DNA of 52,523 bases from contig WELB01000075.1 of the NCBI GenBank assembly GCA_009602725.1, positions 574,162-626,684 of the forward strand, read 5' to 3'. Each line of letters opens with the position of its first letter. Position 1 is the first letter of the stretch. Of this stretch, positions 1 through 52,523 are shown one piece after another. Under the pieces are notes generated by a model, which was given only the letters and a program-made list of their open reading frames with translations, did not search any database and had not been told where the DNA came from. The DNA is from Spirogloea muscicola (taxonomy: Eukaryota > Streptophyta > Zygnematophyceae > Spirogloeales > Spirogloeaceae). A program made the position numbers and the translations under genes.

Positions 1-100
1 GCCGCGGCCCGGCCACGGGTACGACTACGACCTGGTGGTCATCGGCGGCGGCTCCGGCGGGCTGGCCTGCTCCAAGGAGGCCGCCAGGCTCGGCAGCAAG
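1..100 (+). CDS. Thioredoxin reductase, N-terminal FAD-binding exon (partial)
   Basis: Reading from base 2, the fragment encodes about 33 residues containing YDYDLVVIGGGSGGLACSKE. This is the N-terminal Rossmann fold that binds FAD (GxGxxG) in pyridine nucleotide-disulphide oxidoreductases. The LACSKEAA context is closer to animal-type thioredoxin reductase, which many algae also carry, than to glutathione reductase. The 5' end lies outside the window. A possible splice donor follows the AAG codon at 98-100 (GTCCCT). The next conserved block, with the CVNVGC redox-active pair, was not found, so this is either an exon followed by a low-complexity intron or a stranded exon fragment. The family call rests on one motif. 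Confidence 0.6.
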
Positions 101-960
101 GTCCCTGCCGCCGCTGCCGCCGCCGCCGCAGCAATCGCCGCCGCTGCCACCACCGCCGTCGCTGCCGCCGCTGCCCTCGTCTCCGCCACCATTGCCACCG
201 CCATTGCTACCATCTCTGTCACCACCAACGCCTCCGCTCACCCTGCCGCCACCACCGCCGCCATCTCTGCCACCACCAACGCCGCCTCACCTTTTGCCGC
301 CGCCGCCGTCGCCGCCGCCGCCACCGTTGCCGATGCAGCCGCCATTGCCGCCAACTCCACCACTGTCGTCACCTCCAACGCCGCCATCTCCGCCACCATT
401 GCCACCACCAATGCCGCCATCTCCGCCACCACCATCGCTGCCACCGCCAACGCCGCCATCCCCGCCACTGTCGCCACCGTCAACGCCGTCATCTCCGCCA
501 CCACCATCGCCGCCACCGCCACCACGCCATCTCCGCCATTGTCGCCGCTGCCGCCACCACCGCCTGCGTCACCGTCACCCCCGCCGCCTCCGATGCCACC
601 AGCGCTCCCACCGCCGTCCTCATCGAGACCTCCGCTTCCACTGATGCTCCTGCCCTCGCAGCCCCCTCTGCAGCGGCCGCCACATTTGCCGCCGCCACCC
701 CCAATTTTGGCATCGTTCCCATTGCCACTGCCACCGCCCCCGCCACCACTACCTCCATCTCAGCCACCGTCACTGCTGCTGAAAATGCCGCCGCCGCCAT
801 CGCCAGCCCTTCCCCTGCCGACAACGCCGCCAGCAGGCCCCCAGCCAATGCCACCGAGAGGCCCCCCGCCGACGCCAATGTCTTTCCCGCCGCCGCCGCC
901 CACGCCGCCGGTGCAGCTCCCGTTGCCGCCCCCTCCACCAGCGGGCTGCTTCATTGGCCA
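101..960. repeat. Low-complexity GCC/ACC trinucleotide-rich tract
   Basis: The tract is built from imperfect GCC, ACC, CCG and ATC triplets with runs such as GCCGCCACCACC. Because it is almost free of stop codons, several frames on both strands stay open and translate into Ala/Thr-rich or Pro-rich strings. Nothing in it resembles a folded domain. It probably lies in an intron of the thioredoxin reductase gene or replaces its continuation. Confidence 0.7.
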
Positions 961-1283
961 AGCCGGGCAGCGAGCCAATGGTAAGCGCCTCTCCTCGCTT
1001 CTTTACACCCTGCGGTGGACGGTGAGACTGACTGCTACTACCTTATTCATATTTCCTGGGCTGCTTTTCACAGCCCCCGCGCTTTTTGGAAGAGCTCACT
1101 TCCTTATAAGCGCTGTGGCTATTATTCGTGGGTGCTGATAAGTTGCTGCAATGCCCATGGTCAAAAGCTATCGCAGGTGGCCTCCATGGAATAGGCATGG
1201 GCCGCCAAGATTCCATTGACGGTCACCACCCGTTCGGCACCGGTCACCGCCCGGCGTGCGTTGGTCACCATCCAGAAGGAGAC
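961..1283. other. Unassigned stretch
   Basis: I see no recognisable gene or mobile fragment here. A GGGCTGC-TTTTCA-CAGCCC hairpin at about 1058-1077 resembles a degraded version of the retroelement tail hairpin found throughout the window. Confidence 0.4.
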
Positions 1284-1340
1284 GGCCACCACCCGCCTGG
1301 CAATGGCCACCACCCGCCTGGCAATGGCCACCACCCACTC
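1284..1340 (+). repeat. 21-bp tandem repeat
   Basis: Two exact 21-bp units beginning GGCCACCACCCGCCTGG run head to tail at 1284-1304 and 1305-1325. A partial third follows. Looser copies of the CACCACCCG motif lie on both sides. Confidence 0.7.
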
Positions 1341-1559
1341 CTGGAGTTGGCGACCACTCGCCTGGCATTGGCCACCACAAGTAGCGATGCAGCGCATCAC
1401 TCCTTCTGCTGCAGTTGGACTACTAGCCATGCGGCTAGTTTGACACCTGCAATGGGTTCCCACTGCCCATTAAATATTTCATCAGCAAATACATGTCAGT
1501 GGGCTGACGCAGGGGTCCAACAAATTCGGCATCAATGTTGAGAGACAAGGAAAACTATG

Positions 1560-3263
1560 AGCAAGGGAAAGGCTGCCATGTCTACGATAATATGCAAGGC
1601 ATCAGCGTAGGAGGGAAAGAGCAGATCGGGGTGCTGGCTCCAAGTGCACCGTAGTGCCTGGAGATGGCCAAGGCGAATTGGACGGGGCTAAGGTGGTGTC
1701 CCTGGCGTGTGCCGGTCGTAGACCACAGAGTCTTTCAGGACTCCTCGGCATGCTATAGCAGCCGCCCTGACCGGCTATAGGCCATGAGGAAGTAAGGGAT
1801 CAGAGAGGAAAAGTGGTCGCGCAGCTCCTCGGTGCCAAACTGGTGGGGCGAAAGGTGGCTGGAATTCAGCTCGCCCACACTTAGCCTTGGTCACCAGGCG
1901 CATGAGGATCTCCGTCATGGCAACGAGCCGGTCACTGCCTGGCCAGGGCAGCAGGTGGCTGAAGTCGAGAGAATTAGCAATGCGGGGGGGTATGGCGGCT
2001 CTGGCTATGTGCTGGCAGATGGAGAGGAGCAGGGAGAAGCTTAGTCATGTCTAATTTGAAGGAGGTCCCGTACTGCTCGAAGCCATCTTGAAGGGCCTTC
2101 AGACACTATTTGGGGGTCTTTGATTAGTGCCGATCGGAGCGGCTCTGCTGAGGGTTCAAGGGGAGTGAAGAGCTCGCCAACCCAGAGCTCAAAAGGATGT
2201 TGAGGAGGAGGATGTAGCTGGCGCAAGGTGGCCTCAGTGGCATGCTGAGTTGTTACCAAGGGGTCGGGGCAGAGGGCCTAAGCGGCTCTTGAGAGTTGTC
2301 CTGCTCTGTCGAAGCGACTTGCACGCGCCAAGTTGCCAATCATGGACTGTGAGAGGGCTCACTAATAGTGCCACCATTGCACGCCGTTCTGAGAGTGCAA
2401 CCCTGAGTCGAGCGGCTGCCGCACGCTGCTGGGCCAGCTCCTCCCACTTGCCACTGGCAAACGAGCCAATCTGTCCTGAAGGCATGGCCACCAATGCCAA
2501 AAGAGGTAAGAGGCCTAGACACGAGCTTGAGAAAGAGCAGGTACAACGCCTAGGCCGCCTCGTCCAGAGATTCAGCTTCCACTCGTGAGAGGATGAGCGC
2601 CAGCACCTTGCAGCACCCACAGCGTGCACTTTTACAAATGTGGCATAATTTGAGAAGGCCGTCGGGGATGAGGAGGGAGAGGAGGGTCACCGTAGCTGCC
2701 CAATGCCAGCTCTCAGGAGAAGGAGATGGTGGGGGACGGACTATGGCATGCAGGTGCAACGTTGCTGGCAGCTCCTGACTATTCGGGCGGTTCCGGCTGC
2801 GTCGAGCAAGGACTGCCAAGCCTCTCATATTGAAAAGCTGCTGGCTGCCCTGGCAGAGACCTACATGGCTGGGGCCTCTCGGAGGCCAGTGTGGGCTGGG
2901 CGCTGTTGAGGAGAGCAGCCCTGCCGACAACGATGGCGTCCAGGGCGGCTTCTGCTTTGATGACATGTTTCCACATGCGGCCAAGGCAGCAGCAGAGGTA
3001 GAGGTGACAGGAGAGGTAGATGGAGCAACGGTAGCGGCTCCGGAGCGGGCACTGGTGGAGGGACTAGTGAGTGTAAGAGTGGAGCCGAGGCAGCAAACTT
3101 GAAGCCGCCAGGGGAGGGAGTCACTAGATCGTGGTGGGCGGACAACAATGCCCACTCGGGGTCCACATCTGGGTTGGCTCGTCAGGCGCAGGGTCTTCTT
3201 CGCCCAGAAAATCGGGCTCCGATGTCGACGTTGTCTTCGTGGTCGCGTCAGGCGTGAGCGCAA
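1560..3263 (-). pseudogene. Decayed non-LTR retrotransposon, RT region
   Basis: Reading the minus strand, several frames carry collinear pieces of a LINE-type polyprotein. Near 2060-2250 a stretch with EGPSRWLRAV resembles the GPSGW block upstream of RT. Near 1950 LLPWPGSDRLVAMTEI resembles the segment before RT motif 1. Around 1620-1720 GTRQGHHLSPVQFALA corresponds to the GTRQGDPL motif, and SYADALHI, one frame away, corresponds to the YADD catalytic motif. The catalytic acidic residues are altered and frameshifts and stops are frequent, so this is a relic. The part above 2300 is open in places but not clearly alignable. It is more diverged than the other copies in the window. Confidence 0.5.
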
Positions 3264-3344
3264 TCTGAGTGCTGCGAACCTCGTTGGCAGCGCCCTCTGC
3301 GGCCGGTGGAGCTGGTAGACTGGCGGTATATTTGCAGGGAGGGA

Positions 3345-3440
3345 AAGGCGCGCGGTTGCATGACATTGAAAGGGAGGTCAATTCTGGCCTTACAGATGTT
3401 AACTGGGTAATGAGCTGGCCAGGGGGACACTAATATCCCC
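3345..3440 (-). mobile_element. Family D retrotransposon 3' tail
   Basis: The minus strand carries the D-family 3' sequence: GGGGATATTAG, CCAGCTCATTACCCAGTTAA, GGCCAGAATTGACC-like text and a GCGCGCC end. The same block follows the D-family stop codon at 20672 and recurs at 13306-13430 (+) and 43770-43930 (-). No coding part is attached here. Confidence 0.7.
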
Positions 3441-3629
3441 AAAGGAGGGGGAAAGTGTTGGCAAGAGTGTACTTTGTGAACTCGACTGCTAGCTGCATAT
3501 GGTCTAGGTCTAGCTGCTTTGTGTGGAGCTGCGCTGGAGCGCCTTGGCATGCTCATCACAGACAGCGGTAGACGAGGTCTAGGGCTTTTGACCTCGGAGT
3601 GGGTGGATGGCATGGGCCTCACACGCCGG

Positions 3630-4095
3630 TTGACAGGTCAGCGGCGGGCCACGTCTCCTCCTGGACGTGGTGACTACCGACGCATTCGACCGATCCCACC
3701 TAGCCCAGTGTGCAACCAAGCCTGGGTATGCGGTCGCCTGCGCCGCTCGTGCCAAAGAACTCAAGTACGCAGACCATCCGCCAGCTGACGAGTTCTTCCC
3801 GCTGGCCATCGACACACACGGGGCGTTAGGTGCTCGGTGGCTCGAACTGCTCCACCAGCTTGCCCGTCACGCCGTCGCCCGCCGCTTCCATGGGGAGCCG
3901 GTGGACTTCCCTGCAGCTGGGTCGCTCGCCCAGGTGTACCGCATGCGCCTGGCCGTCTCGCTGCAGAGGTCAATGGCCCGTGCGCTGCACCTGCGTGCCG
4001 GCCGAGCCCTCGCTGCTGCCTCTGGCTCTGGCCAGGGGACATACTTCCAGGAGCATAGTCTCTCTGACCTGCGACTGCTTAGCAGGGGTTACTGA
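3630..4095 (+). mobile_element. Family B LINE, 3'-terminal fragment
   Basis: An open frame of about 155 codons starts inside the endonuclease region (GGPRLLLDVVTTDAFDRS), continues through KYADHPPADEFFPLAIDTHG and ends SLSDLRLLSRGY-stop at 4095. It is the C-terminal quarter of a non-LTR retrotransposon polyprotein: part of the PD-(D/E)XK-like nuclease core and the basic helical tail with MRLAVSLQRSMARALHLRAG. There is no RT, so the copy is 5'-truncated. It is followed directly by a B-type tail. It cannot be mobile by itself. Confidence 0.8.
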
Positions 4096-4252
4096 GTAAT
4101 TAGTAGCTGCTTCGTTTCTTCTTGTGTGCTTGTCTCTCTTAGTGCTTCACCTAAGTGCTTCGCTTGGCCCCCTTCTTGAACTGTGTTCATTCTTTTTCTT
4201 GGGCTGGCTGTTCCAGCCCATATCCTCAATGGGCGAGCCCTTTCATTCATAT
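4096..4252 (+). mobile_element. Family B 3' UTR and tail with hairpin
   Basis: After the B-family stop comes the B 3' UTR (TAGTGCTTCACC, GTTCATTC) and the hairpin GGGCTGGC-TGTT-CCAGCCC at 4201-4219. The end is CCTCAATGGGCGAGCCCTTT. The same order follows every other B-family 3' end in the window, for example after 20405 and 45870. Confidence 0.75.
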
Positions 4253-4639
4253 CTGCCGGGCTGGCCGACCAGCTCAGCCTCCCCGCGATTTCCCTGCGGG
4301 TCGGGCCGGGGTCATAAGACACTGGAGGGCAGGCAGCCCTTTGCTCTTCTCAACACCTTCAGGCCCTCCTAGTCCGGTCGCTCCCCAGTCGCCGCCGCCG
4401 CTGCCGCCGCCGCCGCTGCCGCCGCCGCCGCTGTCGCAACCGCCGCCGACGCCAAGGCCATGGCGGGCGCGGCTTTTCTGCAGAAAGGTGCTTCTACAGG
4501 TCTTTTTACAGACCAGGTGGCCTGCAACCCGGGACACGATGCAACTGCCTATCTTCCTGAGCAAGGGGAAAGAGTGGCTCTCCCGAAAGGGGCGAGTCCA
4601 AAGTCCTCGCCCCCTTTTGCCTCTCTCTCTCCTCTCTCT

Positions 4640-6206
4640 TGGCCGTGGCCTCCTTGCCCCCTTGCCCCTGCCGCCGGGGTGCCAGACTCCCCCAAGTGGC
4701 CTCACCATCCTAGGGGTCCCGTTCGGCACGCCGGCGTTCGTCGACGGGCACCTGCGCGTCCGCCTTCAGGAGCACCTCCAGCCGGTGGCCCGCCTCCCCG
4801 AGCTGCAGGACATGCAGCTGGCGCTCGCCATGCTCACCAGATGCATTGTGCAGCGTCCTCACTACCTGGCGCGGACGACCCCTCCCTGCCCCGAGGTGCT
4901 GGATGCCTACACCACGTTCGACGCGGGTGTCATGGAGGGCGTGGCGGCCCTCATCCGCCACCCTGGCTTCCGTGATTCGCCAGCTGCGACGCTCCAGGCC
5001 ACTCTGCCCCCTGGACAGGGCGGCCTCGGCTGCCGCTCGCTCGCGCGCGTCTCCAGGCCAGCATTCCTTGGCAGTTGGGCTCAGGTCGCCACATCGGTGG
5101 CGCAGCGCTTCCTCCATGATGGGCGGCCCCTGTTGCAGCAGGTTGTGGAGGAGGTGGTGACTGGCTCATTGCCTTTTCAGGAGGCGCTCCGCTTAGCCCA
5201 AGACGGGTTACTTGCGGAGCATCCTGCCCTTGCAGAGAGCGTGGTCCCGTTTGCCCACCTTGCCCACACCACCGACTCGCAGGCGCAGGCGCGCTACATG
5301 GCGGCTGTCGACACGGCGTCGTTCACGGCCTCGCTGCAGCTCCTCCCGGCCAGCGACGTGCGCGGCCGTGCGCGGCTGCTATCGGCCGCCTCCCCCGGCG
5401 CGGCAGCCTGGCTCTCCGCGCTTCCGTGGTATGATGCCCTCAGGCTGCCTGATGAGCTGTTCCGCACAGCCACCCATTGCCTGCTGGACCTTCCCCCGCC
5501 CTGCCTGCTGGGCGTGCTGCAGTGCCAGTGTGGGGAGCGGTCGACGGACCCGGCGGAGCTGGCGGCGCACATCCTCCGCTGCGCCACTGGAGGTGAACGT
5601 ACAGCGGCTCACGATCTTCTGCGTGATGCCATGTTCGGCATCTTCCAGGAGGCCGGCTACACGGTCGCAATGGAGAACACATCTGTTATGCCCATCCTCC
5701 AGAGGGCTGACGGACCCCATACGCGCCGTGTCGACCTGGTGGCGTCCACGCCGGGTGGTGGCGCGCGCATCATCGCCGACGTGGTCACCACCGATGTGGT
5801 CTACCGCTCCAACCCGGGGCTCTCTGCCTTGCGGGCTGGCCACGCGGCCACGAAGGCCGCTCGCAGCAAGGCGGCCAAGCACTCCGACCACCCACCTGCT
5901 GATGAGTTCGTCCCCTTGGCTGTGGACGTACACGGGGCTCTCGGGTCCCAGTGGCTTGACCTGCTGGCCAGGCTTGCACGGCGGGCTGTGTCCCGTAGGC
6001 GCGGCGAGCCGGCTGACTTCAATGCCGCTGGCTCCTGGGCCCAGGTCTACCGTATGAGACTGTCTGTATCCCTTCAGCGGTCCATGGCCCACGCTCTGCA
6101 TCTGCGTGCTGGCCGTGCTCTCGCTGCGGCCTCTGGCTTTCGTCAGGGGGATAGTTTTCCGGCAGCTAGTCTGTCGGATCTGAGGCTCCTCACTCGTAAC
6201 TACTGA
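4640..6206 (+). mobile_element. Family A LINE, RT thumb to C-terminus (open frame)
   Basis: This is the longest uninterrupted coding piece, about 520 codons without a frameshift. It starts after the RT catalytic motifs, at PPGCQTPPSGLTILGVPFG, matching the RT C-terminal end in the D copy (20672-22565). Order: RT thumb and linker (LAMLTRCIVQRPHYL), zinc knuckle CQCGERSTDPAELAAHILRC (C-x-C-x14-H-x3-C), nuclease region with RRVDLVAS, ARIIADVVTTD and ADEFVPLAVDVHG, and basic C-terminus ending SLSDLRLLTRNY-stop. The zinc knuckle plus PD-(D/E)XK arrangement recalls RLE-type non-LTR elements (R2, NeSL, CRE, Dualen groups). The frame runs on upstream through Pro-rich sequence from 4155, which I regard as accidental. 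RT core is absent. Confidence 0.8.
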
Positions 6207-6364
6207 GTGATCCATCCTCCCCCTGCTCTACCATAGCATCTTCAGACCCCATTGTAGCTGCTCAATGCTTCTTCGGCCCCTTTAAATCTTTGTCGATTCC
6301 ATTTTGGGCTGGCTTTTTGCAGCCCTTGCCCCCATTGGGACTGCCACTTCTTCTTCTTCTTCTT
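6207..6364 (+). mobile_element. Family A 3' UTR and tail ending in (TTC)n
   Basis: The A-family 3' UTR follows the stop and contains a hairpin GGGCTGGC-TTTTT-GCAGCCC at about 6306-6325. The conserved CCCCCATTGGGA block comes next, and the tail ends in TTCTTCTTCTTCTTC. The run of TTC takes the place of the poly(A) expected in many LINEs. Confidence 0.75.
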
Positions 6365-6399
6365 TTGGTTTTGTGCATAGCTGTGCGGTTTAGGCGCCG

Positions 6400-6764
6400 T
6401 TCGGCTCTTTGGACCTTGTCCATTCTTCTTGGGCTGGCCTTCCACAGCCACTACTTTAAAAATTTGAAGAGCTGTTCTTCTTTGCCCTCTTTGCGAGTGC
6501 CACTTTCTTTCTTTCTGTGAAAGCGAGCCCGAAAAACATCACAAGGTCCGAGGGGGCCAAGAATAAGAAAGTGGCTCTCTGGGAGAGCCTTTTTCTCCAA
6601 AGGGGGCTAGGGCTCAGAGAAAAATGAGCTCTTCCAGCGGGGGCGGGGACTGTCAAAATCCAGCCCAGACAGAATGGACAAGGTCCAGAGGGCCGGACGG
6701 CGCTAAAAGGGATCCAGAGACCGACAAGAGTGCACAGATCATCCAGCAACATAATTTGGCCAAC
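6400..6764. mobile_element. Array of orphan retrotransposon tails
   Basis: Tail hairpins without coding sequence lie on both strands. GGGCTGGCCTTCCACAGCC at 6431 is on plus. ACTGTCAAAATCCAGCCC with ACAGAATGGACAAGGTCC at about 6648-6690 is on minus. Intervening sequence resembles pieces of the same 3' UTRs (GGCCCTTTGGACCTTGTCC-like). No gene was recognised. Confidence 0.55.
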
Positions 6765-7510
6765 GAAGAGGAGTGGCTCTCCGAGGGGTGCAAGGGCTGC
6801 GAACAGCCAGCCCAGATTGTACAATGACTGAAGGGCCAAAAGCGCTGTCTCAGAGCTTGCCTGGTAGAATGAATCACTCAGTAACCACGATTGAGGAGCC
6901 ACAAATCCGAAAGACTAGCAGTCGGAAAGCAATCCCCCTGACGAAAGCCAGAGGTTGCAGCCAGAGCACGGCCAGCGGGCAGGTGCAAGGCGTGGGCCAT
7001 GGACCGCTGGAAGAAGATGGAGAGGCGCATTCGATAGACCTGAGCTAGCGAGCCAGCAGCATTAAAGTCAGCGCGGGATACAGCGCGTCGGGGAAGCCGG
7101 GCCAACAGGTCGAGCCACTGGGACCCGAAAGCCCCGCGCACATCGAGGGCCAGGGGTACGGAATCGTCTCCTGCGGGTGGTCTGTGTACATTCGCTTTCC
7201 TGCGAGCGGCATACGCCGCAGCATGGCCAGCCCTCGAGGCAGAAAGTCCCGGATTGGAACGGTCCACCACATCTCTGGTGACAACGTCGGCGACAACGCG
7301 CGGGCCGTTGCCCGGCATGGTGGCCACCAGGTCGACCCGAGATTTATGAAGTCCATCTGCCTTCTGCAGGATAGGCATGATGGACGTATTCCGAGCGCCA
7401 CAGTGTACCCAGCCTCCAGGTACATGCCAAACACGGCATCCCTGAGGACTCATGGGCAGCAGTGCGCTCGGAATACGTCCAGTTGCGCAGGAAAGGGTCC
7501 AGGAGCCCGT
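6765..7510 (-). mobile_element. Family A LINE fragment with its tail
   Basis: On minus, coding starts near 7510 in the zinc-knuckle region (ERTAAHE). After one frameshift near 7400 it continues as ARNTSIMPILQKADG, VDLVAT and VVADVVTRDVVDRSNPG, then ends SLSDLWLLNRGY-stop at 6878. The A-type tail with its hairpin (CTGGCTGTTCGCAGCCC) follows at 6765-6877. The 5' side is truncated and joined to the tail of a C-family copy at about 7545. The frameshift and a short deletion before ADFNAAG show it is dead. Confidence 0.75.
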
Positions 7511-7544
7511 GGCAGCAGCTGCGGTCCCTCCAAAAAGAACAAAA

Positions 7545-7832
7545 GTGCTCGCCCATAGAGAAGGGGGGGCTAGCAAAGCCAGCCCAGAAAGAATGGACAA
7601 AGTCCAAAGCCAAATAGCGAAGAAACGCACAACTAGGCATCTAGACAAGAAGAGACGACGAAACCACAGGAAGCTCAATACCCGCGGGTGAGCAACATCA
7701 GGTCAGAGTAGCTCGAAGCTGGAAAAGAAGCATCCAGACGCGACCCAGAAGCAGCCGCGATAGCGCGGCCTGCACGCGAGTGGACGGCATGAGCGAGGGA
7801 GCGCTGGAGGGACACGGAGAGCCGCATCCGGA
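7545..7832 (-). mobile_element. Family C LINE 3' end and tail
   Basis: The minus strand encodes the last 50 or so residues of family C (MRLSVSLQRSLAHAVHSRAG) to the stop at 7675-7677. The C 3' UTR follows, and the tail hairpin GGGCTGGC-TTT-GCTAGCCC lies at about 7567-7585, next to CTATGGGCGAGCACTTT. Its 5' truncation point abuts another C-type tail at 7838, so the two units sit head to tail. Confidence 0.7.
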
Positions 7833-7837
7833 AAGAA

Positions 7838-9517
7838 GAAAGTGCTCGCCCCTAGAGAAGAGGGGCTGGCAAAGCCAGCCCAAAAAGGATGGACAATGTC
7901 CAAAGCCAAAGAAAGAGGCGCCGAAAAGGACTACTTTACCAAACACGACATCACACTAGGGAAGCTCAGTACCCGCGAGTGAGCAACAGCAGGTCAGAGT
8001 AGCTCAATGCAGGGAAGGAGACACTCCGCCGAGACCCGGAGGCGGCGGCCAGAGCCGAAGGTCCCGTGCACATCAATCGCCAGGGCCGCGAATTGATCAC
8101 CAACCGGGTGGTCGGCATACTTCCGCTCCTTCCCCCGGGCCGCCTGGCCGACCGCGTGCCCTGCAAACGACGCCGATCTGGTGGGATTGGCGGAGTCGAA
8201 GCAGTCAGTCGTCACCACGTCGGCGATGATGCGGGGACCGCCGCCGGGCGGGATACCTGGGCCAGGGAGCCGGCCGCATTGAAGCCGGGCAGCCCCCCGG
8301 GCAGACCCGGCCGCCGCTCTATGGCCTGCCGGGCAAGCCGCTGTAGGAGATCCAGCCAGCCGCTGCCATAAGCCCCGTGGACATCGATGGCAAGGGCCGC
8401 GAATTCGTCGCCGTGCGGGGTGGTCTGCATATTTTCGCTCCTTGCCTCGGGCCGCCAGAGCGACCGCATGCCCAGCGGTTGACGCCGATTTGGAGGGGTT
8501 AGCGGAGTCGGCACAGTCGGCGGTCACCACATCCGCGATGATACGCGGACCGCCGCCGGGCGGGATGGCGACTAGGTCAGCGCGCCGGGTGTGGATCTGA
8601 CCATCGGCGTCGCGCACGATGGGCATTATCGATGTGTGCTCCACGGCCACCTCAGTAGCCTGCCTCGATGAAAACACCCTGCATGCCGTCCCTGAGAAGG
8701 TCATGGGATCCGGTCCTCTTGCCGCCGTGGGCACAACGGAGCATGTGGGCCGCCAGCGCCGCAGGGTCGGCGTGGCGGGCACCGCACTCGCATTGCATGA
8801 CTCCGACGAGGCAGGGGGGAGGAGGCCCAGCAACCGGTGGACCGCCGTCCTGTAGACTGCGTCAGGCATGGTGAGAGCCGCGTAGATGGGGAGCGCGGAT
8901 ACCCACGCCGCCGCCCCGAGGGAAGAGGCTGAGAGGAGCCGGGCGCGCCCCCGAATGTCGTGCAGCGGAAAAGAGAAAGCGGCTGCTGATATGAAAGAAT
9001 CGGCTGTGAAATGCCAGCCAGATGCATACAGGTGTTCATGACGGAGCCAAAGGCTAGGCAGCGGAAGGAGCTCCAACACCCGGTCATAGGCCGCTTTGTC
9101 CACAAGCGCAGTGCAGCGAGCCTGGGCCCGCAGGTTGGGGGTGTGTGCGAGGTGGATGAACGGAACAACCTGCTTCGACATGTCGGGGTGGGCCGCCAGG
9201 AGCCCGTCACGGGCAGCGCGGAGAGCAGCCTGGAAGGGCAGCGAGCCGCTCTCCACTTCAGCCACCACCCGCTCCATCCAAGGTGCGGATGCCGTGAGCT
9301 TGGAACCGCTGGCTGATGGGTGCGGCGACCTATGCCCAGCTGCCCAGATAGGCGGCCTCGCAGGCGCGGGCGACTGGCGGCAGCCCAGACCGCCGCGACT
9401 AACAGGCAGGCTGGCCTGGAGCAGCGCGGCTGGCGTGGTGAGGAAGCCGGGGTGCTGGCGGAGAGTGGCAGCGCTCGCCAGGATGCCAGAGTCGAACTCC
9501 GCGTACGCCGCCTTCAC
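7838..9517 (-). mobile_element. Family C LINE, rearranged, linker to C-terminus
   Basis: The minus strand holds about 500 open codons from KAAYAEFDSGILASAATLRQ (linker after RT) to the end. It carries the linker, a frame-disturbed zinc knuckle, and nuclease core blocks RRADLVAIPPGGGPRIIADV and KERKYADHP. The segment from GGGPRIIADVVT to KERKYADHPV is present twice (about 8370-8570 and 8060-8250), showing an internal duplication or a join of two copies. An 87-bp family G tail with a 9-bp target duplication is inserted at 8971-9057. The C-type tail lies at 7838-7965. Confidence 0.75.
8962..9066 (-). mobile_element. Family G tail micro-insertion with 9-bp TSD
   Basis: The 87 bp at 8971-9057 match the sequence just after the family G stop codon (9540-9625), including GGCTGGC-ATTTCA-CAGCC. 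They are flanked by GCAGCGGAA at 8962-8970 and 9058-9066. Removing one repeat and the insert restores the family C/A protein alignment (LLPLP then DIRGRARLL). Insert plus repeat is 96 bp, so the host frame is kept. Confidence 0.85.
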
Positions 9518-9539
9518 CGCCGGGGAGAGAAGAAGAAAA

Positions 9540-9960
9540 AATAGCGGCTGCTGATAATGAAAGAATCGGCTGTGAAATGCCAGCCAGATGCATACAGGTG
9601 TTCATGACGGAGCCAAAGGCTAGGCAGACAGGGCGCCCTCAAACCCCCGTGTCAGCAGTAGGAAATCAGATGAGCTGAGGGGAGGAAGAGCAACCCCGCT
9701 GCGCAAGCCAGAGGCTGCTGCAAGGGCGCGACCAGCGCGGCGGTGCAAAGCAAGCGCTTGGGAGCGCTGCAGGGACATAGACAATCGCATACGGTAGCAG
9801 GACATCAGACCCAAAGGCACCGAGCCACCGGGAAGGGCAGCACCCTGCTCCCGGCGCCGCTGGTCAGCTTGAGAGGCCAGCAGCGAAAGTAACGAGGACC
9901 ACCGACCCCCGTAACACCCATGGATGTCCATGGCCAGGGGGTAAAAGGTATCATCCGAAG
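9540..9960 (-). mobile_element. Family G LINE 3' end and tail
   Basis: The minus strand encodes about 110 residues from DDTFYPLAMDIHGCYGG through MRLSMSLQRSQALALHRRAG to SSSDFLLLTRGFEGALSA-stop at 9620. That C-terminus extends past the usual TRGY end. The tail at 9540-9619 has the hairpin GGCTGGC-ATTTCA-CAGCC and ends CAGCCGC followed by a T/C-rich run. The 5' truncation point joins a B-type tail. Confidence 0.75.
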
Positions 9961-9961
9961 A

Positions 9962-10335
9962 AGAAAGAGCTCGCCCATTGAGGATAGGGGCTGGAACAGC
10001 CAGCCCAAAAAGAATGGACAAAGTACGAGAAGGGAGCCAGGGGAAGCGCTAAGAAAAACAAGCACAAGAAGAAACAAACAGCTACGAATGACTCAGTAAT
10101 TCCTGCTGAGCAGCCGCAAATCAGAGATGCTAGGGTCCTGGAAGTGGGTCCCCTGGACAGAGCCAGAGGCAGCAGCTAGGGCTCTTCCGGCACGAAGGTG
10201 CAGCGCACGGGCCATGGACCTCTGCAGCGAGACGGCCAAGCGCATGCGAGGGAGGACGCAGGCCAAGTAGTGCGGACGCTGGGCAATGCACCTGGTCAGC
10301 ATCGCCGTCGCCAGCCGCATGTCTTGCAGCGTGTG
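9962..10335 (-). mobile_element. Family B LINE copy with large internal deletion
   Basis: On minus, an RT-linker piece (MRLATAMLTRCIAQRPHYLA) is joined within a few residues to the C-terminal piece (MRLAVSLQRSMARALHLRAG ... SISDLRLLSRNY-stop at 10093). About 350 residues that lie between them in family A are missing. The B-type tail follows at 9962-10092. The join falls at similar MRLA words in the two pieces, which suggests template switching or homology-aided deletion. Confidence 0.7.
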
Positions 10336-10394
10336 GAGACGGTCCGCTGGCCGATGGCAAATGAGGAGGCTATCAGCATTCTAAGAAAGAGAAA

Positions 10395-10695
10395 AGCGCG
10401 GCCGAATTGACTGGTAGCTGGGAGAAGCCAGCCCAAAAGGAATGGACAAGGTCAAGAGGAGCCGAATGGCGCAGAAAGCAGGGGACTAAGTGCTAAAGAC
10501 GACAAGGAGGCTCTCAGGAACCTCTAGTCAGCAAGTGCAGGTCAGAATAGCTAGAGGGCAGGAAGACGTCGCCCTGACGAACCCCGGAGGCAGCCGCCAG
10601 GGCGCGGCCTGCACGTAGGTGGACGGCAAACGCAAGAGAGCGCTGGAGGGAAACGGCAAGGCGCATCCTGAACACCTGTGCGAGAGAAGAAGTGG
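10395..10695 (-). mobile_element. Family F LINE 3' end and tail
   Basis: On minus, about 60 codons (SLAQVFRMRLAVSLQRSLAF ... SSYSDLHLLTRGS-stop at 10514) are followed by the F-type tail with GGGCTGGCTTCTCCCAGC and a CAGTCAATTCGGCCGCGC end. Upstream, the truncation point abuts an A-type tail (hairpin, CCCCCATTGGGAGTACCAC). Confidence 0.75.
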
Positions 10696-11310
10696 TACTC
10701 CCAATGGGGGCAAGGGCTGCGAAAAGCCAGCCCAAAAGAATTGACAAAGGTTCGAAGGGGCCTAAGAGCGTTGAGCAGCTACAAGGGGCCTGAGGATGCG
10801 ATGGGAAAAACAGGGGGTGGATGGATCACTCAGTAATTACGAGTGAGGAGCCTCAGATCCGACAGACTAGCTGCCGGGAAGCTATTACCCTGACGAAAGC
10901 CAGAGGCCGCAGCAAGAGCACGGCCAGCACGCAGATGCAGAGCGTGGGCCATGGACCGCTGGATGGACACTGACAATCTCATCCGGTATACCTGAGCCCA
11001 CGAGCCAGCTGCATTAAAGTCAGCCGGTTCGCCGCGCCGACGGGATACAGCACCCGTGCGAGGTGCGAGGGACCCGGCGACGTTGAAGCCAGGCTGCTCG
11101 CCGTGCTGCCCGTGGCGGCGGGCCACCGCACGGCGAGCAAGGCAGTGGAGAAGGTCGAGCCATTTGGTCCCGAAGGCCCCGTGCACGTCGACGGCGAGTG
11201 GGACTAACTCGTCGCCTACGGGGTGGTCCGCGTATTTGCGGTCCTTTGCGCCCGCCGCCTGACGGACTGCGTAGCCCGCGTCCTCGGAGGAACGCTTCGC
11301 GCTGCCGGAA
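10696..11310 (-). mobile_element. Chimeric LINE fragment: family F joined to family A
   Basis: The minus strand reads SSEDAGYAVRQAAGAKDRKY, then the F-like QPGFNVAGSLAPRTG, and then jumps back to the A-like SRRRGEPADFNAAGSWAQVY. It ends SLSDLRLLTRNY-stop at 10830, followed by an A-type tail (10696-10829). The GFN(V/A)AGS(L/W)A block appears twice, once in each family's version. The copy is therefore a mosaic of two families in one frame, truncated at the 5' end. Confidence 0.75.
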
Positions 11311-11324
11311 CCAACGCAAGAAAA

Positions 11325-12250
11325 GAATTTTCGTGTAATTGAAACAAACGAAGGCCAAATGGCCAAGTACAAAGGCAAGCACATCTAAGACCTACATAAC
11401 CTACAGCAGAATGACCCGCTCAGTAACCGCGGGTCAAAACATAAAGGTCGCTAATCGATGCCTGAATACTAGATGTCGGATGAGAAGCCCTTCTGCCACC
11501 AACTCGAGCTCGCCCAGCTTTCTGGTGCAAGGCATTAGCCTGGGCACGCTGCAGACAGGCCGAAACTCGTCGTCGCAAGAAAGACAGATATGCAGCTCGC
11601 AAGCACATCTCAGCCGGGAACACATCTGCACGTCGTGTGAAGCCTAGATTGGCAATGTTGTGGAGGAGGGTGTGGAAACGCGGACCCAGACAGCCAAAGG
11701 TGTCAACTGCAGCTGGCAGGAGCTGATCGCACCGGGGGTAGTCGGAGTAGTGCTGTAGCTTTCTCTGCTCTGCAATGCCCACTGCGTGGCCAGCGATTTG
11801 TGTCGATGCTGGACCTTTGTACGCCTCCGTAACAACCACGTCGACCAGGGCCCGAGGTCCTCCACCAGGTTGCACGCCCACAATGTCAAGTGTGCGGCGA
11901 TGATGACGTCCCTGGGCGTCCGTGGTAATTGGCATAATATTGTTGACTTCTACGACCGCTCGGTAGCCGGCGTCGCGCATCAAGCCCGCCAGGGCATCGC
12001 GGAGGAGGTTGTGGATGCCCACCACTTCTGGTGGGCATCTTAGCATGTGAGCGGCGAGCTCAGCACCCTCTGCACGGAAGCCACACTCGCACTGGCGCAC
12101 CCCAATCAGGCAATTACGTGGGAGGCCGAGGAAGAGTTGCAGCGACGTCCGAAAGGCCTCGGAGCTGATGCTGAAGGCATTGGCGACGGCGTGTGAGGTG
12201 ATCCATTCCGTGGCACCAGGTGTGGCTAGAGAAGTAAGTCTTGCCAGGCA
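11325..12250 (-). mobile_element. Family E LINE, zinc knuckle to C-terminus
   Basis: On minus, an open frame of about 275 retroelement codons carries SHAVANAFSISSEAFRTSLQ, the zinc knuckle CECGFRAEGAELAAHMLRC, and a nuclease region with HRRTLDIVG, PRALVDVVVTE, RKLQHYSDYPRCDQLLPAAV and DTFGCLGP. It ends SISDLYVLTRGY-stop at 11420. The E-type tail (11325-11419) is unlike the others: it lacks the GGGCTGG hairpin and carries GGCCATTTGGCC and a TCAAATACACG-like end. The fragment is intact within its limits and is the best E-family reference here. Confidence 0.8.
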
Positions 12251-12330
12251 AGAGAGAGGGGGCTCGCCATTGAGGATAGGGGCTGGAAAAGCCAGCCCAA
12301 AAAAGAATGAACAAAGGAGAAGGAAATGCG
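12250..12330 (-). mobile_element. Orphan B-type tail
   Basis: A B-type tail (hairpin GGGCTGGC-TTTT-CCAGCCCC, CCTCAATGGCGAGCC) lies between two E-family pieces with no B coding sequence attached. Confidence 0.65.
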
Positions 12331-12334
12331 TGTA

Positions 12335-12690
12335 TATTAAGAGATGGGGAGGCCATGTGTGGCCAAGTACAAAGGCAAGCTTATTGGACAAATGTACGTC
12401 ACCTGCTGCTAAGCTGACCCGCTCAGTAACCACGAGTCAGCACATAGAGGTCGCTAGCTGACGCTCGAATACCGGACGGCAATTGACTAGCTCTTGTGCC
12501 AGCAGCTAAGGCTCGACCAGCTTTCTGATGCAGAGCATACGCCTGAGCTCGTTGCAGACAGGTTGACACTCGACGTCGCAGAAATGACAGATAGGCTGCC
12601 GGAATACCCATCTGGGCTGGGAGCATATCCTCGCGTCGTGCATATCCCAGACTCGCTATGTTCTCGAGTAGGGTATGGAAGCGAGGACAG
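12335..12690 (-). mobile_element. Family E LINE 3' end and tail
   Basis: On minus, about 90 codons run from PRFHTLLENIASLGYARRED through AAYLSFLRRRVSTCLQRAQA to SASDLYVLTRGY-stop at 12423. An E-type tail follows. A short B-family 3' end (around 12762-12790) and further tails lie upstream. Confidence 0.7.
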
Positions 12691-12699
12691 GAGAAGGGG

Positions 12700-12985
12700 G
12701 CGGGGGCCAGACGAAGCGCTAAGAAAACAAAGCATACAAAGAAAGAAAGCAGCTGCAAATCACTCCGTAACCCCTGCTAAGCAGCCGCAAGAGAGGGCGG
12801 TGGCTGTGAGAAGCCAGCCCAGAAGAAGGATGAAAAAGATTCGAAGGGGCCAGAAAAAGCGCAGTGCACCGGCCGAGCCCCTCTTCTCTATGGGCGAGCC
12901 CTTCTGCCCGAGCGGGGGCGCGCGCTGTGGCGGGTGTGGTTTTGGCGCCTTTCGGCCCTCATGGACCTTATTCATTCCTTCTGCA
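12700..12985. mobile_element. B-family terminus and orphan tails
   Basis: At about 12762-12795 (minus) a short B-family end (GGTTACGGAG in place of the stop context) is present. On plus, pieces of C-type tail (CTCTATGGGCGAGCCCTTC) follow at about 12885. No coding gene was seen. Confidence 0.5.
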
Positions 12986-13430
12986 CTATAATGACCACCC
13001 CCGGAGCGACCACTTCCCCCCGTGCGCCATGGACATATACAGGCGGCTACGGAACGAAGTGGTTTTCCATCCTCCATCGCCTGGCACTGCATGTTGATGC
13101 CCGCCGACGTAGTCGGGCGGGTAGTTTAAGCCATTCTAGCGTCCGCAAGCCATCTTTGTATGCTATAGAATGCGGCCTTTCATTGAGTCTGCAGCGCTTC
13201 CAGGCACTCACAATTCACCAGCGTGCTGGTCGTGCATTAGCCCAGGCTAGTGGCTTCCGTGGTGGTGGTTCTCCTCGTTATAGCTTGTCAGAATATGCAT
13301 GTGCTCACTTGGGGATACTTAGTGTCCCCCTTAGCCAGCTCATTAGCCAGTTAACAGGACATTTGTAAGGCTAGAATTGGCCTCCCTTTCAATTTCATGC
13401 GCACCGCGTGCCTTCTCTCTGGCTTGTAGG
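12985..13430 (+). mobile_element. Family D LINE 3' end and tail
   Basis: On plus, frames switch between the CAMDIY-like segment and ALHVDARRRSRAGSLSHSSV, then SLSLQRFQALTIHQRAGRAL and ASGFRGGGSPRYSLSEY, matching the family D copy at 20672-22565. The TRGY terminus is corrupted. The D-type tail (GGGGATACTTAGTGTCCCCC, GGCCTCCCTTTCAATTTCAT) runs from about 13306 to 13430. Confidence 0.7.
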
Positions 13431-13439
13431 CCCCTCCGA

Positions 13440-13860
13440 ACCTTTGTCAATTCTTTTTGGGCTGGCTTTTTGCAGCCCTTGCCCCCATTGTGAGTGCCAC
13501 TTCTCTTCTGGCATCTCTCTAGCTCTGGCCAGGGGATCCGCTACCTGGAGACTAATTTCTCTGACCTGCGGCTGCTCAGCAGGGGTTTACTGGAGGCCTC
13601 GTGGCCACTTGAGTGCGCCCTCTAGCTATTCCGACCTCCATTTACTCCATTTAAATCCGACCTGGCTCCGGCAGACCGTGTCCATTCCTTTTGAGCTGGC
13701 CTTTCCCAGTCCCGACCCTCTGTGGGTTTTCTTTCTTCTGTGGGCGAGCACTTTCTTCTTTCTTCTTTGGGCTGGCCTCTCACAGCCCCAGTCAATTTGG
13801 CAGCGCTGTTGATGTTTCATTCACTCACTAGAGGTTACTGAGAGCCTACTTGCTGACGTC
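13440..13860 (+). mobile_element. Orphan tails and very short LINE ends
   Basis: An A-type tail is at 13455-13500. A B-family terminus (SDLRLLSRG-like) is at about 13555-13590, and an F-family SYSDLH start is at 13615-13645. C- and F-type tails follow (GGGCTGGCCTCTCACAGCCC, GTCAATTTGGCAGCGC). Each coding piece is 10-25 codons or shorter. Confidence 0.55.
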
Positions 13861-14020
13861 TTAGCGATTAGTATCTTGATTCTTGCGCCACCCGGACGAC
13901 CTTTTTCATTCCTTCGAGCTGGCCTCTCACAGCCACTGCTGTCAATTTGGAAGCGCTGATTGTGTGCTTTGGCGCCATCTCAGAGAGGAAGACGCTTCCA
14001 CTTGAGGGCGCCGCTTCCAT

Positions 14021-14420
14021 ATGCGACCAGCTCCTGCCAGCGGCAGTCGACATCTTCGGCTGTTTAGGTCCTCGTTTTCACCCTATCCTTCAGTTATTAC
14101 CAATCTAGGCTACACACGACATGCAGATGTGTTCCCGGCTGAGATGGGCTTGCCAGCTGCATGTCTGTCGTTCTTGCGACGACGAGCTTTGGCCTGTTTG
14201 CAGCGTGCTCAGGCTAATGCTTTGTACCAGAAAGCTGGGCGAGCTCTAGTTGGGGGCAGAAGGGCTTCATATCTGCCATCTAGTATTCAGGCTTCCATTA
14301 GTGACATTTATAGTTTTGACCCGAGGTTACTGAGCGGGTCAATGTGTTGTGGGTCTTTAGATGTGCTTGCCTTTGTACTTGGCCATTTGGCCTTCGTTTA
14401 TTCCAAATACACGGAATAAA
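14021..14420 (+). mobile_element. Family E LINE 3' end and tail
   Basis: On plus, sequence from CDQLLPAAVDIFGCLGP-like text (frame broken at about 14090) passes through MGLPAACLSFLRRRALACLQ to a terminus SISDIYSFDPRLLS, where a small indel breaks the usual YVLTRGY. The E-type tail with CTTGGCCATTTGGCCTTCG follows at about 14337-14415. Confidence 0.7.
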
Positions 14421-15009
14421 TAAATTGAGGGCGATGGCTGTGAGTGGCCAGCCCAGAAAAATGAGTGAACAAATTTCGAAGGGGTCAGAGAAAAAAAGTA
14501 GAAAGCGTTCATTCTTTTTGTGTTCTTTTGTTCTCCTGGGCTGGCCACTCACAGCCATCGCCCTCACTGGAAGCGTCTCTTTCTGGCATCTCTCTTCGTC
14601 GCTGCTAAGCGCTTTAGGGCCCTCTTTTCCGGCACCTCTTTCTTTGGCTTTGGACATTGTCCATTCTTTATGGGCTGGCTTTGCCAGCCCTCTTCTTTAT
14701 GGTCACTTTCTTTAGGCCCCTCCGTCATTTGGCCCCTTCGAACCTTTGTCAATTCTTTTCGGGCTGGCTTTTTCACATCTCTGATCTGCGGCTGCTTTCC
14801 AGCCCCTATCCTCAATGGGCGAGCCCTTTCTTCTTTTTCACAGCCCTTGCCCTCATTGGGAGTGCCACTTCTTCTCCCTTCCGGCCCTTCGTCTCTACGG
14901 GCGAGCACCAGAAAGAGCTCAAGCCTTGCTCACGCTTCACCGGGAGGTCTTACCAAAAAAAGGGAGCGAGGGCTGTGCAAGCGAGAAAGAATGAACAAGC
15001 CCAGGCAGA
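14421..15009. mobile_element. Dense array of orphan tails on both strands
   Basis: At least five tail hairpins occur in under 600 bp: minus CTGTGAGTGGCCAGCCC near 14440, plus GGGCTGGCCACTCACAGCC near 14540, plus GGGCTGGC-TTTG-CCAGCCC near 14670, plus GGGCTGGCTTTTTCACA near 14760, and B- and A-type ends near 14805-14870. The first two are near-perfect reverse complements about 100 bp apart, so an RNA from this region would fold back. No coding sequence is attached. Confidence 0.6.
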
Positions 15010-15663
15010 ATGAACAAGGTCCAAAGGGGCCGCAAGGTGCAGAAACGACACATGCTATGCAAGAGGCTAAGAGCGAGTGGGAGCTGGCCCCGCGAGCGCA
15101 GGCTGCTGGCAGCGGGGACGTCCTCGCGCAGCTCGGGGCGCCTGGCGGCGATGGCGGAGTGTGCCCCCGCCCGACGACGGGGCCGCGGCGTGGCCGGGCC
15201 GCCGCCGANGCGCGGCGCCGCGGCCCCGCCGCCAACTTGGCGGCGGCGCCAGAAGCAGAGGCGGCGCTCCGGCGTGCCTCCCCGTGCCGGATTCCCACCG
15301 CGCCTCGCCTCACGGCTACGACTTGCGGGGTTTTACGAAGAAGCAAGAAGCCGGGCGGGGCCAAACTGGCGGTGCCGCCAGGCCCGGCGGCACCGCGCGC
15401 CCGGGTGGCGGGTGCCGCCAAGCTCCCGACGTTTCGCGCCCCTGCGCCCCCCGCGGGGCGCCGCGCTACACGACGCCCCGCTGCTGGCCGCGCCCGGCTG
15501 CCAGGGCCCTCCCAGGGAGGTGGAAGACGTCCAGCCTCTGCTGCCCGGGCCCTGGCTCGCGCAACCGCCCTTCTCCTCTCCTCCCCCCCCCTCTATCCCT
15601 CCTCCGGGACTCAAAGCTCTGGCACTCCCACGCTCGCCCCCTCCTCCGCCGCCACCGTGGGCC

Positions 15664-17969
15664 ATGCCCCCGCCGCCGGCGGCCCCCCTGGCCGAGGCCC
15701 GGTGGCCGCCGCCGCCCTTGCCGCAGCCGCCTTTGCCGGCCCTGGCCGCTGGGGGCAAGGACGGCGGCGGCGGCAGTGCCTCCGCTGGTACGGCGGTGGC
15801 GGCGGCGGCGGCGGCGGCGGCGTCCCCCAGGTACCGCGTGCTGTACGACCGGAACGGCGTGGGCGTGCTGCAGCCCATCGACGGGCCCGCGATCCCGGTC
15901 GTCGTGCGCGAGCCGGCGCTCACCGTCATCGCGGACCCCCCGCTGGACGCCGGCAGCGGCCTCGGCGCCGCGGCAGCGCGTTCTGGCGGCAGCTCCGCAG
16001 CCCTCGACTTGGGCATCGCCATGGCGACGGCCCCGACGGCGGCGGCGGGGCTGGCGCCTCTGACGGCGCCCAGCAGCGGCGAGGCCGTGGGGGAGGCGGG
16101 GGACGACGGCGAGGAGGAGGCGGAGGGGGGCGGCGCGGCGGGCAGCAAGCAGTACAAGGGCGTGCGGCGGCGCAAGTGGGGCAAGTGGGTGTCGGAGATC
16201 CGGGAGCCGCGCAAGCGCGCACGCATCTGGCTCGGCTCCTTTGACACGCCCGAGGAGGTTGGCGAAAACCCACCGCCCCCATCTCCTCCCTCCTCCCTCC
16301 TCATCTCGGCCGCTGCCAGCCGGCAGCCATGCCGCCGCAATCAGGGCTGCTATTGATTATCGCCTGTATTGTCGTTACTGAAAAGCTCCTGCCGGCGCCT
16401 CCTCCTCTTGCACTCCGGACCCGCTTGCTTGGTGCGCAAGTTGTCGTCCCGAGCCTCGCACGAGACCGGCACTGAGCTTCTGCGGCTCCCACCCTGAGCG
16501 CCGCTCTTGTTGTGCCGGCGCCTGTGCCACGCCCACCCTCCCTCTCGGGCTCGCAGGCCGCCAAGGCGTACGACGCGGCGGCGCGCATCCTGCGCGGGAG
16601 CCAGGCCACGGGGCGCTTCCTCAACTTCCCGGACGTGTACGACGACGTGCCGCTGCCGGCGACGACCATGCAGGCCCTCGTCCGCGCGCGCAGGGAGGCG
16701 CTGAGCCGGCAGCTCGCCACCCGCGGCGGCGGCGCTGGCGGCATCGTTGTCAGCGATGCGGCAGCGGCAGCGGCTGCCGTCGAGGACAGCCTGAGCTCCG
16801 GCAGCCCGACGATGCTGTCTGGAGGCGGCAGCTCGACTGCCCAGCAGCGCTACAGCGGCGGCCCCAAGTCGCCGATTGCGGCGTCGCAGCGCTCTTTGCA
16901 GCTCCCGCTCGCGGCAGCATTGATGCCGGCAGCCAAGCGCGCGGCAACGTCGACATCGAGCGGGTCGAGCAGGGAGAGCAGCGGCTGCAGCAGCGGCGCT
17001 GCGTGGGTGGACGCCGCCGCGACCAGCACATCGCATGCATCTCCATCCCCGTGCGCTGCCTTCCTAGGCCGCGGCTGGGACGGCGGTGCGGCGGCGGCAG
17101 CGGCGGCGGTGCGCGAGCTGCTGGAGCACCGGGCTCTGGAGCAGCGCGCGCTGGAGCACCGGCTGCTGCAGCACCGCCAGATGCTGCAGCGCCGGCTGCT
17201 GGAGGAGCGAGCTCTGCAGGAGCGCCTCCTCGCTGATGCGCTTCTTGCGCAGGCCGCCGCCGCCGCCAACACTGGCTCATGCCCACCACCGCAGCACGCC
17301 AACTTCCTCCACCACGACCACAACCAGCGCCATCAGCTCCACCTCCAGCAACGTCCACAGCAGCAGCAGTTCTTGCTCCACCAGCAGCAGCTGCCGCAGC
17401 AGCTGCCACCGCTCTCACAGCAGGTGATGCTGCGGCAGCCGCCATCCCACTACCTTGCTGACACCAAGCCGGCCGTCACCCCCCTGATCGAGCATGCCGT
17501 CACCCCCGCGGGCACCGGCATGCTCGATCAGGGCCTGCTTGCCCGCACGCTGCTGCAGCAGCAGCTCGCGCTCGGCCTCCTGCACCAGCAGCCGACACCG
17601 ATGCAGCCGCCGCCGCCACTGCTGCAGCAGCAGCTGCCACCTCTCCCGCAGCACTGGCCGCCGGCGATGCACCAGCCCTGCCCCCACTTTGGCCCGCTCT
17701 CGCCGACGACGCCCCTCGACAAGCTGGAAGTGGGCGACCTCGCCCCTGACAGTATGGCGCCGCAGCCTGATGAGGAGCAGCCGCTCTTCGAGCTTTTTGA
17801 CATCCCCAACCTCCTCAGCGACTCCGACCTCAGCAGCCCTGTCGACCTCACCTCCACGCTCGGGCACCCGCGAGACTTCCTCGACATACCCGAGTTTGCA
17901 CACCCGTCCGACGTCCCCGGCAGCTTCGCATGGGGTGGTGCCGCAACGACGTCCGCGTGGGCTTACTGA
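15664..17969 (+). CDS. AP2/ERF domain transcription factor (DREB-like), two exons
   Basis: Join 15664-16257 and 16557-17969, about 668 residues. The GTTGGC donor after GAGGAG and the TCGCAG acceptor join in phase 0 and restore the single AP2 domain at about residues 164-222: [19 protein letters not shown], then [12 protein letters not shown] | AAKAYDAAA and ATGRFLNFP. Val after Trp and the REPRKR stretch resemble DREB-type domains, which bind DRE/CRT DNA; subfamily assignment is inference. N-terminal Pro/Ala/Gly-rich sequence is low complexity. After the domain come an [20 protein letters not shown]-type heptad run (about 17110-17260), Gln/His-rich segments, and an acidic C-terminus ([20 protein letters not shown]) that may activate transcription. 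The start is the first ATG after an ambiguous base at 15209; an upstream in-frame start cannot be excluded. Confidence 0.85.
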
Positions 17970-18830
17970 CGATCATGTGACAGAAGTGAAACCCCTTGTC
18001 CTTGAGCAGCACTTAGACCGATCCTGCTCAGTTGCCTGGTTGCATAGCTAGCTGCTGCACATGATCATCGGTCGAGTCGTCAAGAAGCTTTTTGCCACGG
18101 TCATACGCCTCCGGCGCTGTAGAGTTTAGGACCATGCTAGCTCTCTTTCCCACACACACTCTTGCTGCTGAATGGACCATCTCTCAGCAGCATTTGCTTT
18201 TCTGGTCGGTGTTTGAACACTGAACATGACCACACGGACACTGTTTGGGTTGCACCCACACCGCATTCTCGAGTCCAACTATAATCTTGACATTGGTGCT
18301 TTCATCCCGCGAGAAGCTGTGTTGCACAAGTAGCCCAAAGAACCAGCTTGAGCTGCTTGCTACGCGTCGAACGAGAGCTGTAAAGAGTGCGTCTGAGTGC
18401 AGTCCAGAGTAGATGTGCAGCACTCAAAAGTAACACTTGCCTTCAACATGCACCCATTGTCCATCATGATAGTGCTTCAGTACACTACCGTGTAAACCAG
18501 CTCACAACAATCTTGATAGTACCTAGGAGGCGTTTGCTTTGTTGACCATGGCCTGCTAAAAGTGTCGGGGCATGCACATCATAAACAGCTCGAGCAGCAT
18601 TGTGAAGACAGGTGAGGAGTTTTAGGCACCTCAAATGTGGCTCTTGTTTGAGTTAGTGGAGCCACTGCAAGACTTTGTTGCATCAGACTGTGGCAGTCCA
18701 GCCTAATGAGGATAACATTCCAATGCCTCGTAAGAGAAGAAGCCATCCTGATGGTGCGATGAGCCATGCGCTTGCCAGTGCGAGAGAACTCCCTGCTGAC
18801 AAAGATCCTTTACCAGCATGCTTGGCGCTG
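17970..18830 (+). other. 3' flank of the AP2 gene
   Basis: AT-richer than the coding region. I recognise no gene or retroelement fragment; it probably includes the AP2 3' UTR. Confidence 0.5.
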
Positions 18831-18839
18831 TGCTCTCAC

Positions 18840-19220
18840 ACTGTGCTGTTCTCGCTTTCTTGTGGGCTGGCTTCTCTCGGCCCTCGCCCCTGTTGGGAGA
18901 GCTTCTTCTTATCACACTCATTCTCCGCAAGCTCGACGAGCTTGTTACAAGAAGCAGCTCCACCTATGAGGATGCGGCTGTTGATTTTCTAAAGCGGCTG
19001 AGCAAGCCAGCCCGGTGCATGCAGAGGGTGTTCATAGGGGTTAGCGTGCACCTCGTGCCCACTTGGGTCGCTGTATGCTTTAGCTTTTAGCTTTAAGCTC
19101 TAGCTTTCTGGCCCCTTCAAACCTTATACATTTCCTTTCTCGGCTGGCCAATCAATCGCCCCTTATTTGTCCATAACCATGTTAGCGGAGCCACAGGCTA
19201 GGCGGACAGGGAAGGCGGCG
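18840..19220. mobile_element. Orphan and family G-like tails
   Basis: A tail hairpin (GGGCTGGCTTCTCTCGGCCC, then CCCTGTTGGGAGAGCTTCTT) lies at 18863-18905. Pieces of the family G tail (GGTGCATGCAGAGGGTGTTC; GCGGAGCCACAGGCTAGGCG) lie at 19013-19045 and 19184-19205, split from each other by other tail sequence. Confidence 0.55.
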
Positions 19221-19599
19221 AGGGCTGCTGGCCCACCAAAAGAAAACAAACCTCATTCGAAATAAGTACCGTTAGCCGACACTACGCCTTCGCCGCGACG
19301 ACTTGAGCGTGGGGGGGGGCACTGGGCGACGACTGCCCGTACGGACGCGGAGGGCGCCAGTACGGAGCTGCGCGCACGTGCGGGGCTCGACGACGGGCGC
19401 GTGCCCGCCAGCCGGGGGACGTCCCGCGCCGCCCAGACGTCCGGACGGCACGCCCGGCGACAGACTGCTGCTGTGGGAACCTAGTACAGGATGCCCGCCA
19501 CAGAGGCGCTCGTCGCCAGGCACGTCCCCGCCATCCTCCTTACCGACAGCAACGCCACCCTATCCACGCGGCGCGACGTCGGGCGGCCGACACTGGCGA

Positions 19600-19830
19600 G
19601 GGGCAGCTGTGCCGGCCGCGCTATGGCTGCTGCCTCAGGGTCTCGCCGGAAGTGCTTCTTCTCCTTCGGCGAGTTACTCAGGCTTGATGTTGCTCACTCG
19701 CGGGTACTGAGCTTCCACATGCATCGTCTCGTGTCTAGTTGTGTGGTTTTTCTTATCGGCACCATTTTTGGCTTTTGATCCTGTCCATCCTTTTTGGGCT
19801 GGCTTGGCCAGCCCCTCTTCTTGCCAGCCC
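19600..19830 (+). mobile_element. Family C-like LINE 3' end and tail
   Basis: Across two frames the plus strand gives GRAMAAASGSRRK and then SYSGLMLLTRGY-stop near 19710. The C-type tail follows, with GGGCTGGC-TTG-GCCAGCCC at 19795-19815 and CTATGGGCGAGCACTTCT near 19838. The GC-rich stretch 19300-19600 before it is unassigned. Confidence 0.6.
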
Positions 19831-19939
19831 TTCGTCTCTATGGGCGAGCACTTCTCTCCTTGCTGCTGTCTTAGTACTTAGCACCCAGAATTCTTCTGTC
19901 CTTGTCCATTCCTTTCGGGCTGGCCTCTCCCAGCCACCG

Positions 19940-20090
19940 ATCACAGGCATCGATCAGCGACCTTTATGTTTTGACCCGCGGTTGCTGAGCGGGTCATTCT
20001 GCTGTGGGTTATATAGGTCTTAGATGTGCTTGCCTTTGTACTTGGCCATTTGGCCTTCGTTTGTTTCGAATACACGAATTTCTCCCAGCC
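19940..20090 (+). mobile_element. Family E terminus and tail
   Basis: A very short E-family end (ASISDLYVLTRGC-like, with TGAGCGGGTCATTC after the stop) at about 19945-20000 is followed by the E tail with CTTGGCCATTTGGCC at about 20040-20055. The coding part is under 20 codons. Confidence 0.65.
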
Positions 20091-20114
20091 ATCAGTCAAT
20101 CTGGCCGCGCTTGC

Positions 20115-20550
20115 TTCTTCTCCGGTGGACTTCCCTGCAGCCTGGTCGCTGGCGCAAGTGTACCGAATGCGCCTGGCCGTCTCGCTGCAGAGGTCGATGG
20201 CCCGTGCGCTGCACCTTCGTGCCGGCAGAAGGAAGAAAGGCCAGATTGACTGGTGGCTGGGAAAGTCCAGCCCAAAGGAATGGACAAGGTCTGAAGGAGC
20301 CGGAGTGCAAGGGCAGAGCCCTCGCTGCTGCCTCTGGCTCTGGCCAGGGGACCCACTTCCAGGAGCCTAGCATCTCTGATCTGCGGCTGCTTAGCAGGGG
20401 TTACTGAGTGACTCTTAGCTGCTTTGTTTCTTTTTGTGCTCGTATTTCTTAGCGCTTCCCCTGGCCCCCTTCTCGAACTTTGTTCATTCTTTTTTGGGCT
20501 GCTTTTTCCAGCCCATATCCTCAATGGGCGAGCACTTTCTTCTCTAAGGG
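20115..20550 (+). mobile_element. Family B LINE 3' end interrupted by a tail insertion
   Basis: On plus the B-family C-terminus (FPAAWSLAQVYRMRLAVSLQ, ARALHLRAG) is interrupted at 20229-20311 and resumes as RALAAASGSGQGTHFQEPSI through SDLRLLSRGY-stop at 20405. The B-type tail follows to about 20550 with hairpin GGGCTGC-TTTTT-CCAGCCC. The break is explained by an 83-bp F-type tail inserted in reverse. Confidence 0.8.
20224..20316 (-). mobile_element. F-type tail micro-insertion with 5-bp TSD
   Basis: An 83-bp block at 20229-20311 matches, on minus, the F-type tail (GACCTTGTCCATTCCTTTGG, CCAGTCAATCTGGCC, T/C-rich end). It is flanked by GGCAG at 20224-20228 and 20312-20316. Deleting the block and one repeat restores the B-family reading HLRAGRALAAASG. 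Confidence 0.8.
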
Positions 20551-20554
20551 CGCG

Positions 20555-22565
20555 CCATTCTCTTAGCTCAAGCAGAGAGAAGGCGCGCGGTGCGCATGAA
20601 ATTGAAAGGGAGGCCAATTCTAGCCTTACAAATGTCTTGTAAATTGGGTAATGAGCTGGCTAAGGGGGACGCTAATATCCCCGAGTAAGCACATGCATAT
20701 CTGACAAGCTATACTGAGGAGCCGAACCACCTCCACGGAAGCCATTAGCCTGGGCTAATGCACGACCAGCACGCTGGTGAATCGCGAGTGCTTGGGAGCG
20801 CTGCAGACTCAATGATAGTCTCATCCTATAACATGCAACGATGGCTTGCAGGACGCTAGAATGGCCTAAGCTACCCGCCCGACTACGTCGGCGGGCATAA
20901 ACATGCAGTGCCAGGCGATGGAGGAGGGCAGACCACTTCGTTCCATAGCCGCCGTAGATGTCCATGGCGCATGGGAAGAAGTGGTCGCCCCGGGGGTGGT
21001 CGTTATAGTGTCTCTCCTTCTTCCTCTCCGCACGATGCGTCACCCAACCTGGCACAGTCGGTGTGGGTGCCCCTGATTGGAAGGCGTCGATGAGGACGAC
21101 GTCGAGGAGAAGACGAGGCCCACCACTCCGGGGGGTGGCCACCACATCCAGACGCCTGACGTAAGGCCTGCCACGCTTCTGGAGTACCGGCATGATGCCC
21201 GGCACCTCCATGGCCGCATGATAACCTGCCTCGCGCACCAAGCCATACTTTGCGTCTCTGAGAAGATTGTGAGAGGCATTACGTTCACTTCCCTCGACAC
21301 ATTGAGGCATGTGAGCTGCCAAGGAGATCTCATCCTCCGAACGATGGCCACATTCACACTGTCGAATGCCCGCCAAACAAAGTGGAGGGAAGCCGAGATG
21401 GTGGTGGACAGCCGTCCGGAAGAGGTCGTCGGAGAGCCGGAGGGATTCATAGATCGGCAAAGCGTTCAGCCACTCCGACGCCCCCGGAGAGCTGATGGAG
21501 TGGAGACGAGAGAGCCCACGCCCATCCTCCTTGAGCAGAGTTTGGAGCTGGCTCATTGGCTGCGCGTGAAAAACGAGCTTGAGCCTTCAGGTCAGAGCAT
21601 CTTGCCCACGCCGCAAAATCGACCTGATCTGCCGCAAGTGATGGGAAGGAGCGGAGAAGGTCTCTGCGAACGTCAGAGAGGGAGGATTGAAAGGGCAGGG
21701 TCCCATTTGCCACTCCAGCTATTGCTGGTGCCAGTACTGGCTGACCCCTCCTGATGAAGCGCGTTGAGACTGTGGAGGCCACTTGCGCCCAACACCCCAG
21801 GTGTGCCGTGCGAGCTAGGTAAGCCATTGGGCGGCAGCCAAGGCCGCCCTTGCCTACAGGGAGCGTCATTTGGAGGAGGGCGGACAGGCGATGTAGGGAG
21901 TGCCGGGTGATCCAGCAGGTCGAGCAGAGCCTGTTGGAGGCTGCCATCCGCGGCGGCATATACGTTGTCCAAAGCGGTAGTGGGAGGAACTGCCCGCTGC
22001 AGGTAGGTGGGGCGCTGGGCCACGCACCGGGTTAGGATAGCAACAGCCAGCTGGGAGTCATGCAAAGTGGGGAGGGCTGGGAGAGTCTTTAACTGTCGCT
22101 CGATAGTGGCCTGCACCTCCTGTACCACATGAGCTGCCTCGCCCAGAGGGACACCAAGCACCACCATGCCTAGGGGGGGGGTCTGGCACCCTACTGGAAG
22201 CTGAAGGGTGGGAGGGATGCCGACTGGCGACCATGCCGTACATTTGTCGGGGCGGACTGTGAGGCCGAGAGAGTGTAGCTCACGTTCCAAGGTGCTGAAG
22301 GCTCGGGTGACATCTGCAGGGGGGCCCACCAAAGTTGTGTCGTCTGCATAGCTAGGCAGAAGTACCTCTGGGTGGGCCGCCGCCGTGGTGCGCAGCGCAC
22401 GTAAATGAGCCAAAGCAAAAAGGAAGCCGCCGAGAGGGTCGCCCTGTCGGGTGCCTGTGTATGATGTTAGGACAACCCGCGAGGTGCCCGCTCCCCATAG
22501 TAAACTAGATGAAGCACCATACATGCATCGAAAGAACCCTAAGCAACAAGAAGAAAGCGCTCTTG
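20555..22565 (-). mobile_element. Family D LINE with RT catalytic motif (most complete copy)
   Basis: The longest element, about 1.9 kb on minus. It opens inside RT (FFRCMYGASSSLLWGAG), with TGTRQGDPLGGFLFALA and SYADDTTLVG (YADD at about 22339-22350). RT thumb (CQTPPLGMVVLGVPLGEA) and linker follow, then a frameshift near 21900-21960 and another near 21500. Next come the zinc knuckle CECGHRSEDEISLAAHMPQC, the nuclease region (VRRLDVVA, PRLLLDVVLID, RHYNDHPRGDHFFPCAMDIY) and YSLSDMHVLTRGY-stop at 20672. The D-type tail is at about 20560-20671. RT motif A and everything upstream are missing, so it is 5'-truncated and frameshifted, but it shows that RT and nuclease sit in one polyprotein in this order. 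Confidence 0.85.
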
Positions 22566-22569
22566 CAGT

Positions 22570-22800
22570 GCAAGGCAATGGCTGTGAGAAGAAGTGGCTC
22601 TCCCAATGGGGGCAAGGGCTGCGAAAGCTAGCCCGAAAAGAATTAACGGTCCGAAGGGGCCAAATGACGGAGGGGCCTAAAGCGCTATGTCAGAACGGGC
22701 TGTGAGAGGCCAGCCCAAAACAAAAAAAGCAATGACTAACGGAGTGAGGAGCAGCTCTGCGGAAGAAAAAGGCTATCCTGAGGTGTGTAGTAAGAGGTGA
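22570..22800. mobile_element. Orphan A-type tails
   Basis: Minus-strand A-type tail pieces (GCCACTTCTTC with CCCCCATTGGGAGAGCC, then AGCCCTTGCCC) lie at about 22590-22640. Another hairpin half (GGGCTGGCCTCTCACAGCCC) lies near 22700. No coding sequence was seen. Confidence 0.55.
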
Positions 22801-23070
22801 AGGGTCTGAATGGCCAAGTCCCACGCCTTGCACCTGCGTGCTGGCTGTGATCTCTCTGCAGCCTCTGGCTTTCGTCAGGGGAAATTTAATTTATCGGCAG
22901 CTAGTCTGCCGAATTTGAGGCTCCACACTGGTACTTACTGTATGGTTCATCCTACATCAGTTCTGAGCTAGCGCTTTTGGCCCCTTGGTTGTTTGGCCCC
23001 TTTGAACCTTGTCAATCCTATTCGGGCTGGCTTCTCACAGCCCTTGCCCCCATTGGGAGCCCCACTTCGT
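22800..23070 (+). mobile_element. Family A LINE terminus and tail (degenerate)
   Basis: On plus, AKSHALHLRAGCDLSAASGF and then SLPNLRLHTGTY-stop at about 22940 is a diverged A-family end. The A-type tail with GGGCTGGC-TTCTCA-CAGCCC and CCCCCATTGGGAGCCCCACT follows at about 23020-23070. Confidence 0.65.
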
Positions 23071-23079
23071 CTCGAAGTA

Positions 23080-23700
23080 CAGAGGCATGCACGTCGACAG
23101 ATGTACATCACCTGCTGCTAAGGTGACCCGCTCAGTGACCACGAGTCAGCACGTAGAGGTCGCTCACTGATGCCGGATATTGGACGGCAAATGACGAGCC
23201 CTTCTGCCACCAGCTGAAGGGAGCGAGAGCTATATGAAGCCCGCCCACAAAACATGACACTTCTTAAGTAAATTGATGGCTGTTAGAGGCCAGCCCAGAA
23301 TGAATTCATTTACAAAGCGAACAGCTGTTCCCAAGAAGAAGGCGGTCTTGTGGCCATCCAGCCCATTCAGACCTTACCCTTACCTCTGGGCTGGCCTCAC
23401 AGCCATTGCCGTCATTTTGGAAGAGATGTTCTTTGTTGTGAAGGGGCGAGGGTTGGTCAAAAATCAGATCACAAAAGAAAGAACAAGGTCAGTACGAGTG
23501 AGGACCGCCAAGGATGCCTGCTCAGTCACTCTAGTCAACAGCTGCAAGTCAGCGATCTAGCAGCTGGAGACGCAAACCCAGATGGAGCCTACTTCTGAGG
23601 CTTCCACAAAGCCACAACCCTGACCCTTTGTTTCCTCGCTGCTGCTCCTTCCGACTTGCGGCTATTCACCAGAGGTTGTTAAGCAGCCAATTGTAGCAGA
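23080..23700. mobile_element. Short E and other LINE termini with orphan tails
   Basis: An E-family terminus on minus lies at about 23125-23215 (GACCTCTACGTGCTGACTCG and TGAGCGGGTC). Paired tail halves lie at 23275-23300 (minus) and 23388-23420 (plus, GGGCTGGCCTCACAGCC). A minus-strand SDLQLLTRV-like end is near 23520-23555, and a plus SDLRLFTRGC end is near 23655-23682. Confidence 0.5.
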
Positions 23701-24500
23701 CAATTGCTTTAGCTGAGTGGTTTTTGGCCTCTTAGAAGCCTGTCTATCATGTGGACTGGCTGTTTCCAGCCCTCGACCCCTTTGACAGAGCTGTTTCTCA
23801 TATTGGGCTGGCGTTATATGGCAACTGCCCCCTTCGGAAGAGCTTCTCCTCGTCTTTTTGGGCTGGCTTTTCACAGCTGACGTCTTTGTGGCAGAGCTTA
23901 TTCTCTTTCTGTGCCGAGGATTGGCCTCCCTTTCAATTTCCTGCGCACCGCGCTCCTTCTCTCTTTCTGTGCCGAGCCTATTGGCCACTCAACATTGCAC
24001 CTTCAGAGCTTTTCCCCTTTTCACGGCCATCGGACCCTTCGCAGCAGCCTCTAGGTTGCACAGGGTTGCGCAAGCCTCTCCTCTCCCTCTCTCCTCACCC
24101 CAGCTGACTTCCTAGTGCTGACACGTGGTAACTGAGATTCTCCTGTCGGGCCAGCTTGGGGCTTCGCATTAGTGTAGATGCACCCTGAGATCCCTTTCTA
24201 TGCAATCAGCTGGCTTTCATAGCCCCTTCATGAAGTCAAGAGCAGCTTTCGATACGAAGATCTGCTTCGTATCTGGGTTGGCCTATCGCAGCCATTGCCT
24301 TCTGGAAGAGCCATTCCAAGGAACCCAGGCCAATTCCATGGTGAGGAGGTTGAGGTTGTTGGTTGGTGTAACAATGGCAAGTCCATCATGGAAGCAGCTA
24401 TCAACCCCCAGGACCTGAAGTGCACGCTTCCGGTTCTCGGGGCCTGGCGTTTGAGTGCGAATTTCTGATTTCTTGCAGCGCTCCCTGGCACATGCGAAGT
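23701..24500 (+). mobile_element. Diverged tails and LINE termini
   Basis: Several old-looking tail hairpins on plus (GGACTGGCTGTTTCCAGCCC at about 23753; GGGCTGGCTTTTCACAGC at about 23860) and a D-type tail piece at 23930-23965 (GGCCTCCCTTTCAATTTC). A terminus reading ADFLVLTRGN-stop lies at about 24100-24136. Substitutions are more frequent here than further left. No host gene was recognised. Confidence 0.5.
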
Positions 24501-24689
24501 CGTGCTGGGCGTGCTCTGGCTGCCACCTCCAGCTCTAGGTGGGGCGACTCCTGAAAGTGTGGCTCCTTTGCAACGTCATCACTCTTTTGTGGCTTGCTTC
24601 CCAGCCCTCGCCTTCTTTGAAAGAGCTGCTCATCCTTCCCTGCGGGGACCTGGTTCATGCTGGCAGCCAATTTGTCATTCTTTGCGGCG

Positions 24690-24930
24690 TCGTGTGTCAG
24701 CCTGGTTGCAGCGACCTCAAGGCTAATGCTTTGCACCGGAAAGCTGGTCGAATTTGAGCTGGTGGCTTGTCAAGAGCTTGTCAATTGCCGTCCAGTATTC
24801 GGGTATCGATCAGCGACCTCTACGTGCTGACTCGTGTTTACTGAACGGGTGAGCTTAGCAGCAGGTGATGTACATCTCGTAATGTGCTTGCCTCCGTACT
24901 TGGCCACTCAGGCCCTCCATCACCTAATAC
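24690..24930 (+). mobile_element. Family E LINE 3' end and tail
   Basis: On plus, a degraded E-family end (NALHRKAGR ... LPSSIRVSISDLYVLTRVY-stop at about 24843) is followed by an E-like tail with GTGCTTGCC and CTTGGCCACTCAGGCC. An internal stop after RKAGRI shows decay. Confidence 0.65.
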
Positions 24931-25470
24931 ACACTCCTTTGTTCATTGTCGCGTGGGATGGCCTTTTCCGGCCCTCGCTTCCATTTTGACAGAGCTGCTT
25001 CTCTTTCCAGCTCATGATTTCTCTAACTTCCGGCTGCTGACAAGGGGCTACTAAGCAGGCAATTATAAGTTGCATACTCAAGAATTTCCGGCTCCTCTGG
25101 ACCTTATTCTGCTATGGGCTAAACTTTCCCAGCCTTCGCCCCCTTAGGTCGAGCTTTTTCTTTCTTTCAGCCATCGCCTTTTCAGATACCTATTTCATGT
25201 TGGTATTGCTTCTTCTTTCTTTGTGTATGGTTTATTGCCTTCGTTCTTGGACCCTCCTTAGAAGGGCTCACTGTGTTTTGGAAGCACTCTTAGGACCTTC
25301 TCCATTCCTTTGGGCTGCTTCTTTTCATTTTGATCTTGCTATTATAGCCATCGCCAAAAGAAAGTGAGAGCTGTTGTCTTCTTGTGGGGCTGGCATTTTG
25401 GCTATCGCCCCCTTTGGAAGTCTTCCCTTTTCGAGAAGGAATGGGTGTGTATTGAGAGGTAGAGGGCCTG
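24931..25470 (+). mobile_element. Diverged orphan tails
   Basis: T-rich sequence contains weak tail hairpins and one SNFRLLTRGY-stop terminus at about 25022-25055. Nothing else was recognised. Confidence 0.45.
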
Positions 25471-25479
25471 TGTGGCCGA

Positions 25480-26390
25480 GTACAAAGGCAAGCACATTGA
25501 CAATTGTACATCACCTGCTGCTAAGCTGACCCGCTCAGTAACTAGGAGTCAGCACATAGAGGTCGCTGACTGATGCCCCAATACCGGACGGCGATCGACA
25601 AGCTCTTGAGCTACCAGCTAAGGCTCGACCAGCTTTCTGATGCAACGCATGAGCCATGCTCGCTGCGGACAAGCTGGCACTCGACGTCGCAAGAATGACA
25701 AGTAGGCTGCCGGCATGCCCATCTGAGCTGGAAGCATATCCTCACGTCGAGCATATCTCAGACTTGCAACATTCGCAAGTAGGGTATGGAAGCGAGGACC
25801 CATGCAGCCGAAAGTGTCGATTGCGGCTGGTAGGAGGTGATCACTGCGGGAGTAGTCAGAATAGTGTAGGAGCTTACTCTACTCTGCACCTCCCGCTCCA
25901 TGGCCAGCATTGTGAGTCGATGCGGAACTCTTGTACGCCTCTGTCACAACTACATCAACCAAGGCTCGTGGGCCTCTGCCAGATTGTACACCTACATTGT
26001 CCAGAGTGCGACGGAGATGGCCTCCCTGAGAAGCCGTGGTGATGAGCATTGTACTGCTCACTTCCGCAATGCGCGATAGCCGGCGTCGCGCATCAGGTTC
26101 GCCAGGGCGTTCCGTAGGAGATTACGGAAACCCACCACCTCAGGGCCTGTGGGACACCGCAGCATGTGGGTAGCGAGGTCTCCGCCTTCCGCGCGGAAGC
26201 CGCACTCACACTGATTTACTCCGACAGGCAGGTCGGGGGCAGGCCAAGGAACAGCTGGAGAAGCGTCCGAAGTGCTTCGGGGCTGATTTTCGAAACGTTG
26301 TCGATGGCGTGCGGTGTGAGCCAATCGGGTAGCCCCAGGTGTTGCGAGCGATGTGAGACGTGCCAGACTCCTTGGATTGGACCTGATATC
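25480..26390 (-). mobile_element. Family E LINE, zinc knuckle to C-terminus (frameshifted)
   Basis: On minus, ARLTSLATPG and CECGFRAEGGDLATHMLRC are followed by NLMRDAGYRALRK. A frameshift near 26060 leads to HLRRTLDNVG and PRALVDVVVTEAYKSSAS, and a further shift leads to PRFHTLLANVASLRYARRED. It ends near 25545 with the E-type tail below. It is collinear with the intact E copy at 11325-12250 and is a dead copy. Confidence 0.75.
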
Positions 26391-26394
26391 TGGC

Positions 26395-26640
26395 ATCCCC
26401 CGCAACGTCTTGCGGCGCTCGTCTTCGACGGCAGCAACAAGTGTGGCCTGTGCCCCTTTGGCGACGTCTTCCCGCCCTCTAGCTATTCTGACCTGCACTT
26501 GCTGACTAGAGGTTACTGAGAGCCTCCTTGTCGTCTTAGCACTTAGTCCCCTGCTTTCTGCGCCATTCGGCTCCTCTTGACCTTGTCCATTCCTTTTGGG
26601 CTGGCTTCTCCCAGCCACCAGTCAATTCGGCCGCGCTTTT
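26395..26640 (+). mobile_element. Family F LINE terminus and tail
   Basis: On plus, CPFGDVFPPSSYSDLHLLTRGY-stop ends at 26518. It is followed by the F 3' UTR and an F-type tail with GGGCTGGCTTCTCCCAGCC and CAGTCAATTCGGCCGCGC (26598-26637). Confidence 0.75.
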
Positions 26641-26880
26641 CTTTGTCTGCTGCTTGGGCAAGCACTGAGAAGGGGGTGAGGGGGGGTTGCAGGGAGGGGA
26701 AGGATCCAATCGTGACTCGCGGGTGCCCCTCAATTGCACTTGAAATGCGAAGGAGCCTTCCTCCACCTCGGCTGCAGGGCCAGCCAGACAAGGGAAGCGC
26801 AAGGGAAGAAGGGAGGCAACCTGGTGCCAGCAACCGGGAAGTGTAGCAATGCTTCTCGTGTCTTCGGAAGAGCTCACTTA
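26641..26880 (-). mobile_element. LINE linker fragment (between RT and zinc knuckle)
   Basis: On minus, LPGCWHQVASLLPLRFPCLA and EVEEGSFAFQVQLRGTRE align with the linker of families A and D (GSWAQVATSVAQRFLHDG and TGSLPFQEAL). It is an internal piece with neither the family's 3' end nor a tail attached, so it arose by deletion or rearrangement rather than simple 5' truncation. Confidence 0.6.
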
Positions 26881-27400
26881 TCAAGAACTATTGTCCGTAA
26901 CTGAGATTGATCACATCGCCGCCCACTAACGCACGCTCGCAGGCTTCGCCACGCGGCGAGCATACAAGCCCCCTCCTCGTCGGGGTAGTGCAGGGAGGGC
27001 GGCGCTAAGCGACACAATTCACGTCTGCACGTGCCTTTGGAGCGCTCGGGTCATTGGCCGCCTGCCCGCGTGGCCCCACGACTGGGCGGGAACACCGGGA
27101 TCTTGGGGAGCTGGGCCGGGATCCGCATGCGCCCCACCTGACCACTTTCACCCCAATCTCATGCCTTTTTTGGGTCCGAAGGAGCCGAAAGAAAGAATTG
27201 CCCCTTTCTTCTTTCTTCTTCCTTTCTTCCTTGACCTTGTCCATGCTTTTGTGGGCTTTCCTTTCACAGAAGAAGCGGAAGAGCTTACGTGAAGAGCTAC
27301 TTCTTTCCCACACAGGAGAAAATATTTCCCTGTGTGGAGAGAAGCAGCACTTTCTTCTTTCAGGCCCCTTCGTAGCTGCTAAGCATTTTAGGCCCCTCCA
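26881..27400. other. Unassigned stretch
   Basis: No gene was recognised. The sequence around 26950-27140 is GC-rich. T/C-rich sequence from 27180 onwards includes GAAAATATTTCCCTGTGTGG next to its near-reverse complement, a possible hairpin at about 27305-27345. Confidence 0.4.
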
Positions 27401-27404
27401 GGAG

Positions 27405-27900
27405 AAGTGGCTCTCCCAATGGGGGGCAAGGGCTGTGAAAAGCCAGCCCGAAAAGGAAAAAGCGCGGCCGAATGGACTGGTGGCTGGGAGAAGCCAGCCC
27501 AAAAGGAATGGACAAGGTCAAGAGGAGCCGAATGGCTCAGAAAGCAGGGGACTAAGTGCTAAGACGCCAAGGAGGCTCTCAGTAACCTCTAGTCAGCAAG
27601 TGCAGGTCAGAATAGCTAGAGGGCGGGAAGACGTCGCCCTGACGAAACCCGGAGGCAGCCGCCAGGGCGCGGCAAAGGAATGACAAAGGTTCGAAGGGGC
27701 TAATGACGGAAAGAAAGAAAGCGCTATGTCAGAACGGGCGTAGGGTGGACCACTCAGTAGCTACGAGTGAGGAGCCTCAAATCCGACAGACTAGCTGCCG
27801 GAAAACTATCCCCCTGACGAGAGCCAGAGGCTGCAGCGAGAGCACGGCCAGCACGCAGATGCAAGGCGTGGGAGGCGGGGGCTCTGAATAGCCAGCCCAC
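27405..27900 (-). mobile_element. Family F and A termini with tails, head to tail
   Basis: On minus, from right to left: an A-family end (LHLRAGRALAAASGSRQGDS ... SLSDLRLLTRSY-stop at about 27745) with remnants of its tail; then an F-family end (RALAAASGFRQGDVFP ... SYSDLHLLTRGY-stop at about 27580) with F-type tail (27465-27530); then an A-type tail (27405-27450). Confidence 0.7.
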
Positions 27901-28370
27901 AACACTCTACTTAGGGTCCTAAGGCATCCGAAAGCCTTTCAAAGGACGTCTCGTCATGAAGAGCTCCTTTGCGCTAGGAGCCATAGATCCAGTGAAAGTG
28001 CTCAAGCAGTCGCTGCAATGAAGACAGCATCTGCAGCACTGCTTGCGTTCATTGAGGGCGTACTTGTTTTCAATGAGCATGGAAACATCATGAGGATGAG
28101 TGATCATGCAGTGAACTACTTGTGTGGAAGGAGGGTGTGAAAAGCCAACCAGAGCAATAACAGGTCTCATGGGACGTTGTGAGCATGTCATCACGTGATT
28201 GTAGACGAGCTGCAGATGGTGTCCCAGTAACTAAGGGTCTAAGGGGGCATGCCGATTTACCCAAATTTACTCAAGTACGAAGCTTTTGATAAGGAGGGCA
28301 ATGTCTGTGAAAGGAGTCTCACCGAGAAGAAGCTCATCGGAAAGGGCAGAGGAAGAAAGACGTTTCCAGG
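27901..28370. other. Unassigned stretch
   Basis: A minus-strand frame of 91 codons (28194-27919) contains several Cys residues (CCRCCLHCSDC), but no family is recognised and coding status is doubtful. There is no clear retroelement content apart from a possible tail edge near 28300. Confidence 0.35.
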
Positions 28371-29320
28371 AGAGGGCGGTGGCTGGGAGAGGCCAGCCCA
28401 GAATAAAGAATGAATGAAGGTCAAAGGGGCCAGGGAAAGCGCTAATTCACACAGGGAAGCAAGTAGCTACGAAACACTCAGTACCCCTGCTAAGCAGCCG
28501 CAGGTCGGAGAAAAGGGGACACTGGCTGTTGAGAGCCAGCTCAGAGTTTGAAAGCTCTTCCCAAGTGGGGGCGATGGCTGTGAAAGGGAAGTGGCTCTCC
28601 CAATGGCGGCAATGGCAATGGCAATGGCTGTGGCAAAGGCCAGCCCCAAAAGGAGATTGGACAAGGTCCGAAGGGGCGGAAGTGGGTTGAGGGCCACAAG
28701 GGCATGGGCATGCAAGCGCAATTGGTAGCGGAGGGCGTCGGCAGTGAGCGAGTGCTGGCCTTCCACAGCCACCGCCTCCTGTTGCAAGAGCTGCCCTCGT
28801 TGAGAACAGATTAAACCAGCGATTCCAAAAGGGGGCGGGGGCTGTGAAAGAAGTGGCTCTCCCAATGGGGCCAAGGGCTGTGAAAAGCCAGCCCGAAAAG
28901 TATTGACAAAGGTCCGAAGGGGCCAAATGACCGAAGGGGCCGAAAGCGCCATGTCAGAAAGGGTGTAGGATAGACCACTCAGTAGCTAAGAATGAGGAGT
29001 CTCGAATCCGACAGACTAGCTGCCGGAAAACTATCCCCCTGACGAAAGCCAGAGGAATGCCAGCCCAGAAAGAATGGACAGTGTCCAAGCCAAAGAAAAA
29101 GGTGTCGAAATAGGACTACACTACAAAACACGAGAAGATGCCGAGGGAAGCTCAGTACCTGCGAGCAACATCAAGTCAGAGTAGCTCGCTGCAGGGAAAG
29201 AAGGAAGGGCTCGCCCATTGAGGATATGGGCTGGAACAGCCAGCCCAAAAAAGAGTGAACAAAGTACAAGAAGGGGGCTAGGCGAAGCACTAAGGAAGAC
29301 AAGCACAATAAGAAGCTAAG
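28371..29320 (-). mobile_element. Stack of short LINE termini and tails
   Basis: On minus: a B-family end at about 28470-28510 and tails at 28380-28410, 28560-28660 and 28850-28900. An A-family end (SFPAASLSDSRLLT-like) is at about 28975-29055, a C-like end with tail at about 29060-29200, and a B-type tail at 29210-29260. Coding pieces are 10-30 codons. Confidence 0.6.
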
Positions 29321-29324
29321 CAGC

Positions 29325-29825
29325 TACAAAGCACTCAGTAACCCCTGCTGAGCAGTCGCAGGTCAGAGATGCTAGGCTGCTGGAAGGGGGTCACCTGGCC
29401 AGAGCCAGAAGCAGCAGCGAGGGCGCGGCCGGCACGAAGAGGCACTCCGCCAAGACCGAGAGGCGGCAGCCACAGCACGGCCTGCTCGCGTGTGGACGGC
29501 GTGGGCTAGGGAGCGTTGGAACGAGACCGCCAGGCGCAGAAAGAAGAAGAAAGTCGCCCACAGTATAGATGAAGAAAGGGCTCGCCCATAGAGAAGAAAG
29601 GAAGAAGGCTCGCCCATAGAGAAAGAGGGGCTGGCAAAGCCAGCCCAAAAAGAATGGACAATGTCCAAAGCCAAAGAAAGAGATGCCGAAGAAGGACTAC
29701 TCTACCAAACACAACATCACACTAGGGAAGCTCAGTACCCACGAGTGAGCAACAGCAGGTCAGAATAGCTCGATACGGGGAAGGAGGCGCTCCGCCGAGA
29801 CCCGGAGGCGGCGGCCAGATGTGAA
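29325..29825 (-). mobile_element. B-into-C fused LINE ends and a C end with tails
   Basis: On minus, LRLAVSFQRSLAHAVHTRAG and RAVAAAS (C-like) run without a stop into a B-type terminus (SGQVTPFQQPSISDLRLLSR-like, stop near 29339), a fusion near 29430. A separate C-family end with its 3' UTR and C-type tail occupies about 29630-29820. Confidence 0.6.
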
Positions 29826-29935
29826 AGCCAGCCCAGAAAGAAAAGCGTGTGCCACTGGGCGGGCGTTGGTGTGGGTCACCCTGGACAGCGTAGCGCAGGG
29901 GCTGACGGCGGCGGCGGCGGCGGCGGCGTGGGCGG

Positions 29936-29992
29936 TGCTCTATGCACTCCAGCCACCAGTCAATCTGGCCGCGCTTGCTCTATGTACTCCAG
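29936..29992 (+). mobile_element. 23-bp F-type tail micro-insertion with 17-bp TSD
   Basis: The 23 bp at 29953-29975 match the last part of an F-type tail (CCACCAGTCAATCTGGCCGC and so on). They are flanked by TGCTCTATGCACTCCAG at 29936-29952 and the same 17-mer with one change (C to T) at 29976-29992. Confidence 0.8.
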
Positions 29993-30084
29993 ATGGGGTC
30001 GACGACGGGTTGAAGGCATTCTGTGGAGCTTTGGGGCTTTTTGAGAATCTGGGGAATAATTGTTTGTTCATCCTTTCTGTCATT

Positions 30085-30150
30085 CATTCTTCTTCCATCT
30101 GGGCTGGGCCAATCACAGCCATCGCCCTCTTTTCTGAAGAGATGTTTTCT
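30085..30150 (+). mobile_element. Orphan tail
   Basis: GGGCTGGGCCAATCACAGCC followed by ATCGCCCTC and GAAGAGATG matches tails near 14540 and 23400. It is the last retroelement piece before the histidine kinase gene. Confidence 0.55.
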
Positions 30151-30365
30151 CGTTTTATCCGTTTTGTGTGTGAAACGGAGCGCTGGGGCCCACGAGACGT
30201 CAAAGAGTCGATCGGTGGGGCCTGGGCCGCCGCTGACGGGGCACGCCGAGAGCGGCCCCCGGTTAGGCGCTAACAACCCTTTGCAGGCCGCTGATAATGG
30301 CGGCGGTTAAGAGCGCCAGGCCAGGCCACACATTTCCAACCCCACCCTCACCCGCCGCGGCGGCC

Positions 30366-30399
<34 letters not shown>

Positions 30400-30404
30400 T
30401 GGTC

Positions 30405-33400
30405 ATGCGAGCGCCTTNGGCGGCGGCGGCGGCGGCGGTGGCCGAGGCCCGGAGGCGGCGGCGGCGGCGGCGGCGGTGAACACGCACGAGCACGGCGGCG
30501 AGACGTTTCGCAAGGCCACGAGCAGCAAGTACACGCTACTCCTCACGCGGCTCGCCATCGTGGTGAGGCCCCGTCGCCTCCGCCGCGCCCTTTCCCGATG
30601 GCGGCACCGGCGCACGCGGGATGGCGGGCTGGCCGCTGCCGCCGCTGCGGCAGACGCCTCTAGACGAGCCGCGGGGATGGTATCCAAGCGCCGCAGCCAC
30701 GCCGTGGAGGCCAGAGGCATGGACTCCGGCCTTGGCCAGCGCTTGCGCTGATGGCCGCCATGGCTGTCCGGGGCCATCTTGCCGCTGAAGCCGTAATGGC
30801 TGCCGCTGGACAGGTCTGGTTGGCTCCGCGGCTGCTGACGGCATGGTGGCCGCGGGCTCTGTGGCTCTATGGCTCTGTGGCTCTGTGGCCTTTCTGCAGG
30901 TCCTGCTCGGCGTCCTGCTCGGCACGCTCACGTTCCTGGCCTGGCACTTCACGTCCATCTTCGAGCGGCAGGACGTCGACTCCCTCGCCGAGGACCTGCG
31001 CAAGTCCATCCTGCAGCGCACGCGCGACAAGATGTCGTCGCTGCTCGACGCCCGCGCGCTGGACACGGAGAGCTACAGCCGCCTCATGGGCTCGTCGCTG
31101 GTCGGCGTGCGACTGGAGGAGGAGCGCTTCGATGACTGGAGCCCGCGCGCCATCACTGTCAATGCCGCCTTCTTCCTCCCCGACCCGTCGCGCTCCACAG
31201 TCATCTTCACGACGACCACGGGCTTGTGGACGGCATTCCTGCGCGCCAGCGGAGGAGCTTGGATCCTCTTCTCCAACACAACGGGCTTCGAGTACACGGC
31301 CAACGGCACGAGCTGGGCCTATTACGCTGCCGTCAATATTAGCACCGGCGCGCAGATGAATGCCAGCACCCCTCTTGTCAAGAAAGCGTCCGCCACAGCT
31401 TTCGACTGGTACCGCGACGCGATCGCGCAAAAGCAGAGCCAGAACATCCATTGCGCCATGGTGAATGCCGGCTATTCAATCGTCGTTGCCTCCCTCACCT
31501 GCAGGTCGGTTGGTATTCGCTGCTCCGCTCACTGGTCATATCACCTAATCCTGACATGCCGCTCAATTGGGATCACGACGATAGCCGTAGGGAGCGATCC
31601 ATGCTGACTTGACTGAAGGGTGTCTCCCACACCACATGCACAGCACGGCTGTGTTCGACAGCACTGGCGATCTCCGCGGCGCCGTGGCTATCACATCTAC
31701 TATCGGTGCTGTCAGCCAGTTGGTGGAGTCCTTGAACCTCCTTGGTGGAGTCCTGTGGTTTACCACTGTCCCAGACGGCATCCTGGTGGCCGCTGCCGGC
31801 CACGGTTCTAGCAACAGCTCCTCATTTTACAGCCGCAACGCGACAATTCAGACAAAGGCCACAGAATCCAGCGACCCCGTCATCAAGGCTGGAGCAGGTC
31901 CTTTCCCACTTTGACTAGCATCGAGCTACCCAAGCTTACTGTTCTTGATTCTCGTCTGCTACCTGGTCTGCCCACTGCTCACCTTGCAAGCCACAGTATT
32001 GCGAGCCAATCATGGTTCAGTCCCCCTGGATGAATGTTCACCCTTGGGCCCATGGTCTTGGTAGATTTCCACCGTGTGAGGTCCTTGCAGCTTGAGCAAG
32101 CTTGGCAGCTTGAGCTTCATCTGAGGATTCTGACCTTGACAGGCTCGCACAATGTTCCTGTGGTACTTGCAGAGTACTTGGAGGCCAGGTATGGCCTTGA
32201 GGCCCTGGCTGCAAAGGAGTACGACTTGGGGCTTGTGCGAGTTGGTGGAGAGAGATACTTTATCAACACTGTGCCTATCAACGACTACAATATCTCCTTG
32301 GTAAAAAGCTTACCCACCCTATGGTTAACGTATCCAGCTGGCTGCTCGGCTGGCTGCTAAGCTCCAGAAGATGCAGTTGCATGCAAGCAAGGTGCAAGCT
32401 TCTTCTTCTAATGGGCGGCTTGATTGCGGGGGATAGGTTGGGATCATCATGATCCCCAGGTACAACATCTTTCATGAGATTGATCGTCGTGGGCACTGGG
32501 AGCTTGGCATCCTGGTGGGCTGTGCCTTTGGGATCTTTATGGTCGGCATCATTTTGCTCTTCCTCTTCACTGGCCGGGTGTCAAGCGAGATCAGGCTCAA
32601 GGCGGAGGTCATTGAACACCTCGAGGCCAAGAGAAGGGCTGAAGCCTCAAGCAATTACAAGACTGCGTTCCTCTGCAATATGAGGTGCAATCCCGGCTCG
32701 TCAGAGATATAGCGGCCAGGCTGTAGTGGATCTTGTGACATAAGCTGCTAGACTGAGTTTGCCCAGCCATTCGCCCTCTTTCTGTGCTTCTTAACAATCC
32801 CCAGCTGCAACGTGGTCCTCTGTATCTCGCATGGCACCTCCACATTGGAAGCGCACGGTCCTCCAATGCCAAAAACCTTAATTTGGCTGGATTCACTTTG
32901 GGGTCCAGTTCAGCGAACTCAGCTTGGTCTGCTTGTTGTCCAGGCAGAGGGGCACACTTGCTGACTGTTGCTGTTGTTGAATCTATCTCCCTCCTCCACA
33001 GCCATGAGTTGAGGACACCCATGGCTGGCATCATGGGCCTGCTTGACGTCCTTATGGCAGACAATCTGACAGACGAGCAGGCCACTAATGTCGACCAGAT
33101 ACACCGCTGCGCCACGGGCCTCCTTGGACTCCTGAATGACATCTTGGATCTCAGCAAGGTTGCACCATCTTACAATCTGGGACTAGCTGTCAGAGTTGCT
33201 CTGATGGTTTCCAGTACCTTGCATTCTGGTGGCAAGTGTGTGGAAGATTCTGTCTGACTCCTCTTGCCTTCTACTCATCACTTATGAGTGGTCACTTGCA
33301 GATCGAGGCAGGCAAGCTGCATTTAGAAAAGTCGGCCTTCTTTCCTTGCAAAGAGCTTGAGAATCTGATCAACGTGTTCTTCAGCCCATGTCAGAAGAAG

Positions 33401-36400
33401 AATGTGGACCTTGCCTTGGATGTTGACGGTAATACATGCCGCTGCATGTGCCCTTGAATTATGCGAGCACCTTCTGATGAGGGCATTTACTACATATATT
33501 GTTGCCAGAGGCATGTGGCTTTACTATGAGATTGTTGCTACTTCATTAGGATCTAGTAGTGGTACTAGAATTGTAATCTGGGCATTCTGGACTTCTGCAG
33601 AGTCAATGCCGCATGTAGTTTTGGGAGACCCCATTCGCTTTCGCCAGATATTCAGCAATCTGCTGTCAAATGCCAGTAAGCCAAGCATAACCAGTGTCAT
33701 CTGCAAAGTGGGAGAGCACGTACCTGTATCTTAAATTGCAATTGGCATCATGAATGGGAACTTAATGCTGATTCTTCTCTTGCTCGAGGCTCCTTGGCAG
33801 GTGTCTCACACGGTCTTGACAAGAGCGTCTTGATTGTACTGTGGCAGCTAAGTTCACGAGGGAGGGCTATGTGGTGCTACGTGCTTCTGCAACACGGGAT
33901 TGTAGGATCACTCTCATAGGCAACCCTGCACTCGCAGCCATCCACGACAGAGATGACTTTGAAGACTTGATCCTTCTGACGATGGATATCGATGACACAG
34001 GTAGGCTGACCTGGCAATCGGCTGTGCCCTGTGGCCAACTTGCCTAGGCTGCATTGTCATCCTTTTCCTGGGCGACAAAAGTTCGTCAGATCCTCATCGT
34101 GACTGCTCTCTGTTGTGTTGACCATGTTGCTGGCCTATGTAGTCATGTATGGTCGCTGCCCTCTAGATTGCAAAATAGACATCAGGTATATCAAGGTGAC
34201 AGACACGTTGGCTGAGGTTGGCACCTCCCTTGGCCGCCTCCGTGCACCAGGATGCGGTATCCCACCCGAGAAGCGAGAGCTAGTTTTTGAGGACTTCATG
34301 CAGGCAGACACGTCCACCACAAGAATGTAAGCTGAGGTCTTGGGCCCACCTGCACCATGATGATGGATGCTGTGAAGCGGAAGCTTGCTGACTTCTGCCC
34401 TCATTGACTTCATACCATAGGAGTAGGTGCAAGCACTTAATTTTGAGATATTTGGCACTGAAACCTTCAGATATTGGAATTAAAAGCACGGGGCCAGACC
34501 CTGAGTATCTCTTGATTCTATCTTATCTTGATCTCAAGATGCAGAACATTGACTTTGTAGATTGTGCACTAACGATACATCTTCTGGACCGCACCTGCAG
34601 TCACGGAGGCACAGGTCTTGGTCTGGGGATAGTGAAGAAGCTGGTGACGCTCATGGATGGCTCGGTGGAGATAGTTGACAAGCCAGGTCCGGGGACTCTT
34701 TTCCGAGTGAAGATCTATCTCAGCTTACCTCCCAAGTCCACTGTTCTCAATCTTGGGGCTGATGTGACCGCCACGCCAATGGCCCTTCCCAAGCGCCTGA
34801 GCGGCTGCCCGGTGCTGCTGGCGATGCCCACGGCGCCGAGCCGGGACATCTTGACGAGATCGCTGGAGCGGCAGGGCCTCCAGCTCGTGCAGGTCGGCGC
34901 GTGGAGCGACATCGAGGCAGCTTGGGTCAAGCTCCTGGACCGCGTGCGTCCTGCAGCCGCGGATGCCACATTCACGAAGCAGGCCCTGCCGCTGCTTGCG
35001 GGGCTCGTGCGCACTGTGTCCCTGGGCAAGGAGCCCAAGACTCGGCGAGCAGGAGCTTCGCCGCTGGCTTCCCCTGGCGTGGTGACCAGCCCCGTGCAGG
35101 AGGTGGGCACGCGGGAGCAAGGCGTCGGAAGGCCATTCATCATAGCTGTCATGGATGTGCTGCTTCTACCAGGGTACCCTCAGGTTGCTCTGGAGGAGGT
35201 CCGGGAGCTCGTGACCAGGATGAAGCTGCTGGCCACAGGGTGTACGTTTGAGCTGGCGTGGCTGACCGCTGCCGACATGCCTGCGGGCCTGCGTCGCATC
35301 CTAGCTTACGACACGGGCACGCCAGCACGTCTGCTGAGCAAGCCAGTGTATCCGAGCCGTGCTATCCACTTCCTTGGGCAGCTTACAGTGAAGGAGAAGG
35401 CGACCCTTGTGGAGGGAGAGGGCGGCGAGGATCCTAAAGATGATGTGAGCAAGGCTGCTCTGACTCAGACTGATGCAGATTGTGGTAGCGGGCAGGGTGT
35501 CCAAGCCGAGACAGGACTCTTGAGAGAAGGTGATAAGGACACACATGTTCAATCGACGGAGCAGGCAGCAGATGGTGGAGTTGGGGACCTCGCTGACAAT
35601 TTGCAAGTAGTTGGTGGCCCTGAAGCTAGGCGGCCACTACGTCAAGGAAGCTTGCCAGTGGCAGTGGCTTCTACTATGCCCAAGCAGCCCATATTGTCGT
35701 CATCGTCATTCCCCCCTTCAGCAGCCAAGACCGGTGATTCACTGAGGGCGTTAGCTGGCTTCAGGATTCTCGTGGCAGAGGTGAGTCGCAATCTGCTTCC
35801 TACCCTCTGGTGAGAGCATCTTGCTGTAATTGGCACAACATGCCAGGGGTTAGACCTCACCACAGTGCTTTGCTCTTCATCATGGGACGACAGTCTGATT
35901 GCGGAGATACCAACCTGTCCTGGCAGGACACCCCAGTATTGCAGCGGTTGGCGACCATGATGCTCAAGAAGCTGGGCGCCCATGTTGTGGCTGTGAACGA
36001 CGGCAGGGAGGCGGTGCTTGCAGTGACGGAGGCTGTGGCCAGGCATCAAAAGCTGGTGAGCAGAGAAGGCATTGATGCTTCACAGGCTTCTGAGGGCCTC
36101 CTGCGCTCTTGAGTGGGCTTGAGGACTGTCCATCCTTGGATATAGAGAAAGGTGGATGGCCTGCTACTGCTTTTGGTACCGAATATCATGCACCTTGCAT
36201 CTTGACTTGACAACATTCCATGAATACAGGCTGAGTAGAGTCCTGAATGGTCAACACCAGATTGTGTGCAAGTTGCAAGTGCTGCTGCTGGCAGACCTTG
36301 ACAATGGGATCTCCTTTTCTGACGCAGGGTTACCCCAAGGATCCCTTGTACTCGAGCAGCCTGCCGGCTCTGACTAGCGACAACATTGAGAACTACCCAT

Positions 36401-36959
36401 TCCATGCCATCCTGATGGACTGTCAGATGCCAGTCATGGATGGCTACAGCGCTGCCATGGAGATCAGGAACATGGAGCGAGGCACTGGGAGGCACATTGC
36501 AATTGTAGCTTGCACTGCTCACGCCATGGCGAGCGACAAGGAGAAGTGCTTGCAGGCGGGCATGGATGCATACCTGGCAAAGCCTGTGAACAGCAAGCTG
36601 CTGATTTCAACATTCCAAGGTGACTGAGTCCTGACTCGCTTTCGCACAAAATGCCGGATTCGCCTTTGCACAAAGATGAGCCAGAAATGCATTGCACTTG
36701 TGTGACCAAAGCTTGATTGTGAGAGGTGATCTTCACAACCTGCTGGACCTGGTCAGTGCTGATCATACATTGAGAATGTGAAGGTAGAGTCTCTTAGAGC
36801 TTGTTCCTGTGAGGAGCTGCAATGTTGACCAGTACTGGAGATGCAGCATGGCTGAATGCAAGAAGTTTTTTATCTGTCTTGTTGCTGGCAGATCTGGTGC
36901 TGAAGGAGCAGGATTCGTTGCAGTGTATCACGGAGCTTGTCCAGGACACCGCAAGCTGA
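30405..36959 (+). CDS. Hybrid sensor histidine kinase with dCache-like sensor
   Basis: GT-AG exons joined by phase: <30405-30562, 30900 to about 31480, about 31610-31897, 32143-32300, 32437-32684, 33002-33158, 33302-33428, 33601-33675, 33848-34000, 34251-34325, 34601-35780, 35937-36055, 36328-36619, 36892-36959 (stop TGA). The exon 2/3 junction is unresolved and the start is blurred by an N at 30418. A first membrane helix (LLGVLLGTLTFLAWHF) is followed by an extracytosolic region with FDWYRDA, FDSTGDLRGAVAIT and WFTTVPDGILVAA, typical of dCache folds, then a second helix (ILVGCAFGIFMVGIILLFLF). Kinase boxes: SHELRTPM (His codon 33003-33005), FSNLLSNA|TKF, DIDDTG|CGIP, FEDFMQAD, GGTGLGLGIV. 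A degenerate receiver in exon 11 precedes a true receiver with ILMDCQMPVMDGY (Asp 36418-36420) and AKPV (Lys 36580-36582). It should relay phosphate to an HPt protein. The ligand is unknown. Confidence 0.88.
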
Positions 36960-37831
36960 CTGGGTGGACGCAGGCATCAAGCCACCTCCTCGGCATGGCA
37001 ATGCATAACAGCTTCTGCAGGTGCAATTCGGACACCTGGCAGGGTCCACAAACTCGTGGGAAGAGCTCAGCAGCTACATCCATTCATTTCATGGATGCTT
37101 CCATGAAACTTTCCACTATCCCTGTAGTTTGTGCACCCTGCTGGTTGTCTATGGCCGTTTACAGCAAGACCTTTCTGCACCACGGGAGGTCCTGTATGCT
37201 GCATTGGCATCGGGAAAGCTTAGATACTTAACTGGATTTGAGAAGTGCACTCCCAGTACTGTGTGATTGAATGGGTGTGCGCTGCGAGTAGTAGCTGCCA
37301 ACCCCTACATGGACCTGGCAAGTGTCCTGTCTGGCTGCATGGTTCACAAATGGAGATCCTAGTCTTTGGATTGGGCAGCATAGCAATATGTGCTGCTTGG
37401 CTGCACATTCTCTGTCATGACCAAGGTTGCTTAGTGCTTTGTGGCGATCAGTGCAGCTGGAGGAAGACCCCATGGCAAGATATTCACCAGCAGTGCGACT
37501 TTGAGCATCTGCAGTGCTCAAGTCCTTGTAACATATATTTATCATTATAAGCTGGCCTCAATGGCATGCCGAGATGTCCAGATTGCGAGTCAGGAACATT
37601 CTTGTACCAGAGTAGAAAAGGACCAGTGCTGAGTTGCGAGCAACTGCATTGTTGCACATTGTGTAGCTTGATAGAAGAGATATGATGAGGTATGTTAAGC
37701 TGCCGCACAATATTGCATGCAGTGTTGCAGGCCAGTCGTATGCGTTCAAGTCACCTCCGTGTTGCTGCTGAGCAAGATATGGGAGTGGTGAAATATTCTG
37801 CCAGTGACCAATGACTCCAACACAGATTGCA
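36960..37831. other. Convergent intergenic region
   Basis: It lies between the stop codons of the kinase (+) and the CCCH gene (-). I see no third gene. The corresponding region in the duplicated block is about 47881-48889. Confidence 0.5.
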
Positions 37832-38767
37832 TTACAAAGAAAGAGCTTGTCTGAGGAGGTCAGCCACACTTGGCTGCGTAGAGTCAGCAGATGCAGATGC
37901 AGCATTGACCAACCTGGGGCTAGCTAGGCAATTGAGGAGCGCTCTTCTTGGTGGTCTCTCAGTGAGCGCCCCACTCCCATTGCTAAGACTACTGTGTAAG
38001 GAGCTCAACAGGATGTCGGCCTGGCACTCCCCGAGCGGCACACCAGGCAGGTGCTGCACATCCACTGCCGCCAACGTTGCTCTGCTGCCACCGTCGCTGC
38101 AGCCGCCGCCGCTTGCCGGCTCGCCAGCCAGGCGGGCTGGCCCCGTCACAGTTGCACCAACTGTTGCCTCGTGGCATACTGCCAGTGCAGCGCCGTCCTC
38201 GCGCATTGGCGCCCACGGCATCTCCGAGTCGGTGGAGAGAGCAGAGAGGAGCGACCTCTCGGGAGGGAGGGCCACAGCCGCGGCCATTGGGTTGTCGCAG
38301 GCAACCGCGACTGTGGCCGGAATTCGGCCAGCATCGCCAAGCAGATCCAGCTGCTGTGGCAGGCCCGGAGATAGCTGCGAGAGCTCAAAGCCCGCCCCTG
38401 GATCGTATCCAGCACCATCATCGAGGGCTGCCATCGCCTCTGTCGCCGCCTCGGTCTTTGCTCGGCGCCTGGCATCGTCGCAGCGGGTGCGCAGCGCCTG
38501 CCGGTCCTGCTCCAGGCGCGTCGCAAGCGCCTCCAGAGCCTCAGGCGGCAGCGGCGCGGCGGCATGCGAGAACCTGCAGGCTGCGCCGTCGAGGCAGCTG
38601 CCGGCGGCGTAGAGGTACTTGCAGGGGAAGCGCGCGAGGTCGTGGGAGAACGGGCAGTCCCCGCCCTTCATGCACGACTGCAGAATGTGGAACTTGCACG
38701 CCTCCGCCTTGGTCAGCGGCTCCGCGTCGTGCGAGAACCGGCAGGCTATGCCTGCCCGGCAGCGCCC
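37832..38767 (-). CDS. CCCH zinc-finger protein, 3' exon
   Basis: The last exon runs from a TTTGGGCAG acceptor (exon starts at 38767) to the stop at 37832, about 311 residues. It opens inside a first CCCH finger (GRCRAGIACRFSH). A second finger is CKFHILQSCMKGGDCPFSH and a third is CKYLYAAGSCLDGAACRFSH. Three closely spaced fingers resemble the ZC3H4/6/8-type and related plant CCCH proteins, which bind RNA. The rest is low complexity after a short helical stretch (LEALATRLEQDRQALRTRCD). The upstream exon, which should supply the first Cys of finger one, was not found before the N at 39089. Function beyond RNA binding is not shown by the sequence. Confidence 0.75.
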   Translation of the reverse strand, partial: GRCRAGIACRFSHDAEPLTKAEACKFHILQSCMKGGDCPFSHDLARFPCKYLYAAGSCLDGAACRFSHAAAPLPPEALEALATRLEQDRQALRTRCDDARRRAKTEAATEAMAALDDGAGYDPGAGFELSQLSPGLPQQLDLLGDAGRIPATVAVACDNPMAAAVALPPERSLLSALSTDSEMPWAPMREDGAALAVCHEATVGATVTGPARLAGEPASGGGCSDGGSRATLAAVDVQHLPGVPLGECQADILLSSLHSSLSNGSGALTERPPRRALLNCLASPRLVNAASASADSTQPSVADLLRQALSL

Positions 38768-38942
38768 CTGCCCAAAGCAGCAAGCAGAGGATGGTCAGCA
38801 GCCCACTTCGTCATACTCATAGTAATAGTCATAGTCACAGTCATGGTCTTTGTCAGGCACCAATGAGCAACTCTCCCGAGTCTCTTTTTCCGTGGGCCAA
38901 TACACCTGCACTAGGGACAGCAGCCACGGCTGGCAGCAGGAG

Positions 38943-39027
38943 TCGAGCTCTGCACCTTCATGTAGAAGGTGTTAAGGGCTTAGAATTTAAGGTTCTGCAC
39001 CTTCATGTAGAAGGTGCAGAGCTCGAG
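38943..39027. repeat. Inverted repeat with palindromic arms
   Basis: TCGAGCTCTGCACCTTC at 38943-38959 is matched by its reverse complement at 39011-39027. Each arm continues through the same palindrome CACCTTCATGTAGAAGGTG, so the arms are both inverted and partly direct repeats. Confidence 0.8.
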
Positions 39028-39088
39028 CGGCGGCGGCGGCGGCGACGGCGGCCTCGCCGGCGCGCGCCTGCGGGCCTCCTCCGCGGCC

Positions 39089-39131
39089 NCTCAAAGCACA
39101 AACCCCCAACCCTAAACCCTAACCCTAATCC
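39089..39131 (+). repeat. Interstitial telomere-type repeat beside an ambiguous base
   Basis: A single N at 39089 is followed within 15 bases by four telomere-like units (ACCCTAAACCCTAACCCTAA at about 39109-39128). CCCTAAA is the C-rich strand of the plant/green-algal repeat. On the plus strand it reads as at a left chromosome end. Confidence 0.8.
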
Positions 39132-40155
39132 CATTGTGTTACTCCACGACCTATTACTTGTTCGCCTAAGAGATTACATCAAGAGGCCATCTACGTGGCA
39201 GCCATCGAGGCAGTCTTCAGTTCACCGCCAAATCGTCTGGTCTCCCTAGCAAGAACCTATCGCCACGAAGCTAACAGCGACCACTTCTTCATCCTGAATC
39301 CTGTCATATGACGTTGCCCTTAAGTTCTTCAGCCATTTATGCAATGCCGAATGAGCAGAGGCTCTCCATCCCTGTACCCCCACAATCGTCCGGCAGTGAC
39401 TAGCGAGCCCATGCTTTGCTAAGCAGCGGCCTGGCTGTTACTATTCCGTGTTGACCAGGTGACGGGCATCATCGGCCAGATGCTCGGCGCCACTAGGCCT
39501 GGCATTTGACGAGCTCTGGCGGCGGCAGCAGCAGCAGCGGCGGTGGCGGCAATGGCCTCAGAAGCATCGTTGCAACATGGTAATCTGGGCTCCAGTGGCA
39601 GTGCAGAAACCATCAGACCTTTGCGGCACATTGTTAGTGCCGCAAAGGCACAGTGCGCCCCTAAAGGCACAGTGCGCCTTGGCAGCTCTGCATCAGTCTG
39701 CTGGCTTTGCATCGCTGTGCCAATGTTGACATGGCAAGAGGGCTATGGAGCTCACTCAATCGACTACAAGCACTGCGCTGCCATATTGATGCCACAGCAA
39801 CTCCTTGCAAATATGGGGTGGCACCCATCTATGGGCGTTTAACACAGCACTCGACTAAAGACACTAACTGCCAACATGCGAGCTTGAAGAGCGCTGATGC
39901 GGCGGGCTACCATGCATGACACCTGCCGCATCTACAGGAGGGATGCTGTGCTGCACGTAGCCTTGAAGCGGCAACTGGCTGCTGGACGGTGGCGGAATGG
40001 CAGACTGCACTGCAGTCACGCCGCCAAGTAGAGCAGCAGATGCTCAAGCCTTGTGCTATGAAGGAAGGGAGGGAGGGAGGATGGAGGGCGGACCCCAAGG
40101 AAAGTGGAGGAAAGTGGGGAGGAGGGAGAGAGGGGGGGAGGGCGATGACCGCCAG
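39132..40155. other. Unassigned stretch downstream of EPSP synthase
   Basis: No gene was recognised. There is a GCAGCGGCGGCGG run near 39520-39550, a hairpin GCGGCAC-ATTGTTA-GTGCCGC at about 39622-39643, and a 13-bp direct repeat GGCACAGTGCGCC at about 39646-39679. A G/A-rich run (GGGAGG units) at 40065-40140 precedes the EPSP synthase stop. Confidence 0.5.
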
Positions 40156-42290
<2,135 letters not shown>

Positions 42291-42299
42291 GGAGCTCAG

Positions 42300-42950
42300 G
42301 GGGAAAGGGGGCGCCCATAGAGAAAAGGGGGCCAGCAAAGCCAGCCCAGAAAGAATGGACAATGTCAAAAGCCAATAAAACAAAAAACAAAAAACACACA
42401 GCTGGGCAGCTAGAGAAGGAGACACGACGAAATCACAGGAAGCTCAATACCCCCGGGTGAGCAACATCAGGTCGGAGTAGCTCGACGCAGGAAAAGAGGC
42501 ATCCAGACGCGACCCAGAAGCAGCCGCGATAGCGCGGCCCGCACGCGAGTGGACGGCATAGGCGAGGGGACGTTGGAGGGACACGGAGAGCCGCATCCGG
42601 AAGACCTGGCTGGGCCAGGGAGCCGGCCGCGTTGAAGCCGGGCAGCCCCCTTGGCAGACCCGGCCGCCGCTCGATGGCCTGCCGGGCAAGCCGCTGGAGG
42701 AGGTCCAGCCAGCCACGGCCATAGGCCCCGTGGACATCGATGGCCAGGGGCAGCGAATTCGTCGGCAGGCGGGTGATCAGCATATTTCCGTTCTTTGCTG
42801 CGGGCCGCCACAGCGACCGCATGCCCAGCGGTCGTCGCCGACTTGGAGGGGTTAGCGGAGTCGACACAGTCGGTGGTCACCACCACATCCGCGATGATTC
42901 GCGGACCGCCCCCGGGCGGGATGGCGAAGAGGTCAGCGCGCCGGGTGTAA
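42300..42950 (-). mobile_element. Family C LINE fragment and tail at the EPSPS break
   Basis: On minus, the nuclease core is readable in alternating frames (TTDCVDSANPSKSATTAGHA, KERKYADHPPADEF). It is followed by the C-terminus LQRPLAYAVHSRAGRAIAAA and SYSDLMLLTRGY-stop near 42448. The C 3' UTR and hairpin tail (GGGCTGGC-TTT-GCTGGCCCC) occupy about 42300-42447. The end of this tail is the sequence next to the broken EPSP synthase exon. Confidence 0.75.
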
Positions 42951-42952
42951 CC

Positions 42953-43195
42953 TCAGTAACCTCAGTAACCTCTAGTCAGCAAGTGCAGGTCAGAATAGCT
43001 AGAGGGGCGGGAAGACGTCGCCCTGACGAAACCCGGAGGCAGCCGCCAGGGCGCGGCCTGCACGTAGGTGGACGGCAAACGCAAGAGATCGCTGGAAGGA
43101 AACGGCAAGGCGCATCCTGAACACCTGTGCGAGGGACCCGGCGACGTTGAAGCCAGGCTGCTCGCCGTGCTGCCCGTGGCGAGAAGGCGCGCGGT
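42953..43195 (-). mobile_element. Family F LINE 3' end
   Basis: On minus, FNVAGSLAQVFRMRLAVS-like sequence runs through AFAVHLRAGRALAAASGFRQ to SYSDLHLLTRGY with a small indel before the terminus. Its tail is missing: the copy ends in a repeated CCTCAGTAAC and joins the family C fragment. Confidence 0.65.
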
Positions 43196-43224
43196 GGCAA
43201 TATTGGCAATATTTTTGGAGGAAA

Positions 43225-43530
43225 ACATTGCCAATCTAGGCTAGGCTACACACGTCGTGCAGATGCATTTCCGGCTGAGATGAGAAGATGGGCTTGCCAG
43301 CTGTTTACCTGTCGTTCTTGCGACGTCGAGATTCGGCCTGTTTGCAGCGTGCTCAGGCTAATGCCTTGCACCAGAAAGCTGGACGAGCTCTAGTTGGTGG
43401 CAGAAGGGCTTCGTATCTGACATCTGGTATTCAGGCATCGTTTAGTGACATTTATGTTTTGACCCGTGGTTACTGAGCGGGTCATACTGCTGTATGTTAT
43501 GTAGATCTATAAATGTGCTTGCCTACGTAC
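43225..43530 (+). mobile_element. Family E LINE 3' end
   Basis: On plus, ENIANLGYTRRADAFPAEM is followed by a small insertion and then MGLPAVYLSFLRRRDSACLQ to SFSDIYVLTRGY-stop at 43476, with the start of the E-type tail. At 43278-43290 AGATG is duplicated around AGA, 8 bp more than other E copies, which breaks the frame. Confidence 0.75.
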
Positions 43531-43534
43531 AGTA

Positions 43535-43740
43535 CTAGAAGAAAGGGCTCGCCCATAGAGAAGAGGGTCTGGCAAAGCCAGCCCAAAAAGAATGGACAAT
43601 GTCCAAAGCCAAAGAAAGAGATGCCGAAGAAGGACTACACTACCAAACACAACAACACACTAGGGAAGCTCAATACCCACGAGTGAGCAACAGCAGGTCA
43701 GAATAGCTCGATGCGGGGAAGGAGGCCATTTGGCCTTCGT
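43535..43740 (-). mobile_element. Family C-like end and tail inserted in an E tail
   Basis: On minus, a short C-like terminus (SYSDLLLLTRGY-like, near 43670-43725) with its 3' UTR and C-type tail lies inside an E-type tail: GTGCTTGCCTACGTAC precedes it and GGCCATTTGGCCTTCG resumes at about 43725. Confidence 0.65.
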
Positions 43741-43764
43741 TTCATTCAAATACACGAAAATCTC

Positions 43765-44245
43765 CTGGAAGGAAGGCGCGCGGTGCGCATGAAATTGAAT
43801 GGGAGGCCAATTCTAGCCTTACAAATATCCTGTTTAACTGGGTAATGAGCCGGCTAAGGGGGACACTGATATCCCCGAGTGAGCACATACATATCTGACA
43901 AGCTATACTGAGGCGCCAAACCACCACCACGGAAACAAAGCGCGGCCAGATTGACTGGCGGCTAGGAAAAAAAAAAGCGCGGCCAGATTGACTGGTGGCT
44001 GGGAAAAAGAAGAGGTGGCACTCCAAATGGGGGCAAGGGCTGTGATAAGCCAGCCCAAAAAGAAATGACAAGGGGTCGGAGGGCCGACAAGCGTTTAGCA
44101 GCTACAGAGGGGCCTGAAGATGTCATGTCAGCACAGGGGGAGGATGGAGCACTCAGTAGTTACGAGTGAGGAGAGTCGCAGATACGACAGACTGGAAAAA
44201 GGCCAGCCCACGGAAGCCAATAGCCTGGGCTAATGCCAGGTCTAG
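43765..44245 (-). mobile_element. D tail, orphan tails and A/D fused terminus
   Basis: On minus: a D-type tail and terminus at about 43770-43930; two F-type tail ends in tandem (GCGCGGCCAGATTGACTGG twice, 43936-43960 and 43977-44000); an A-type tail at about 44005-44070; and an A-family terminus at about 44150-44195 that passes into D-family sequence (GCCAGCCCACGGAAGCC; TAGCCTGGGCTAATGCC). Confidence 0.6.
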
Positions 44246-44720
44246 TCGCTCTCCTGGAAGCGTCCTTCTTCGTCGAACTTTGCTCATTCTTTTTGGGCTA
44301 ACCTTTCCTCTATGAAGAAGAAGAACTGCTCGCCCATAGAGAAGAGGGGCTGGCAAAGCCAGCCCTAAAAAGAGCCTAGCATCTCTGATCTGCGGCTGCT
44401 TAGCAGGGGTTACTGAGTGATTCGTAGCTGGTTTGTTTCTTGGTGTGCTTGTTTTCTTAGCGCTTTTCCTGGCCTCCTTCTCGTACTTTGAACATTCCTT
44501 TTTGGGCTGGCTTTTCCAGCCCCTATCCTCAATGGGCGAGCCCTTTCTTCTTAAAAAGAATGGACAATGTACAAAGCCAAAGAAAGAGGAGCCGGGAAAA
44601 GGACTACACTACAAAACACTGCACAACAAGTTGACGATGTAGAGGGAAGCTCATTGAGCAACCCACGAGTGAGCAACATCAGGTCTGAGTAGCTCGCTGC
44701 AGGGAAAGAGGCACTCCAAT
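44246..44720. mobile_element. B terminus, C terminus and tails
   Basis: A C-type tail on minus at 44330-44365 carries the perfect hairpin GGGCTGGCAAAGCCAGCCC. On plus, a B-family end (SISDLRLLSRGY-stop at about 44415) has its B tail to about 44550. On minus, a C-like end with 3' UTR follows at about 44555-44715. Confidence 0.6.
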
Positions 44721-44932
44721 ATAAAGGTCCAGCATCTACGCACATCGCTGGCCACGCAGTGGGCAGTGCAGAACAAAGAAAGCTGCAGCACTACTTCGAT
44801 TTACCCCGGATGCGATCAGCTCCTGCCAGCTGCAATCGACATCTTTAGCTGTTTAGGTCCTCGTTTCCACACTCTCCTCCGGAATATTGCCAATCTAGGC
44901 TACACACGCGTGCAGAAGTGTTTCCCGGCTGA

Positions 44933-44969
44933 GATGGGCCCCATTGTGAGAGCCACTTCTTTGATGGGC
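44933..44969 (+). mobile_element. 23-bp A-type tail micro-insertion with 7-bp TSD
   Basis: GATGGGC at 44933-44939 and 44963-44969 flanks 23 bp matching the end of an A-type tail (CCCATTGTGAGAGCCACTTC and so on). Other E copies read straight through GAGATGGGCTTGCC here. Confidence 0.85.
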
Positions 44970-45045
44970 TTGCCAGCTGCATACCTGTCGTTCTTGCGAT
45001 GACGAGTTTCGGCCTGTTTGCAGCGTGCTCAGGCTCATGATTTGC

Positions 45046-45114
45046 ACCAGAACGAAGAAGGGCTCGCCAATTGAGGATAGGGGCTGGCAAAAGCCAGCCA
45101 GAAAAGAACCAGAA
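45046..45114 (-). mobile_element. 55-bp B-type tail micro-insertion with 7-bp TSD
   Basis: ACCAGAA at 45046-45052 and 45108-45114 flanks 55 bp that, on minus, are the hairpin and end of a B-type tail (GGCTGGC-TTTT-GCCAGCCCC, CCTCAATTGGCGAGCC). The empty site TGCACCAGAAAGCTGG is present in the E copies at 11500-11540 and 43368-43384. Confidence 0.88.
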
Positions 45115-45302
45115 AGCTGGGCGAGCTCTAGTTGGTGGCAGAAGGGCTTCGTATCTGCCATCTAGAATTCAGGCATCGATTAGCGAGCTTCACTTTTGAC
45201 CCGTGGTTGCTGAGCGGGTCAATCTGCTGTAGGTTATGTAGGTCTTCAGATGTGCTTGTCTATGTACTTGGCCATTTGGCCTTCGTTTGTTTCAGATACA
45301 CG

Positions 45303-47880
45303 TAGAGGAGTTTATGCAGGCAGACACATCTGATACAAGAATGTAAGCACTGGTTCCTGGCCACCTGCTGCAGGATGAGCACCTTGGTGTATAAGCTTGC
45401 TGACCTCCGCCTTTGTCGTCTCCTCGTAATATTTGCTCGTTGCTCGGTGTTGTAGAATGTGGTGTTTTCAGCTCCATGAATCTCCCCAATGGGCAGCACG
45501 TGATGGACGCTACGTTCACTGTTAGCTTGGTCCCAAGATGAGGAGTATTGACCTCGTACACCGTGCTTCGCTGACGATCTCACCGTGGGCCGCACTCGCA
45601 GTTGTGGGGGCACAGGTCACGGCTTGGCGATTGTCAAAGGGCTGGTGTCGCTCATGGCTGGCAAGGTGGACATCATTGACAAGCTAGAACACGGCACTCT
45701 CGTTCGAGTGGAATTACACCTCAGCTTACCTCCCAAGCCCACCGCATCCAATCTCGGGGCGGAAGTGGCCGACACGCCCCAGTCCCCTCCCGACTGGAGC
45801 GTGTCGGGAGGGGACCCACTTCCAGGAGCCCAGCATCTCTGATCTGCGGCTGCTTAGCAGGGGTTACTGAGTGTCTCGTAGCAGCTTTGTTTCTGTTACT
45901 TAGCGCTTCCCCTGGCCCCCTTCTCGTACTCTGTTCATTCTTTTTCGGGCTGGTTGTTCCAGCCCCTATTCTCAATGGGCGAGCACTTTCTTCCCGAGCG
46001 CTTGCGTGGCTGCTCGGTGCTGCTGGTGATGCCCAAGACGCCGAGCAGGGACATCTTGACGAGGTTGCTGGAGGCGCAGCAGCTCCGGGTCGAGCACGTC
46101 GGGGCGTGGAGCGATGCCCACACCGCTTGGACCGCGCTCGTGGACCGTGTACGCCCTGCGGCCATTGATGCCTCGCCCACAGAGCACGCCATGCCGGGGC
46201 TCGCGCGAGCCGTGTCCCCGGGCAAGAGGCTCGAAGACGGGCAACCAATGGCTCCGCCGCTGGCATCTCCTGGCACTGAGACGAGCCCCGTGCAGGAGGC
46301 GGGCACGCCGAAGAAGGGGGCAAGGAAGCCATTGATTGTGGTTGTCATGGACGAGCAGCGGAGGAGAAGGTGGTGCCCGATGTTGGAGAGGCCGACCTGG
46401 ATCTTAGAGATGGCATGAGCAAGGAGGTCCTCCACCAAAGTACTGCTGGCGAGCAGGGTGTCCATGCCGAGACAGGATACACAAGGGAAGGTGGAATGGA
46501 CATGTGTGTCCAGGCAGCAGAGGGTGACCCTGGCGCTCTGCAAGGAGGCGGTGGCCTTGAAGCTGGGCCGCAGCATTGTCAAGAGAGCCTGCCGAGGGCG
46601 GTGGCTTCAACATCCGAGCAGCCTATTGTGTCATCATCGGTGCACCGCCCCTCTGCTGCCAAGCCTGGTGCATCTTCAGAAGCCAGGTTGGATGGCTTCA
46701 GGATTCTTGTGGTAGAGGTAAGTCCCACTTGGCCTCCTCCTCCTCAGGTGGGAGCATCATAAGTACAATTGGTGCAATGTAACAGGTAGGGGACACCACA
46801 CAGTGTTTGCTCTTGTTTGAATGTGATGAGAGTCTGAATGTGGAGACACGAACCCTGTCCTGGCAGGACACGAAGACCGCGCAGATACTGGCAGTCAGAA
46901 TGCTTGAGATCCAGGGTGTGCATGTTGTGGCTGTGAACAATGGGCAAGAGGCAGTGGATGCGGTCAAGGAGGCTGTAGCCAGGCATAGGAAGCAGGTAAA
47001 CAGAACAAGGCTAAATGCTTACAATGGCTTCTTACTGTTCCTTGTGCTTTCCTGTGCGCTTGAGTACCCTGTCCGTCCCTCCTTAATAGAAAGTCAATGG
47101 TCGGCTGGCCCACTACTGCTCTCAATTACAACATCATGCACCCTTGCATCTGTGAATTGCAAGGCTGCCCATGACTGGAGGCAGATGGTCCTTCTGGAAG
47201 GCCTACCGCAAGTCGTATGCATGTACTGTGGCTGGCTGATTCTGACCAAGAAACCTTCTTCCTGACCTAGGGTATTCTTGAGGATCCTTTTAACTCACGC
47301 ACCCTTCCGGCCTTGAATAGCGAAACCTTTAAGGACTACCCATTCCACGGCATCCTGATGGACTGTCAGATGCCAGTCATGGATGGCTACGAAGCTGCCA
47401 AGACAATCAGGGACATGGAACACGGCACCGGGAGGCGCGTTGCAATTGTAGCTTGCACTGCAAATGCCATGATGAGTGCAAAGGAGAAGAGCTTGCAGGC
47501 GGGCATGGATGCACACTTTACAAAACCCCTGCGAGTCAATCTGCTGGTCTCAAAATTTCGAGGTGGGTGATGCCGGAGCCTGACTCGCCTTTGATGAAAG
47601 CTTGCCAGCAATACGTTGCGCTTACTTGACCCAAGCTTGGTTGTACATAGCTGTCTGCACTACCTGCCGGAGCTAGTCAGAGCATAGCTGATTAGTCTCA
47701 TCGTACACCAGAGATGGAGATTACTATAAAGCTAGTGCCTGAAAATGAGCTATACTGGAGGTGAAGCATAACTGATTGAGGCCTTTACTTGTGTTACTGT
47801 TACGAGCAGATTTGGTGCTAAAGGAGCACAAAAATCGTCCTCTGGATTTGACGGAACATGTCCAGGGTACCGCAAGCTGA
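45303..47880 (+). pseudogene. Duplicated 3' half of the histidine kinase gene
   Basis: This copies 34290-36959 with the same introns. Exon pieces: about 45303-45342 (EEFMQADTSDTRM), 45602-46717, 46867-46995, 47271-47562, 47810-47880 (ending VQGTAS-stop, as VQDTAS in the source). The ATP-lid motif reads GGTGHGLAIV against GGTGLGLGIV. A 199-bp B-family insertion splits the large exon at 45794-45992. The C-terminal part of the pseudo-receiver is deleted near 46355, and a frameshift leads to a stop at 46416. The true receiver (ILMDCQMPVMDGYEAAKTIR; FTKPL) stays open and well conserved, so the duplication is not very old or this exon was kept. The kinase 5' half is absent; the left edge is an E-type tail. 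Confidence 0.88.
45789..45997 (+). mobile_element. Family B 3' end inserted in the kinase copy, 5-bp TSD
   Basis: CCCGA at 45789-45793 and 45993-45997 flanks 199 bp: 15 bp of filler, the last 20 codons of family B (DPLPGAQHL in one frame, SDLRLLSRGY in the family frame), the B 3' UTR, and the hairpin tail GGGCTGGTTGTTCCAGCCCC ending CTTTCTT. The source kinase gene shows the empty site at about 34787-34800. Confidence 0.9.
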
Positions 47881-48889
47881 AGTGGGCCGCAGGCAGGCCA
47901 GCTCCTTGGCGTGGGAATTGCAGGTGCACACCTCAGGGCTTATGAGGCAGGGTACACAGACTACAGGGAGAGTAGAAAACAGAGGGATGTGGCAGCTAAG
48001 CTCTTCCACCAAATTTGTGGACCCTGCCAGGTGTTCAAATTGTTTAGGGCCATTCATAGCCACACGTCTTGCACCAGGTGCAGGTCCTGCATGCTGCATT
48101 GGCAGCAGAGAAGCGAAGGCATTGGTTTGAGAGAGGGGCACTTCTGTTCTTGTGTGTGTATACATGTATGGGCATTGACTCAATAAGATTTATCTGGTGG
48201 TGCGCTGCAAGCGCTTGCTGCCACCCCTCCACATACCTGGCAATTTGTACTGTTTGGCTGCATGGTGCAAACGTTGCCGGTTGAAGCATCTAGTCTTCAA
48301 TTCGGCAGCAATTTATTATGGTGCAGCCTGCCTGGCTGCACGCTACATCTATGCCCAAGGCTGCAATGTACTTTGTGGCAATTCATGCGACTGGGACATT
48401 CCTGGCCGACATCCATTTATGAATAAAAGGAGCGCTTTGAGCATCTGCAAAATCAAGTCCTCCTAGCACGTAGTGAAATATTAGAAATTGGGCAGTATTG
48501 GGAGATGTCCGTGAAGCAAGTCAAATTTCATATTACCAGAGCCAAAAAGGACAAGGGCCAGCAGTTGAGCAGATTTTCGCAATTTCGAGCAGCAGCTTTG
48601 TTGCACGTTGTTTTCTGACTTGGCCTGCTGTGAGCATCTGGCGTACAAGACAGGGCATGCAGTGTGGTAGGCCAGCCATTCCTGTTCAGGCCACCTGCAC
48701 CAGTGCTGTTGCACGCTTTTGTGCAAGGGATGCAGGGATTAGAGTATCTTCCCCCCACTGATCAATGTCTTCAACACAGGTCGAAGCACAATAAAAGCTT
48801 GTCTTAGGAGGTCCTCCACGTTGGCGTCAGTGAGTCAGCGAATGCAGGCGTGACCAACCTGGGGCTAGGCATATGAGGTGCGCTCTTCA
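47881..48889. other. Duplicated intergenic region
   Basis: It occupies the place that corresponds to 36960-37831. Short matches (GTTTGGCTGCATGGT, GTCAGC-like words) support common origin. No gene was seen. Confidence 0.45.
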
Positions 48890-49650
48890 TGTTGGCCTTT
48901 TAGAGATTCCCACGCACCTCGCTAAAACTACTATGCAAGGAGCTCAGCTCAATCTTGGCATGGCAAGCCCCAGACGGAACAGCAGGTAGGTACCCCAAGT
49001 CCAATGCCGCTAGCTTTTTGCCCAACTGCCACAGCCGTTGCCGCCTGCCTGCTTGCCAACAACTTGCACTTGCTACCGAGACGATTGCCCCTGCTGTAGC
49101 CTCGTTGCCCATGACTGGTGCAGCATCATCCTTGCACATTGACGCCCATGGCACCCCAGACTCGGTGGCAAGAACACAGAGGAGCGATTTCTCCAGAAGG
49201 ACGATCACCAGTGGGGCCATCAGGTTTGCGGCAAACGCAAGTGCGTCCAGCTTTCGTCCAGTGTCGCCGTGCAAATTGAGCAGCTGTGGCCGGCCCGGTA
49301 ACAGCTGCAAGATCTCCGAGCCAGTTTGATTTAAATATGTCAGCATCGTCACTCAGCGCCGTTGCCGCCTCTGGGGCTATCATATTGTTGCCCTGGCAGC
49401 TGACCTTGTCGCCGCTGATGCACAGTGACTGCCGGTCTTGCTCCAGGCAGGTCGCAAGTGCCTCCCAAGTCGTGGGCAGCAACAATGTGATTGGCGTGCA
49501 AAACCCGGCTGGCTGCACACCGAGGAACCGACCAGCGGCGTGGAGGTACTTGCTTGGAAAGCGCGCGAGGTAGTGCAATGGCGGGCAGGCTCCAATTTGA
49601 TGAGCCGCTCCGCATTGAAGCAAGAGCGGCAGCCTGCGCCTACTGGGCAA
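48890..49650 (-). pseudogene. Duplicated, decayed CCCH zinc-finger gene
   Basis: On minus, ACPPLHYLARFPSKYLHAAGRF matches DCPFSHDLARFPCKYLYAAG of the gene at 37832-38767, and WEALATCLEQDRQSLCISGD matches EALATRLEQDRQALRTRCD. Zinc-binding residues are lost (Cys to Ser at FPSKYL, FSH to LHY) and frames break repeatedly. It completes the duplicated block. Confidence 0.8.
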
Positions 49651-49659
49651 TGCCACCTT

Positions 49660-50165
49660 GCAAAAGCAACAGCAGTCAGAAAGATCAACAGCCCCTTTCA
49701 ATCATATGTAAAGTCGCAGTCTATGCAAAGGCAGGTATGCACACCTCTCCCTCGTCTTTTTCTGCACATCAGAAACTGCAACCACGGCTTGCGGCAGCAG
49801 GAGCCCTGCAATGGGCAGAGATTGTCAATTGTGATGATGACGCATCTGCATTTCAGACTTTTGAGCAGACATCCGCTCTGACGCCTCCCTTTTGCTGTTC
49901 CTGCTTCCGACCAACTAGTGAGCGCAATGGGGTGCAGAATTTCTTCGTGCAGTCGGAGAACTGCGTACCACATCTATAGTCGGCGCCCGTTCTGGTGGCA
50001 CTGGTTACAGATGCCCTCATGGCTAGGGCCGCGTCTACTGACCGTGCATGAGCAGCAGTAGCCCTGTGAACACCCAGACTGTTGCTCATGCGTACATGTT
50101 TGGTTTTCCAGCTGCTGTTGATGAACCTGTGACCATCACAGGCACGGCAGAGGGTTGATGCAGGG
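49660..50165. other. Unassigned stretch
   Basis: No gene was recognised between the CCCH pseudogene and the copia fragment. Part may belong to the copia element upstream of its RT. Confidence 0.4.
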
Positions 50166-50400
50166 GAGTGGGAGCTTGCAGCTGCCGAGGTGATGCAGTC
50201 CATTAAGGACAATGGCACATGGGAGCTGGTGGATCTGCCGAAGGGAAGAAAGGCCACTGGATGCAAGTGGGTGCTACAACTGAAAAGAAAAGAGGCGCGG
50301 ACGGAGAGGTGGTGCGGTATAGGGCAGGACTAAGGGCAACGGATTACCCGCAGGTCAAAGGAATTAATTATGACGAGACACTTGCAATCTTCCAGTCGCC
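50166..50400 (+). pseudogene. Ty1/copia reverse transcriptase fragment
   Basis: On plus, WELAAAEVMQSIKDNGTWEL, VDLPKGRKATGCKWVLQLK and, after a frameshift near 50300, DGEVVRYRAGLRATDYPQVK and GINYDETLAIF. This is the start of the RVT_2 domain of copia elements (NxTWxLVxLPxGxKxIxxKWV ... KARLVAxGxxQxxGIDYxETFAPV). KARL is replaced by RAGL, and the catalytic YVDD part is absent. No LTR was identified. Confidence 0.85.
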
Positions 50401-50517
50401 ACTACCGCCTGCGCAGCAACCGCCATCCAAGAAGCGTGGAGTAGCAGCATGTCCCAGCTCATCGTCTTCCCAGCCTTCATCTCTGCCGCCGCCACAACCG
50501 CTGACACCGTGGAGGAC

Positions 50518-50553
50518 ACCATAAACCCTAAACCCTAATCCTAAAACCCTGAA
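50518..50553 (+). repeat. Second interstitial telomere-type repeat
   Basis: ATAAACCCTAAACCCTAATC, then CTAAAACCCTGAA at about 50521-50550 is a degenerate run of CCCTAAA units in the same orientation as at 39104-39131. Confidence 0.75.
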
Positions 50554-50754
50554 GCCTCAACGGCGGCAGCAGCGGCGGAGGCTCGGGAATGCAGCGCGGC
50601 GATTGATGGCGGCGCCGCTGCCGCGGCGCTGCTCGCCGTGGCCATGGCCGGGCATAAAGCATGCGGCTGCTGATATGAAGACAACATTCTTGTGACTTAT
50701 TAGCCCACTGCATGAGGTTACTATGAGGAGAGCGGCTGTATAGGTAAAGAACAC

Positions 50755-51190
50755 GCTTCCAGATGATGGCGGTGGTTGTGAGAGGCCAGCCCAGAAGAGT
50801 GAATAAAGTTCGAAGGGGCCAGAGAAAGCTCTAAAGCATACATTGAATCAAGTAGCAGCCAGCCAGGTGCATACAGAGGGTATTCGTGACTACATCAGCG
50901 GAGCCACAGGCTTGGCAGACAGGGCGCTCTTAGTAGGAGACCAGCTTGCAGCTCTTCCAAATTGACAGCAGTGGCTGAGAGAGAAAAGAGGTGGCTCAAA
51001 GAAGAAAGTGCTCGCCCATAGAGAAGAGGAGCTGGCAACGCCAGCCCAAAAAGAATGGACAATGTCCAAAGCCAACGAAAAAGGACTACACTATAAAGCA
51101 CATTCAAAGCACAAGACGATGAGGAGGGAAGCTCAGTAGCCACGAGTGAGCAATATCAGGTCAGAATAGCTCGCTGCAGGGGAAGAAGCA
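50755..51190 (-). mobile_element. Orphan tails, family G end and C-like end
   Basis: On minus: a C-like terminus (SELF(Y)SDLILLTRGY-like, about 51130-51190) with its 3' UTR and C-type tail (51010-51125), a family G tail-like block at about 50865-50935 (CGCCCTGTCTGCCAAGCCTG), and another tail at about 50760-50830. Confidence 0.6.
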
Positions 51191-51199
51191 CTCCCTGTC

Positions 51200-51620
51200 T
51201 GCTAGGCGTGCTGCAGTGCGAGTGCGGGGAGCATTCGGCAAACCCGGTGGAGCTGGCGGCGCATGTCCTCCGCTGCGCCACTGGAGGTGAAGGCACCGCT
51301 GCACACGACCTCCTCAGAGATGCCATGTTCGGTATCTTCCAGGAGGCGGGGTACACTGTCGCTCTGGAGAATATTTCATCATGCCCATCCGGAGATGCTG
51401 GATGGACTGCACACTCGCCTCGTCGACTTGGTGGCCACCACGCCGGGCGGCGGCCCGCGCGTCATCGCAGATCACCACCGATGTGGTGGATCGCGCCAGT
51501 TCGAGGCTCGAAGGCTGGCCATGCAGCGGCGAATGCTGCTCGCTGCATGGCGGCAAAACACGCAGACCACCCGGCTGGGGACGAGTTCGTACCCCTGGCC
51601 GTGGATGTGCACGGGGCTTT
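51200..51620 (+). mobile_element. Family A LINE internal fragment (zinc knuckle and nuclease)
   Basis: On plus, LLGVLQCECGEHSANPVELA, AHVLRCATGGEGTAAHDLLR and DAMFGIFQEAGYTVALENIS match family A closely. After frameshifts, RLVDLVATTPGGGPRVIAD and KHADHPAGDEFVPLAVDVHG continue the nuclease region to about 51620. There it is cut by an F-type tail in reverse (GCGGCCAGATTGACTGGTGG). Both ends are broken. Confidence 0.75.
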
Positions 51621-51639
51621 GAGAAGAAAGCGCGGCCAG

Positions 51640-51960
51640 ATTGACTGGTGGCTGGGAAAGGAAGAAAGAGCTCGCCCATTGAGGATAGGGGCTGGAACAG
51701 CCAGCCCAAAAAAAGAATGGACAAAGTACGAGAAGGGAGCCAGGGGAAGCGCTAAGAAGAACAAGCACAAGAAGAAACAAAGCAGCTACGAATGACTCAG
51801 TAATTCCTGCTGAGCAGCCGCAGATCAGAAAGAAAGAGCGCGCCCATAGAGAAAAGAAGAAGAGCAAAGCCAGCCCAGAAAGAATGGACAATGTCAAAAG
51901 CCAAAAAACACAAAAACAAAGAACACACAGCTAGGCAGCTAGAGAAGAAGACACGACGAA
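51640..51960 (-). mobile_element. B terminus and tails of types F, B and C
   Basis: On minus, from right to left: a C-type tail (51840-51960), a B-family end (SDLRLLSRNY-stop near 51795-51835), a B 3' UTR and tail with hairpin (51665-51790), then an F-type tail end. All point the same way. Confidence 0.65.
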
Positions 51961-51965
51961 ATCAC

Positions 51966-52250
51966 AGGAAGCTCAATACCCCCGGGTGAGCAACATCAGG
52001 TCGGAGTAGCTCGACGCAGGAAAAGATGCATCCAGACTCGACCCAGAAGCAGCCGCGATAGCGCGGCCCGCACGCGAGTGGACGGCATAGGCGAGGGAGC
52101 GTTGGAGGGACACGGAGAGCCGCATCCGGAAGACCTGGGCCAGGAAGCCGGCCGCGTTGAAGCCGGGCAGCCCCCCTGGCAGACCCGGCCGCCGCTCGAT
52201 GGCCTGCCGGGCAAGCCGCTGGAGGAGGTCCAGCCAGCCACGGCTATAGA
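51966..52250 (-). mobile_element. Family C LINE 3' end
   Basis: On minus, GWLDLLQRLARQAIERRPGL, FNAAGFLAQVFRMRLSVSLQ and HSRAGRAIAAASGSSLDASF lead to SYSDLMLLTRGY-stop at about 51973. The 5' truncation point directly abuts an A-type tail. Confidence 0.75.
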
Positions 52251-52254
52251 TAGA

Positions 52255-52523
52255 AGTGGCACTCCCAATGGGGGCAAGGGCTGCGAAAAGCCAGCCCAAA
52301 AAGAATTTACAAAGGTTCAGAGGGGCCTAAGAGCGGTGAGCAGCTACAAAGGGGCCTGAGGATGCAATGGTAAAACAGGGGGAGGATGGATCACTCAATA
52401 AGTACGAGTGAGGAGCCTCAGATCCGACAGACTAGCTGCCGGGAAGCTATCACCCTGACGAAAGCCATAGGCCCCGTGGACATCGATGGCCAGGGCTGCG
52501 AATTCGTCGGCAGGCGGGTGATC
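52255..52523 (-). mobile_element. Family A terminus with tail, and start of another C copy
   Basis: An A-type tail (52260-52390) and A-family terminus (FRQGDSFPAASLSDLRLLTR, about 52395-52467) lie on minus. At 52468 the sequence switches to family C nuclease text (GGCCCCGTGGACATCGATGG) that runs out of the window. Confidence 0.65.

What the first reader, a model, noticed from the sequence alone, without database searches (positions are those of the whole stretch)
4200..52340. One hairpin tail shared by several otherwise distinct LINE families
Families A, B, C, F and G differ in the last 30 codons and in 3' UTR, but their copies end in a tail with the same core: a TCCATTCTTT-like box, GGGCTGGC-loop-GCCAGCCC, a family-specific 15-25 bp block, and a short TTC run (examples at 4201, 6306, 10430, 20498, 45953). 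Stem bases are often kept by matching changes on both sides. This resembles the 3' recognition hairpins of stringent LINEs that SINEs borrow. Shared use by many families in one genome would mean a common tail exchangeable between RTs.
Basis: partly seen in the sequence, partly recalled or inferred. Interest (0 to 1): 0.78.

Follow-up and report, generated by a model that had tools for sequence, protein, structure and literature searches.

The report
Exchangeable hairpin tails of LINE retrotransposons
Related jumping genes of one clade in this genome end in a short hairpin-bearing tail, and at least twice a family has taken over the tail of a distant relative and then kept copying itself, so nature has already run a tail-swap experiment that can now be studied.

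Summary
The window is full of 3' ends of one clade of R2-like, restriction-like-endonuclease (RLE) LINEs. Most lineages end in a box, a hairpin, a block and a TTC run. Genome-wide, 16,809 sites match GGGCTGGC-loop-CAGCCC, against 7 for the reversed pattern. The tail is the 3' terminus, lies on the coding strand, and its type follows the coding lineage (60 of 70 coding end-tail pairs in samples not chosen by tail).

Not supported: clear covariation. The core stem GGCTG/CAGCC is almost invariant; two lineages carry other hairpins in the same place. SINE borrowing was not shown.

Two recombinant families are found. Lineage-A coding (97-98% identical to a T2-tailed parent) ends in lineage E's T1 tail (97-99%) at 9 distinct loci. 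Lineage-D coding ends in a T1 tail (97 places, 20 examined; 17 of 17 scorable flanks differ). One locus (L106) carries both tails in a single insertion: T1 inside the 3' UTR, parental T2 after it. Best explanation: a 5'-truncated tail inserts into another LINE's 3' UTR and later copies start at the new tail. Whether the coding lineage's own RT or the tail donor's RT moves the recombinants is open.

The parts
3634..4092 (+). C-terminal coding end of a lineage-A LINE (..SLSDLRLLSRGY)
   Evidence: ORF list and tblastn to lineage ends
4201..4219 (+). T2 hairpin of the lineage-A LINE; box just upstream, block after it
4155..6203 (+). open frame whose later part is the RT-thumb to C-terminus of an RNY-lineage LINE (ends LRLLTRNY); the first part is not LINE coding
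5370..6203 (+). C-terminal zinc-knuckle plus restriction-like endonuclease region (low-confidence model matches R2 structures)
6306..6325 (+). T3 hairpin of the RNY-lineage LINE, followed by TTGCCCCCATTGGGA block and TTC run
7567..7585 (-). T1 hairpin of a lineage-E LINE (coding end at 7678)
7863..7881 (-). T1 hairpin of a lineage-E LINE (coding end at 7969)
9567..9586 (-). T7 hairpin of a C62-lineage LINE (coding end at 9641)
9988..10006 (-). T2 hairpin of a lineage-A LINE (coding end at 10096)
10415..10434 (-). T4 hairpin of a lineage-D LINE (coding end at 10517)
10714..10733 (-). T3 hairpin of an RNY-lineage LINE (coding end at 10833)
11353..11366 (-). T8 hairpin TTGGCCATTTGGCC of a G-lineage LINE
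11423..12136 (-). C-terminal coding part of a G-lineage LINE
13459..13478 (+). T3 hairpin
14672..14690 (+). T1 hairpin
19796..19814 (+). T1 hairpin
20496..20514 (+). T2 hairpin of a lineage-A LINE (coding end at 20404)
20598..20620 (-). T6 hairpin GAATTGGCCTCCCTTTCAATTTC of a B98-lineage LINE
20675..21586 (-). C-terminal coding part of a B98-lineage LINE
21676..22689 (-). open frame with the RT fragment of a LINE (RVT_1)
   Evidence: E 9.4e-9
26598..26617 (+). T4 hairpin of a lineage-D LINE (coding end at 26516)
28380..28399 (-). T5 hairpin of an A-like, degenerate lineage (H)
29228..29246 (-). T2 hairpin of a lineage-A LINE (coding end at 29338)
29628..29646 (-). T1 hairpin of a lineage-E LINE (coding end at 29735)
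43566..43584 (-). T1 hairpin of a lineage-E LINE (coding end at 43673)
44504..44522 (+). T2 hairpin of a lineage-A LINE (coding end at 44413)
45947..45965 (+). T2 hairpin of a lineage-A LINE (coding end at 45867)
51029..51047 (-). T1 hairpin of a lineage-E LINE (coding end at 51136)
51689..51707 (-). T2 hairpin (A-like coding end at 51800)
52278..52297 (-). T3 hairpin of an RNY-lineage LINE (coding end at 52398)

Best explanation
The shared tail is the 3'-terminal recognition and start signal for target-primed reverse transcription (TPRT) of a diverse clade of R2-like LINEs (N-terminal fingers, RT, C-terminal zinc knuckle and RLE). Each coding lineage normally keeps its own version: a box, a hairpin mostly with the core GGCTG..CAGCC, a lineage-specific block and a short TTC end. 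Many copies are cut off at the 5' side, some down to the tail. The tails are exchanged, rarely but more than once. A 5'-truncated tail of one lineage lands in the 3' UTR of another LINE and gives a double-tailed element. Copies made from its RNA that start at the upstream tail lose the old tail, and these recombinants then found new families. Shown: position, linkage, true 3' end, two propagated recombinants, one double-tailed insertion. Inferred: that the tail binds the RT, that TPRT starts there, and that nesting rather than template jumping is the route.
For: Clade: RVT_1 in the window and in a 5' half, L059 (above its cut-off; L060 and L061 just below theirs), with no APE match in the three. 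A low-confidence model of the window's own C-terminal region has its seven top Foldseek hits on R2 proteins, best E 5.9e-5. Tail at the terminus, on the coding strand, lineage-linked: (window 25 of 30; L039-058 18 of 22; L123-142 17 of 18).

Recombinant 1 (A coding, T1 tail): met as L053, picked by RT only. Coding 84-92% aa identical to T2-tailed L049 in all four quarters, 63-65% to T1-tailed L050. Junction 21-mer: 7 exact and 3 near places, control 0. 10 loci, of which L053 and L103 share flanks: 9 distinct. The A coding end is seen in 7 of the 9; two are cut within the UTR. Coding parent L132 keeps T2: L053 and L105 match it at 236/241 and 234/241. Tail parent L124 (E): 85-87 of 88 in five copies. 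T1 and T2 parents: 72/100. A-E third codon positions agree at 43%. Trees: recombinants join L132 in coding (97) but E's T1 in tail, with weak support inside T1; L132's tail sits in the T2 clade (97).

Recombinant 2 (D coding, T1 tail): junction 21-mer 35 exact, 97 within 2 mismatches (ten in one tandem array), control 0. Of 20 fetched, 18 have T1 as nearest tail and 15 the D stop context. In four of five copies compared, coding is 78-88% to five T4-tailed D elements and 67-71% to E; the fifth (L144) is interrupted. Distal UTR plus tail 82-91% to four E elements. 17 of 17 scorable flanks mutually unlike.

Double-tailed copy: L106 is one insertion (313-594 of 711 resembles held LINE sequence) with A end, T1, then 59/59 nt of the parental T2.
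Against: No RT-RNA binding or transposition data. At most weak stem covariation. The double-tailed form is one locus; it could be a recombinant copy placed by chance at the 5' edge of a solo T2 copy. No double-tailed D copy was seen among the 20 fetched. Unassigned bases at both junctions (about 4 and 11-13 nt) also fit template jumping. The D/T1 coding parent is not as close as that of A/T1, so that exchange is older or its nearest parent was not sampled.
Confidence: 0.78

Rival explanations
1. The odd coding-tail pairs are only nested insertions: a 5'-truncated E copy sits in the 3' UTR of an old A or D copy and was never copied on as a unit.
For: Nesting is common here; L097 (A end followed by a T1-like tail) has its exact junction only once; L051 and L054 carry plain nested insertions by my reading.
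Against: The A/T1 junction is found at 9 distinct loci with different 5' cuts and 3' flanks; the D/T1 junction has 97 places, 20 examined, with 17 of 17 scorable flanks unlike.
Confidence: 0.05
2. No exchange: T1 is the ancestral tail kept by E and by some A and D copies, while other A and D copies changed theirs.
For: T1, T2 and T3 are related; in the coding tree E, A and D are neighbours with weak branching order (52-62).
Against: L132, 97-98% identical in coding and identical to L106 over the first 35 nt of UTR, has T2; the recombinant tail is 97-99% identical to an E tail while A-E third positions agree at 43%. Similarity to E starts abruptly about 39 nt after the stop codon. For D/T1 the exclusion is less tight (coding 78-88% to D/T4, distal part 82-91% to E), but E-like UTR outside the tail is shared too.
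Confidence: 0.04
3. The recombinants arose by template jumping during TPRT: synthesis began on E RNA at T1 and the RT jumped to A or D RNA in its 3' UTR.
For: In vivo template jumps are reported for R2 (PMC3414825, passages seen); unassigned bases lie at the junctions.
Against: L106 carries T1 followed by the parental T2 in one insertion, as nesting predicts and a jump does not.
Confidence: 0.25
4. The hairpin tail is a separate small element or a preferred target sequence that LINEs land beside, not part of the LINE.
For: Some LINE 3' flanks lie in other LINE tails (L040, L041, L047), and short tail-only copies exist (44347-44365 -).
Against: Same strand, similar distance from the stop codon, tail type follows coding lineage, and copies diverge right after it.
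Confidence: 0.04

Closest known systems
Stringent-type LINEs ZfL2-1 / ZfL2-2 (PMC4176376; abstract and passages seen)
   Same: 3'-terminal stem-loop and short end repeat; related families with different stem-loops in one genome.
   Different: Zebrafish L2-type LINEs. There the loop sets specificity and stem-loop-swapped constructs did not move; here lineages with differing loops have swapped tails in nature and spread. Recognition is untested here.
Plant L1 lineage with a 3' hairpin and ZmSINE2/LINE1-1_ZM; Chlamydomonas RandI and SINEX pairs (Ohshima review PMC3747384; passages seen)
   Same: A 3'-end hairpin conserved across LINEs of green lineages.
   Different: Those are L1 or RandI/Dualen LINEs, with compensatory stem changes and SINE partners reported; here RLE LINEs without a found APE, a nearly invariant core stem and no SINE shown.
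R2/R1 hybrid SIDEs of Drosophila (PMC3414825; passages seen)
   Same: Elements joining part of one LINE to the 3' end of another; insertion follows the tail donor.
   Different: Non-autonomous, R2 ribozyme plus R1 3' end at the R1 site; here coding ends with a relative's tail, dispersed.
BLAG, non-site-specific R2-like LINEs of the cockroach (PMC7650587; passages seen)
   Same: R2-like LINEs without a fixed site; recombination between families described.
   Different: There the recombination described involves the zinc-finger part of the ORF; here the 3' UTR and tail.
Utopia / NeSL group (PMC4640811; passages seen)
   Same: One protein with 1-3 N-terminal fingers, RT, one finger and RLE at the C-terminus.
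   Different: U2 snRNA gene targeting (not tested here). The clade position of our elements was not resolved.

Membership tests
R2-like RLE-type LINE | non-LTR reverse transcriptase | tested here: met
   RVT_1 E 9.4e-9 in window:21676-22689, 3.9e-9 in L059; best PDB sequence match of L059 is an R2 protein, E 6.5e-7
R2-like RLE-type LINE | C-terminal zinc knuckle and RLE | tested here: met
   CxC..H..C and R-R-x-D..D positions in alignments A1, A2; fold model (mean pLDDT only 54.5) matches R2, 7 of 7 top hits, E 5.9e-5. A sequence profile alone gave nothing significant (best R2 E 0.62)
R2-like RLE-type LINE | N-terminal C2H2 zinc fingers, single ORF | tested here: inconclusive
   Cys/His patterns read by eye in L059-L061; Pfam only zf-met at E 0.063 in L059; start codon not determined
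R2-like RLE-type LINE | insertion at one fixed target (rDNA, U2, spliced leader) | tested here: not met
   A-lineage 3' flanks are diverse. It works like R2 in domain plan; it is not claimed to be R2 itself
Stringent-type LINE | conserved stem-loop at the LINE 3' terminus | tested here: met
Stringent-type LINE | RT requires or binds the tail | not testable with these tools
   no assay available
Stringent-type LINE | compensatory changes in the stem | tested here: inconclusive
   92.6% of cells paired against 91.2% in shuffles (29 of 500 as high); 3 cells with double changes against 1.1 (27 of 500); slid controls 0-3; T6 and T8 rows misaligned. Core nearly invariant
Stringent-type LINE | partner SINE with the same tail | not tested
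   only a tRNA scan and Rfam on the window, both empty
RandI/Dualen (APE plus RLE) | N-terminal APE endonuclease (definition recalled) | tested here: not met
   no APE match up to E 0.1 in the 844-887 aa 5' parts of three elements

The most novel reading that the evidence does not exclude
In this genome the RLE LINEs evolve as separable coding and tail modules. A common recognition core (box plus GGCTG hairpin) lets the RTs of several lineages start on each other's tails, so constant nesting of 5'-truncated tails works as a tail-exchange engine, and a successful tail such as T1 spreads across coding lineages (A and D so far, perhaps the A-like T5 lineage too).
Probability: 0.35. Interest if true: 0.8.

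Novelty: new variant of a known kind. Interest (0 to 1): 0.62.

Why it matters
How strictly a LINE reverse transcriptase knows its own RNA has been argued from cultured-cell constructs and from SINE-LINE pairs. Here one genome offers parents, recombinants and a double-tailed intermediate of natural tail swaps, in an R2-like group whose known relatives are being developed as gene-insertion tools. Comparing A/T2, A/T1, D/T4, D/T1 and E/T1 would tell directly whether the tail or the coding lineage decides what moves.

Tried and rejected
Pfam RVT_1 hits as a way to the LINEs: the 38 regions fetched from it were by my reading largely Ty3/gypsy-like LTR elements (integrase, chromodomain), and were dropped from all counts. 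Stem covariation: weak at best. An outer stem between box and block: strong folds in T1 and T2 (T1 -26.1 kcal/mol, z -4.0), but box-block pairing is not clearly better for matched than for shuffled lineages (fraction 0.44 for nine types, 0.14 for seven, 0.08 for four), so not claimed. A first anchor-based typing mixed T1, T2 and T3 and picked up unrelated sites; not used for counts. MAFFT misplaced T6 and T8, so their rows count as broken. L097 as a third recombinant: single exact junction, rejected. Lineage H (T5) as a third exchange: 12 of 43 matches fetched, decayed, left open. A comparison of distal tails included flank and was replaced. The 10 mispairs of 70, judged by reading: window: a G end followed by a nested T2, an RNY end interrupted before its hairpin, an E copy with a damaged T1, an A-like end probably misassigned to RNY, and lineage H; L039-058: the two recombinants (L053, L050) and two nested cases (L051, L054); L139: a weakly scored end probably of lineage D. 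Left out of that table because chosen by junction or tail: L102-L110 and L111-L122.

Full report
What was checked. The window is G000:C75:574162-626684 of an unnamed 153.1 Mb genome in 471 contigs. An AP2-domain match, barely over its cut-off, and an EPSP synthase exon in the window suggest a green-lineage alga; this is inference. They are three tail types, not five: T2 (three of them), T3 and T4. GGGCTGGCN{1,7}CAGCCC has 16,809 sites genome-wide against 7 for the pattern read backwards. The T1 core has 2,379 sites (2 mismatches) against 0; the T6 hairpin has 702 (1 mismatch) against 0.

What the elements are. Window copies are largely 5'-truncated LINE 3' ends, in both orientations and often nested. 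A 198-aa RT piece of the window finds relatives all over the genome (1,535 first-look candidates, 150 scored). Three 5' halves (L059-L061, 844-887 aa in frame) hold Cys/His patterns read by eye as C2H2 fingers, and RT (RVT_1 above its cut-off in L059, just below in the other two), and no APE match up to E 0.1. The C-terminal region has a CxC..H..C knuckle followed by conserved R-R-x-D and D positions. A model of window:5370-6203 is weak overall (mean pLDDT 54.5; 65 of 278 residues at 70-90), but its seven best Foldseek hits are all R2 proteins (best E 5.9e-5). A sequence profile alone did not reach significance. I therefore read the elements as R2-like RLE LINEs without a fixed target site; the exact clade is not settled.

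Lineages and tails. By their last codons the LINEs fall into coding lineages A (..DLRLLSRGY), RNY (..DLRLLTRNY), D (..DLHLLTRGY), E (..DLMLLTRGY), B75/B98 (..DLFVLTRGY..DMHVLTRGY), C61/C62 (..DFLLLTRGY) and G (..DLYVLTRGY). Their usual tails are T2, T3, T4, T1, T6, T7 and T8. T1, T2 and T3 share box, GGGCTG-class hairpin and an ATGGG/ATTGGG block; T4, T5 and T7 keep GGCTG..CAGCC with other blocks; T6 and T8 have other hairpins. In three samples not chosen by tail, the coding end sits beside its usual tail in 25 of 30 (window; 39 coding ends seen), 18 of 22 (L039-058; 25 seen) and 17 of 18 (L123-142; 20 seen) cases, 60 of 70 in all. In 40 loci chosen for a lineage-A C-terminus it is 33 of 34 (44 ends seen). 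Random window points have a tail within 330 nt in 127 of 1,000 cases and the antisense of the same stretches in 6 of 39. The lineage-A copies diverge right after the TTC run (33 of 40 loci could be lined up, on a string inside the block).

Structure. The minimum-free-energy fold has a hairpin at this place in all eight tail types tested, but only T1 (z -4.0) and T2 (z -2.4) stand well below shuffles. The claimed covariation is at most weak: core pairs are almost invariant, 3 cells have double changes, and 27-45 of 500 shuffles reach the observed double-change and covariation values. The box and block of T1 and T2 can pair into an outer stem, but matched lineages do not clearly pair better than mismatched ones. 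What is conserved is sequence, across lineages whose proteins are about 45-74% identical in the stretches compared and whose 3' UTRs otherwise hardly align.

Recombinant 1. L053, picked by its RT alone, has lineage-A coding sequence throughout (84-92% aa identity to L049 in each quarter, 63-65% to E element L050) but a T1 tail. The 21-mer across its UTR junction occurs 7 times exactly and 3 times with 1-2 mismatches, control 0. All nine further loci were fetched. L053 and L103 share their 3' flank; the other scorable flanks differ, and the 5' cut points differ, so there are 9 distinct loci. The lineage-A coding end is present in 7 of them; L102 and L104 begin within the UTR, and the tails of L104 and L110 are interrupted or damaged. 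L132, picked by RT alone, is the coding parent: L053 and L105 match it at 236/241 and 234/241 over the last 240 nt; the 35 nt after the stop codon are identical between L132 and L106; then L132 has T2. L124, an E element, is the tail parent: 85-87 of 88 tail positions in five copies. The T1 and T2 parents agree at 72 of 100. The coding tree puts the recombinants with L132 (support 97); the tail tree puts them with L124 within T1 (weak support there), while L132's tail lies in the T2 clade (97). The parental junction has 547 places within 2 mismatches, control 1, including a tandem array.

Recombinant 2. In L050 a second, lineage-D end is followed by an E-type UTR and T1. A 21-mer at its D-side junction occurs 35 times exactly and 97 times within 2 mismatches, control 0; ten of these lie in one 882-bp tandem array. 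Of the 97, 20 were fetched (18 exact, 2 with one mismatch): 18 have T1 as nearest tail, two are interrupted by other insertions, and 15 keep the D stop-codon context. In four of five copies compared, coding is 78-88% identical to five T4-tailed D elements and 67-71% to E element L133; the fifth (L144) is interrupted by another insert. The proximal 31 nt of UTR match 29/31 with L055 (T4) and with L135 (a D element whose tail is interrupted), and 23/32 with L131 and L056. The distal 102-104 columns are 82-91% identical to four E elements. All 17 scorable 3' flanks of the 20 loci differ.

How it came about. It runs from a truncated A end through the T1 junction and T1, and then 59 of 59 nt of the parental T2, with 35 nt of UTR missing between the two joins. 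This is what a T1 tail inserted in the 3' UTR of an A element would give when copied from the outer tail, while the other recombinants were copied from the inner one. The double-tailed junction is unique in the genome at 2 mismatches, so this rests on one locus. Template jumping remains possible.

Relation to print. In zebrafish ZfL2 elements stem-loop-swapped constructs did not move, and the loop was the specific part (PMC4176376, abstract and passages). In Drosophila, R2/R1 hybrids use the machinery of their 3' end (PMC3414825, passages). Recombination within R2-like LINE ORFs is reported in cockroach (PMC7650587, passages). Shared 3' hairpins with compensatory changes are reported for a plant L1 lineage (PMC3747384, passages; its source paper was not held). 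Searches of the held open-access library listed no paper that I recognised, from titles and abstract starts, as reporting propagated tail exchange between LINE lineages; most subscription papers are not in that library.

Verdict. The tail is real, terminal and lineage-linked. The interpretation as a recognition hairpin is likely but unproven. Covariation is weak at best. Exchange between lineages is shown by two propagated recombinants.

Noticed in passing
G000:C81:238052-240219: LINE 3' UTR sequence repeated every 179 bp: a satellite-like array made from a LINE 3' end.
   Followed up: no
G000:C353:50097-58055: Ten copies of the D/T1 junction at exact 882-bp spacing, a tandem array containing a recombinant LINE end.
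   Followed up: no
window 34523-38657 and 45522-49588: Two copies of a gene region (histidine-kinase-like ATPase and CCCH zinc-finger frames in the first) at 68-74% identity: an old local duplication.
   Followed up: partly
L040, L041, L047; window 29338-28850 (-): LINEs often sit inside other LINE tails or 3' ORFs in the same orientation, at pyrimidine/TTC tracts; a possible target preference, not quantified.
   Followed up: partly
L111-L122; window 28399-28380 (-): Lineage H has an A-like coding end and proximal UTR but a T5 hairpin and block; possibly a third, older tail change.
   Followed up: partly
L001-L038: The best RVT_1 matches of the genome look largely like Ty3/gypsy LTR elements with integrase and chromodomain-like ends, several with identical RT scores.
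   Followed up: no
window 29151-29037 (-): A lineage-E copy ends abruptly in the middle of its T1 hairpin, as if reverse transcription had started inside the stem.
   Followed up: no
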